Below the pieces are notes generated by a model. That model saw only the letters and a list, made by a program, of their open reading frames with translations. It searched no databases and was not told the origin of the DNA. 64,000 bases of DNA from positions 62,001 through 126,000 of the forward strand of contig NW_002476322.1 of assembly GCF_000189635.1 (NCBI RefSeq). The letters run 5' to 3'. Source of the stretch: Tetrahymena thermophila SB210. Lineage: Eukaryota; Ciliophora; Oligohymenophorea; Hymenostomatida; Tetrahymenidae. Shown piece by piece: positions 1 to 64,000 of the stretch (its first letter is position 1; every line of letters starts with the position of its first letter). A program made the position numbers and the translations under genes.

Positions 1-2494
1 TATAATTTGATCTCCAAAAAGAATCCTATAAAAGAGAATAATTTGCGAAACATTCAGAAAAATACTAAAAAGGGCAGGATTAACATTGTGATTGATCATA
101 ATTGACTTTTTATTAATTACAATATCTGCATATAAAAGTGTTATAAACTCCAGATTAAATACTGACTCTCTCCATTCCTGCTGATTCTTTGCAGCCATTA
201 TAAATTTTATAATTGCTTGTATTTAAATCATAATATGTATCAAATAATATTTATTTCAAATTTAAGTTTTCTTACTATTTTCCCTTAAAATCTTAGTTTT
301 ATATTATCATTAAAAAATATGGGGAAGGAGAATCAAAAATTGTAAGTAATTCAGGAGTATCTTACAAATAATTATCATTTTTATTATTTATGAAATTATT
401 AATATTTCCAAATGAAGATTCTTTGTCAAATTATGTAAATAGTTAATTATTAATTTTAAAAGATAGTAAAAAGGCATAAGTCAAACCTTAATATAAATAT
501 TTGTTCGTCTAAATTATTGTGTATGGTTATTACAATTCAAAATTCAATTCTTCTATTTTTTAAATAGCAATTTCTTATATCTCAAAGCTATAATCATTTC
601 CAGTTAAATATGCTACATTACTCTAAAAATTAATTTATTTTAATTCATTTTTATCAGAATTGGATTGCCAAATATAAAGGCCTCCACCAATTTTGCTTCT
701 GCAATTAATTATATTCAAGTTTTATGCTTTAATTAAAGAACCTCCCGAGACTGCACCTCCTAAATACTTACTGACACAAGAATCAAATGTAGTATTTTAA
801 AAATATAATTAAATTTAATGTTATGATGAGTTAAGATAGCCATGTAACTGAAAACATCCCCCAAAATCTAAGGAATGACCATTTTTAAAGTAAGCATTTT
901 CAACATAAAGTTGAGAATAAATTTGAGGGCCAGGAGGATATACATACTCAAGGAATAGAAATGATAAATTTTTTGATTACCCCATATCTGCAAATAAATC
1001 ATGAAGAATCAAACTGCTTTATATCCTTTTAGCTACTATTATGAACTATTGCTATTCTTAATTTTCCTATTTTTCTTGGTACTGAGAAGATTAATTTATA
1101 TTTTATATAACAAAATTTTCAATTTTAACAGCATCGCTATCATCAAAAAAAAATAAAGATTATTGCTTAAACGAAATACTATCCAAATATAATCCTTTTA
1201 TTAAAATATTTCTAGAAAACGGAATATATAAAAGATACTCATCAAAGACTCCTTTCTCTATATGCATATTTTGTATATTAATACTGTATGATTTAATATC
1301 TGTAAGAGAAGTATAAAATCTGCATCCAGACTTTGAAATAAACTAATTTATATTTACATTACCTACAGACCCAGTTAACAAACTTTAAGTTAATTGGCTA
1401 TTTTCTTGAATTAAAATGCTATCTATATTCAAATTATCAACAGATTAAGCAAAAATGAGTTACTATTTTAAATCATTAGGAATGAATTTAGTTTATGCTC
1501 GAATAACGATTGAACCAATATTTACTGATGTAAAATCTAATATTTCAATATCAAACTAATTTGAAAAATTAGCGATTTGATAGTCTATCTAGTCTATTTA
1601 AATTAAATTAGTTCTTTAATCACGAGATTAATAAAAGGAATATAATAAGAATGATATAGTACTCTTTAAAAATATTTATTCTTAACCTGTAATTAATAAA
1701 TATTTTATTAGTACTTTTTGATCATATTATTCTTCAAATGGAATATAAAATTAAATAAAACTTGATACTAATTATTCATTAAGATTTCTTTAAGGAATGC
1801 TTTTTAGGAGTTATTTTTTTTATATGATAGGGTAAGAGTTGTTTACGATTAACTAGCTAACTTAAATTTCTTTACTTGAAGATAGAATTAAGTTTTTATT
1901 AATAATAAATTATGTCATATTAATCTAAATTTTTTCTATAAACAGTAAATCTTAGCTTATGATTTATAATTAAGATTGAGGTTCTACTAACAAGCTATTA
2001 ATTTTAATAATTTTTGCACTCATTAAAATTAGGTAAGAAAATTTTATACTTATTTTATCAATCTAGATTAAATTAATTTAATTTGTTTTGATTAGCTTAG
2101 TACTAAGACCAAAAAATATTATGCTAATTTCTACATTATTTAAATTCAATTCTTGAATATTTTCAATGCTTATAAAATCATTTTACAATTTTCTGAAACA
2201 ACAGTCAACGATTTAAATTTAATTTAAATTTAACTTGGTAATATCTTTAAATACTATTGTTGTAGTGATTTCTTCAGATAATAAATTTAAATTAAGTGTG
2301 ATTTCATTTTATTGAATAACCATTATTTATCCATCAACGCACTTAAAATCAATCCCTTAATTTTTGAATTAATCCATTAATATGATTTAACAAGGCTCTT
2401 CTTATTTCTCATAATTACTGATTAGATCTATATTGCAAATAGCAATACCAATAAAGGAGTATATCTTTAACAATTTCAAGATATTTATTTACAT
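1..2494 (-). CDS. Gene A: PMP/pectin-lyase-like membrane protein, first exon only (C-terminus beyond left edge)
   Basis: First of three tandem paralogues (with B and C). The ATG at 2494 opens a frame that uses TAA/TAG as Gln. It starts MQINILKLLKIYSFIGIAIC, a signal peptide, and stays in register to base 1 (831 codons). Near 690-800 it has the Gly-rich motifs SKYLGGAVSGG and KIGGGLYIW, typical of chlamydial PMP-like repeats in a parallel beta-helix (pectin-lyase) fold. The last 200 bases encode the start of a Cys-rich stalk (CRYC..QCQSC..ECFANYS..FWRSNY) that matches B and C. In B and C a membrane domain follows after one intron, so A should continue to the left. Likely a cell-surface protein; ligand unknown. 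Family assignment rests on motifs and on paralogue alignment by eye. Confidence 0.85.
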
Positions 2495-4398
2495 TTATTT
2501 CTCCTCTTTTCTTTATTTTTGTTAATTAAAAAAAAATACTTATGAACCAGATATAAGAATTAATAGAATATGTTTTTAATTTGACTTTGTCTATTTTCAG
2601 TGTTTATTTTTTTTTAGTAAATTAGATTGTAAAAATCAAATTTAAATACAATTTTTTGATCATTTTTCTGATAAGTGCTTTTTTATTTCAAAAAATAAAA
2701 TAATTAATATTTAATTTTCTCATCAAAATTATATTCAATATTCGAAAAAATTTAGAAAATCAATTATTAATCTATTCATAAATTTTAATATGAAAATGAA
2801 GAATATTTGAAGAGGGAGACAATTTTTCATAGGATTTTTATAAAATTGAATGGTTTTTTATTTGAAAAATATATTTTATAAGATTAAACAGTATTTAAAA
2901 ACAAAAAACGAAGCTAATCTCAAGCAATATTGGAATAAAAAATTGTTTAGTTTTTCTAAACTTATAAATTTAATTTTTATTATACTAAAGTAAAGCTGTA
3001 AGCTAATTTTTGAAGAATACAATATAAAATACAATTAAAGTATTACTTAAAATTTGAATTAAATATTTTTTGTTTTTAAATTCTAAATTTATATAAATTT
3101 ACTGCAACATAATTTTTATTATTTAAAAAATAAAATTTTATAATAAATAAACTACAAAAAAAATTTGGTTTTTAAAAATTTGGAATCTAATATATTTGAG
3201 TGGAAATAAAACAGAAAGTACAGTATTTCTATTTTATTTATTGATAATTTAATATTCATTAAAAACAGTAAAAAAAAAATTAAATATATTTTTTTAATTG
3301 ATCCACATTTAATTAGAGTTTTAAATGTAATATAACCTTCAGTAAGAATTTTATATGAGAGATTGGTTTGCCAATCATTCTTAAAACTTATGAAAAAAAC
3401 AGGATAAGCACAATACTTGATTATAATAAGGCTTTATTTACAAATAATAAATGATTTCAAAAGTATGTCTCAATCTTTTTTAAACTTCAACTTTTTCCGT
3501 AATTTAATATTTGCAGACATTAAATATTTAGTAATTGCTCATATTTAGTTTATTGAGAAGTACACTTAAAATATTTAATTGAATTTTTACTTTGTGCATT
3601 ATTAAAACATAATTTTTTCATAATAATGTGAAAAAAAGGATACTTTTACAAATTCATTAAGATATGAATTTATTTAAATACATGAATGTATTTAAAAAAA
3701 TAGAGATTATTCCATATCATTTAGAAAGGCATTTATATTTATTTATATACTGATTAAGAATGTATTTAAAATAAAAGAATATAGTAAGTAAGTAAGTAAT
3801 TGATAGTTATCATATTTTTTAATAAATATAATATGAAAAATAAAAGTATAAATACCAAAGCAAATATAATTCAGAGAATATAAAATTATTATTATTTTTT
3901 TAAAGTCATAAAAACCGATAAAATAAATAAATTTAGTTTTTTAAACATTAAATTTGTTTGATAAAAGATATTTAAAAGCATTAAAAGTCCATGTTTTATC
4001 AAAAGTTTTAAATCGAAAATTTTCAATATCAATTTTCATTAATATTAAATGCAAATTACACTTTATAATAACATTTTTATAAAATATAATTTTTAAAATT
4101 TATATTTTTAAATGGATTATTTGTTACATTGGAGAAGATTATTGAATAAGCTTTTTATTTATTTTATTTTAGTTTTTCTCATATAAAAAGAGTTTATATA
4201 TGTATGTAATTATTTTTTTTTACTTTTATTTTCTTGGATTAAAAAAAATAAATAAAATTGTCAATTTAATGAAGGTACTCATAAAGAAAATATGATCATC
4301 AATTTTAAATAATGTTATAAATTATCTTAAAGTAATACTTTATAAATTCAAAAAACAAATATTTAATAATTTTATTTAATTGTAAATGCAAATTATTT
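2495..4398. other. AT-rich intergenic region between gene A and gene D
   Basis: Dense in A/T runs and in TGA on both strands. I see no gene apart from the decayed paralogue piece listed separately at 3370-3550. The 5' flank of gene A, at about 2495-2800, should hold its promoter, but I recognise no specific element. Confidence 0.6.
3370..3550 (-). pseudogene. Decayed fragment of the A/B/C family (stalk region)
   Basis: Read on the minus strand, this stretch aligns by eye with the stalk-coding part of gene C (about 14280-14460). It keeps the spacing of CKYQ..VEVQKR..YYNQ..LCLSC..HKFQE against CRYC..NYDQAQCQSC..HQFQECF. Most cysteines are lost, a TGA interrupts the frame, and no flanking signal peptide, beta-helix or membrane exon is recognisable. 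It is best read as a relic of a fourth tandem copy upstream of gene A. A chance match is unlikely over about 180 bases, but the sequence is AT-rich and an alignment score was not computed. Confidence 0.65.
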
Positions 4399-6791
4399 TC
4401 AATAAAACCAATCAGGATGTTTAGTTATTAATCTGAAAAGTTGACAATCATTAACCTTATTTTTTGATGTATACTCATCATTAATATAGGAAAAACAAAC
4501 CAATCTTTTTAATTTAGCAAATTATATGACTAAATAATCACTCATATAATCTCCGTACATCCTTTATTTAATAAAAAATTATCACTTTTATCTAAATATT
4601 AAAAATTTTAAAGTCTAAAAAAGTTTTTATTGTTAAAACCTTCAAAACAAAATTTAAATTAAATTTACTTCAATCTGAGAGTTGCTAACTATTCTAATTT
4701 TTTTATTCCTTTTACCAACCTCTTAAAACCAAATTATTCTTCCCTAATACAAAAATAATGAAATTATATTTATATTATTAAAAATGGATGTTTAATACTT
4801 AAAAAATTTTAATTTTTTACGAAAATTCTAAATCCAAATTTTTAAGATATCTACAATTAGCTAAATTACTCAAGAATTTATCTATTGAAAAGCTTTTGAA
4901 TAAAAAGTAATTAATTAATAAATATATTAATAGATAAAAAAAATTTATTTATTTACCTATTACAATTCCTATAAAAATCGTAATGACCATGTACAATTTT
5001 CAAAGATATAAGTTACTCATAATTTCCTAAAACTTAACCTAAACTCTCTGAATCTAATGTAGTACCTCTATTAAAAATAGTAAAGTTAATTTAATTATTC
5101 CATAAATAAGCTATTATTATGAAAATGATTACAGCAAATCAATATATAAATGTTAAAGATTCACACATTTAGTTAATAATTTTCGTAAATATTTTAAATC
5201 CTTTTTATCTACATAAGCATCCCTTTTTAATAGTTTATAATTTTAAATAATAAAACTAGTTTTAAAATAATCTAAAATCCAAAATTATTTCAAATTAAAA
5301 ATTAATTAACTTTATTAATAATTATCATAAAAATTAATTAATTACTGCTTCAGGATAATTAATTTAGATACATTTTGTAAGGTTCTTTATTGCCATATTG
5401 ATTACTTTTTCAATTATATTTCGCCAGTTATACTAAAATAATAATAATTAAAATTTTCAGTAAAAATTATATTAAATTTTTGTTTTGGACATTTCTTAAG
5501 TTAGTATAAAAAAAAATTTATTTATCCAATTTATTAAAAACAAATAAAATGATGTAACAAATAAAATTTAAAATATAAAATATATTTTCTAATTCTTATT
5601 GAAATAATAAAACAAAAAATTGTATTATACCTTAAACATAGCCTCAATTTGGTATATTTCTAGCAGAATTTAAAGAATCTTATCATCTATTCGTAAGTTT
5701 TATCTTAAATATCTTCTTTTAACTCAAATTTAAGTTCAAATAATTTATTTAGCTTTATTAGTTCTTATCCTAGTTTATATATGTCTCTTTAATCCAAAAT
5801 ACTAAGTATTTTTTAAATTATTTTTTACTAAAATATTTATTTATAAAAATTTACTCTATAGGTAGTTCTAAGGCAAAAAGATTTTTACATTTAGATATCG
5901 CTTTACAAACAGTAGATAAAGAATTTAGATGAAAACCCCTATGATTAATTTATTAAAATGAAAAATTTTAAAAAGGTTTAATAATGAATAAAGTTAAGAT
6001 TCAAAAATTATATATTATTTCTTACTAATTGATCATTTTTAATAAAATATACTCTGAAAATGATAAATAAATAATACACATATTTTTAATTAAAATATAA
6101 CAAAAAAATCCTTAAAAGCTAAAGAAGTTTAAATTAGAATTAAAATAACAATTAAATCATTTATTTTTAAGAAAAATCTGTTAAATAAACTTCTCAGTGA
6201 ATTATATATTATATCAGTTTTATATTTAAATATATAAAATAAAATGACAAAAATTAAATTAACAAAAACTTTTACCATAATTCAATGTACCTGCAATACT
6301 TATAGTCCTCTTATTGTAACTTTTATATTTTTATTAAAATAATTTGTATAATATTATTAATTAATATAAATTACCTTTTCTAAAGTGATTGAAGTATAAT
6401 CAAAAAATATTTATAAGACTTCATAATCAGAATCACTACTATAATCACTATTTTAATCTTCTATGTCATCTTCTTCTTCTTCGCTTTTATCATTTTAATT
6501 TTCTGATTATCCCACTTACTCCTCAAATTCTAGTTCATCTGAAAAATCATCTTCTTAATTAATAGAGCTATCTTATTCATCACTTTTAAGGTCATTATCA
6601 CTTAATTCTTCTTCTTCTTCTTTCTCTTCTTCATCAAATTCCTTTTCATCCTCTTCTTTTTACTCTTGACCAACTTCTTCAGATTAAAATACTTTTTAAT
6701 CGACATGTTCATAGATTCTTTTTAGTTACTATTCTGTTTGTATTTCTAGTAATTAATTAGTTTCGTTATTTTTTAATTCTTATCTTGACAT
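4399..6791 (-). CDS. Gene D: acidic-head leucine-rich-repeat protein (multi-exon)
   Basis: Exon 1 (6791 to 6375, 139 codons, then GTAATT) starts MSRQELKNNE. It is strongly acidic, with runs such as EEEKEEEEL and SEEEEDDIED and many Gln codons written TAA/TAG, and ends DYTSITLEK. Downstream, short exons encode Leu-rich units separated by small AT-rich introns. Examples are STVCKAISKCKNLFALELPI near 5880-5950, LGQELIKLNKLFELKFEL near 5720-5790, LGQVLGNYEQLISLKIVHGH near 5020-5090, and VKGIKKLEQLATLRLK near 4675-4725. The last exon reads FAKLKRLVCFSYINDEY..., ends ITKHPDWFY and stops at TGA 4399-4401. This matches the LRR-type families abundant in Tetrahymena, which are probably protein-binding and intracellular (no signal peptide). 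Start, stop and strand are firm; internal splice sites are only partly resolved. Confidence 0.75.
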
Positions 6792-7724
6792 TTCTGGAAT
6801 TATATTATTGAACCTTTTGATATTTAGTTAACTTTTTACTTATTAAGTTTTTATATAATTAGTTAATTTGAAAAATAAGTTGAAAATTTATCTTTTTAGT
6901 TTTTTGATATAATGAATTAATTAATTTATTCATTCTGTCTACTCTAATTTTAAAATAATCAAATTAGCGCTCTATTTTTTAATTACGAATATCTTAATTA
7001 AATATACTTTGAATGGAAATAAAAATAACACATTTTAGGTTCCTGCAATAAATTCAAAATAATGAAATTAGAGCTTTGTATAATTAAAATAAGCATTTTA
7101 ATTCAATACGTACTATTTTTATTGTGATAAAAATATCATAAAATAAATTAAAATTAGATAATTAATTTGAAGAATAAAAGATTATGAGAAACACTTAATT
7201 GCTAACTATACTTTAAAATTTTTTAAAATTTATTTCTAATTTTGTCAAATTTAATAACCAATTAACTTTAATTTTTGAGGTAGAAAAAATTAATATGTAT
7301 TTATTTCATTAAAAATTTATTAAAATTTTAATTTAATTAATCACATTAATTATTTCTTATATTTTTCTATCAAAATATAAATTTTTAGCCCTAGTTTTTA
7401 GATAATATTTTAAAAACTATTCGGTAAAGGTAATAAAATTTTATCAAAAAACTTTATAATCAACATCTATTAAATAATAAATAAAACAAAAAGAATATTT
7501 TAATGTTTCATATATTTTAATGCTAAATATTTATGTATAAATACAAAAGTTAAAATTCACTTTAAATTAATGATTCATTAACATCTATTTTTTAATATTT
7601 TTTTTATTTTCTATAATACAGCAAAAAATACCTATAAATTTCCATGTAGCTTTTGGTATATTATTTTAATAATTTTTAAAACCTGAACAGATAAAGGATT
7701 TATTTCATCATTGATTTTTTCCAA
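6792..7724. other. AT-rich intergenic region, 5' flank of D and 3' flank of B
   Basis: No reading frame supported. Around 7545-7580 it shares a block with the sequence just past gene C (about 12470-12510). The tandem duplication therefore carried 3' flanking sequence with it. Confidence 0.55.
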
Positions 7725-10700
7725 TCAATAATTTGTAATCATTTCATAATGAATTAGTGTTTCATTTTTTGATATATATTCGAAATTATTCATGCTTTGC
7801 ATAGTTTTTGTAAGTCTTATTAATTTTTTGATATTTTTGTTTACTCTAAAATTATATAAAGGAACAAATCTTTGTAAACTCTAACATTTAAAGTATTTTA
7901 CTAAATAAACAATCTTTTATTCTAAGAAAGATGAAACTATCAACCATAAAGTGTATAGCATAAATAAGAAATTAATGATCTAAGCAAAGCAAAAGAATAC
8001 TATGCTTACTAATTAAATGCCTTTAGTAACTTTATCTTAATCATATTCTTAAAATATTACTGTAGATAATAGCAGTATTTATAAAGAAAATATGGAAACT
8101 TTTTCTAGGTTATTCAAGAATTTAGAAATAAAAGGATTGCAAACTTATAATCCTATAAAGTAAAACAGGAGAGTAATTGAAATTAAATTACCTGAAATTA
8201 AGAAATACTACTTTAATAAAATGTTCAATACCACAATGATTATTTTAACTATAAGTCTAATTGCCTCCCAATAATAATATTGAGTAATATATTCATTATA
8301 TAAAAATCCATAAGTAAACATGACCTTAATTTTTCTCAGTTTATGTCTTGAGCGTATAAGCATAGCATAGACAAATAAAGGAAATAAGGTTAAAACAATA
8401 AGTAGTATAATGAGACTAAGTATCTAAATTTTTTATAATTAAGAAGAATTACCACATTACAAACTTAAATCTATAAGTGAATAGGATTGATCTTTAATTA
8501 AAGTGAAGCAACTAAAGCTTGATAGACATAATTCAAGTAGAGCAGAATAAAAGGAAGTGAGAAAAATGTAAATCAAAGATAGGCATCCAATTTAGAAAGA
8601 TTATTTGAGAGATACTTTTTTACAGATGATAGCCATAATTAGGTATGCTAAAATAAATAAAAATATAAATATAGGGACTAAAATGAGAAATAGGAGATTC
8701 AAATATCCTATAGAAGTCTATTCAGATTTAAATTCAGATAACAAACAACTCAATGAAAAGAATTGAGAGTTTAAAGGGCTGTAGGCTACATACTATGAAG
8801 CAGAAATTGAAGAGACGATATCAATATTGATGAGTTAAAGAGAAACAGCGTAAATAGATGCATGAAACATGAATATTTTGATATAGGTTGAAGAGAGATT
8901 TTAAGTTCTTAAGGTCTTTCCAATAAAAAAAATACCCATTTTGGATAAATAAAATGCGCATAACTCATTTCTAAGTCTTTTAAAAGTTGACATTATAATA
9001 ATTACTGAACTAATCATAAGAATAATTATAATTAAAATAAATTTTATTAAATTAGATATTGTTGAGTTGCATTTTGAACATTAAAAGTTTCCTTAAACTG
9101 AATACTTTTCACCCCAGTAAACTCCGTCAATATCACAATTTAAGCATTATGCTCCGATGTGACCTTAATAGCATAAAGAATTCCCAACTCCGCTTCCTTT
9201 TTTTAGAATTATTAATTTAAAAATTTGGATAAAATAGATTTTGTTTAATTTTAATTTTAATTTTTTTAATTAAATACAAAAAAAAACTTGATATTTTTTG
9301 TTAAATTGCTAAAATTTTTAAATTGTAAAAATAATTATTTTACCTGAAACGCAGCTCGAAGGATTAAGTGAGCATTTATATATTTAATCAGAGTCTATAG
9401 TATAATTTAATCTCCAATAAGATTCTTACAAAAGAGAATAATTTGCAAAGCATTCTTAAAATTAATTAAATGAGCAAGATTAGCACTGTGCTTGATCATA
9501 ATTGGCTTTGCTTTATTAGCAATATCTGCATATAAAAGTCTGTTTACCTCCATATTAAACTTTAACTTTTTCCATACCTTATTGTTTACAGCCATTAAAT
9601 ACTTAGTAGTTGCTTGTATTTAAACTATACTGAATATTATTAAATTGTATTTATTTTAAATTTATGTTTGTTAGTTGATTTCCTTAAAAATCTGCATGTT
9701 CTAAAACCCATATGAAATAAGGGGAATTATAACTTGAAAGAAGTTGAGGAGAATCTAGCAAGTAGTTATCATTTGTATTAAGTATGAAACTATACATATT
9801 TTCAAATGAAGAGTCTTTGTTAAAATCAGAAAAGATTTAATTATTTATTTTAAAAGAAAGAGAGACAACATAAGTCAAACCTTAATATAAAAATTGATCT
9901 GTCTTAATTATTGCATAAGGGTTTTTTAAGTCTAAATTTAATTCTTCTATTTTATGGATAAGAATTTCTTCTATCTCAAAGCTATAATCATTTCCAGTTA
10001 AATATGCTTTATTATTCTAAAAATTTATCTTCTGCAATTCTGTTTTGTTTGACTCGGATTGATAAATATAAAGGCCTCCACCTATTTTACTTTTACAATT
10101 AATTATATTTAAATCATTAGCCTCAGTTAAAAAACCTCCAGAAATAGCGCCTCCTAAATATTTACTCACACAAGAATCAAATGTTGTATTTTTGAAAATT
10201 AATTTAATTTATTATATTGAGGATTATTTTAAATTATGCAATTAAAAGCATCCTCCAAAATCTTAAGATTAACCATTTTTAATGTAAGAATTTTATGTCT
10301 CTAAGGTATAAAAAGGGTATTATTCAGAAGGCAGTCCCAAATTCAAAAATAAAAGGGATAGATTTTAAGATTACTTAGATTGCTTCATATCAGCAAATAA
10401 ATCATTAAATTTCAAACTACTCTTTAATTATTAAACTTTTATGATAAATTATTACTGCTATATTTTTTGTTAGTTTAGATCCATATAAGAAGCCTAAAAT
10501 ATATTTTATATGATAACTTTATTAAATTAAGCTTAAATAACTACATCATAATAAAATAAGGATTCTTGCTAAAATTAAATACCATCCAAGGATAATCCCT
10601 TTATTGAAACTTAGTTTGATTAAGGAATATATAATAGATATGAATTAAAGACTGATTTCTCTATATTGATATTTTTAATCAATAAATCAGAAACAGTTAT

Positions 10701-11918
10701 GTTTAAAAGAGAGGATTGAAATTTACACCCAGGCTTGATATCAATTTAATCTATTACAGCGAAATCTAACACTGTTCCTTGTATTATACTTTAACTAATA
10801 AAGCTATTTTCTTTGATCTGAATGTTGCTTGTAGTAAAATTGCTAACTTTATTAAGCATAATTAAAGATTCATCTTAATACAAAAGAGGTAAAGTAGTAT
10901 ATCCTTTAACCAATATTGATCCTATGTTTACTTATTCGATTTCTGTAATAGAAATCTAAAAGAAAGTTTGTGAATTAAATATTTGATATTCTATCTAGTC
11001 TATTTACAGAAAAAAATTTATTTCTGATGATCTTATTAATTCATTATTTGAATAATTATTTTTATAGAATGAAATTTAGTTTTTTAAAAATATTTCACCA
11101 TAGATTTAAAATTATAAATTTTTTATTAATATTTTTTGTTAAATAAATTTTTAATAGTTAACAGAAATAGAAAGAATTTCCTACCCAATAAAACTACCAT
11201 TGTTATTGATTATACTATTATTATTTAGATATCTTTAATTTTAATTTGAAGAACTGCTTTAGACTATTAATTATCCAATTTCAATGTTAGTATTTGTTAA
11301 TAACTTTAAGGTCAATGTATAACTCTGCGTCTATACTTCTCTTATTAAGAAGTAATTTATTTATATTAAGTTATTGCTAGAGAGTTCTAAGTTGTTAATA
11401 GATAATGTTTATAGATTATTAATTTTAATACTATTTGCACTTAATTAAATAAGATATTAAGGTGTATGTCCAACATTTATTTAATCTATATTTATTTGTT
11501 TAATTTAATATGCTTTGAGTATCCACTCAAGTGATAACCCTTCTTGATTTGCTATATCTATCATAATACTGTTTATGTTGAATTCTTGAACACCTTTCAC
11601 GCTTATAAAAGATTTTTCTAACTTGAAATTGGTGATTTAAACTTTATTAAAATTCAATTTTGCGATATCTTTAAACATTATTGGTGTAGTAATCTTTTTT
11701 CCTACTAAATCTAAATCTAATGTAATTTCATTTTAGTTACTTACCACAATTTATCCACTTGAGCATTTGAAATCTATCCCTTACTAGATGAATTAATCCG
11801 TTATTATACTTTAGCATTAACTGGCATTTAATTTTTGGTATTATATTTCATCAACATAACATATAGCAACAGTAATTAAAGAGCATATTTAAAAAAAGCT
11901 CAAAATTTTTACTTTCAT
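7725..11918 (-). CDS. Gene B: PMP/pectin-lyase-like ectodomain, multi-pass membrane protein
   Basis: Two exons, 11918-9344 and 9196-7725, with intron 9197-9343 (147 nt). The coding length is a multiple of three and gives 1348 aa. The N-terminus MKVKILSFFQICSLITVAIC is a signal peptide. The middle carries the Gly-rich SKYLGGAISGG and KIGGGLYIY motifs of PMP-type beta-helix proteins. A Cys-rich stalk follows (...SLNPSSCVSG type, then CYQGHIGAQC and CLNCD). Exon 2 then encodes about eight to nine hydrophobic segments, including YGFLYNEY..QYYYWE, a motif seen in the membrane domain of many protist PMP-repeat proteins. It ends MITNY and stops at TGA 7725-7727. Likely a plasma-membrane receptor or channel-like surface protein; function unknown. 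Its second exon is nearly identical to that of C. Confidence 0.88.
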
Positions 11919-12552
11919 TTGTTTTTACTTTTAATTTTTATCTTTCCTAATTTTTTGTTTATAGAATTTTTTATTTTGCTTAATCAGAAATTCTTATCTA
12001 TAAGAAATATTCGTAGTTTATAGATCTAAAGTTAATGTGACAAAGAATTTCTTTTATTTAGATATTAAAAAGATTATTTTTGATTTTGTATTTGTTTTTG
12101 TGGCTGTGTATGTATTTTATTTTTTTAATTTATAATTTTATCTTATTTAAATGAAAAAAGTCTAAATTAATAATCTCCATACCCACACTCTTATGAAGAA
12201 CTGAAATGAATTATAATAGATAGTGAATAAATAATAAATAAAAATACTAGGGTCTTTAAGTCAAGATTTCCTCAAATTTAAGTCAATTTTTTAATTAGAA
12301 ACTATTTTCTTTTAAAAAAATTAAAATTAAAGATATCCATTTAAAATTAAAAAGTAAACAAATAACATATTAAATAAAATAACATAAAAATAAAAAATTT
12401 ATTTATTTTTTTTTAATTTTAACTTATTAGGTATAGAAAAATTTAGCAGCAAATATCAATAAAAACAAAAGTTAAAATTCGCCTTAAATTAATGATTCAT
12501 TAATGTCTAATACCTGAAACAGATACAAGATCCCATCATTGGTTTTTTCTAA
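11919..12552. other. Intergenic region between gene C (3' end) and gene B (5' end)
   Basis: About 630 bases of AT-rich DNA holding the presumed promoter of B and the 3' end of C. No ORF supported. No recognisable promoter consensus. Confidence 0.55.
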
Positions 12553-15500
12553 TCAAGATGTTTGAATCATTTCATAATGAATTAGTGTTTCATTTTTTGA
12601 TTTATATTCTAAATTATTCATGCTTTGCATAGTCTTTGTTAGTCTTATTAACTTTTTGATATTGTTGTTTACTCTAACATTATATAAAGGAACAAATCTT
12701 TGTAAACACCAACATCTAAAGTATTTTATTAAATAAACAATTTTTGACTCTAAGAAGGATTAAACTATCAACCATAAAATGTATAGCATAAATAAAAAAT
12801 TAATTATCTAAGTAAAGCAAAAGAATACTATGCTTAATAATTGAACATTTTTAGTAGCTTTGTCATAATCATATTCTTAAAATACAACTGTAGATAATAG
12901 TAATATTTATAAAGAAAATATGGAAACTTTTTCTAGGTTATTCAAGAATTTAGATATAAAAGGATTGCAAACTTATAATCCTATAAAATATAAAAGGAGA
13001 GTAATTGAAATTAAAATACCTGAAATTAAGAAATACTACTTTAATAGAATGTTCAATACCACAGTAACTATTTTAACTATTAGTCTAATTATTTCCCAAT
13101 AATAATATTGAGTTGTATATTCGTTATATAAAAATCCATAAGTAAACATAACCTTAACTTTTCTCAACCTATGTCTTGAGCGTATAATCATAGCATAGAC
13201 AAGTAAAGGAAATAAGGTTAAAACAATAAGTAGTATAATGAGACTAAGTATCTAAATTTTTTATAATTAAGAAGAATTACCACATTACAAACTTAAATCT
13301 ATAAGTGAGTAGGATTGATCTTTTATTAAAGTGAAGCAACTAAAGCTTGATAGACATAATTCAAGTAGAATAGAATAAAAGGCAGTGAGAAAAATGTAAA
13401 TCAAAGATAGGCATCCAATGTACAAAGATTATTTGAGAGATACTTTTTTACAGATGATAGCCATAATTAGGTAAGTTAAAATAAATAAAAATATAAAAAT
13501 AGGGACTAAAAAGAGAAATAAGAGATACAAATATCCTATAGAAGTCTATTCAGATTTAAATTCAGATAACAAGCAACTCAATGAAAAGAATTGAGAGTTT
13601 AAAGGGTTGTAGGCTACATACTATGAAGCAGAAATTGAAGAGATTATATCGATATTGATGAGTTAAAGAGAAACAGAGTAAATAGATGCATGAAACATGA
13701 ATATTTTCATGTAGGTTGAGGAGAGATTTTAAGTTAATAGGGTCTTTCCAATAAAAAAAATACCCATTTTGGATAAATAAAATGCGAACAACTCATTTCT
13801 AAGTCTTTTAAAAGTTGACATTATAATAACTACTAAACTAACCATAAGTATAATTATAATTATAATCAATTTTATTAAATTAGATTTTGTTGAGTTGCAT
13901 TTTGAACATTAAAAGTTTCCTTAAACTGAATACTTTTCACCCCAGTAAACTCCATCAATGTCGCAATTTAAGCATTATGCTCCGACGTGACCTTAATAGC
14001 ATAAAGAATTCCCAACTCCGCTTCCTTTATATTCAATTTATTAATTTAGAAATTAGGACAAAATAGATTTTATTTAATTTTAATTTTATTATTTTTAATT
14101 AAATACAGAAAAAAATTTAATTAAATGGATATTTTATTGTTTAAAAGAAAACATTTAAATATTTTAAAAATAATTAATTTACCTGAAACACAGCTCGAAG
14201 GATTAAGTGAGCATTTATATATTTAATCAGAGTCTACAGTATAATTTAATCTCCAATAAGAATCTTACAAAAGAGAATAATTTGCAAAGCATTCTTAAAA
14301 TTGATGAAACGAGCAGGATTAGCACTATGCTTAATCATAATTTGCTTTGCTTTATTAGCAATATCTGCATATAAATGTATGCTTACCTCCTTTTTAAACA
14401 TCAACTCTTTCCATTCCTTATAGTTTACACCCATTTAATACTTAGTAGTTGCTCGTATTTAAACTAAACTTAATATTATTAAATAGAATTTTTTTAAAAT
14501 TTATGTTTGCTGGTTGATTTCCTTAAAAACCTGCATCCTCTAAAACCCATATGAAATAAGGAGAATTATAATTTGAAAGAAGTTGAGGAGAATCTTGCAA
14601 GTAGTTATCATTTGTATTAAGTATGAAATTATACATATTTTCAAATGAAGAGTCTTGGTTAAAATCAGAAAAGATTTAATTATTTATTTTAAAAGAAAGA
14701 GAGACAACATAAGTCAAACCTTAATATAAAAATTGATCTGTCTTAATTATTGCATAAGGGTTTTTTAAGTCTAAATTTAATTCTTCTATTTTATGGATAA
14801 GAATTTCTTCTATCTCAAAGCTATAATCATTTCCAGTTAAATATGCTTTATTATTCTAAAAATTTATCTTCTGCAATTCTGTTTTGTTTGACTTGGATTG
14901 ATAAATATAAAGGCCTCCACCTATTTTACTTTTACAATTAATTATCTTTAAATCATTAGCCTTAGTTAAAAAACCTCCAGAAATAGCGCCTCCTAAATAT
15001 TTACTCACACAAGAATCAAATGTTGTATTTTTGAAAATTAATTTAATTTATTTTTTTGAGGATTATTTTAAATTATGCAATTAAATACATCCTCCAAAAT
15101 CTTAAGATTAACCATTTTTAATGTAAGAATTTTATGTCTCTAACTTATAAAAAGGCTATTATTCAGAAGGCTGTCCCATCTTCAAAAATAAAAAGGATAG
15201 ATTTTAAGATTACTTGGATTACTTCATATCAACAAATAAATCATTAAATTTCAAACTACTCCTTAATTATTAAACTTTTATGATAAATTATTACTGCTAT
15301 ATTTTTTGTTAGTCTAGATCCATATAAGGAGCCTAAAATATATTTTATATGACAACTTTATTAAATTAAGCTTAAATAACTACATCATAATAAAATAAGG
15401 ATTCTTGCTAAAATTAAATACCATCCAAGGATAATCCCTTTATTGTAGCTTAGTTTGACTCAGGAATATATAATAGATATGAATTAAAGATTGATTTTTA

Positions 15501-16754
15501 TATATTGAAATTTTTAATCAATAAATCAGAAGCAGTTATGTTTAAAAGAGAGGATTGAAATTTACACCCAGGCTTGATGTCTATCTAATTTATTATAGCG
15601 AAATCTAATATTGTTCCAATTATTATACTTTAACTAATAAAGCTATTTTCTTTGATTTAAATGTTGCTTATAGTAAAATTGCGAGCTTCTTTAAGCTTAA
15701 TTAAAGATTCATCTTAATATAAAAGAGGTATAGTAGTATATCCTTTTACCAGCATTGATCCTATGTTTACTTATTCTATGTTTGCTATAGAAATTTAAAA
15801 GAAAGTTTATGAATTAAATATTTGATAGTCTATCTCGTCTATTTGCAGAAAAAAATTAATTTCTGAAGATCTTAGCAATTCATTATTTGAATAATTATTT
15901 TTATTGAATGAAATTTAATTTTTTAAAAAAATTTCACCATAGATTTAAAATTATAAATATTTTATTAATATTTTTTATTAGATTTATTTTTAATAGTTAA
16001 CAGAAATAGAAAGAATTTCATATCCAATAAAACTATCATCATCACTAATTTTAATATTACTAGTTAGATATCCTTAAATTTAATTTGAAGAACTACTTTA
16101 TACTATTAATTATCCAATCTCAATGTTAGTATTTGTTAGAAGCTTTAAGGTCAATGTATAACTCTGTGTTTTTACTTCTTTTATTAAGAAATAATTTATT
16201 TATATTAAGTTTTCACTAAAAAGTTCAAAGTAGCTGATAGATAGTGATTACAAGTTATTAATTTTAATATTATCTGCGCTTAATTAAATAAGATATGATG
16301 TTTGCTCTAGATTTATTTAATCTATGTATAATTGCTTAATTTCATTTGCTTTAATTAGCCATGCAAACGATAACTATGCTTGATTTGCTATATCTACCAT
16401 AATACTGTTTATGTTGAATTCTTGAACACCTCTCACACTTATAAAAGATTTTTCTAACTTGCAATCAGTGATTTAAACTTTATTAAAATTCAATTTCGCA
16501 ATATCTTTAAACATTATTGGTGTAGTAATCTTTTTTCCTACTAAATCTAAATCTAATGTAATTTCATTTTAGTTACTTACAACAATTTATCCGCTTGAGC
16601 ATTTGAAATCTATCCCTTACTATATGAATTAATCCGTTATTATACTTTAACATTAGCTGGCATTTAATTTTTGGTATTATATTTCATCAACATAACATAT
16701 AACAAGAGTAATTATAGAGCATAATTGAAAAAAGCTCAAAATATTTACTTTCAT
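12553..16754 (-). CDS. Gene C: PMP/pectin-lyase-like ectodomain, multi-pass membrane protein
   Basis: Two exons, 16754-14183 and 14024-12553, with intron 14025-14182 (158 nt, phase 1). The sum is 1348 codons, so 1347 aa. The signal peptide is MKVNILSFFQLCSIITLVIC. The beta-helix-like ectodomain has SKYLGGAISGGFLTKA and KIGGGLYIYQ near residues 575-615. The stalk runs CRYCQQ..NYDQAQCQSC..ECFANYSLLQ, then DSYWRLNY..KCSLNPSSCVSG, CYQGHVGAQCLNCD and FQCSKC, with the intron falling inside the VSG codon. This is the known layout of protist PMP-repeat proteins. After LIKLIIIIIILMVSLVVIIM (first TM), seven or more hydrophobic helices follow, with YGFLYNEY..QYYYWEIIRL between the later ones. It ends EMIQTS and stops at TGA. 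Localisation is inferred to be the surface or secretory pathway; ligand and activity unknown. Confidence 0.9.
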
Positions 16755-17789
16755 TTGTTTTTTTACTTTCAGTTTTTATCTTTCCTAATTTTTTCTAAAT
16801 AGAATTTTTTATTTTGTTAAATCAGGAATTTTTATCGATAAGAAATGTACCAAATTTATAAATGTTAATGAGATCATATATTTCCTTTACATAGGAATGA
16901 AAAAAGATTAATTTTTGATTATGTTTTTGTATTTGTGATTGCCTATCTAATTTCTTTGTTATTTAGTTTTTAAAATAATATTTTTATGTTTATTAATTAA
17001 AAGTTAATTGTATTCTCTTTTAAATTATTTTACTCAGCCAATACCGAACAACAGAATTATAATTTACGGAAATAATACATATAGCCAATCAAGATTTTTT
17101 TTAATGATAGTCATAATTTAATTTCAATATTTATTATTAATGAGATAATCTACTTTTTTAAAGTGATTTAATAACTTAAAATTTGAATTTTAATATATAA
17201 TCATATTGAGCTTAAAAAGCTCTCTTACTGATATACATTTCTTTGATTTATCCTCAGTTTAGATATCTTTAATAAAAAATTTAATTTTAGAAAATTTCAT
17301 GTATAACTGATCAGATAAGTAAATTAACAAATATGACTAAATTAATTTTGAAAAATTTAAAATAATAAGAAATGAATTTTCCTTGAAGGTTCTTCTAATA
17401 TTTTACTTACTTAACTTAAATTGTAAGTATACTCTATATAAAGTTGACTGGAATGTAAAAAAATTTATTTAAATATTAAGAGTCAACTAACTAACTCCAA
17501 AATATTTGAATCGATCAGAACTCTAATCAATATATTACAGGTTCTCATAAATCAAAGCTTTCTCACCTAAATTTATTCCCTTATGTATTTTTATGTTTCT
17601 AGTTTTAAAATTTATTCAATAATATAAAATTATTATAAAAGTAGTTCAATACTTACTTATTTATATATATGAAGTTAATTTTTAAAATTAGTGTATATTT
17701 ATTTATTTTTTACAATTTTATTAAAAACAGAATTCATTTTTTCTTGGTTTGTTTTATTCATAAAAACTTAAATATTTTAAAAATAATTT
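16755..17789. other. Intergenic region, 5' flank of gene C
   Basis: About 1 kb of AT-rich DNA. A 62-codon plus-strand frame starting at 17669 is rich in Phe/Ile/Lys from A/T runs and overlaps the 3' end of gene E on the other strand, so I do not accept it as a gene. Nothing else is seen. Confidence 0.55.
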
Positions 17790-19556
17790 TCATAGGTATA
17801 AATCCCAAAACGATAGCTAAGGATTATAAGATAAAAAAGGTGATATTTAATTATTAAAAGCACATAATTGCATCATAGAACAATATCTTTACTTAGTTTT
17901 TTCTTCAAATACAAGAATGTTATCAGGTAATTTTATTTTTTTTGTTGAATAAATTTCAAATTCTGTTAATGTTTCATTTTGGCTTAAATCGACTTTGAGC
18001 ATTTAATAATTTTACTAAGCGAATACAATGTAGCCAAAAAATTTAATATCAATCACTAACTTTAATAAATTACTATTATAATTTAATGCATCTAATATTG
18101 GTTATAGCTTTAAAATTATACTGTATTGAGCATCAAATATTGATATATAAAATGATTCAAGGTATTTTCCAAAAGTAAATTAATCAGGCTACAGAATAAA
18201 ATTAGCACTTGGAATATTTAAATAGAGGTTTTTTAGGTGAGGGCATTTTATTACAGTTTGAATAAGCTCTGTAAACGATGTATTCTAAATTTCTTAATTG
18301 AGTAAATTAGGATTAAATGAAATTAATTTCAAAGTGTGAAGGTTAGTGTTTGCTTACAGGTAGTTTAGCATCCTTTTATTGTTTAAAATATTTTTTATCT
18401 ATAAAACCTCCAAATTTTGAAAGAATGACTCTATAACAGAAGGGAATTTAGATAGTAGTATTGGTTTAGTTGAATCCATGTAAAAATTTTGTAATTAGTG
18501 AACTTTGCCAACAAGGCTTATTTCCAAATCTTAGTAGAAATTTATTGATGGATCACATAAATAGAGAGTCTTTAAGCCTATAGGCAGCTAAGAGAAATCA
18601 ATGTCACATTTACTAAGCTTTAAAACTTACCAATTTTTATTAAATTTTGTTATCCTAATATTGGTATTAGTTTAGCTATTCCTATAATTAAAACTTGATT
18701 ATTTTTAATTGAAACTTACAGATAGCTTTCTTAAATTTTAATTATTTAGCCATGCTGATTCTATTTTATTGTATAGAGTCTTGTTTGTGTAAATTTCTTA
18801 GTCAAACTATATTGAAAAATCAACCATTTTGCTATTTTAAATAGCTTAGCAAAATTTTAAAAGCTCGTTTTAGTTTTAAATTAGCTAACTCTATTAATTA
18901 ACTTAAATTTTCATCTTTCTTATACAATCCGTATTTAAAATTTATGATAATCCATTAAGAGTCTGCTCTTTTAAAGATTAGCAATTTGATTATTTTATTA
19001 AAAATATATCATAGTTGTAGTTGTCTTTGTAAAAAAAGTATCCAAAAGAAAAACTCTCAATATTATTCCTATTCATAACTCCTCTCAACACCTTAGCTAT
19101 CCTTGCATCATCTGATATTTCTTACTCTTGAATTTAAAAAATTTTAATTGAAAATTTTTTTGTTTTATTATTGATTTTCTCTATCATTTACTATATCCAA
19201 ACAGCTATTACATCGATAAAGTTATTTTTAAAGTAAATATTGATTTTTAATTTTTCTAGGCAGCTTAAGCTGCTGACTCCAATTACTATTTGCTCAAAAA
19301 CAGATTTCTTTAGAGTAACTAAAGGACCCCAAGTTATACTAAGTTTTTTAAGAGCTATATATTTTCTTGTAGAAAAGAATGTGAATAAATTCTACCAACA
19401 CTATAAACCACAATTGCAAGTTAGCTACTCAATATTTAAAGCAATATTTTGATTTAGCTTATCTTTATAAAACTCCTCAACTGTTTATGGATATTAGCTA
19501 TATCCTATACAACATTCCTTAACAGGAAATTTCAATTCTTAGTAATTTTATGCCAT
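17790..19556 (-). CDS. Gene E: leucine-rich-repeat-like protein, single exon
   Basis: One uninterrupted code-6 frame of 589 codons (588 aa) runs from ATG 19556 (MAQNYQELKFPVKECC) to TGA 17790. An early Cys-rich patch (TCNCGLQCWQNL) is followed by irregular Leu/Ile-rich units of about 25-30 residues. Examples are LSCLEKLKINIYF, NWQVLKLSKCDIDFSQLP, QNLEVLQIKNIL, NTNLHTLKLISFNPN and KCPHLKNLYLNIPS. These look like degenerate LRRs of the kind found in many Tetrahymena hypothetical proteins. No signal peptide or TM is visible, so it is probably cytoplasmic and protein-binding. The final ~25 residues past KLPDNILVFEEKTK could be a weak tail, but no earlier TGA exists. Confidence 0.8.
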
Positions 19557-19850
19557 TTTTATGATTACTTTAAATAAATATTTCTGTTATTACTCTTTTT
19601 TAATTATAAGATGTTTTTGCGGCAAAATTTTAATTTTTTTGAATTATAACAAAGTGATTTTAATTTTCTTAGTTTATAATTTATTAAAAATTGGATTTGA
19701 TATTATTAATATCTTATATAAAACCAAATAGAATATTAAAATTTCTGATGATTTTTAAATATCATCTTAAGTTAAAACATTTTTCTCTCAAATAAAATAT
19801 GAATATAAAATATTAAATAAATAAGATACTTAAAAATTAAAATTTTAATT

Positions 19851-22800
19851 TCAACTTGCTTTTTACAATAAAGCAGGCTACTTAAAGAATATATTAAGTA
19901 ATTTATTTGACAGTTTTGAATTATCTACAAATTTAGATCTAATTGTAACGATATAGCTAGTCAAAGATATCAGTGATTATATTATTAAAAAGTCTGAGGT
20001 AAATAAAAGAATGTAAGTAAAAGACCACTTCATATCTAAATTATGACTAAGTGCCTATATTTTTGGTATGAACCAGAAATAAATATCTGATCCTGAAAGT
20101 GTTGATACAAAAACTAAAGAAAGAAGCCCTGCTTTTCTAAGGCATAACCCAAATTAAGATAATACTATTTGTAATATGCCTTTACCAGCTATTGCAGCTA
20201 ATAAACCAAGAGCTGCTACTCCGTAGTTTGTCTAATTATTATAATATTTATAATTTAAAAATAAATTGAGTTTGAGTGTAAACTTACGCTTTATGAAATG
20301 TATGTCATAAAGAAAAGAATCAAATATTTTGTAAAAAGCATTGCAGATCTGAATATTCTACTCTTTTTAGGGTCATATAAAGTAATTATAGAAATTATTT
20401 CATTGCCAATCTAATTATTTTAATTAATAAATATATTTTCTTATTTTGTTTCAAATTGAATAAAATACTAGAGTGTAATAAAGCTTTTTTGGATAGTTAA
20501 TTTTATTTGTGTCTTTTTCATATGTTTAAGAGTCAGAATCATTATCTTTTATTGACTGTTACTAACTTTTATCTGAGCTCAATTATTCGTCTACTATTTA
20601 TTTAATTTTTAAATTAATATTTACACAATAAAATTAAAATTTTTTTTTTACCATTCTGGAAAGTAGGGATATCTTCATTTATTTTTGCTAAAGTAGACTA
20701 CCTAAGAGGTCTTGCTCTAATTTTGAAATCAGCAAAGTTTATTTTGTTCCCACTTATTTTATAAGGGCTTCTAGATGTTGGGGAAATGTTGACATCGTTT
20801 TGTGAATTTTAGAAAGGAAGAATTTAAAGTTAACTCTGTATATTTACATATGACAAGTTTGTTGTACTCTTTTTCGTAGGAGATTCAGCATCTAATATGT
20901 CTTTGTATCCACTTTACTTTAAACTCGTTTAATCAAAAGCAGTAGGAAGCATTGAAATCATAGAAGCACGAGTAATAGCAGTTCTTTTTCTTCTATTTGG
21001 AGATTGATTTAGATTTAATTAAGTACCTTAGAAATCTAAATCTTTTCTTTCTCTTCTGATTATATCTCGTACTTGCTTATCACTAACATGAATGCTTAGT
21101 TACTTTTAACTTGATCTGACTTATCCAAATTTTCCAAAAGATTTTCCATTTTTATAGTCTAAATATGCTCCTGTTATAGAAGAAAATATCCAAAGTCCAG
21201 CTTTAAAAATCAGTATTTTGGCAATAAGTGAATCAAATCCACTTGAACCAACATTTATACAATCACCTTATTCAGGTCCTAAGCAGCCATTTTTATTGCA
21301 GCTAAAGTGGCATTAAATACATTACTTTAAGTTTTCATCTTAAAATGTAAGAATAGGATCACAACTAACTTAGCAAGTACCTTAATAAGTATACTGATTA
21401 TCTATGCAGCTTAAACAATAATCTGTAGACTAGCATTCTTTGCATAAACCAGAACATTTAGTGCATTTCATAGAGCTTTCATCATTGAAATATGTTGAAG
21501 GACATTATTTGTAGCATTTCTTATCTAAAATGAAGTGGTGCTCTAGGCAAGACAAGCAATCATTAGAGCTAGGCCCATCACAAGTCTTGCAATCTTCATT
21601 ACATTTTTTGAATTTATCTTTATCTGTATAATACCCATCAGGGGCATCTTTTAAGCATTTACCTTCGAATAATATCAATGGACTATTACAACTAAATATG
21701 ATAAAATGTTTAAATTTTAATTTAATCAATTAAATATATATATAGATTGATTACCTTAAGCAGTTCGTGTTTCCTGAGCTGCTACATGTCTAGCATAAAG
21801 GATGACAAGCCTCACATATCTTCTTCTCCTTATTAGAGAAAAATGATTCAGGGCAGTTCTACGTACATTCGCTTTTTTAAGCATCTAAAAAATAACCATC
21901 TGCACATTATTTACACTAATTTTAAAATTTATTTAGCAAATAAAAAATTAAATTTAACATTTTACATCGTTTTTTGTAGGTCCATTGCAAGTTTAGCACT
22001 CAACAGCACATGGTTAGCACAATAAATTCTTTTTTTCTAAATATTCATTTTAATCACATTGATCTACACACTTATTATTCTTAATTGACTTCGTACATAG
22101 TTAGCACACTCTTTTTTCATCATAAGTGTGAAAAACAGGACAATTTTCAACACATTAATTCTGATACATAAAGTATTATGAATCACATTCTGTGCACTAT
22201 TAAAATTACATTTAATTTTATGTTATAAAGTATATTTATGTTTTATTTATACGTTGTTTGAATCTGGGCCATTGCATTTAGAACATTAATCGTGACACTT
22301 TAAGCATACTTGTTAACCATTTTTAATAGCTGGGTAATAATTTGTTTCACATTATTCAACACAGCTCCCTTCTTAAAGATATCCTAAAATAAAAAATGTA
22401 TAATTATTAATGATTTATTTAAAAGAATTTTAAACCAACCTGATGAACATGTTAAACATTTGAAAGATGCACTACCAAAGCAGGTAGAACATGATGGATC
22501 ACAATCTATGCATTTATTTTCAAATTTAAAAGTATTGCTTGGACATTCTTTTAAGCATTCTCCTTTATAAAGTAGTCTATCCTAAATACATTATACACAT
22601 TAATTTTCTGATTTACCAACACATTCTGCACATGTTGAAAAACAAGGCTCGCATTTTTTTGTATTTGTATCAGGATATCTACCTGATGGACATTCATTTT
22701 CATATAAACAGCTATTATTATCTGTATTTTTAAATGTTTCAGGTATGCAAGTATAGCAACCCTATTCTGTGGCATCAAAGCAAGTTAAACATGTATAAGC

Positions 22801-25800
22801 ACATTTAGTGCATTATTAAGAACCTGAATTAATTAAAAATAAATAATTATGCTAAACTTAAAATTATTTTTAATTTTATTTTAATTTAATAAAGTCTATT
22901 TACTGATATCGTTAAAAAACTTAGTTGGGCACTAGCTTACACATAAGCCTTTATGAAGGAAATATCCGCCTGAACATTAATTGCATGTTTTATCATCAGA
23001 GCATACATCACAATTTTCAATACAATCTTTACAAGTGTTTGAAGTGGAATCTCCGAATTATTTAATTGGACATTTTGAAACACAGTTATTTTTACTCTTA
23101 TCCAAATATGTACCTTCTTTACAAGAATTACACTCAAAATTAGATGGACCAAAACAAGTTTGGCATTAAATATTGCAATCATCACAAATATTTAATTTTT
23201 CATTTTTGAATGTTGAATCTGGGCAGTTTTTTTCGCATTTGCCCTCTGTCAAGAAAGTTCCTGAGTTGCAACTAGTGCATTGATCAGCTTTTTCTGTGCA
23301 TGTTTTACAATTTTTATCACAAAGTTCGCATTTATTGTTTAATTCATTTCCATACTCATTATCGTTACATTTTGAAGAGCAGGTTTTACCATCTTTTAAA
23401 AATAAAGATCCTTCACATTCTGTGCATTTATCCGATCCACTATCTGTACATTCTTTACAAGTGGTATCGCATTTCTATTTTTTTAAAAAATGTTATTTTT
23501 ATAATTTTTTAAAATATTTTTTTGCAATTTAGTTATTTTTAGTAAAAATAAAAAAATTATTTGAATATTTACAAGGCATTTGTTGTTTAAATTGCTTGGA
23601 TAATAATTTGTTGGGCATTTTGTGACACAAGTATTTTCAAGTGGATTTAAAAATGTGCCATTTGGACATTCTAAGCAATTGTTTTCATTAGGGCCATTGC
23701 ATTTTGAACATTAAATATTACACTCGTCGCATGTATTATTTGCTTTTTAAAGGATAAAATTAATAGTATTGAAGATAATTTTATAAAACAATAATAATTT
23801 ACTAGAATTTTTCCATCCTTGGTTACATTCACTTTTACATTAATTTTCTTCAAAGTATGTACTATCAGGACACCTAATTAATTATTGATAAAAATACATT
23901 GAAATTGAAATGAATATCAATTATTTAAATTTATAGAATATTATAGAGATTGATTATTTTAAACAAATAATTTCATCTGTAGAACTATTTTTAATAAACA
24001 AATATGCTTTGTAAATTAATTACTTTGCGTACTTTTTATTACTAATATTCTATAGATGATAATTTATTAATAATCTTACACAATATTTTTATTAAAATTT
24101 TACTTTAAGCAATTAGTTCTATCTGGTCCTGAACAAGTTAAACAACTTATATCACACTTTTTACAAATATTATTTAAAGTATCCTAATAAGTCCCATCTG
24201 GACAATCCTCTAAGCATTAATTTTTTGGTGTCAAATAGAGATTTCCCTTGCATGCAGTACATGAATTAGGACTATTATCTTTACAATTAAAGCAGCTTGA
24301 ATCGCATTAAATGCAATTGTAAGCATTTGGATCTTAGAAATATTAGTCAGGACAACTAGAAATACATTCGTTTTTAAATAAAATCAATTTATCTGGACAT
24401 TTTGTACATTAATTGCTTAAAGAACCAGAACATTCTAAGCAAGATGAATCACATTCAACACATTAATTATTATCCTTGTCTTCGTAGTATTTTTGCTAAC
24501 ACTTTTCCACACATTTTTTTGAAACTGGGTCAAAGAGCAATTCTCCCTTACAATTAGTACATTAATCTGGGTTTGGACCAAAACATGTTTCGCAACTAGT
24601 ATTGCAAGGATCACATTTTCCATTTGATAAATTGGCATAATATCCTTTTGGGCATATTGCTAAGCAAGTATTATGATGAAGATATAAATTTGAATTACAC
24701 TTAGTGCAATTAGTACTAGAACCATCACATTCTTTGCATTTCATTTTGTCGCATGGATCACAATTATTAGTACTCAAATTAGAAAATTTTCCTGGTGAAC
24801 AAATTTTTACACATTTATTGTCATCTAAGTAAAGATCATTGCTGCATTTAGTGCACTGGTTACTGTTTGGGCCAGAGCATTCTTAACATGTAATTTCACA
24901 TTTCTTTTTATTTATTCATTTTAATTTAATTTCAAAGTGATATTAAACTTAGCGAAAAATCTATGATTTAAATTAAAGTTTTTAATTACGTCACAGGTTT
25001 AAGTTGACTAATTTCCATAGAATTTTGAAGGACAAGGGCTAACACATTTTTTGCTATTTAAATCAAGAAATAAAGGAGAATTACAAGACTTACAATTACT
25101 CTTGCTTACATTGTCACATGTTTTGCAATTAGGGTCACACAATTCACATTATCTAGTCGCTATTTGTCAAAAAAATAAAATAAACAAAAATAATTTGTTT
25201 GATAACGATTACAATTATTAGTCCATTTTCCATCAGGGCAGCTATTTTTACAAACTCCGTCAGAATCTAAAAACATCTTAGGATTACATCTAATTTAAAA
25301 AAAAAATGTTTTAATTCTTTCCAATAATCATTTATTTTATTACTTTGTGCAATTGTTTTTCGCTTTAATGCAAGCAACACAATTAGAATCACAACTTTCA
25401 CATGTATTATTTGCTTAATTTTTGAACTAGCCATCTGGACAGGAATCAAGACATTTATTTCCAGGATTTAAATATAAATCTCCGCTGCATTTTGTACACT
25501 GATCTGAGTTTGGTCCGCTGCAGTTGAAACAAGTAGAATGGCATTATTTACAAGTTTATGAAGTTTTATCAGGATAATATTAATCTGGGCACTAAGAAAG
25601 ACATTGTTTTTCATATAAAAATCTAATTTTACCACCAAAAAAAATTTTATTTTATTAAAATTAAAAAAAACTATACATACCTATTACTGGCTTTGCTGCA
25701 AGAATTGCAATCTTTTTCAGTTCCTGCACTACAATCGTAGCAAGTTTCGTGACATGGAGTACAATTGTTTCCATTTTTATACTAAGTTATCTTGCATTTA

Positions 25801-28212
25801 TCTCCACAAGTATTATCATCAGGCTAGTAGTACTTATTTGTATTACAAGACAAACAATCTGAATTAGTTTTGCCTTTGCAAGTCAAACAGTTAATATTGC
25901 AAGGCTAACACTTATTTCCATCTTTTTTCAATGAAAAATCATTAAATATAATTAATTTATTACTAATTTTACTATATTCTCCATATGTTCCATCTGGACA
26001 CTATTCTAAGCATTCATTACCACTTAAAAATCTTGAACCTTCACAAGAAGTACATTTTTTATCATCATCTAATATTTAATTTTATTTTAGTCTATTCTCC
26101 CTTGTAAAAAATTCAATAAAACTTACTTGGATTTGTACATGTTTTACAGTTTTAATGACACTTATCGCATGTAAGAGTTGTTTCATTGGGAGCATATCCA
26201 TCAGGACATTTTTCTGAGCAAGATTTTTGATACAAGTAAGAATTTGGTTTGCATTTTAAACATGAAGTTGCTAATTAATAAGAAAAACTTTAAATTAAAA
26301 GATATGTATATAATACATTTGAAATACCTGAGCTATCGCATGTTAAACATTTTCCTTCACATTTGTCACAAGTATTCGTTTTACCATTAGCCCAAAATCC
26401 TAGATCAGTAGGACAAGAAATTTCACAATTATATTCGTAGAGGTAAGTCCCTTGAGGACATTTGGTACATCCTTTTTCATTACATTCCAAACAATTATCT
26501 TAACACTATTTTAAAATAAGAAGAATAATAAATAAATAACCATCAATGACCAATAAAATCTGATAATAATTATTACGTAATTAACTAAAATAAATAGCTC
26601 TCTAATTCCAAAAGAAGCTTCAAATGGAGATTTGGAAGAAGCTAAATTGCTTTTTATAGTAATAGTAAGAGAAGAACTAATATGTGTAGTATTATAATCA
26701 TAGACTCCTTTTGCTTCAGGATTAGTATTACCACAAATATTACCTACTTTTGTGGCTGAGTCTTTTGTAATATTAGAAATAATTTTATTATTGTCTAAAG
26801 CAACCTAAAGGAATTCATTTTTATCCCAATTATCTATCATTATGTATTTAAAACCTATTCTAATCGACCAATGAGGTTTGCTTTTATTTGAACATGAAAT
26901 TAATTCAACTTTATAAATAAATTAATTCATTAAAAATACAATTTGGGTAATTCTCTTCTAATTTCAGAACCTGAGCCTGCAACATTCCATCCCCCAATAA
27001 ACCTTTCTCCAGAACAACTGCTAAAAGTTGCGCCACCATTTTTAAAATTTAAAAGTCTTAAGCCCTAACCTTAGATTTCACTATCTCCAAAATTAGAAGA
27101 ATAAAGTCCTTTAAAAACATATCCTCCATCTTTTTAAATAACAATTAATTAAAAAATTAAAATATTTTTTTCAAAAATTACAAGTTAATCCTATAATTTT
27201 ATCTTCACAATATGTTCCTTTATCTATTGAGAAAGAAGGACATTATGAAAGACACTCACCGCTAATTAATTTATTTGGGTAGTTGCATTTAGTACAAGAA
27301 AAATTTTCACAATTTCCGCAATTATTTAAACATTTAGACTCTTCGCATATTCTAGTGATAGGATTTCCTACAAATCCATAGGGGCAATTCTAAATACACT
27401 AAAAATTATATGCAAATAGCTAATCAGGGCAAGTACATACTCCATCAACTTCAACTGCTTTAGGTATACAAGCTGTGCATTAATTCTATTTATAAAAATA
27501 AAAAATTTTAAGTTTATAGATAATAATTAATCTCATATTTACTGAAGAAGGACCAAAACAACTTTAACAACTACTATAACATGTGTCAACGTAAACAGAA
27601 ACATGTTTAAAAGCATAACCTTCGTAATCCGTATCTGTATTCGTTCCAGTAAATTTAGAATCAATTTTTATTGTTAGCTCTTTATTATTGTGAGTATAAT
27701 TCCTTTGATATGGATAAATAGCATCATAAAAAGGTCTACCCCAAAAACCAAAAGCTTTAGAATTAGAACAAATTAAATAGCCATCTTAATCATTTTTTGT
27801 ATATCTATCCATAGTATTATCGTCTATACTAATTCCAGCATAATCTCCTTCATCAGCATCTACACTTCCATACAGCATCAAATCTAATCTTACTAAAGCG
27901 CTCCAATGAGGAGGTAAATCTTTGTAAGTCTTTTTGTTTAGGGTGACATCTTAAGAAAAAACTCCAAAGATCTAGCCAGTATATTCTACTATATTTTTTT
28001 GCTCACAAGTTCTAATAATATTTTTAGACCATCCAATCACTTCTTTTGAAGTAATTTAAGGTTTTTAAAATTCTTCTGAAATGAGCAATTCCTCTAAATG
28101 TTAAATAAAAAACTAAGACAGAATTTACAAAAAATATTTTACTTGAAAGAATGACTTTAAAAAAATAGACTATCAACAAATAAATACTGTAAAATTATAA
28201 TTTTGTCATCAT
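19851..28212 (-). CDS. Gene F: giant furin-like Cys-rich membrane protein (multi-exon)
   Basis: The start at 28212 ([20 protein letters not shown]) gives a signal peptide. Exon 1 ends 28143 and intron 28094-28142 is phase 1 inside [10 protein letters not shown]. Module 1 (about 28050-27560) contains [19 protein letters not shown] and [17 protein letters not shown], ending [21 protein letters not shown] short Cys-rich segment follows, then module 2 (about 27110-26580: [50 protein letters not shown]). From about 26500 to 21230 there is a long furin-like array of CxxC...CxxCxGP units. Next come a hydrophobic helix ([16 protein letters not shown], near 21200), a basic cytoplasmic-looking linker ([20 protein letters not shown]), an acidic Ser-rich piece, and several TM helices ([62 protein letters not shown]). 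It ends PALLQKAS, TGA 19851. Many short introns; ligand unknown. Confidence 0.85.
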
Positions 28213-29235
28213 TTTATTTAGTTTATTAATTTTTTTTTATTATTATTTATTATACTTTATATGATTATGCTTTTTACACATAATCAATCTTTGATTACCA
28301 AAAATAGTTACTAGAACTACCAAGTAACAGTCATATAAATATAATCTATAATAATTAAATTAAAATCACTAATTTTATATAGATAATAAAAAAGTCATCA
28401 AACTGGTTAAATCTTAATTAAATTATTTTTTTAGCGGACATTAACTAAACAAATTTATTTTCTTTGCATAAAAAATTTTGTAGTTAAGTTCTAGGAATTT
28501 TTAAATTAAATGTTTATGTGTAAATATAATAATTCGTAATAAAACAAACTAATATTTTTAATGAAAGAATATTATCATAAATTTTCTAATTTCTTTAGAA
28601 GATTTACTATTTTTCAATTATTCATTTGAATAAAATATTGATAAGGATAAAAAATTTTCTTAATTTAAGTGTAATAAAATTCTTTAGGCATAATTAAAGT
28701 CATTATCAATTTATCAAAAATAATTTATTTTAGGATATTGTTTGTTTTTCTAATTGAATTTTATAAAAGAAAGGTTATTTAAAATAAAAAAGCAAATAAT
28801 AGTAAAAATATTTACTTTATATTGTAATTAAATGATTCAAAATATTATTTAATTTTTTAATTTATAAGAATTTAAAATTTTTTATTGTTTTAAAAAAAAA
28901 AAAATCTATTTTCTATAACTTATTTTATTTTTTATTCAAAATTTCTATATTTTTTACTTTAACTTAAAATAAAAACTAGTGCTTATTTTATATATTTATG
29001 AATTTATAATTATTTTTTACAAAAATATATATTTTAAATTAAAACAGAAAATAAAGTAAAAAAATAACAAAAAAATTTTTTTTGATGTTATCTTGAAAAA
29101 CATATTATAATGATTAAAATTTCTTCGATATTTAAATTACTCAGGTTACAATTTTCATTTATCTATTTTTTTATTTCGTTGTATGTAGCTAACAACTCAC
29201 TCTTCAATTTCTAAATAAAAATATCAATTATATTT
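28213..29235. other. Intergenic region between F and G
   Basis: About 1 kb, extremely AT-rich with poly-A/T tracts (for example near 28895). No coding support. It should hold the promoter of F and the terminator of G; no consensus recognised. Confidence 0.55.
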
Positions 29236-32200
29236 TCAATTTTTATTTTACAGCAAAGTAGGCTATTAAAACAAAAAATTTAACAAAACATTTTTAAGCC
29301 TGGAGTTATCCACGAAATTAGATCTAACAGTAACAATATAACTGGCAAAAGAAATCAGAGATTATACTATTAGAAAGTCAGAGGTAAATAGAAGAATATA
29401 AGTAAAAGACCACTATAAGTCAAAATTTTTGCTCATTTTTTATACTTTAGGTACAAACCAGAAACCAATGTCAGTTCCTGTAATTATCATAACAAAAACT
29501 AATGAAAGAAGCCCTGCTTTTCTAAGGCACAATCCAATTTATGATAAAATATGTTAAGTTATTCCTTTAAAAGCAATAGCAGTTAATAATCCAGCAAATG
29601 CTACACCATAATTTGTCTATATGTTAATATTTTGATTTTTAAGTTAATTAATATGTAAAATAAATAAGCCTACTTTTGAAGAAACATAAGTCATAAAGAA
29701 AAGAACCAAGTATTTCAGATATATCATTGAAGATCTGAATAGTCTACTTCTTTATGGGTCATATAAGGCTATAAGAGAGATGATTTCATTACCAATCTAT
29801 TTAATAAAATTAATATTATATTTTAGCTTATTTAAAAAAAAATTACTAAAGTGTAATAAAGTTTTCTTGGGTAGCTAAAAATATTTGTATTTTTCTCATT
29901 ACCCTAAGATACCTAATCAATATCTTTCGATGACTCATTCTCACACTTTTTATCTGAGCTAATTTATTCTTCCACTTTATTAAAGAGTAAATTTAATATA
30001 TTTTTTTTTCTTTAAATAAATTTATTACTATTTTAGAAAGTAGGAATAGCATCACTAATTTTGGGTAAAGTAGGTTATTTAATGATTGGTCTAGGAGTAA
30101 TTTTAAAATCTGTAATATTATTTTCATTACTGATACCATTTTTATCTAGTGTTCTACAAGTTGGTGAAATATTTATATCGTTAGATGATTGCTAATAGGG
30201 TAGCATTTAGAGTTAACTCTGTATATTTGCAGAAGAGTAGTTTGTGATACTTTTTTTCGAAGGAGATTCAGCTTCTAAATATTCCCCGCAAGCACTCTAT
30301 TTAATATCTGTTTGTTCAAGCGCGCTAGGAAGCATTGAAATCATAGAAGTACGAACTTTCAAAGTTCTTTTTTTCCTGTTAGAAGATTCATTTACATTCA
30401 ATTATGTACCTTAAAAATTTATATCTTTTTTCTCTCTTCTAATTATATCCCTTACTTGCTAATCACTAACATGAATACTTAACTATTTTTTGCTTGGTCT
30501 AACTTATCCAAATTTACCAATAGATTTTGAATTTTTATAGTCTAAAATTATTCCAACTATCGAGCTAACTATCCAAAGAACTGTTTTAAGTGTTAAAATT
30601 TTTACAATCAATAAATCAAATCCACTTTCTCCTACATTAATACAGTCCCCTTATTCAGGTCCTAAACATCCGTTAGTATTGCAGCTTGAATGGCATAAGA
30701 CACATTATTTTTAATTTTCATCTTGAAATGTGAGTATAGGGTCACAACTAGCTACACAAGTTCCTTGATGAGCATACTAATTACTGTGACAACTTAAGCA
30801 ATAATCTTAACTTTAGCATTCCTTACACACGCCTCTACATTTTGTACATTGCATTAAGCTCTCATTATTGAAGTATGTTGGAGGACACTGTTTGTAACAT
30901 TTTTTCTCTAAAATAAAGAAGTGTTCTGGGCATGATAAACAATGACTAGAACTAGGTCCATCACAAGTCTTACAATCTTCTTTGCATTTTTTAAATTCTT
31001 CTCTGTCTTTATAATATCCATTAGGAGCATCTTTTAAACATTTTCCTTCAAATAGCACCAAAGGGTTATTGCAGCTATTTCATATTCAAAATATTTATAA
31101 AATTAATTTATTTTATTCATATTTATTTATTTATCACCTCAAACAATTTGAATCTCCTTAGTTGCTGCATGTATCACATTTTGAATCACATTTTTCGCAT
31201 AGATTCTTTTATTTGTTAGGAAAATATTTTTCTGGGCAATTTTATGTGCACTGGTTTTTTTAAACATCTAAAAAGTACCCAGCTGAGCATAATTTACACT
31301 TTTATGAAACATGTTTAAATATATTTAGATTAAATGTAACATTTTACTTCGTTTGTAGTAGGGCCATAACACGTTTGACACTCTGTTGCACACGGTTAAC
31401 ATATTAATGTCTTTTTATCTAAATAATCATTTTAACCACACTCATCTACACATTTGTTGTTTTTTATTGATTTTGTACACAATTAACACTCTCTTTTATC
31501 ATCATAAATGTGAAAAACAGGGCAGTTTTCTACGCATTTATTTTAGTACATGAACAAATTAGAAGAACATTCAGTACACTAATAATTTCATATATTATTT
31601 AAATCAAAAACATATAAATAAATGTTAAAAAGTTAAAGATATATCACATTATTTGAATCAGGACCATTACATTTAGAGCATTATTCATTACACATAAGAC
31701 ACATTTGTTGTCCATTTTTAATAGCTGGATAGTAATTTTATAAGCAATGGTCAACACAACTACCTTCTTATAGAAGTCCTATGATTTTGTTAATAGTAAG
31801 TTTTATTAATTATCATTTAAAAAAATAAAAACCTGAAGAGCATGTTAAGCATTTTTATTAAGAGCTACCATAGCATGTAGAGCATGATGAATGACAATCA
31901 ATACACATATCATCAAATTTAAAAGTATTGCTAGGACATTCTTTTAAGCACTCACCTTTATAAAACAATCTATCTTGAATGCATTATCTACATTGATTTT
32001 CATCCTTTCCAGTACATTCAGTACATGTTGAGAAACATGATTCACATTTTTGAGTATTTAAATCTGGATATTTACCTGATGGACATTCAGTCTCATATAA
32101 GCAGCTATTATTATCAGAGTTTTTAAATGTTCCAGATATACATGTCAAGCATCCATTGATTGTAGAATCAAAACAAGTTTAGCAATTCTAAGAACAAGAA

Positions 32201-35200
32201 ATACATTATTAAGTTTCTATTTTTTAAAATATTTTAGTTAAAAGTTTTTATTTTGTTTAAATATTTAAGAAATTTAATAGAAAATATCAAATATTATTCA
32301 AAATAATTAAATTACTTTAATCACTAAAATATTTAGTTGGACATTAGTCTAAGCATTATCCATAAAAAAGGAAGAATCCACTTAAACACTTTGAGCATGT
32401 TTTATGATCAGAGCACACATCACAATTTTCAATACATTCTAAACATGTATTTGATGAAGAATCTCCAAAGTATTTACTCGGGCATTAAGAAACGCAAGTA
32501 TTTTTACTTTTATCTAAATAAGTACCTTCTTTACAAGAATTACAGTCAAAAATAGATGAACCAGAGCAAGTAAGACATAAATTATTGCATTTATCACAAA
32601 TATTGAGCTTATCGTTTTTAAATGTAGAGTCTGGACAATCTAACTAGCATTTACCATCAATTAAGAAAGTACCAGAATTACATGCAGTGCATTAATCAGC
32701 TTTATCTTTGCAAGTTTTGCATTTTTTGTCACAAAGTTCACATTTATTATTTAAAATGTTACCATATTCATTATCATTACAATCAGGTGAGCAATATTTA
32801 CCATCTTTCAAAAATAGAATATCTTCACATTCTGAGCATTTATCTGATCCATTATCAGTACAGTTTTTACAGGTTTTATCACATTTCTATTATTAAATTA
32901 ATAATTGTTTTAAAAATAATTTATTTTATTACTTTTTTTATTAATTTTTTTTTTGTGAAAAATATTAAATTTTAATATTTACATCGCATTTATTATTTGA
33001 AGTGTTCGCATAATAATTTGAGGGGCATTCTGTTCCACACGTATTATCCAAAGAATTATAAAATGTCCCAGTAGGGCATTCCAAACAATTATTTTGATTA
33101 GGGCCATCACATTTCTGGCATTATTTATTGCAAGCGTCGCAAATATTACTACCTATTAATTTTTTAAATGAAATAAATGTTAACTTTTTTATAAAAATAA
33201 TATAACTCACTTGCATTTTTCCATCCATTCGTGCATTCTTTTTTACATATATTATCTTCTAAGTATGTATCTTTTGGACACCTTTTTTTCAAATAAATTA
33301 TTAAAATTTTAATTGGGATTTATATTTTATATGGTATATTTATTTTGCTCGTAGCTTTAAAAAATACTGAGTTAATTTATCTTTAAAATTTTTTATAATT
33401 AAAAAAGTTTTTAAAATTATTTTAATTTCATAAAATTATTGCGTTTTTACTTTGTACAGTTATTTTTATCAGGTCCAGAACAAGTTAAGCAGCTTGAATC
33501 ACATTTTTTACAAATATTTTCTTGCTCATCCTTATAAGTTCCATCTGGACAATCTTCTAAGCATTAATTTGAAGGTGTCAAAAATAGATTTCCTTTACAA
33601 GCATTACAAGAGTTTGGGCTACTATCACTACAGTTATAGCAGCTTGGATCGCATTTAATGCAATTATAAGCGTTTGGATCTTTAAAATATTAGTCAGGAC
33701 AATTAGAGATACATTCATTTTTGAATAAAATAAATTTATCTGGACAGCTTGTGCACTAATTCTTTAGTGAACCTGAACATTCTAAGCATGATTTGTGACA
33801 ATCCATACATTAATTATTGTCTTTGTTTGCATAGTATTTTTATTAGCAAATTCCCACACATTATTATGAAACAGGATCAAAAAATAAATCTCCACTACAA
33901 TTTGTGCATTAATTATCATTTGGACCAAAGCATGTTTCGCAACTGGTATTACAAGGATCACATTTACCATTTGATGAATTTGCATAATATCCTTTAGGAC
34001 AAGTGACTAAACAAGTGTTATTACTAAGATATAAGTTAATATCACATTTCGTACAATTCGTACTAGAATCAATACATTCTTTGCACAAAGTTTAATCACA
34101 CATATCACAATTATTCGTAATTTAATTTGAAAACTTTCCTGGCTAGCAATTAGTAACACATTTATTATTATCTAAGAATAGGTTACCACTACATTTAGTG
34201 CATTAATTACTATTTTCTCCAGTACATTCTTAGCAAGTGTTTTCACATTTCTTAATCATAAAAAAAAAATTTTAATAATGAAAGTTCACTTTACTTTTTA
34301 AAAATAAAATATTATATTATTCAAGATCAATTTTACATCACATGATAAGCTTGATTTATTTCCAAAATATTTAGAAGGGCAAGGATCAACACATTTTTTG
34401 CTATTTTTATCTAGAAACAAAGGAGAACTACAAGATGTACAATTACTCTTACTAGCAGCATCACAAGTTTTACAATTAGGATCACATAATTCACATATTT
34501 ATTTTGCTTTTTATAAAAAAATATGTATAAAAGTAAGTAAGATTTTTTGTATTTCAAGTTACCTTAATTTGTCCATTTTCCTTCAGGGCAGCTACTTTTA
34601 CAAATTCCATCTGTGTCTAAAAATTAATTAGTTTTGCATCTAAGATGTATAGATAAAAATATATAATTGATTAAAAAAATATTTTATTTAATTAATTAAT
34701 TACGAAGTGCAAATATTCTTAGCTGTGCTGCAAGTAACACAATTAGAATCACATGATTCGCATTTATTATTTGTTGAATTTTTGAATTAACCGTTTGGAC
34801 AACTATTCAGACACTTATTTCCAGCATTTAAGTATAAATCTCCACTGCATTAAGTGCATTGATTTTAGCCTGGGCCAGTGCAGTTGAAGCAAGTAGAATC
34901 ACATTTTTTGCATTTTTATGAATCTTTATCTGGGTAATATTGATCTGGACATAAAGAAAGGCATTGATTAGCAAAAAAATATCTATTTTTATATCCAAAA
35001 TTTATTAAAATCTAACAAATATTTATGTAAAATATTCACCTATTACTGACTGAGCTACAATCTTTACAATCATTTGGAGTTCCTCCGCTGCATGTTTTAC
35101 AAGTTTAATCACACGGAGTGCAATTATTACCATTAATGTATTAATTTGTCTTGCACTTATCTCCACAAGTATTATCATCAGGTTAGTACAATGCATTTTT

Positions 35201-37820
35201 CTTACAAGACAAACAGTCTGCATTTGTTTTTCCTTTACAAGTTAAGCAGTTAACATTGCAAGGAGCACAATAATTTCCATCTTTTTTAACAATAATTTAA
35301 GATTAATATTAATTTCTAATAAATTTTACTATATTCTCCATATAGCCCATCTGGGCATAATTCTAAACATTAAGTGCCACTTAAAAATCTTTAGCCTTAG
35401 CATGAATCGCATTATGTATCATCATCTATTTATTATTTTTAAATCTAAATACTATAAATAGACAATTTGATTAATTTACTAGGAGATTTGCAAGTTTTGC
35501 AGTTTTAATGGCATTTATCACATGTTAATGTAGCCTAGTTTGGAGCGTATCCATTTGGACATGTTTTTGAGCATGATTTGTTATATAAATAAGTTCCAGG
35601 TTTGCATTTTAAGCATAATGTTGCTAAAATAAGGAATTAAAAATCAAAAAAACTTATATACTAAATTAAAGTAAAAAATACCTGATAAATCACATGTTAA
35701 ACAATTATCTTAGCAAATATCACAAGTATTTGTTTTAAAATTAGCCCAAAATCCAAGATCAGTAGGACAAGAAGTTTAACAATTATATTCGTAGAGATAA
35801 GTTCCTTGAGAGCATTTGGTACATCCTTTTTAGTTGCATTCTAGGCAATTATCTGAGCACTTTGATTGAATTAGTTAAATTAATTTTATATACTAAATTT
35901 CCTCTAAATTAAAACCGTTAAAACCAAAAAATAAATAATATTAAAATAATTTTTATCTTAAATTTTTTATAGAATTTTCCAAATTTGAATGTAAATATTG
36001 CATTAAATATAGTATATATATTTTTTAACTATCTTATTCTAAGATTTTGATTAATTTTTAAAAAGATTTTATCTTATGAAATATAAATCATTCAAAATTA
36101 TATTCATTCAGATTTTATTATTTAAATTTTAAAGTTTGTTGTTTACAATTTAAAAATAATAAATAAATAAATAAATAAAAAATAATTTACATAATTGACT
36201 AAAATAAATAGTTCTCTAATTCCAAAAGATGCTTCGAAAGGAGATTTTTCAGAATTTAAGTTGGTTTTTATTGAAATAATAAGAGAAGAGCTTATATGAG
36301 TACTATTATAATCATATACACCTATAGCTTCAGGATAAGTATTACCACAAATATTACCTTATGAGGTAGCTGATTCTTTATTAATATTAGATATAATGTT
36401 TTTGTTATCTAAAACAACTTAAAGGTTTTCATTTTTACCCCAATTATCTATCATTATATATTTAAAGCCTATTCTTATTGATGAATGAGGTTTGCTTTTA
36501 TTAAAATAAAAAATTAACTGGTAAAAAAAAATACATTTTTTATTACAAATTATTTAGCTCTCTTCTAATTTCAGAGCCTGAGCCTGCAATATTCCATCCA
36601 CCAATATATCTTTCTCCTGAACAGCTACTAAAAGTTGCTCCACCATTTTTAAAATTAAGAAGTTTTAAACCTTAACCTTGTATTTCACTATCACCAAAAT
36701 TAGATGAGTAAACTCCTTTAAAAACATATCCTCCATCTTTAATTAATCAGTTTTAAATTAAAATAATGAATTAAATTTAAAAAAATAAAACATACAGTTT
36801 AACCCTGATAATTTATCTTCGCAGTATGTACCTTTGTCTATAGAGTAAGAAGGGCATTAAGAAACGCATTCTCCATTAATTAATTTATTTGGATAATTGC
36901 ATTGTATGCATTCTTAATTTACACAATTTCCACAATTTTTTAAGCATTTAGATTATTCGCATATTTTTGTAACAGGATTTCCTGCAAAACCATAAGGACA
37001 ATCTGAAATACATTCAAATTTGTATGCAAATAATTAACCTGTACAAGTACAAATACCATTTACTTAAACTGCTTTATCTATACAAACTGTGCATTAATTC
37101 TATTTTTTATTTTAAAAATTCAACTTTTTTATAGATAGATATGAGTTTTATTTACAGCAGAAGGACCATTACAGCTTTAGCAACTATCATAACAAGTATC
37201 AATATAAACAGAAACATGTTTAAAAGCATAACCTTCATAGTCCTTTGGGGAATTATCTCCAGTAAATTTAGATTCTATTTAGATTGTTAATGAGCTATTA
37301 GTATGAGTAACATTCTTTTGATATGGGTAGATTGCATCGTTGAAAAGCTAATTAAAAAAACCTCTAGAATCAGAGCAAATTTTATAGCCATCTTTATCAT
37401 TTTTTGTATAACTATCCTAAGGATATGAGTCAATAATAATTGCAGCATAATCTCCTTCTTTTTGATCTACACTTCCATATAGCATCAAATCTAATCTAAC
37501 TAATGCGCTCCAGTGAGGTGGTAATTCTTAATAGGTTTTAAAGTTTTTAGTGATATCTTATGAAAAGACACCAAAAACCTATCCAGTGTATTCAACGATA
37601 TTTTATTGCTCACAAGTTCTAATGATGTTTTTTGACCATCCAACAACATCCGCAGGAATAATTTAAGGTTTTTAAAATTCTTCAGAAATGAGCAACTCTT
37701 CTGTTAACAAAATAAAATATTTAGATAAAGTTGATGAGAGCTAATTTTACTTGGGAGTAGAATTTTTAATAAATGAGCTAAGAATAAATACAAAATTTTA
37801 AATTGACCCTTTATGATCAT
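29236..37820 (-). CDS. Gene G: giant furin-like Cys-rich membrane protein, paralogue of F and H
   Basis: Same plan as F. It starts at 37820 with MIIKGQFKILYLFLAHLLKI. A phase-1 intron beginning 23 codons in leads into KELLISEEF at about 37690. The PHWS modules lie near 37100-37680 and 36200-36740; the second has [17 protein letters not shown], so PHWS reads PHSS here. The Cys-rich array runs from about 35880 to 30620. A clear exon at 31061-30813 reads [18 protein letters not shown], then [15 protein letters not shown] and PPTYFNNESLMQCTKC. The linker region ends PTLPKISDAIPTFQN. The membrane exons read [36 protein letters not shown] and [18 protein letters not shown]. It ends PTLLQNKN at TGA 29236-29238. 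The frames look intact in every exon inspected. Surface receptor or adhesin is an inference only. Confidence 0.84.
36160..36178. repeat. AAAT microsatellite within an intron of gene G
   Basis: About five copies of a TAAA/AAAT unit inside the AT-rich intron that precedes the second PHWS module of gene G. Confidence 0.7.
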
Positions 37821-38616
37821 TTTATATTTAAAGCTTGTGTTTTTTATTAGTTTTGTTTTTTTTAATTTATTATTATTTGTTTAATGTAATCTTTTTGTCA
37901 AAATATTAATAAGGGTGATTAAATAATCACAGTGTAAAGAAATGCAATAAAACACAATTTACAATCTCTAAATATCAATGTAATAAATATAAAAAATAGT
38001 ACTTATGGTTAAAAATTATATTAAATTGTACTATTTATAAATAACTTTGTTATTTAGGTATAGTATAATAATACTGTAATTGAATAGAGCGAGTAAAAAA
38101 ATTCTTTTCGATTTCGTATTAATTATCTTTTTAACAATAATTATCTATCAAAGTGGGTAATAGTTGAGTAAATAGCTGTACGATTAATTATATAACATTA
38201 ATTTCAAATAAAAATAATGTATCAATTAGATTAATTTTTTTATTGAATAGAGAAAAAGATAATAAATTTAAATGTTTTTTATTTTATTAATTTTAAAACA
38301 AAATATTAAAAAAGAAAATTATATTTTTTTTATTTAAAAACTTTATGATTGATTACAGATATAATTAAAATATTTTTATTTTATATAAATAGAATAAATT
38401 TTTTGACATTAGGTTTTAAAATTCATTCAAGCTAAAGAATATATTTTTGATTATTTAAAAATAATATTTTCTCTTAAGCATTTAATTATTTGAGATAAGT
38501 CTATGATATATTTTGAGCTGAATTCCTTTTGAATTTGATTAATTTGATTAAATTTATTTATAATTGTTTCCTAAATGATTACTAGCTAATACTCCAATAA
38601 CAATTTAGATTTATTT
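37821..38616. other. Intergenic region between G and H
   Basis: About 800 bases, AT-rich, no supported frame. It contains the presumed promoter of G and 3' end of H. Confidence 0.55.
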
Positions 38617-41600
38617 TCAATTTTTATTTTGTAACAAAGCAGGTTGCTAAAAGAAAAAGTTTAGTAAAATGTTTGAAAGCTTTGAGTTATTAACAAAGTT
38701 AGATCTAATTGTTACAATATAGCTAATAAAAGAAATGAAAGATTAGATTATTAAAAAGTCTGATGTAAATAGAAGGATGTAAGTGAAAGACCACTTCATA
38801 TCTAAATTTTGACTCATTTACTGGATTTTGGGCAAGAACCAGAAATATATATCGGATCCTGAAAGAATCATTACAAAAGCTAAAGAAAGTAAACCTGCTT
38901 TTCTAAGGCACAACCCAACTTAAGATAATGCATTTTATAAGATTCCTTTACCTGCAATTACAGCTAAAAGTCCAAGAGCTGCTACTCCATAATTTTTCTT
39001 TTATTTTAATAATCTCGTCGTTTAAAAAATAATTGAAATTAATAAATTTACATTTTAAGAGATATAGGTCATAAAGAAAAGAGCCAAATACTTTAGATAA
39101 AGCATTGCAGACCTAAACAATCTGCTTCTTTTAGGGTCATATATAGTTATTATAGAAAGCATTTCATTGCCAATCTTATAATTTTTATATTAAACTTTAG
39201 TAAATATTTTTCTTAAAAATTAGATTACCATTGTGAAATAAAGTTTTCTTGGATAACTAATTGTTTTTATTTCTTGTTGATTTGTTTAAATAATTGAATC
39301 AATATCCTTTGCAGATTATTACTAAAAACGATTATCTGAACTCACTTAATCTTCAACTATATTTTTATTTTTAAATTTAATATTTACAAATTATTAATAT
39401 TAATTTACTGTTTTAGAATGTAGGCAATCCTTGGCTTATTTTGGCTAGAGTTGATTTTTTGACAGGTCTTGCTTTGGCTTTGAAATCATTAAAATTTAAT
39501 TAGTTTTCAGTGCTACTTATGTGTGGGCTTCTTGAAGTTGGAGAATGATTTATTTCATTCTAATAACTTTAGATAGGTAATATTTTAAGCTAGCTCTATA
39601 TATTTGCAGAAGAGAAGTTTAAAGAACTTTTTTTTGTAGGAGATTCAGCTTCTTAATAGTCTCCAAATGCAGTTTTATTAGCAGTAGTTTATTCAGATGG
39701 TAATATTTAGATCATTGACGCACGGGATAAAATATTTCTTTTTCTCCTATTTGGAGATGTATTAACATTCAATTACGTGCCTTAGAAATCCATATCCTTT
39801 CTTTCTCTCTGAATAATTTCTTTTACCTGATTATCACTAACATGAATACTGAGCTATTTATCTCTTGGTCTGACTTATCCAAATTTACCAAAAGATTATG
39901 AATTTTTATAGTCTAAAATTACGCCTAAGCCTGAAGAAAATACCCAGAGTCCAGTTTTAAATATCAAAATCTTAACTATAAGTAAATCAAATCCACTTGC
40001 TCCAACATTAACACAGTCACCTTTATCAGGTCCTAAGCACCCGTTGGAATTGCAACTAGAATGACACTAGATACATTGCTTTTATTTTTCATCCTAAAAT
40101 GTAAGAATTGGGTCACAACTAGCTAAGCAACTACCCTTAAAAGCAAATTAATTATTTTGACAACTTAAGCAATAATCTTAACTCTAGCATTCTTTGCATT
40201 AACCTGTACATTTAGAACATTCCATTTTGCTTTCATTTTTAAAATAAGTTGAAGGACATTGATTGAAGCATTTTTTATCTAAAATAAAAATATCTTAAGG
40301 ACAAGATAAACAATCGCTTGAACTAGGTCCATCACAAGTCTTGCAAGATTCATGACATTTTTTAAATTCATCTTTATCTTTATAATACCCTGGAGGAGCA
40401 TCTTTTAAGCATTTACCTTCCAATAATACCAAAGGACTATTGCAGCTATTAATAATAATATTTAAATAAAGCTTAATTTAATAAAAAAATATATTATTAC
40501 CTCAAACAGCTTGAATCACCTGAGTTACTGCATGTATTACACTTAGGATCACAGACCTCACAAAGATTTTTTTATTTATTAGGGAAGTACTTATCTGGGC
40601 AATTTTATGAACATTTGTTTTTTTAAGCATCTAAAAAGTTTCCATCTGAACATTTTTTACACTTATTGATAAAAAATTTAAATAATTTTTAAATAAAACG
40701 CAATATTTTACTTCGTCTGTAGTAGGTCCATAACAAGTTTGGCACTATGCTGCACAAGGTTAGCACAATAAGGTTGCTTAGTCTAAATATTCATTTTAAG
40801 CACACTCCTCTACACATTTGTTATTCTTAATTGCCTTTGTGCATTTTTAGCAAACTCTTTAAACATCATAAATGTGTTAAACAGGGCAATTTTCTACACA
40901 TTAGTTTTAGTTCATGAATGAATTTGATGGACACTCAGTACACTATTCAAGAATAAAAAATTTTTCTTAATCATTATATTTATTTAATAATATTTTATAC
41001 ATTATTTGAATCTGGACCATTACATTTAGAGCACTTTTCATAGCATTATAGACAGACTTACTACCCATTTTTTGTAGCTGGATAATAATTTTAAATGCAT
41101 TAGTCAACACAACTTCCTTCTTAAAGAAACCCTAGAATAATTATTAATTCAACTGAGTTAAATTTTATTTAAAAAAATAATAATCACCTGTAGGGCATGT
41201 TAAACATTAGAATTGCGAGCTACCAGAACATGTAGAGCAAGACTTGTGACAGTCAATACATTAATTATCAAATATATAAGTATTACTTGGACACTATTTC
41301 AAACACTCCCCCTTATAAAATAATTTATCTTAAATGCATTTTTTGCATTAATTTTCATCCTTTCCTGTGCATTCAGAACATGTTGAAAAACAAGATTCAC
41401 ATTTCTGAGTATTTAAATCTGGATATTTACCAGATGGACATTCGTTATCATGTAAGCAACTACTATTATCTTAATTTTTAAATGTCCCTGAAACGCATGT
41501 TAAACATCCATTACTTGTAGCATCAAAGCAAGTTTAACAATTCTAAGAGCAAGGAGAGCATTATTAATTGTCTATTTTTAAATTATTTATTTTTTTTTAA

Positions 41601-44600
41601 ATTAATTTTTATTTTATTAAAGTTTGTAAAAAAAAATTAATTTGAAAAATTTAGAAATAAATGAAATTACTTAAATCGTTAAAGTATTTAGTTGGGCATT
41701 AAGCTACGCATGAACCATTATGCAAGAAGAATCCAATTGAACATTTTTAACATATTTTATCATCAGAGCATAAATCGCAATTTTCAACACAATTCAAACA
41801 TGTGTTTGTAGCAGAATCTCCAAAATATTTACTTGGACATTAAGGAACACAAGTATTTTTAGTTTTATCCAAAAAAGTATCTACTCCACAAGAGTTACAT
41901 TCAGAATTAGATGGGCCAGAGCAAGTTTTACATGAATTGTGGCAGCTTTCACAAATATTTGATTTATCATTTTTAAATGTAGAATCAGGGCAATTTGTTT
42001 CACATTTATTATCATTTAAATAAGTTCCTGAATTACAGCCAGTACACTGATCAGCAATATCTTTGCATGTTTTGCATTTAGAATCACAAGGCTCACATAT
42101 ATTATTTGCTTAGTTACCATACTCATTATCATTACAATTAGGTGAACAATATTTACCATCTTTTAAAAATAAAGTGCCTTAGCATTCTGTGCATTTATCC
42201 GATCCGCTATTGGAGCAATTTTTACAAGAAGAATCGCATTACTATTAATTTATTAAAGTTTAAAATAAAGCCTATTTAATATATGTCTAATGTGATAGTG
42301 AATTTATAATAGCTATTAATCATAAAATAAATAATTTAGTAAATTTTACAGTGCATTTGTTGTTAGATGTGTTAGGATAATAATTTTGAGGGCAATTAGT
42401 ACCACAAGTATTATCTAAAGTATTAAGATATGTTCCGCTAGGACATTCTTTACAATTATTTTCATCAGGACCATTGCATTTAGAGCATTTACTGTTGCAT
42501 GCATCACAGGTGTTTGTATCTTTTTATTTTTATAATAAATGATATTTTTTTAATAATAATTTTAAATTTACTTGAATTTTTCCATCCATTTTTACAATCT
42601 GATTAACATTAATTATCTTCTAAATATGTTAAACCTCCACACCTAAAATAATTTAAATATAATTTTAAATATTAAAAAAGTAAGCTCTCTATTTCAATAC
42701 TGTAAAATATTAATTATAATCTGTTTGATAACCTTAATCGTTAAAAATTTAAAACAATAATTAATTAAACTTAAAAATTTAAATAAATATAAATTTATTG
42801 AAAAAAAATAAAGATTTTACAGTATTTTATTTAAAAAAATTTTCAGAAATATTCTCTATTTCATAATATTGAATAAACTATTTACCTTAAACAGTTAGTT
42901 TTTTCTGGTCCAGAGCAAGTTAAGCAACTTGAATCACATTTTTTACAAATATTATTATCCTTATATGTTCCATCTGGACAATCTTATAGACATTGCTTTG
43001 AAGGTGTCAAATAAAGATCTCCTTTACAAAGAGTACAAGAATTTGGGGTACTGTCACTACAGTTATAGCAACTTGAATCACATTTGATGCAATTATAAGC
43101 ATTTGGATCTTTAAAGTAATTGTCAGGGCAATTGGATATACATTGATTATTAAAAAGGATGATTTAATCTGGACATTTTGTGCACTAATTCTTAAGAGAA
43201 CCTGTACATTCTAGGCATGACTTGTCACATTACATGCATTAATTATTTTCATTGTTAGCATAATATTATTATTAACAATTTTTCACACATTTTTATGAAA
43301 TTGGATCAAAAAATAAATCTCCTTTGCAATTAGTACATTAATCTGAACCTGGGCCGAAGCAAGTTTCACAACTAGGATTACAAGAATCGCATTTTCCATT
43401 TTATAAATTTGCATAATATCCTTTAGGACAAATTGCTTAGCATATGTTATTATTGTTAAGATATAAATTTGTATTACATTTTGTACAGTTTGTACTAGAA
43501 CCAGTACATTCTTTGCATTGAGTTTAATCACACAGATCACAATTATTTGTTTTTTAATTAGAAAATTTTCCTGGTTAGCAGGTAGCAACACATGTATTAA
43601 CATCTAAGTATAAAGTGCCACTACATTAAGTGCACTGATTACTATTTTATCCAGTACATTCTTAGCAGGTAGTATCACATTTCTAAATATTTTTAAAGTA
43701 GAACAAATTATAAATAAGTTAAAAATTTCTAAATTTGTAAAAAAATAAATATAAAAAATAAACTAATACCTAGCACTGTAAACTTGATTAATTTCCAAAA
43801 TATTAAGAAGGACAAGAATTAACACATATGTTTTTATCTTTATCTAAAAACAATGGAGAGTTACAAGAAGTGCATTTACTCTTGCTAGCTGCATCACATG
43901 CTTTACAATTAGGATCACATAACTCACATTTTTTAGTTGCTTTAGAAAAAATAAATATTTACTAAAAAATATTTGATAAATTTTATTTATTTATTTATTA
44001 CTATTATTTGTCCACTTTCCTGAAGGACATGCACCTTTACAAACTCCATCTGTATCTAAAAATTGATTTGCATTACATCTAAAAATAAAACAAAAAAAAT
44101 TTTAAATAGAAAATCTAATTAATTAATTTATTTTAGTACGATAAGCAATTATTTTTCGCTGTGGCACAAGTTTTACAATTAGAATCACAAGTTTCACATT
44201 TGTTATTTGTTGAATTTTAGAATTGGCCATCAGGGCAAGTTTTCAGACAAAGGTTACCAGGATTTAAATATAAATCTCCACTGCATTATGTGCATTAATT
44301 TTAATTTGGTCCATTACAATTAAAACAAGAAGAATTACATTATTTACAAACCTAGGCTGATTTATCTGATGAGTCTGGGTAATACTGGTCTGGACACTAA
44401 GTAAGACATTGATTTGAAAATAAATATCTATTTTACAATAAAATTAAAGTTATTTTAAGAATTTTTTATAAAAAAAACTCACCCATTATTGCAAGATTTA
44501 CAATCTTTTGCTGTTCCGCTACTGCAAGTAAAGCATGTTTTATCACACGGAGTGCAATTTGTTCCATTAATATATTAATTACTTTTGCAGCTAGTTCCGC

Positions 44601-46993
44601 AAGTATTATTATCTGGTTAATATAGCTTATTTATGTTACAAGATAAACAATCTGCATTTGTTGGACCCTTACAGGTTAAGCAGTTAGCATTACAAGGTGT
44701 ACATTTATTTCCATCTTTTAAAATAATATATTAATCAAACAATTAATTGTAAAAAATTTTACTAAATTCTCCATATTATCCATTAGGGCATATTTCTACG
44801 CATTAAGATCCACTCAAAAATCTTGAACCTTAGCATTGTGTACATTTGCTATCATCACCTAATAAATTTTATGTCAAATTATTTTTTATCGGGTATCATA
44901 TAAATTACTTGGATTTGAGCAGGTTTTACAGTTTTAATGACATTTATCGCAAGTTAGTGTAGATTAATTTGGAGCGTATCCATCTGGGCACGTGTTTGAA
45001 CAGGATTTGTTATACAAGTATGTTCCAGGTTTGCATTTTAAACATGAAGTTGCTGTTGTTTATAAATCAAAGCAACTAATTAATTAATAAATATATTATA
45101 TATAAATATTTAAATTACCTGCCGTGTCGCATGTTAAGCAATTTCCTTAGCAAGTATCGCAAGTATTTGTCTTATCATTAGGCCAATATCCTAGATCAGT
45201 TAGGCAAGAAGTACCACAATTATATTAATAAAGATAAGTTCCTTGAGGACATTTTGTGCAACCATTTTAGTTGCATTCAAGGCAATTATCTTAGCACTGT
45301 TAATCAACCATAAATAGTAAAATTAATTTCACATTAAATTAAATAAACTAAAAACTTACATAATTGACTAAAATAAACAACTCTCTAATTCCAAACGAGG
45401 CTTCAAAAGGAGATTTTCCAGAATCTAAGTTGGTTTTAATAGAAATGATAAGAGAAGAACTTATATGAGTGCTATTATAGTCATAGACTCCTGTTGCTTC
45501 GGTATTTTTATTACCACATATATTACCTACCTAATTAGATTAAGCTTTTGATATGGTAGAAATAACTTTATTATTATCTAAAACCACTTAAATATTTTCA
45601 CTACTAGCCCAATTATCTATCATTATATATTTAAAACCTATTCTTATTGACCAATGAGGTTTACTAATGTTAATAAAAAAGAAATTTATCAATTAAATTA
45701 ATTAAATATTTTAAAAATACAAGTTAGCAATCTCTCTTCTAATCTCAGACCCTGAGCCTGCAACATTCCATCCACCTACAAATCTTTCTCCTGAGCAGCT
45801 ACTAAAAGTTGCACCACCATTTTTAAAATTTACAAGTTTCAAACCTTAACCTTAAATTTCGCTATCTCCAAAGTTAGAAGAATAAAGACCTTTAAAAGCA
45901 TATCCTCCATCTTTGAAAATAATTAATATAATTAAAGCATTAAAAATATATGAAAAACAATAATTTACAATTTAACCCTGTCATTTTATCTTCACAATAG
46001 GTTACTTTATCTGTAGAATAAGAAGGACATGCAGAAACACATTCTCCATTTATTAATTTATAAGGAGAGTTGCATTTGGTACATTACTAATTGACACAAT
46101 TGCTACAGTTATTTAAGCATTTAGACTATTCACATATTTTGGTTACTACATTTCCTACATAACCAAGAGGGCAAGCAGCAACACATTCAAAATTGTAAGC
46201 AAAGAGTTAACCTGGGCAGGTACATACACCATTAACTTAAACTGCTTTATCTATACAAGCAGTACATTAATTCTATTGATAAATAAAAATAATTAATTAT
46301 TTATTTATGAGAATTGAGTTTTAATTACAGAAGTGGGACCATTACAAGTTTAGCAACTCTCATAACATGTATCAACATAAACTGAAACATGTTTGAATGC
46401 ATAGCCTTCATAATCACGAGCTGTATTCTTTCCAGTAAATTGAGAATCTATTTTGAGCACTAAAAAACTACTAGCGTGAGTAACATTTTTTTAATATGGA
46501 TAAATAGCATCATTATATAGTGTACCCCAAAAGTTTGACGAATCTGAACAAATTCTATATCCATCTACATCATTTTTTGTATATCTATCCATAGTATTTG
46601 AGTCGATGCTAATTCCAGCAAAATCTCCTTCATCAGCATCTACACTTCCATAAAGCATCAAGTCTAATCTTACTAGCGCACTCCAATGTGGAGGTAATTT
46701 AGTGTAGTTTTTAAAGTTTTTAGTAACATCTTAAGAAAAAACCCCAAAGATTTATCCAGTGTACTCAACAATATTTTATTGCTCACAAGTTCTAATAATG
46801 TTTTTTGACCATCCAACAACATCCGCAGAAGTAATTTAAGGTTTTTAAAATTCTTCAGAAATGAGTAACTCCTCTATTTATTAAAATAAACGCTAAGGGA
46901 TAAAAGGTGAAAAGATATTTTACTTGAAAGTAGAATTTTTATTTAATAAATTAGAAATAAAAATAAGATATTCAATTAAAATTTGACAGTCAT
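38617..46993 (-). CDS. Gene H: giant furin-like Cys-rich membrane protein, paralogue of F and G
   Basis: It starts at 46993 with MTVKFQLNILFLFLIYQIKI (signal peptide). A short intron inside the SKE codon is in the same position as in F and G. Module 1 is near 46870-46320 ([33 protein letters not shown]). Module 2 is near 45930-45360 ([37 protein letters not shown]). The furin-like array runs from about 45290 to 39990, with many exons separated by 50-200 nt introns. A clear long piece at about 43600-43280 carries tandem CxxC..CxGP units. The C-terminal membrane region reads [36 protein letters not shown] and [17 protein letters not shown], and ends PALLQNKN at TGA 38617-38619. It looks closest to F in its membrane exons, with YFW retained after SGSDI. 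Function unknown. Confidence 0.84.
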
Positions 46994-48506
46994 TTTATTC
47001 AATCTTTGTTTTTGTTTGTTTGCTTGTTTATTTAATTAATATTTTTTTACTAGTACTTTTTTTAATACAATCTAATTTCCATAAATATTAAATAGAACTA
47101 TTCAGTAGTTTTAGTGTAATTGTATAAACTAAAATCCCTATCCATAATCCATTAATATAAATAGAAAGTAAAACTTTCTTATGGATAGAAATGATCATCA
47201 TTTAATTAAATTTGGATGGTGCTTAAGAGAACTCTTAAAAATTTACATCAAATTTAAAAACAATTGAATATTGAGTAGAAAGATTTAATAAATTTATGGT
47301 AAATATTTATTTTTAAAAAATAATAACCTTCCGAACTATACTTTTGATTTACACAATATCAATAAATTTGCATTTTAAAAAATCAGATTAGCACCAATTC
47401 CAACTAATTAATTTATTAAGCTTGAATTGTCTTAAAATAAAAAATATAAAATGAACTTTAGATTATCAAATTTATATTTTTTTACAATATCAAAATATTT
47501 ATAATATCTATAATTTTCTTCAAATCTAATGATTAGGAAAATTTAGTTTATAATAAATAAGAAATAGTATTTAAGATATTGAAGAAAAAAAATAATATTC
47601 AAATCGAAAATAGAAAAATCAAATTTATCATATAAATAAAGATGAAATTGAAAATTAAATATTTAAGAAAACATTCTAAATATCTCAAGGATTATTAAAT
47701 TTCTCTGATATTTAATTTTTTTATTTCTCATATTTTTAAACTACAATTTATTGGATGTATTTACTGTATAAAAATATTTAAGATACAGAAATAGATACAA
47801 AAACTAAAATCAAAAAAATATAATTAAATTTTTGAGTTTACCATAAATAAAATAATAAAGTTGTAAACTAAATTTTTGAGAGAGTAAAAGCATTATAAAT
47901 ATCTATGGATAATAAAATATCTATGGTATTAAATAATTTTTACATCTCTATATTTTATATTAATTCATGCTTTAATAGTAATTAAAAACTAAAATACTAC
48001 TTTATAAAAACATATAAAAAACAGAAATAGTCTAGCATAGAATTAAAATCGTTTCTTTACTCCTTACATCATAACTTGCCTTAAATAAAATTTACTTAAT
48101 TTATAGAAGGCTTTTATAAATTTTTGATAGAAGTATTAAAATATAATTTTAAACATTAGAGAAAGAATAAAAAACTCCAAGTATTTACTAAAGAAAAAAA
48201 TTAACTAATTCTTTTTATCATTTCTCGTTTATGTAAATTAAAATAATATTAATTACAATCTTTAACAGCTATTAAAAATTATATTACTAGAATTTTTATC
48301 TAAATCTTAGATTAATAAAAATGGTCTAGTTAGAATTTTAATTGGTTTTGTACATTTTGTTTACATATCAATGACTTTTTATCAAATTTAGTTAAGCTTA
48401 TAAAAGATTTATTTATTTATTAATATATAATATAAATATAATTTTGTTACAAAAGTTTTATCTAAATTTATTATTTATCTTTCTATCTATCTATCTTATC
48501 TAGCTC
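46994..48506. other. Intergenic region between gene H (5' side) and gene I (3' side)
   Basis: About 1.5 kb, AT-rich, with no supported gene on either strand. A short TCTA run lies at 48481-48498, next to the stop of gene I. The promoter of H should lie at its left end. Confidence 0.55.
48480..48500. repeat. TCTA microsatellite
   Basis: About four imperfect copies of TCTA immediately downstream of the stop codon of gene I. Confidence 0.7.
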
Positions 48507-51500
48507 TCATGAAGAAAAAAAATCTTTATCAACAAAACTTTCAAATGCTCCCTTTTACGTAATATTTTCATTCTAATCATAAAAGTCATTATCGTCATTA
48601 TTTAGATTCATTAAAAAATTTGACTAAGTTTTACCTTACTGCTTCAGAATAATTTCTTCTATAATTTATTCTCTCAATTAATAATCAATTTCCTTTACAT
48701 CGAAAGTTAAAATTGCAAAAATTGGCTTGTGGTCAGAGTTATCTATGCCATATACACTATCGTATTAGAGATATGATTATTCGATGCCTTAGTTTTACTT
48801 TTCAACATCCCAAATAAAGATTCTATCAGAATAAGAAGGCACTCTTGATTTCCAAGAATTATGATAGTTATCAGATCCTACTTCGAATTTGTAAGTTGGA
48901 AGAAAGTGTATTTTTTTTTCATAGTAATTTTCGAGGTATAACTTACAGTCGCTTATGTAATTATTAAAGTATTTTTTTGCATCTGAACTTAATGGCTAGA
49001 ATTCTAAATTTTGATCTACATTTTCTTTTTGTGATGAATTTTAATTCTATGCTAAATAATTTAAACACTTAAGTTGATCATAAGAAATTAATTTTTGTTA
49101 AATTTCTTAAGAAGACTTAACAAATTCTCCTCCTTTTTGTAAATTTATAATTTATTAAATTTCATTTTTACAGTCTTTCTCTTTCTTATCTACTCTAAAA
49201 TTTAAATTTCCCATTAAAATGACTTTATCTGACTTCCAAATAGGGTCTCTCTTATAAATTGCCATACCTTCTTACTAAAATAATTTCTGATGTATGCTAT
49301 TAAATGAAGATATCTTTTAATCAATATTTGACTGTCCTGCTGGTAAATGACAATTTAATACCGCAATCGAAGTATCATCAACCCAGAATCTAAAACCAAC
49401 CCCACCTTTGTTAATGAATTTTCCACCTAAATTGGTTGGAACATCATCATATTCTATATCTGAAATCTTCTCTTTCAAGTCGACCCTTGCAAAAATGAAG
49501 GTTGTTATTCCAGCCATACTGTGAGAATCAACAAAGAAATATTCTTATTATCCACCTATGTGCTCATGTATTAATTCCTACCATTTTTATTATAAATCTG
49601 TGGATTTTGGTTAACTAATCTAAAGGATATTTTTAGCACTCAATTCAACAATTTCTTGAAGACCCACTATAACTATATCGCATTTTTTAGAATTTTTAAT
49701 TGAGAAAATAGAATCTTTTCCTCCTTCTTTTGATTAAAATTTTAAAAAATTAATTAAAATAAATCAACTTTATTAAAAATATATTCTAACAAATTTACAT
49801 GAAATCTATCTGCTATCTGTTTCTTTAATTGAGGACTATTGCATGTTTCTAATCTTATAATTGCAGTTAGTATTGTGGAGATTATTTTTAAAAATTGTGT
49901 TAAGGTTCGATTTTTTGTCAGGAACATATGAGTTGACGCTCCATGAAGCAACAAAAATAGTTATATTATTATGGCTTATAAATCTACTTTCTGCCTATTT
50001 TAATTCTTTATACAAATTTTCCTGATATTCTAAGTTTTGCTAGGTCTCATAGTGTTCTCCAAGAATAACGCTGTAACATTGTTATTTATAAGCGTCAGTG
50101 AAAATTCCTTTGAAGAATCTTTATCCTGAAGTCAATTTCCCTTTAATAAAACCCAAAACTCCAGATTTTCCTTTTTTAGCAACCATGGAAGTAGTTGCTT
50201 TTGTTCCAGCATAGTGATTACTGATTCTATCACCATTTTTTCCCCAGCTATATTGAAAATCTTTACAAAAATTGTCAAAGTCTGCATTTTTTAACTCAAT
50301 TCCTAAGTAAGGAAATATTACTTTCTAAACAGCATTAAAAGCAACTCTTAATTAGAAGAAATTAGTCCTATCTAAGCAATCTAAACAATTCGTCCTGACG
50401 ATTCCTTTTTGTCTCCACTAAACCTCGCCTATCTAGTCATTCAAAGATTTCCCTATCTAATCAAACTCTAATGAGTACTTTTTAACAAAACATCCATAAT
50501 TTTACAAATCTTAAAGAAAAGTGCTACTAATAAATTTATCAATATTCTCAAATTTATCGCCTTTTACTTCTCTATGGAAATCAAATTCAAAATATTAAAT
50601 AAAGCCTTAAAAGTCTTTTTTAATTTAGCCAATTGAATTACTTTCAGTAGAAGGATTAAGCAAAAGATTCCTGAATTCTGTCATCAATTTTAATTCATCT
50701 TGTTTATTTTCAGTCATAAGATCTACACAAATAACATTATTGTAATTATTCTTAAGATAGTTAAGATGCAATGAACATGCTTGATCAGAAAGCTCCCTTG
50801 ATGATTCAATTATCAATTTTGCCGAAATACCTCTCTAAGTCCAGTAAGAAGGTACACTTCCTCTAATTTACAGATGTGAGATTATTCTTTTCATAGAATT
50901 AAATAGAATAATTTATTCACTTTCTACAAAATTAGCTACATAACCTTCAGAGTCAATTCCTCTATGATTATATCTAGTACCACCTCTCTTGCATTATCTC
51001 CTTGAAATGATTGTATAAAAAATTAAATTTTTGGCATCGCTTCCTATTACTACATTATAAACGTGACCTTGGATTAGCTAAGCTTGCCACTCTTTAGAAA
51101 CCATTTAATCAACCAGAGGTTTAAGAAGGTGGTGATTCCATAAGAAATCATTATCTACTAAGTGAAAGACTGGTTTATTCAAGTTTTATTAAAGTTTTCT
51201 TAAATCATTAATTTTTTACTGCGACACAGTTAAAGGATAAGTATACGAGAAGTAATATCCTCCATTTTTGCTGCATAAATACTTTTCAATATAAGATGTA
51301 AATTCATGGATATCTTTTGATAACTTATTAGCTGATTAATGAATTTGCACAAAATCCAGCGAAACCATTTCATAAATTTTATCTCTTCCATCAAGAACAG
51401 ATAGAATGTGGACATCTTTCACAAACATTAAAAAATTAACACCTGCAATATTAATAATACCTAAAAATCCACTATAATCTGTTAAAACTTTGCTGCTTTT

Positions 51501-51740
51501 AACCTCATCTTGTGGTATTTCTGAAATATTTCCAGTTTTTCTATCGATTTATAAGCAGGTTTGAATATTTGTGATTTATTTGTCAGCCTGCAGATAAAAC
51601 AAATCCTACTACTCTATCAATTATATAGCTCTTGTATTGTAGGTCTATAAATTAACAGTCTTTTCAGTTTTTTCAAACTTCATACTAATTACTTCATTTT
51701 CTTTGGTTTTATTAGAATTGCTTTTGAATAACTTTAACAT
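48507..51740 (-). CDS. Gene I: synaptojanin-type Sac1 plus inositol polyphosphate 5-phosphatase
   Basis: The code-6 frame from ATG 51740 to TGA 48507 has one intron (49727-49798, 72 nt). Coding length is exactly 1054 codons, so 1053 aa. The Sac domain occupies about residues 50-560: ISRRQCKRGGTRYNHRGID and EGYVANFVESEQII match synaptojanin. RTNCLDCLDRTN carries the catalytic CX5R (C452, R458). A linker leads to the 5-phosphatase domain starting IFVASWSVNSY, with GLQE at 669-672, INKGGVGFRF near 752, NCHLPAGQ, MGNLNFR (819-825), PTYKF and SDRIFIW near 920-945, and SDHKP (978-982). The motif set appears complete, so both phosphatase activities are plausible. By family knowledge it removes phosphates from PtdIns(4,5)P2 and monophosphoinositides in endocytic membrane traffic. 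The C-terminus is short, with no long Pro-rich tail; it ends VDKDFFSS. A SacI-5PTase architecture without a signal peptide fits a cytosolic, membrane-recruited enzyme. Confidence 0.95.
49727..49798 (-). other. Intron of gene I
   Basis: It begins GTAAATTTG after the T of a split TAA (Gln) codon and ends CAAAAG. Removing 72 nt restores the frame between IFVASWSV... and GGKDSIF...VGLQEI, and makes the whole gene divisible by three. Confidence 0.85.
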
Positions 51741-52760
51741 ATCGAACTAATTAATTGTCTATATTTTTAATTTACTTTATAATTGCTAATAAATCTTTAT
51801 AAAAATAAAAAAACAAATAAATGATAAAAAATAAGCAAAATTATTTCTTCTAATCTAAAATCCTTAACATTTTTGATCGTATCTACCTTACATGAAAAAT
51901 CTTCTTACCATACAAATAAACAAATATCATTAAACTCATCAGAAATTATAAAAAATTGTATAAGTAAATATAAATTAAGCCATTTAAAATATATATTCTC
52001 ATTATTTCACTTTTATTTCCTCAAAAAACATATATCCAAACCAAACAATTTTAAAGTTAGTTAAAATAGTTTATATATTTAATATGTAAAAAAAATAATT
52101 CTTTTTCTAAATTTCCTCATTTTTATAAGGAGAAATCAATAAATTAAATTCTTAACCAATAAAAATATTGAGACAACATTTTAGCAAACCAACTATTATT
52201 TTATCTCCTCAAAACACAAAACAGATGATATAAATTATTTATTTATTTATTATATTTATTTAATGCACGTATAAGATAATAAGATTTTCTTTAAATATAA
52301 TTTTTTTACAAGAATAATTTCAATCAATATTATTTATTTGTCTATACTTTCCTTTTATAGAAATATGTCATTAAGATTATTGGTAATTAGTTCCACATTT
52401 AATTTAAATATTAAAATAATATTCATAAATCATACAAAATTTTCTTTCAACTTAAATAAAAATTTGAAGAACCATTTTTATCTAAAATATGAGTATTGTA
52501 TTAAAATAAATATTAAAAATAATATTTAAAATTAATAAAAATAAAATTAAAATTATTTTACAATTAAAAATTAAAATTTTTTTATTTTAAAAAACATAAA
52601 TAAATAGTCAGATGAGATCGATAAATCGATCAATCAATCAATATAAATAACAAAATGCAAAGTTAATATTATTAAAATTTGTTTTTATGCATGAAAAGAT
52701 AACTTAAATATTTGATATTTAATTTATTTGGTAGTTTATATTAAAGTTATATTGAAATTC
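51741..52760. other. Intergenic region between I and J
   Basis: About 1 kb, AT-rich. Two plus-strand frames of 63 codons (51873 and 52338) are low-complexity Ile/Lys/Asn/Phe strings with no extension or homology that I recognise, so I leave them out. A small palindromic GATCGATAAATCGATC lies near 52616-52632. Confidence 0.5.
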
Positions 52761-54179
52761 TCAATTATTTTAATTAGAGTACTAGTCTGGGGAAATATCA
52801 TTTCTTGAATGATCAATTCGAGGGTTCAGCATTTCGTTTTAAGGATATTGTTAATTGTTTTATTACATTTAGTAGTTTGATTGCTGCTAATTTTATGGAG
52901 TATATTATTATTAATCATATTAATTATTCTAATAATAATTTTAGTTCATTTAACCTTGATTCATATTTTTAGAACTTTGAGATGGATAGTTAGATGTATA
53001 AGGCCTTTACTAGGTAGGTGAGCGGACTCCTTAAATCGGAATGTTTCCTCCTGTGCCCTGATTTTGTTAGAATTGCATAGAAGGCAGTTTTGTTTTATAT
53101 TAAGGGTTATTAGTGGTTTAGGCAGAAGTTATTCTAAAATTACCTCCACCAGGAGCAGATTTAGCAGTTGTAGCACGTTTATATGGCATATCAGATGTAT
53201 TGTAAACTGTTTAAGCTTGGTTGATACGGATTGAAGGTTTTTTATTTATGTCTTTACCCTCTCTTCTACGAATTTCCTTAGACTTTTATGATTGTATTTA
53301 GTTTTCTGCTTAGGCTAGAACACCTTTGAGATTTTCTACTAGACTATGGCTTTCTCCAAGATAAGTTATCGAAAAATTAACAGCTTTCTTATAAGCTTGA
53401 ATAGCTTCCTCAAAACGACTGAGGAATTCTAATTCAACACCCATATTGTGGTAAGCTATTGCTAAAACTGCAATACGATCATCAAAATTTCTATTTCCAC
53501 CATCACTGTTTTATTATCCTTTTTATTCATGATTTTGATAATCTCCATCATCATTATCGTTAGGATCCTAATTTTCTGAATTATGCATATTTTGCTACTA
53601 TCTTTGGCGAGGATGTCCATACTAAAGAACATTCTGCATGTGTTCCTCTTGTAAAAGAACAATACTCATAAGAACGTGCTCAAGAGCCTCTTTGTGGCGC
53701 TCTAACTATGAAAGAACTGCACATAAATTAAGGTGGGTATCAGCTAAGCTTTATGGGCGATCTATATGTATCTCTATTTCTAAGGCCTTTTTGAGATAAT
53801 CAAGAGCTACTCTATTTTTATTTATACGCTTATAGTAGCAAGCCATATTGTTGTAGGTTACTGCTTTGAAGTTGTATGAATTTTCACATAAAACTCTCGC
53901 TTTTTTTAAGAATTCAAAACAAGCTTCATTTTTCCCTCTTGTTAGACATAACATAGCAATCAAATTACAAAGCTCACAAAGCTTTTCACTTGTTTTAAGG
54001 ACTTCTTCGCTTTCTTCACCATAAGCATTGATTTTTAGGTTAAAAGCTTCTTCTAATACATCAAGAGACTCTCCATATTTACCCTATTTTTATAGCTCAA
54101 CTGATTTTTCTTCTAACTATTTGAGCTTCTCGCGAATAGGATCATTATTTTTACTATCGTATGGATTCATTCTATTCAT
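52761..54179 (-). CDS. Gene J: tetratricopeptide-repeat protein with Gln/Asn-rich tail
   Basis: A single open frame of 473 codons (472 aa) from ATG 54179 (MNRMNPYDSKNNDPIREKL) to TGA 52761. The first half carries TPR units: GKYGESLDVLEEAFNLK, ACFEFLKKARVLCENSY, AVTYNNMACYYKRINKN, ALDYLKKALEIEIHID, DTHLNLCAVLSQLERHKEAL. After an Asp/Asn/Gln-rich insertion (ENQDPNDNDDGDYQNHEQ), another unit follows (IAYHNMGVELEFLSRFEEAI, then AYKKAVNFSITYLGESH). The tail is basic and then Gln/Asn/Pro-rich (PQNQQQSNYQMQQNNQQYPQ), ending DQYSNQNN. By fold it is a soluble scaffold. Similar TPR proteins with such tails are common in ciliates and include basal-body and cilia factors, but I cannot assign this one. 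Confidence 0.92.
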
Positions 54180-55753
54180 TAGTTAATTACTTATTTGCTT
54201 ACTTATTATTGAAAATTTCGATTGAGATCACTTCAACTTATTTATTTATTTCAACTTAATAGTTATTTATTAAATTACTACTTTTAAATCCTAATTCTAC
54301 ACTTCACTATATTTTATGCTTTTAGTAATTGTTGATTTATATTCTCAATACCTTAATAAACTAAATTATAAAGCTTTATTACAAAATAATAATTATTTCT
54401 GTTTGAAAAGTTATATAAGAAAGATTTCTTTCAAAAAATTAATTAATGATTTTTAGAGACCATAAAGTGTATTGTATAATAACTTCTGTTTTTTTTTTTT
54501 TAAAAAAATAGTTAATTAAAAAAGAAACTAATTTTGGATTATAAAAATGCTTATCAGTCATACATAGATTAGTTCATTATTAAATATTATACATATAAAT
54601 TCATTCAAAATCAATATAATTTTAAAACCAAAAATTAATAAAATAAAAATAATTTTTTAATAGTATCTTTTAAAAATAAAAAATAATTTATTAATTAAAT
54701 TCATTTTTTAATATATTTAGATGATAAAAGGGATTATTTAATTTTTAGAATATTGTTAATTGAAAGTTCTAATTGATCAGTCATTATTAAATAAAATTTC
54801 ATTTTAAATATTATTAATACAAATTATATTAAAAATTATTAAAATTTATCATTAAAAATAAAATAATAAATTAATATAAAGTATATTTTTTATATATTCA
54901 ATTTATAATAAGACTTTTTTGAATTTTGATGATAAAATAATTATTTAATTTTAGAGTTTAATTAATTAAAAGTGCTAATTTATCAAAGCAAGTATAAATT
55001 TATATAATAAATATTATTCAATATAATTTTATTATTAAATTTATAAAAAAAAGTAATTTTATACTGAATTAAGTCTAAATATTAGAAAATTTGTATCTAC
55101 TTTGTCTGTCTTATTCTCTTTTCCTCCTTCAATTTTTGGGTTATTAAAGTCTAATACTCAACTTATAAAAATATTATTTGAATTTTATCATAAAATTAAT
55201 TATTTAGTTTTAGCATTTATTTATTAAAAGTATAAATTAATCAAAAATTAGTAAATGCAAGTTCCTCCTTCTTGAAGAAATATTGATATAATTTTATTAT
55301 TAAAAATAATATAAAAATAAAAATATTCAATGAACAATATTATCTTTTTGAAGTCTGATGATATCATTAATTATTTAATTAATTAAAAGTACTAATTCAT
55401 CATATTAAATAAGTATAAATTAATATTACTCAAATAATTTCATTTAAAAAAATAGAATACTATTTTCAAAAATAAAAAAATTTAAATTCTAAAAGATAAA
55501 AATAAATAAGTTTAATATGAAAATTTTCATTAATTAAAATTATTATAAAATTTTGATGTAAAATTTCTAATTTTATTTTAGAATTAACTAATTCAAGATT
55601 TAAAGAGTTTATATATTACAAAATTGATGAAAATTCCAAGATTTTTCATAGTTTTCAGAAAAGTAAGTTTTAAGAACTCAAATTTGTTTAATCTAATTGC
55701 AAAAAATCTTATATTTGATATCATTATATTAATAATCAAAAAGATATAGTAAA
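54180..55753. other. Divergent intergenic region between J and K with degenerate repeats
   Basis: J (minus) and K (plus) are transcribed away from this 1.6 kb spacer, so it must hold both promoters. A poly-T/poly-A block lies near 54490. The right two-thirds consists largely of a degenerate repeat listed separately. No frame is supported. Confidence 0.6.
54700..55620. repeat. Degenerate tandem repeat, unit about 200 bp, roughly four to five copies
   Basis: Similar blocks recur at about 54715, 54915, 55165, 55340 and 55545. Each carries a TTTGATGATAAAAT-like segment, then ATTATTTAATTTTAG-like, then AATTAATTAAAAGTACTAAT-like, then ATCA and often ATAAGTATAAATT. The order is kept while spacing and bases drift. 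In such AT-rich DNA some similarity is expected, but the ordered repetition of several motifs exceeds what I see elsewhere in the window. Confidence 0.6.
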
Positions 55754-56311
55754 ATGGATTAAAACAATCAAACTAAAGAATAAAGTCAATAAAAAGAAGA
55801 AGTTATGACAAATATTGAACAAGGCGACGAAAATATTAAAGAAGACAACTATTCTTGCGATTTAGTTTTTAAGCTTTTAAATGGGATAAAATTTACAACT
55901 TTAGATCATAAACCATGCAAAACAAGTGAAGAATCAGCTTAAGTTAGAGGAGTTTCCTTGGATTCTGGGGCAAAAGCAATGTTACTTAAGGATAAATAAA
56001 ATATTACATTTATATTAGCTGTTATGTCAGCTAGTAAAAAGCTTTCTTGGAAGCTAATTAGAGGTATTGTTGGACATAAAAAGTTAGATTTAGCTAAACC
56101 AGAAGAAGTTTATAGCCTCACAAAATGCATCCCAGGTGCAGTACCACCATTTGGATCCATTTGGGGTATAAAAACTCTTACTGATTAAAGCCTGCTAGAT
56201 TAAGGAGATGTAATAAACTTTAATTGTGGATTAAGGACTAAGTCGATTTCTATGAAAACTGAAGATTATCTAAATGTTGAAAAACCATAAGTGTGCCAAT
56301 TTACAGAATGA
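55754..56311 (+). CDS. Gene K: YbaK/ProX-like aminoacyl-tRNA deacylase domain protein
   Basis: A single plus-strand frame of 186 codons (185 aa), ATG 55754 to TGA 56311, with many TAA Gln codons in a hydrophilic head (MDQNNQTKEQSQQKEEVMTN). Residues about 35-175 match the YbaK/prolyl-tRNA-synthetase-associated fold. Visible motifs are SLDSGAKAMLLKDKQ, FILAVMSASKKLSWKLIRGI, the conserved LAKPEEVYSLTKCIPGAVPP, FGSIWGIKTLTDQSLLDQGD, and VINFNCGLRTKSISMKTEDY. The Lys in the SASKKLSWK region and the GxxPPFG loop are typical of the family. Known members hydrolyse mischarged aminoacyl-tRNA, so translation quality control in the cytosol is the likely role, but the substrate is not decided by sequence. 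It is the only plus-strand gene in the window and converges on L. Confidence 0.88.
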
Positions 56312-56674
56312 GAGATATGTCTTTTAATATTTTTATGTATTTTTATAAATAGAAATAAAAGTTTGTGCATAAATGTGTATATAAATAAATTTTCTAGAAA
56401 AAAAATCAAGCATTTATTTAGATTTCTTTTTTACATTAATAAACAAACAAATTTCAAAGATTAAAATTAAGAAAAGATAAAACCATTTATTTCTTAAAAG
56501 ATTTTATCTAAAGAACTACAAAGTGGTTAAATGAGGTTATAATTGAATATAAGCCATATAAATACATCTAAAAATACTTATTTATTTTCATACTTGATAA
56601 TTAATTTAAAAAGAGCATTCATTCATTCACTGATAATGTTAAGTTAAAAATTTATACTAAGGATTTTTTAGCAC
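56312..56674. other. Convergent 3' spacer between K and L
   Basis: About 360 bases, AT-rich, holding the 3' ends of K (plus) and L (minus). No gene and no classical terminator hairpin seen. Confidence 0.6.
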
Positions 56675-57157
56675 TCACTTCTTTAAGGGAGTTGTTTCGG
56701 ATTCTTATAATTCAACAAGCTTATCTCTATTGATTTTTTCTACAAGATTTTTATTGAAAATTGTGATTGCGTCTTGAACTGAAACAATTTTTTCAGCTTC
56801 TTCATTAGTAATATCAAAACCAAATAATTCTTCCATGGCAACAACGAGCTCAACTCCATCGAGAGAGTCAAAGCCTAGTTCTTCGAAAGTAGCTGTTCTG
56901 CTCAATTTATCAGCTTTACACTTAGCAGCACTTTTTAAAACTTAGAAAACCTTTGCTTCAACTTCATCTAAAATTTGATTAACTTAAGTATCTCCAGAGG
57001 AAGTAAAATTATATCTGTTTTGAGAACTTAAAGCGTTGAGGCTTTAAATTTAGTTTTAACTCAACCAAGCGTTAAAGAGCTTAGTATTTTTTTATTAAGC
57101 AAAGAGCTGTCTGTTGGCTGCTAACTTAATTGATTTAACTAATAAGTTTCTAAACAT
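56675..57157 (-). CDS. Gene L: mitochondrial-type acyl carrier protein
   Basis: A single frame of 161 codons (160 aa) from ATG 57157. The N-terminus MFRNLLVKSIKLAANRQLFA is basic, amphipathic and free of acidic residues, as expected for mitochondrial import. The ACP domain lies at about residues 65-150: DTQVNQILDEVEAKVFQVL, then ATFEELGFDSLDGVELVVAM with the phosphopantetheine Ser at S98 in the DSL motif, then EELFGFDITNEEAEKIVSVQ and DAITIFNKNLVEK. The tail is ELQESETTPLKK. By family knowledge, holo-ACP carries acyl chains for mitochondrial fatty-acid/lipoate synthesis and is also a subunit or assembly partner of respiratory complex I. The body is textbook; only the cleavage site is uncertain. 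Confidence 0.95.
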
Positions 57158-57874
57158 TTTATTTATTACTTTTAAAATATAAATTAATTGATCTAATGAA
57201 ATGTATTTTTTATCAAAAAATAATCCTTAAGATAAATTAAATTTAAGATTAATACTAAAAATAAGCAAGCAATATCCTTTATTTAATTACCAAATACTTT
57301 AATTAATAATTTTGATAAATTTACTATAAATTATTTATTTATTTTAAATTTAAATAAATTTAAAAAATTATTTTATTTTTATCATGGATTTATTTTGAGT
57401 GTGAATTATGATTGCAAGTCGTTTTTTTAATTTAAAAGTAGATTCTTAAATGTTCATTAAAATAAACATTTAGATTACATTCAAAATGAATGCATTAAAA
57501 ATAATAATGTGTTTTATTACAATAAAAATATTTCAAATTAATAAAATAGTTTTAAACAAGCCAAGCATCTATCTAAATTTAAAGTCAATAAACAAATATT
57601 ATAAAATGAAAAATAAATATTATAAATTATTTTAAAATATAATAAAAAATAAATAATTTTCATTAATTTTATTTTAAATTTTCAATAGGGAATTAACAAA
57701 TTTTCAAAATTTCTACAAATGAAAATATTTTAATCAATCTAAATAAATCTTTTATTTTAAAGTTTACCTAAATTTTAGATGACTTGTAAAAATTTTAAAA
57801 TAAATTAATGAAAAATATTTAAGCCATTTTTTAAAATATATAAATTTTATATAATGCTAAGACTAGAATTCATC
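57158..57874. other. Intergenic region between L (5' side) and M (3' side)
   Basis: About 700 AT-rich bases with no supported frame. The promoter of L should lie near 57160-57350. Confidence 0.55.
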
Positions 57875-59785
57875 TCAAGAGGGCTTACTATGTTTTTATA
57901 GTTATTATATATGTAGATTTTAGAGTAGACTAATATCTTATTTATTTTACTCAGACTATTCTCTCTCTGCTTGTTAACTATCTATTTTTTTTCTTAAATT
58001 TTAAACGTTTTCAATGTTATTATTGTTATGATTGTCCCTTAATATTGTGCTCATGTTTATTTTTTTCTTTAGATTGCAAAGGTCGATCAGTCTTTGATTA
58101 TGTCTATTTCTAACCATTGCAGATTAACTTTAAGTTAAATTATATCTAATAGAATTTGTGTTAATTTAAAAGTTATCTAGCTGTTTTAAATCTTTCACGT
58201 TTTACTCAAATTTTTATGCAAGCTTAATAAAATTTTTTTCATGTTCGTTTTGAATGATCTTATCAAGTTTAAAAGTTTTAATAATATTTTTATTTAGACC
58301 ATTGAAAGTTAAAATACTCTTCTTCTAATCGCTTAGAGTAGTAGGTACACTAGTAAAAATATTTTGTGTGTTAGCTGTCAGCTGCTAATCATTTAAAACC
58401 AAAAAACTTTTTTAGCTTGCGTTGATTTAGTATTTTTATTACTATTATTATTGATAATCTGTAATCATATTCATATTCAAGCTATTATTTTTCAAATGCT
58501 ATGATTTATTTGATATTTTATTGTAGCTTTTAGTTTGCAGCTATTATTCCTTATTTATTATCTTTTTAGAGTTATCTAGGTTCAGTGATTATCTTTTTTC
58601 TTTTTATTAGTCTCTATTTTTTGATTCACTATGATTAACAAAAGTTTCAAATGTATAGTTTTAAGCAGAGCTGTGTGGATTAAATTTACTGTACTCTGCA
58701 CTGCTTTATCTAGAATTCTATTTCTAAATTAAAGAACATTAAAAATTATTAAAGGAAAAATCCTTATTTTAATTTTCTTATTTTTAATTTTGAGGTGATA
58801 AAGCTATTCTTTCTTTAACTTTTCTGCTTTTATTAAATTCTTTATTGTACCTAAATCTATTTTATGTTGTAGAATAAAAAGATTCATTTGCTTAAAAATT
58901 TTCTTGACAAAGGATGTTATTATTGTCGTTATTTAATTTTTATAATGACTTTTTATTGTCAATTTTATCAGAGTCATGTTAAAAAGAGCACTTATCATCA
59001 AATTAATGAGAAAATTCGCTGTACTAATTATTTTGCTACTGCTATTCTTGGTTAGTTGTTTCTTACTAAGTGATTGATGTTTTATCGTTAAGTACATTAC
59101 TAAAATCTATTTGAGAGATGAATGATTTTATATTTTATTTATTTTTTTATTTTTTCATTAATGCTTTACTGTACAAAGTTGAACTTTGAAGTTTATTCCT
59201 TATTTCTTTTGTAAACTCGGTAATGTGCTTTTGACTTATATATTAGGTAGATTAGCACTATTTAATGATATTCATAATAGTTCCTTTTTTTAAATGTTAT
59301 TGTAAAGAGTGGGGAGATAAAGAGTAAAACTATGGTTTTTGCTAAGCTGAATTGCTTTTAAATACTGTTTCATTTAAGTTTATATTTGTAATTTCTTTTT
59401 GATTATCCTTAAGTTTTTCATTCAAAATTTGATTACCCTAAAGTTAACCCTATTCTCTTAATTTAGAATTGAATTATTAATTATTTTAAAATGTGCTGCT
59501 CTAATTTCTAGACTGAATATCTCTTAGCTTTGATAAGCTATTATTTCCTTTCAAAAAAGATTTTTATGTTTCTGAAAATCTTTCTTTAGCTAGATTGCTA
59601 TTTGAATACTGTGATATTTATGATTCATCTCCTTTTTTCATACCATTACCACTGTTAAAATTTGAGTATTTTTTCTTTTTTATATCTCTAAATAAATCAA
59701 TTTAAATTTTATCTCTATCATTAACATCATTTTTAGATTCTACTATTTAGTTTTTATTTTTAATAAGCAAGTTATAATTATCCAT
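57875..59785 (-). CDS. Gene M: Gln/Asn/Lys-rich hypothetical protein
   Basis: One open frame of 637 codons (636 aa) from ATG 59785 (MDNYNLLIKNKNQIVESKND) to TGA 57875. Almost every Gln is TAA or TAG. Composition is dominated by N, Q, S and K, for example FNSKLREQGQLQGNQILNEK and NKEQQLQTKSYNKISNKSQH. The C-terminal third has coiled-coil-prone stretches (LDKIIQNEHEKNFIKLAQKF; then NLRKKIDSQQAEREQSEQNK; then ISLLQNLHIQQLQKHSKPS). No known domain, signal peptide or TM is visible. It is probably largely disordered. The upstream exons of the CNBD gene N lie in the same orientation 0.6 kb away; splicing into M does not keep frame at the junctions I tried, so I treat M as separate. Confidence 0.78.
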
Positions 59786-59859
59786 CTTTTATTTTCAAAA
59801 AAAATTAATTTAATTATTTTATAAAATTAAAAAAAATTTATTGATTTTAAAGTCAGACT

Positions 59860-60295
59860 TTGCATAATTTTATATTCTTAAATTCATATTTCAATTTAAC
59901 TCTTTTAAAATCTCTTTTTTGATAATAATAAATATTTCAGTTGAGTAAATTTTCTAATAAATTTATTTGGTAACTTAAATTGTTAATTTTCGTCTTAAAT
60001 ATATTAAAAAACTTCAAATATTTTTTTAACTAATGATAATAATTTAATAAAAAATTTCAATCAACATTTCTAATTTAAAAATTAATTGCTTGAGTATTTT
60101 TTATTATTAAATTAAACATTTTATAAAATTATACAATTTATTATTCTTAATCTCTCTTTCTAATTTAGTTTTAAAATTTCTCTTTTTTGTATAATTAAAT
60201 ATGTCAATCAATTAGTTTTCTAATAAATTTATTTGGTAAATTACATTTTAATTTTTATAATAATAAAAAAATCTAATTTTTTCAATTAAAAAAAT
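59860..60295. repeat. Tandem duplication, unit about 250 bp, two copies
   Basis: Copy 1 (about 59870-60010) and copy 2 (about 60125-60260) share the ordered blocks TTAAAATCTCTTTTTT, then AAATAT.TCA, then TTTTCTAATAAATTTATTTG and GTAA.TT. The longest shared block is about 25 bases. It lies just beyond the last exon recognised for gene N; both copies stay free of TGA over long stretches on the minus strand. It may be 3' untranslated or intergenic sequence, or a very AT-rich end of N. Confidence 0.65.
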
Positions 60296-60410
60296 TATTT
60301 AAAAATATAAATTTTAAGAAAAATTAAATTCTGTCTGTTTTGCTTGAGAATCTTTTATTTAAATAAATTTAGCAAAAAAAAGAAATAAATCAAACAATTT
60401 TTTACTTTAC

Positions 60411-63400
60411 TTCGTGATGTCATTTCTTAAATTTCTACAATTTTAGAATTTAAATTAAACTCAAATTCAGCTGATTAATTTTTATAATCAAATAGCGAAA
60501 TAGTAGGTATTTATGGTGAGTGTTTTTCTAAAATTCTATTTATCTGTGGTGTTCTTTTTATCTGATCTAATTATAAGTTCTTAATTCTCATATTCTTTTC
60601 TTCTTTAAATTCTTAATTTTAACTCTAAGAATTTAGTATATTTGAAGTATCTGCTGAGCTTTGGTGCATATATTAAGAAGAAGCTGGAGAATTCAATTGA
60701 TCACTTATTTGTGAATTTCTATATAAATTATTTATTCGTAAAAAAATTAACATTCTTATTAAAAAATAAATTCAACCTTATTAATATTTTAATTTTTATA
60801 ATCTTTGATTGAAATTTATATTTTTAATTTAAAATCTTAATATTAATTAAATTTGTTAAAAATTTACTTTAATCTTGGTGAAAAACTTTACTCTGATTTT
60901 TCAAAATTCTCGTTTAATTTTAGAGAGTCCATGAGTGGATAATTTTTTTAACTTAACGGGGAAAATTAAGAAGACATAGAAATTTCATTTTGATTTTCAG
61001 ACTAATTTATTTAAAAATAAAATATATCATGAAGATGTTTTGCTTTTTAATTGCTTTTTTACAGATGATCGTTAAGGACTCTAAAGAGGAGATTTAAAAA
61101 ATCTGCTTGTTGAAGAATTAGATGTATCTGACAAATTTAGCTTGTTTTGTTATTCACTACTTGAGTTTTCTATAAAGTTTTCTTTTATTTACCTTTACAT
61201 ATCAAAATAATCAATTTTCTTTTTGTTGTTTTTTTCAAAAATGTGCATATCATCTTTTAGTTTTTAAGTTGTTTCTACTTTTTTTGTTGAAATAAAGTTC
61301 TCTCTTTGATTTATCCTGAATTATATTTATTTAAAAATACTTAGCTATTTTGATGATTGATAAATTAAATTTTACCAATTTTATTTGATTTATTTTTACT
61401 TTTATAGTATTGTCAATCCTTTTTAAGATTTCAGAGAATTCAAAATATGCTGTTTTATAAATAAATAAATAAATAAATTTGTAAAATTTAATTTGATGAC
61501 ACAAAAAGCATAAAAAAATGATAATAAATAATATTTTACTTCTTTTTAAATAGAAAATATTTCAGCTTACTGAGTGACAACCACTTTATATAATCTTTTG
61601 CTCTTTTCTTCAATTATTTCTTCTTCTCCAAAACATTGACCTGGACCTAAAAGTTTAATTGATATAGTTTCTGTCCTTTTTTATTTAATTCTATTTTTTA
61701 GTGAAATATTCATTTCTAAAAGATTTTTGCTTGATTCTTCTTCTTCATCATTTTTAGCTTGATGGTACTTTTTATCTTATATCATTACTTTTTTAAGTAC
61801 CTCTACTTCGCCTGATTTAATAAAGTAAATATTATCAGCTTCATCTCCTTCATTATAGACTACTGTTTTTTGAGTGAAATTGTTAATCTTAAAGTAGTGA
61901 AGTAAACTCATTAGTTAACTTGTTGGTAATGAGTCTAAAAATTAAAATTTCCTAAGAAATTCTAACTTTTCCCTTAATATTTATTACTAAAAAGAGCCTA
62001 TAATTTTATCAAATCCTTCTTTGCTCAAAACCATTAAATGAGTCTCTTCTTGACAAACCATTGTAGCTGTTCTATATAAAACAATAATTATATATTTTTT
62101 TTTTGAAAGTTAGCAAATACCTTCTTTCCTTTGTCATTAAAGCTATTTCTCCAAATGATTCTCCAGCTATAAAAGTCTTAACTGGAAAGAATTAAGAAAA
62201 TTCCTTCTAAAGATACTCTTAGAAAGTTTATTTTTAAGATTCTGTTGTCTGATTACTAATTTAATTTTATTTTAATTAAAAATAATTTAAAAATATTTAC
62301 TTTGATTAATTTTCCTCCTTTTTTTCATCTGCTTGATCTATTTTATTTTATAATTTATCTTTTTCTGTAGGTGATTCATTTTATTACTGAACAGTTAAAA
62401 ATTGTGAGTTTAGTTATGGTGATTTATGTTTAGTTTTATTTATTTCATCTTCTAGTCTTGATTTTCTTTTGCTAGTATCGATTTCAATTTTAGATTTCCT
62501 TCTTAAAAATGAAGACTTTTCAACAACTTCTATTTGTTTATTCATTCCTTTCTTTTAAAGAAACTAGTTGAAAAGCTAATTTTATTTTAAAACTTCTGGT
62601 GTTAAGTTTTAATCTTGAGCTTATTATGGTTTAAAATTCCTTCTTTTAGAAAGAGAAATATTAGGTACGGGTTTACCCTAAGACTTTAAGAGAGAAAGAT
62701 AATCACTTTCCTATTTTTACTTAAATGCTTACATTACAATATCTATAAACTAAGGGGCATTTTCTTCCTTTTCATTTTGAGGCTATTTATTTTTTAATTT
62801 CTGAATCCTTTGCTGCATAAATTCAATTTTCTTTTATTTTTAAATAAGTTCATCTTTGTATTAATTTTATGGAATTAAGCATGAAACAGAACCTATTCAA
62901 AAAAAAAAAATTTTTTATTATTTAATTCAGATTTAAAATAAATTAATTTTTCACAAAATTAAATTTTACTATTAAAATTAAGAAAAAATGTATTTTTTTA
63001 AAAAATTTTTGAGATAAAATAATTTGTTTTTGAAATAATTTTCTCTTAAAAATTAATTCATTATCTTTAAAAATAGATATTAATTGTGATATTTAGTAAT
63101 TTATTTGTGCTTTAAGCTTTATGTTACTTTTAAGATATAAAATAAGTTGATTAATTAATTGAATATATATTTATTACCTTTAAGGACAATATAGTAATGA
63201 TACCCGTATTCTCCTGAAATATTTTTAAAAATATAATAAATTAAATTGGCTTATTTTCTTCTCAAGCAAAATTACCAAAGTTAAAAATGACATGATTCTT
63301 TGAATATTTGACATGTTTTATTTGGGAGAAGAGATGAAATGAAGTGTTAGCTTTTTCAAAAAGACCTTAGTGCTTTTAGAATAGAGGCATTCCTTCTATG

Positions 63401-64000
63401 CACTTCTGAAGAAATTTGATTTCGTGAGCGATTTTACCGTTTTTTTGTAAAATCTAAATTGCAATCTATATTTTTTTAGTAGAAAATTTATAAAATTTAT
63501 TAAAATTGTAAATATTTATTTTTATTAATTTATTTACATCACTGATTTCTGGATCTTTTAAATCTAGCTTTGCTGATTTATTAAAAATTTTTATTTTTTC
63601 AATCATTTTTAAAGTCTATTTGTGCAGACTTATTTAGGACTCTGTCTTGAAAACATCACTCCCCTATAAATATGATGAAGAAAGCACTTAGCTTGGAATA
63701 TCAATAGATTTTTATATTCCTAAGTCAATTGAGAGTTTTGCAAATGATTTTCCAAATTAATTTAAAGAACCTTAATTTTCGTTTGCATTTAATAAATTTG
63801 CTTGGTTGAAAGCGTTATTTTTTAGAATTGTCTAAACAATAAGACTTTACCTTCCAGCATTCTTAGTGTTACTTGTATCTTATTGATTAGATTATGATAC
63901 TTATATGACATATTACTATTCTTATTTGTCTTGAATGGAATTACTTTGTGACTGCTACATTTTATCTTAATTCTCATCAATATTTATATTTGCTGGAACA
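60411..64000 (-). CDS. Gene N: tandem cyclic-nucleotide-binding-domain protein (start beyond right edge, exact stop unresolved)
   Basis: Multi-exon. The window edge begins inside a Gln/Ser/Asn-rich head (VPANINIDENQDK...). CNBD1 starts about 63430: KCIEGMPLFQKHQGLFEKAN, HVKYSKNHVIFNFGEYGYHY, IVLKGSVSCLIPQN. It is then interrupted by about 190 Lys/Gln/Glu-rich residues (62850-62310) and resumes at about 62220: FFPVKTFIAGESFGEIALM then ERRTATMVCQEETHLMVLSK. That is a complete phosphate-binding cassette with its Glu and Arg. CNBD2 follows (FLRKFQFLDSLPTSQLMSLL, VVYNEGDEADNIYFIKSGEV), also with an acidic loop insertion before LGPGQCFGEEEIIEEKSKRL. The tail exons (61470-60411) are Ser/Gln-rich (SSTSRFFKSPLQSPQRSS, ISMSSQFSPLSQKNYPLMDS, QIPTISLFDYKNQSAEFEF). 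Introns of 50-70 nt were placed by phase. Likely a cAMP/cGMP-responsive regulator. It lacks any visible kinase or channel domain. Confidence 0.85.
61457..61478. repeat. TAAA microsatellite in an intron of gene N
   Basis: About five copies of ATAA/TAAA between the CNBD2-end exon (IFSIQKE) and the next exon (YFEFSEIL). Confidence 0.7.

Follow-up and report, generated by a model that had tools for sequence, protein, structure and literature searches.

The window, a 64,000-nucleotide stretch of the Tetrahymena thermophila SB210 genome, contains three intact tandem genes (F, G and H) whose products are very large and probably surface-located proteins with two copies of an N-terminal PHWS head module, a long furin-like array and a multi-pass membrane tail. 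By comparison of family profiles, the TM2-5 tail of this PHWS family is shown to be homologous to that of ciliate REJ-type (polycystin-1-like) proteins. With somewhat more confidence than doubt, we read F, G and H as multi-pass cell-surface contact receptors or adhesins built on a polycystin-1-like transmembrane platform. The analysis defines a head domain that has no Pfam entry over cut-off, and the tail shared by PHWS-GFR and REJ-type proteins offers a testable link from ciliate cell recognition to the polycystin-1 family.

Gene models and protein architecture

Spliced models that use ciliate genetic code table 6 give F, G and H as minus-strand genes of 24 exons each, with 69 introns in the three together, all GT..AG, and a single terminal TGA per gene (Table 1). 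Automatic gene-model runs gave 15-21 exons or 25-37 exons, and 21-27 for F; the final exon models were fixed by hand, with the three copies compared with one another. A preliminary description of this DNA had proposed three large tandem paralogues spanning 19851-46993, and the models bear out single large intact genes with exactly these outer coordinates. The predicted order of parts in each protein is signal peptide, head module 1, a short furin-like spacer, head module 2, the furin-like array, TM1, a basic linker and TM2-5, with an N terminus that is hydrophobic in all three frames. The shared architecture described earlier is found in the three genes, although some of the motifs quoted for it are not in all copies.

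Table 1 Features of genes F, G and H, in positions of the window
Feature	Position	Strand	Details and basis
Gene F	19851..28212	(-)	24 exons, 2263 aa; spliced model
F signal-peptide exon	28143..28212	(-)	70 nt; spliced model
F head module 1 (PHWS)	27576..28093	(-)	residues ~24-196, single exon; spliced model, 30-row family alignment A1
F head module 2 (PHWS)	26494..27206	(-)	residues ~301-477, intron-split; spliced model, alignment A8, hhalign to module 1
F furin-like / growth-factor-receptor array	21241..26493	(-)	with introns; Pfam GF_recep_IV, Furin-like_2, Furin-like
F TM1	21163..21240	(-)	hydropathy
F linker TM1-TM2	20469..21162	(-)	basic, S/T-rich, one intron; K+R 34, D+E 22 in 214 aa
F TM2 exon	20288..20410	(-)	123 nt; spliced model and relatives; below hydropathy threshold
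F last exon, TM3-TM5	19851..20231	(-)	YGVAALGLL ... [13 protein letters not shown]; spliced model, tail alignment A5, match to REJ-type tails
Gene G	29236..37820	(-)	24 exons, 2264 aa; spliced model
G signal-peptide exon	37751-37820	(-)	70 nt; spliced model
G exon with head module 1	37156..37700	(-)	spliced model
G head module 2 exons	36191..36736	(-)	PHSS variant; spliced model
G TM2-5 exons	29236..29796	(-)	spliced model
Gene H	38617..46993	(-)	24 exons, 2260 aa; spliced model
H signal-peptide exon	46924-46993	(-)	70 nt; spliced model
H exon with head module 1	46329..46873	(-)	spliced model
H head module 2 exons	45360..45910	(-)	spliced model
H TM2-5 exons	38617..39174	(-)	spliced model

Head modules and cysteine-rich array

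Head module 1 matches head module 2 with an hhalign E of 1.1e-15 (reversed control 0.19), which supports the earlier suggestion that the two are homologous copies of one module. PHWS had been placed in both modules and FGFWG in module 1; module 2 of G has PHSS instead, and FGFWG is present in F only, with NFWG in H. The head-1 alignment (A1) holds 30 rows, leaving out two of the 32 head-1 matches, to which no locus was assigned, and the head-2 alignment (A8) holds 18 rows chosen from F, G, H and other head loci. No Pfam family scored over cut-off for either module in these rows; the names returned (best Fer4_12 at 0.013 for head 1 and InlJ_IG at 0.0011 for head 2) were scattered, each in 1 or 2 members of the 30 or 18, and were attributed to chance. 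Profile searches of the PDB matched no chain with A1 and eight chains with A8, at E 0.052 or worse and likewise taken as chance. Of the check proposed at the outset, structure prediction was run for head 1 and the tail, and structural search for head 1. The AlphaFold model of head 1 (three window rows) was poor, with a mean pLDDT of 48.7, and Foldseek returned 270 matches to it at E up to 10, none below 0.001 and the best at 0.37; CUB-containing chains topped this ranking and were set aside. The model of the H tail (five window rows) was too poor for use (pLDDT 43.4). The claim that the head matches no named domain holds for Pfam over cut-off and for convincing PDB chains.

The proteins contain 245 (F), 248 (G) and 245 (H) cysteines, with 85 CxxC motifs and 24 CxxCxxxCxxC units in each. 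A Pfam scan of residues 1-1900 of F placed GF_recep_IV (2.4e-46), Furin-like_2 (4.7e-43), Furin-like (2.1e-11) and VSP (2e-15) over their cut-offs, the first three with 157.2, 146 and 44.4 bits against 29.5, 28 and 26.8. The first three matches confirm the furin-like array of the preliminary description and are shared with growth-factor-receptor (GFR)/furin-like proteins, whereas the array of F, G and H is far longer and is accompanied by two head modules. No kinase domain was matched by Pfam in the scanned part of F.

Membrane tail and its REJ-type relatives

After the signal peptide, the hydropathy threshold is passed in F, G and H by TM1 and a TM3-5 stretch, and TM2, which lies under it in 3/3 genes, was counted from its conserved position, in an exon of the same length in each. 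The succession of one TM, a basic linker and a multi-pass tail is as first described, with a hydropathically weak TM2. Of the two tail motifs quoted for all copies, the 13-letter one is present in F, G and H, but YGVAALGLL stands unaltered in F and H alone (YGVAFAGLL in G). The linker would lie on the cytosolic side. A Pfam scan of F from TM1 to the end gave only a sub-threshold DNA_primase_S match, with no PLAT between TM1 and TM2, and the Pfam names in 18 tail rows (best SURF4 at 0.00073) were scattered, each in 1 or 2 members, and were judged to be chance.

The tail had been described as matching no named domain, but it does have relatives. The family tail profile (A5; 18 of 24 tails, with L009 and L014 trimmed at doubtful ends) matched the profile of REJ-type tails (A6; 20 of the 111 such matches in this genome) with hhalign Prob 97 and E 1.1e-10 over 141 columns. 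Two reversed and 20 block-shuffled controls gave E 0.014 or worse, and two multi-TM sequences from the window, used as a further control, gave 0.59. A REJ match lies within 3 kb upstream in 12 of the 20 A6 rows, and A5 against these 12 alone gave E 1.3e-9. The F, G and H tails alone reached only E 0.0012 (Prob 19.5) against the REJ-linked rows, so that for these three genes the link rests on their paralogues. Against the PDB, A5 matched no chain at E up to 10, and A6 matched only serine incorporator 3 at 0.38-0.41, which was rejected, and no solved animal polycystin-1 chain. PKD_channel has six matches in this genome, all over cut-off.

REJ-domain proteins of the same genome, for example those at C148 and L074, have the homologous TM2-5 tail preceded by TM1 and a linker, as in F, G and H, and L074 has cysteine-rich repeats on the N-terminal side as well. 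Before TM1, L074 carries a REJ domain (4.2e-33) and a putative GPS-like cysteine region, where F, G and H have the PHWS heads and GFR array, and TM2-5 is one continuous frame in each of the 20 aligned REJ-type tails but intron-split in F, G and H. Animal polycystin-1 runs from a big ectodomain through TM1 and a cytosolic region to TM2-5. F, G and H resemble it in this overall order, and their ciliate relatives have REJ; they differ in that a Pfam search at E up to 0.1 shows no REJ in the first 1900 residues of F, that F has no Pfam match to GPS and none to PLAT, and the tail profiles match no PDB polycystin chain.

Family size, age and constraint

Genome-wide, the family comprises 38 tails and 48 head loci merged at 1.7 kb, a few of which (e.g. 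on C64 and C368) may be fragments of a single gene. The head tally took in 52 of 99 head rows (the other 47 lying inside loci already entered) and all 32 head-1 matches; the tail tally of 38 places left out second-exon and duplicate matches, a partial match on C416, the REJ tail on C148 and a weak match on C91. For 31 of the 48 head loci, a family tail follows on the same strand at a distance of 2.0-7.6 kb downstream, and genes read on C265, C60 and C185 have the same order of head 1, GFR, head 2, GFR array, TM1 and linker.

F, G and H are about equidistant (72-74% amino-acid identity), with dS of 0.91-1.05 and dN/dS of 0.16-0.17, and because of these values the copies are shown, at the sequence level, to be old and under purifying selection. 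Conservation is strongest in head 2, where dN is lowest, and extends to the tail. A recent burst, as the earlier phrase 'local expansion' would imply, is rejected by a dS of ~1 in equidistant copies of a genome-wide family whose largest head cluster (12 head loci) lies elsewhere, on contig C60.

The same data bear on an alternative that would make the three proteins receptors for prey, particles or the environment, as part of an expanded GFR class of species-specific Tetrahymena genes. GFR proteins are one of the leading domain classes in such genes. The large, clustered PHWS family fits this alternative, but F, G and H themselves are strongly constrained, and we regard it as unlikely.

Proposed function

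A surface receptor or adhesin, as suggested in the preliminary description, remains the most plausible class, with a location that we infer. As contact receptors, F, G and H would sit in the plasma or ciliary membrane with the N terminus outside, where the two heads may recognise a ligand carried by another cell, by prey or by matrix. The disulphide-rich array, judging from its cysteine pattern, would serve as a stalk holding the heads far from the membrane, and the TM1-linker-TM2-5 base, the same membrane module as in ciliate REJ-domain proteins, would anchor the protein. Through the basic S/T-rich linker, ligand binding could be relayed into the cell, possibly with a channel as partner.

The shared tail hints that many ciliate recognition proteins may rest on a common membrane platform. 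MTA, MTB and MRC1 of the T. thermophila mating-type recognition complex are described as large proteins with GFR and five predicted TM (PMC10901506), a likeness to F, G and H in described make-up, and the accessible portions of the mating-type literature, including PMC10901506 and PMC3608545, name no relatives of their tails outside ciliates. It is conceivable, though doubtful, that one interchangeable polycystin-1-type platform (TM1-linker-TM2-5) underlies REJ, PHWS-GFR and, by extension, MTA/MTB/MRC1 ectodomains in ciliates. If so, Tetrahymena sex recognition would be a branch of an ancient cilium-linked polycystin-1 family, with F, G and H as old, constrained members.

The same broad make-up (PMC10901506, PMC3608545) could also mean that F, G and H are dedicated mating-type recognition parts, either MRC1-like subunits or MTA/MTB relatives. 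However, in PMC3608545, MTA and MTB form a head-to-head pair with a furin-like stretch of ~80 aa and one terminal TM exon, whereas F, G and H are three same-strand tandem genes with two PHWS heads, a 24-unit array and TM1, TM2 and TM3-5 in three different exons. The 48 merged head loci also far exceed the need of one gene pair, and this role seems distinctly improbable. When the tail matches were examined for divergently oriented pairs that might mark the MTA/MTB locus, they yielded only a minus/plus pair on C185, itself made up of PHWS-family genes, and no other candidate.

A chiefly structural role in the cell coat, as variable surface antigens or glycocalyx and not as receptors, is very unlikely for these proteins. 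The cysteine-rich repeats resemble those of protozoan surface antigens and F matches VSP, but Tetrahymena Ser antigens are GPI-linked (PMC4136848), whereas at the C-terminal side, where a Ser or i-antigen would have its GPI signal, gene models and hydropathy give F, G and H TM1, a linker of ~200 aa and several further TM helices; head 2 is also the best-conserved part, and the tail is retained.

Strong constraint on old copies is unlike the pattern of fast-evolving self/non-self recognition genes, and counts against the contact-receptor reading.

Gene models and protein architecture

The three tandem genes F, G and H are real, well-formed genes of a sizeable ciliate receptor-like family, here called the PHWS family, which comprises the trio and its genomic relatives carrying the same N-terminal head modules. 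The window covers C209:62001-126000 in a genome of 101 Mb. A translated telomerase RNA-binding domain exon of this genome is identical at 102 of 102 aligned residues to PDB chain 2r4g, the Tetrahymena thermophila telomerase reverse transcriptase, on which basis we regard the source as T. thermophila or a very near relative. Final models were set by hand, using a window-specific codon-plus-splice model together with a side-by-side comparison of the three copies, and contain 24 exons each, a number that differs from those of automatic runs of the codon-plus-splice model. In these hand-set models all 69 introns are GT..AG and each gene has one terminal TGA, with intergenic gaps of approximately 1.0 and 0.8 kb. 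As exon length is identical in all three copies at 18 of 24 positions and varies by one to three codons at the other 6, the copies arose by whole-gene duplication.

In each protein a hydrophobic N terminus (encoded on a separate 70-nt exon) precedes head 1, which some 100 aa of furin-like spacer separate from head 2. A long furin-like array, TM1 and a basic linker of some 200 aa, rich in S/T, follow, and a tail of four further helices (TM2-5) comes last. There are 245-248 cysteines per protein, with 24 CxxCxxxCxxC units in each and 23-26 N-glycosylation sequons. With a hydropathy threshold of mean 1.3 over 19 residues, TM1 and the TM3-5 stretch exceed the threshold in all three proteins; TM2 falls below it in all three and is included by its conserved position. 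The motifs of the preliminary description recurred with small differences: YGVAALGLL is exact in F and H, FGFWG is found in F only, and the second module of G reads PHSS.

Features of the window with coordinates, strand and basis of description
Feature	Position	Strand	Remarks
Paralogue 1	1-2494, off window edge	-	model 831 aa, edge-cut
Paralogue 2	7725-11918	-	model ~1350 aa
Paralogue 3	12618-16754	-	model ~1300 aa
F	19851-28212	-	2263 aa
G	29236-37820	-	2264 aa
H	38617-46993	-	2260 aa
Synaptojanin-type phosphoinositide phosphatase-like gene	48507-51740	-	Sac-like then 5-phosphatase-like, by eye from translation
TPR protein	52761-54179	-	TPR_12 7.7e-19
Acyl carrier protein, probably mitochondrial	55906-57157	-	PDB matches up to 4.2e-15; 3' part of model doubtful
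Probable cyclic-nucleotide-binding-domain protein, low-complexity linkers	60208-63960	-	by eye

Head modules

The initial view that the head matches no named domain held for both modules: neither had a Pfam family over cut-off (only scattered names for head 1 in a 30-row scan, best 0.013; InlJ_IG at 0.0011 in 1 of 18 members as the best name for head 2), and profile searches returned no PDB relative of either. Their sequence profiles indicate that the two heads are related to each other, with a profile-profile match at E 1.1e-15 over 129 columns (head-2 profile from the F, G and H rows only) against 0.19 for the reversed control. The head-2 consensus core reads PHWSVxIGYTLYKIDxW, VDG, NICG, NFTHxSx[17 protein letters not shown]. 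The predicted structure of head 1 is mostly beta and of low confidence, so that a beta-sandwich fold remains a guess.

The membrane tail and its REJ-type relatives

The tail had likewise been described as matching no recognized named domain; profile comparison gives it relatives. Alignment of 18 family tails shows ten invariant columns (Y, R, R, K, P, D, W, S, Y, D); the tail profile had no PDB match, and Pfam gave only scattered names among the 18 members (best SURF4, 0.00073 in 1 of 18). A family tail query matched, at E 0.004, a gene on C148 (L074) encoding Cys-rich repeats, a REJ domain (Pfam, 4.2e-33), a GPS-like stretch (C..W..C..CxC, judged by reading, with no match to Pfam GPS), TM1, a linker and TM2-5. 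As a query, the L074 tail yielded 111 genomic matches, among which F, G and H were absent, and the REJ domain yielded 74, all over cut-off. Within this one ciliate genome, REJ and REJ-type tail matches are often clustered on the same contig.

An alignment of 20 REJ-type tails, for 12 of which a REJ match lies no more than 3 kb upstream, matched the PHWS-family tails with Prob 97 and E 1.1e-10 over 141 columns, compared with E 0.014 to 0.91 for 2 reversed and 20 block-shuffled controls and E 0.59 for two multi-TM proteins of the window. The family tails also matched the 12 REJ-linked rows alone (E 1.3e-9) and the other eight (E 3.8e-9). Against the REJ-linked rows, the F, G and H tails alone gave only E 0.0012, and the 15 paralogue tails E 4.3e-10. 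Given these values, controls and subset comparisons, we take the two tail classes to represent one membrane module, a tie which, as far as we have seen, appears to be new. From the REJ company and the order of parts, we infer that this module may correspond to the first five helices of animal polycystin-1; searches of all PDB chains with both tail profiles did not find that protein.

Age of the copies and the genome-wide family

Pairwise dS is 1.05 (F-G), 1.04 (F-H) and 0.91 (G-H), with dN of 0.166, 0.172 and 0.155 and dN/dS of 0.16, 0.16 and 0.17, respectively. Head 2 has the lowest dN of any part (0.095-0.099), and the TM1-linker part the highest dN/dS (0.24-0.30). The trio is an old duplication under purifying selection; these values speak against taking the local expansion originally suggested as fresh or diversifying.

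Head 1 found 32 genomic places by tblastn (E up to 0.1) and head 2 found 99 matches; tails were located with three queries. When head matches lying within 1.7 kb of one another are merged, the count comes to 48 head loci; tail places number 38. A same-strand family tail follows 31 of the 48 at a distance of up to 12 kb, and a head lies upstream of 31 of the 38 tails. The largest cluster has 12 head loci (C60). On the contig of the window, C209, the minus strand carries five head loci, F, G and H among them, and the plus strand one, further off. Outside the window, two further same-strand family tails lie at C209:41351-41857 and C209:54631-54969, accompanied by head-2 matches at C209:49260 and 57393, which brings the minus-strand cluster of this contig to at least five members. 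Genes followed at length on C265, C60 and C185 (one of two on C185 predicted only in pieces) keep the F/G/H part order as far as the linker. In a 30-row head-1 tree, with 6 of 27 inner branches starred, F, G and H cluster (support 92/79) and C17:1929 adjoins them (100/98, starred). The remaining 17 head loci, among them those on C114, C199 and C368, lack a family tail in reach. Head-2-like modules of this kind were observed on C114, C199, C368, C212 and C327; on these and other contigs the module may belong to different architectures.

Proposed working and known systems

Most economically, F, G and H would be receptors or adhesins, in which the paired heads form a putative binding site, the furin-like array a disulphide stalk, and the helices a multi-TM base whose linker may be open to phosphorylation; in the REJ-type cousins this base lies beneath a REJ ectodomain. 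The genome has six PKD_channel matches, so a candidate channel partner for this base is available, and such a protein could pair with it.

The mating-type recognition proteins MTA, MTB and MRC1 are described as growth-factor-receptor (GFR) plus five-TM proteins (PMC10901506), an outline that F, G and H share. MTA and MTB differ in being a divergent pair with a single TM exon (PMC3608545); F, G and H have neither feature. GFR genes were already known as a top domain class among species-specific Tetrahymena genes (PMC6564038). Among the matches listed in open-licence PMC, we recognized no report on Tetrahymena REJ proteins or on the PHWS family; with this scope, unpublished status cannot be claimed for the family.

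Other genes of the window

Adjoining the trio are three further tandem paralogues with a long ectodomain, the two complete ones having several C-terminal TM helices by eye. The one exon of theirs that was scanned, of 856 aa, had no Pfam match. Published work describes the mating-complex protein MRC2 as a pectin-lyase fold with eight TM (PMC10901506), and a likeness to it is a possible lead for these paralogues.
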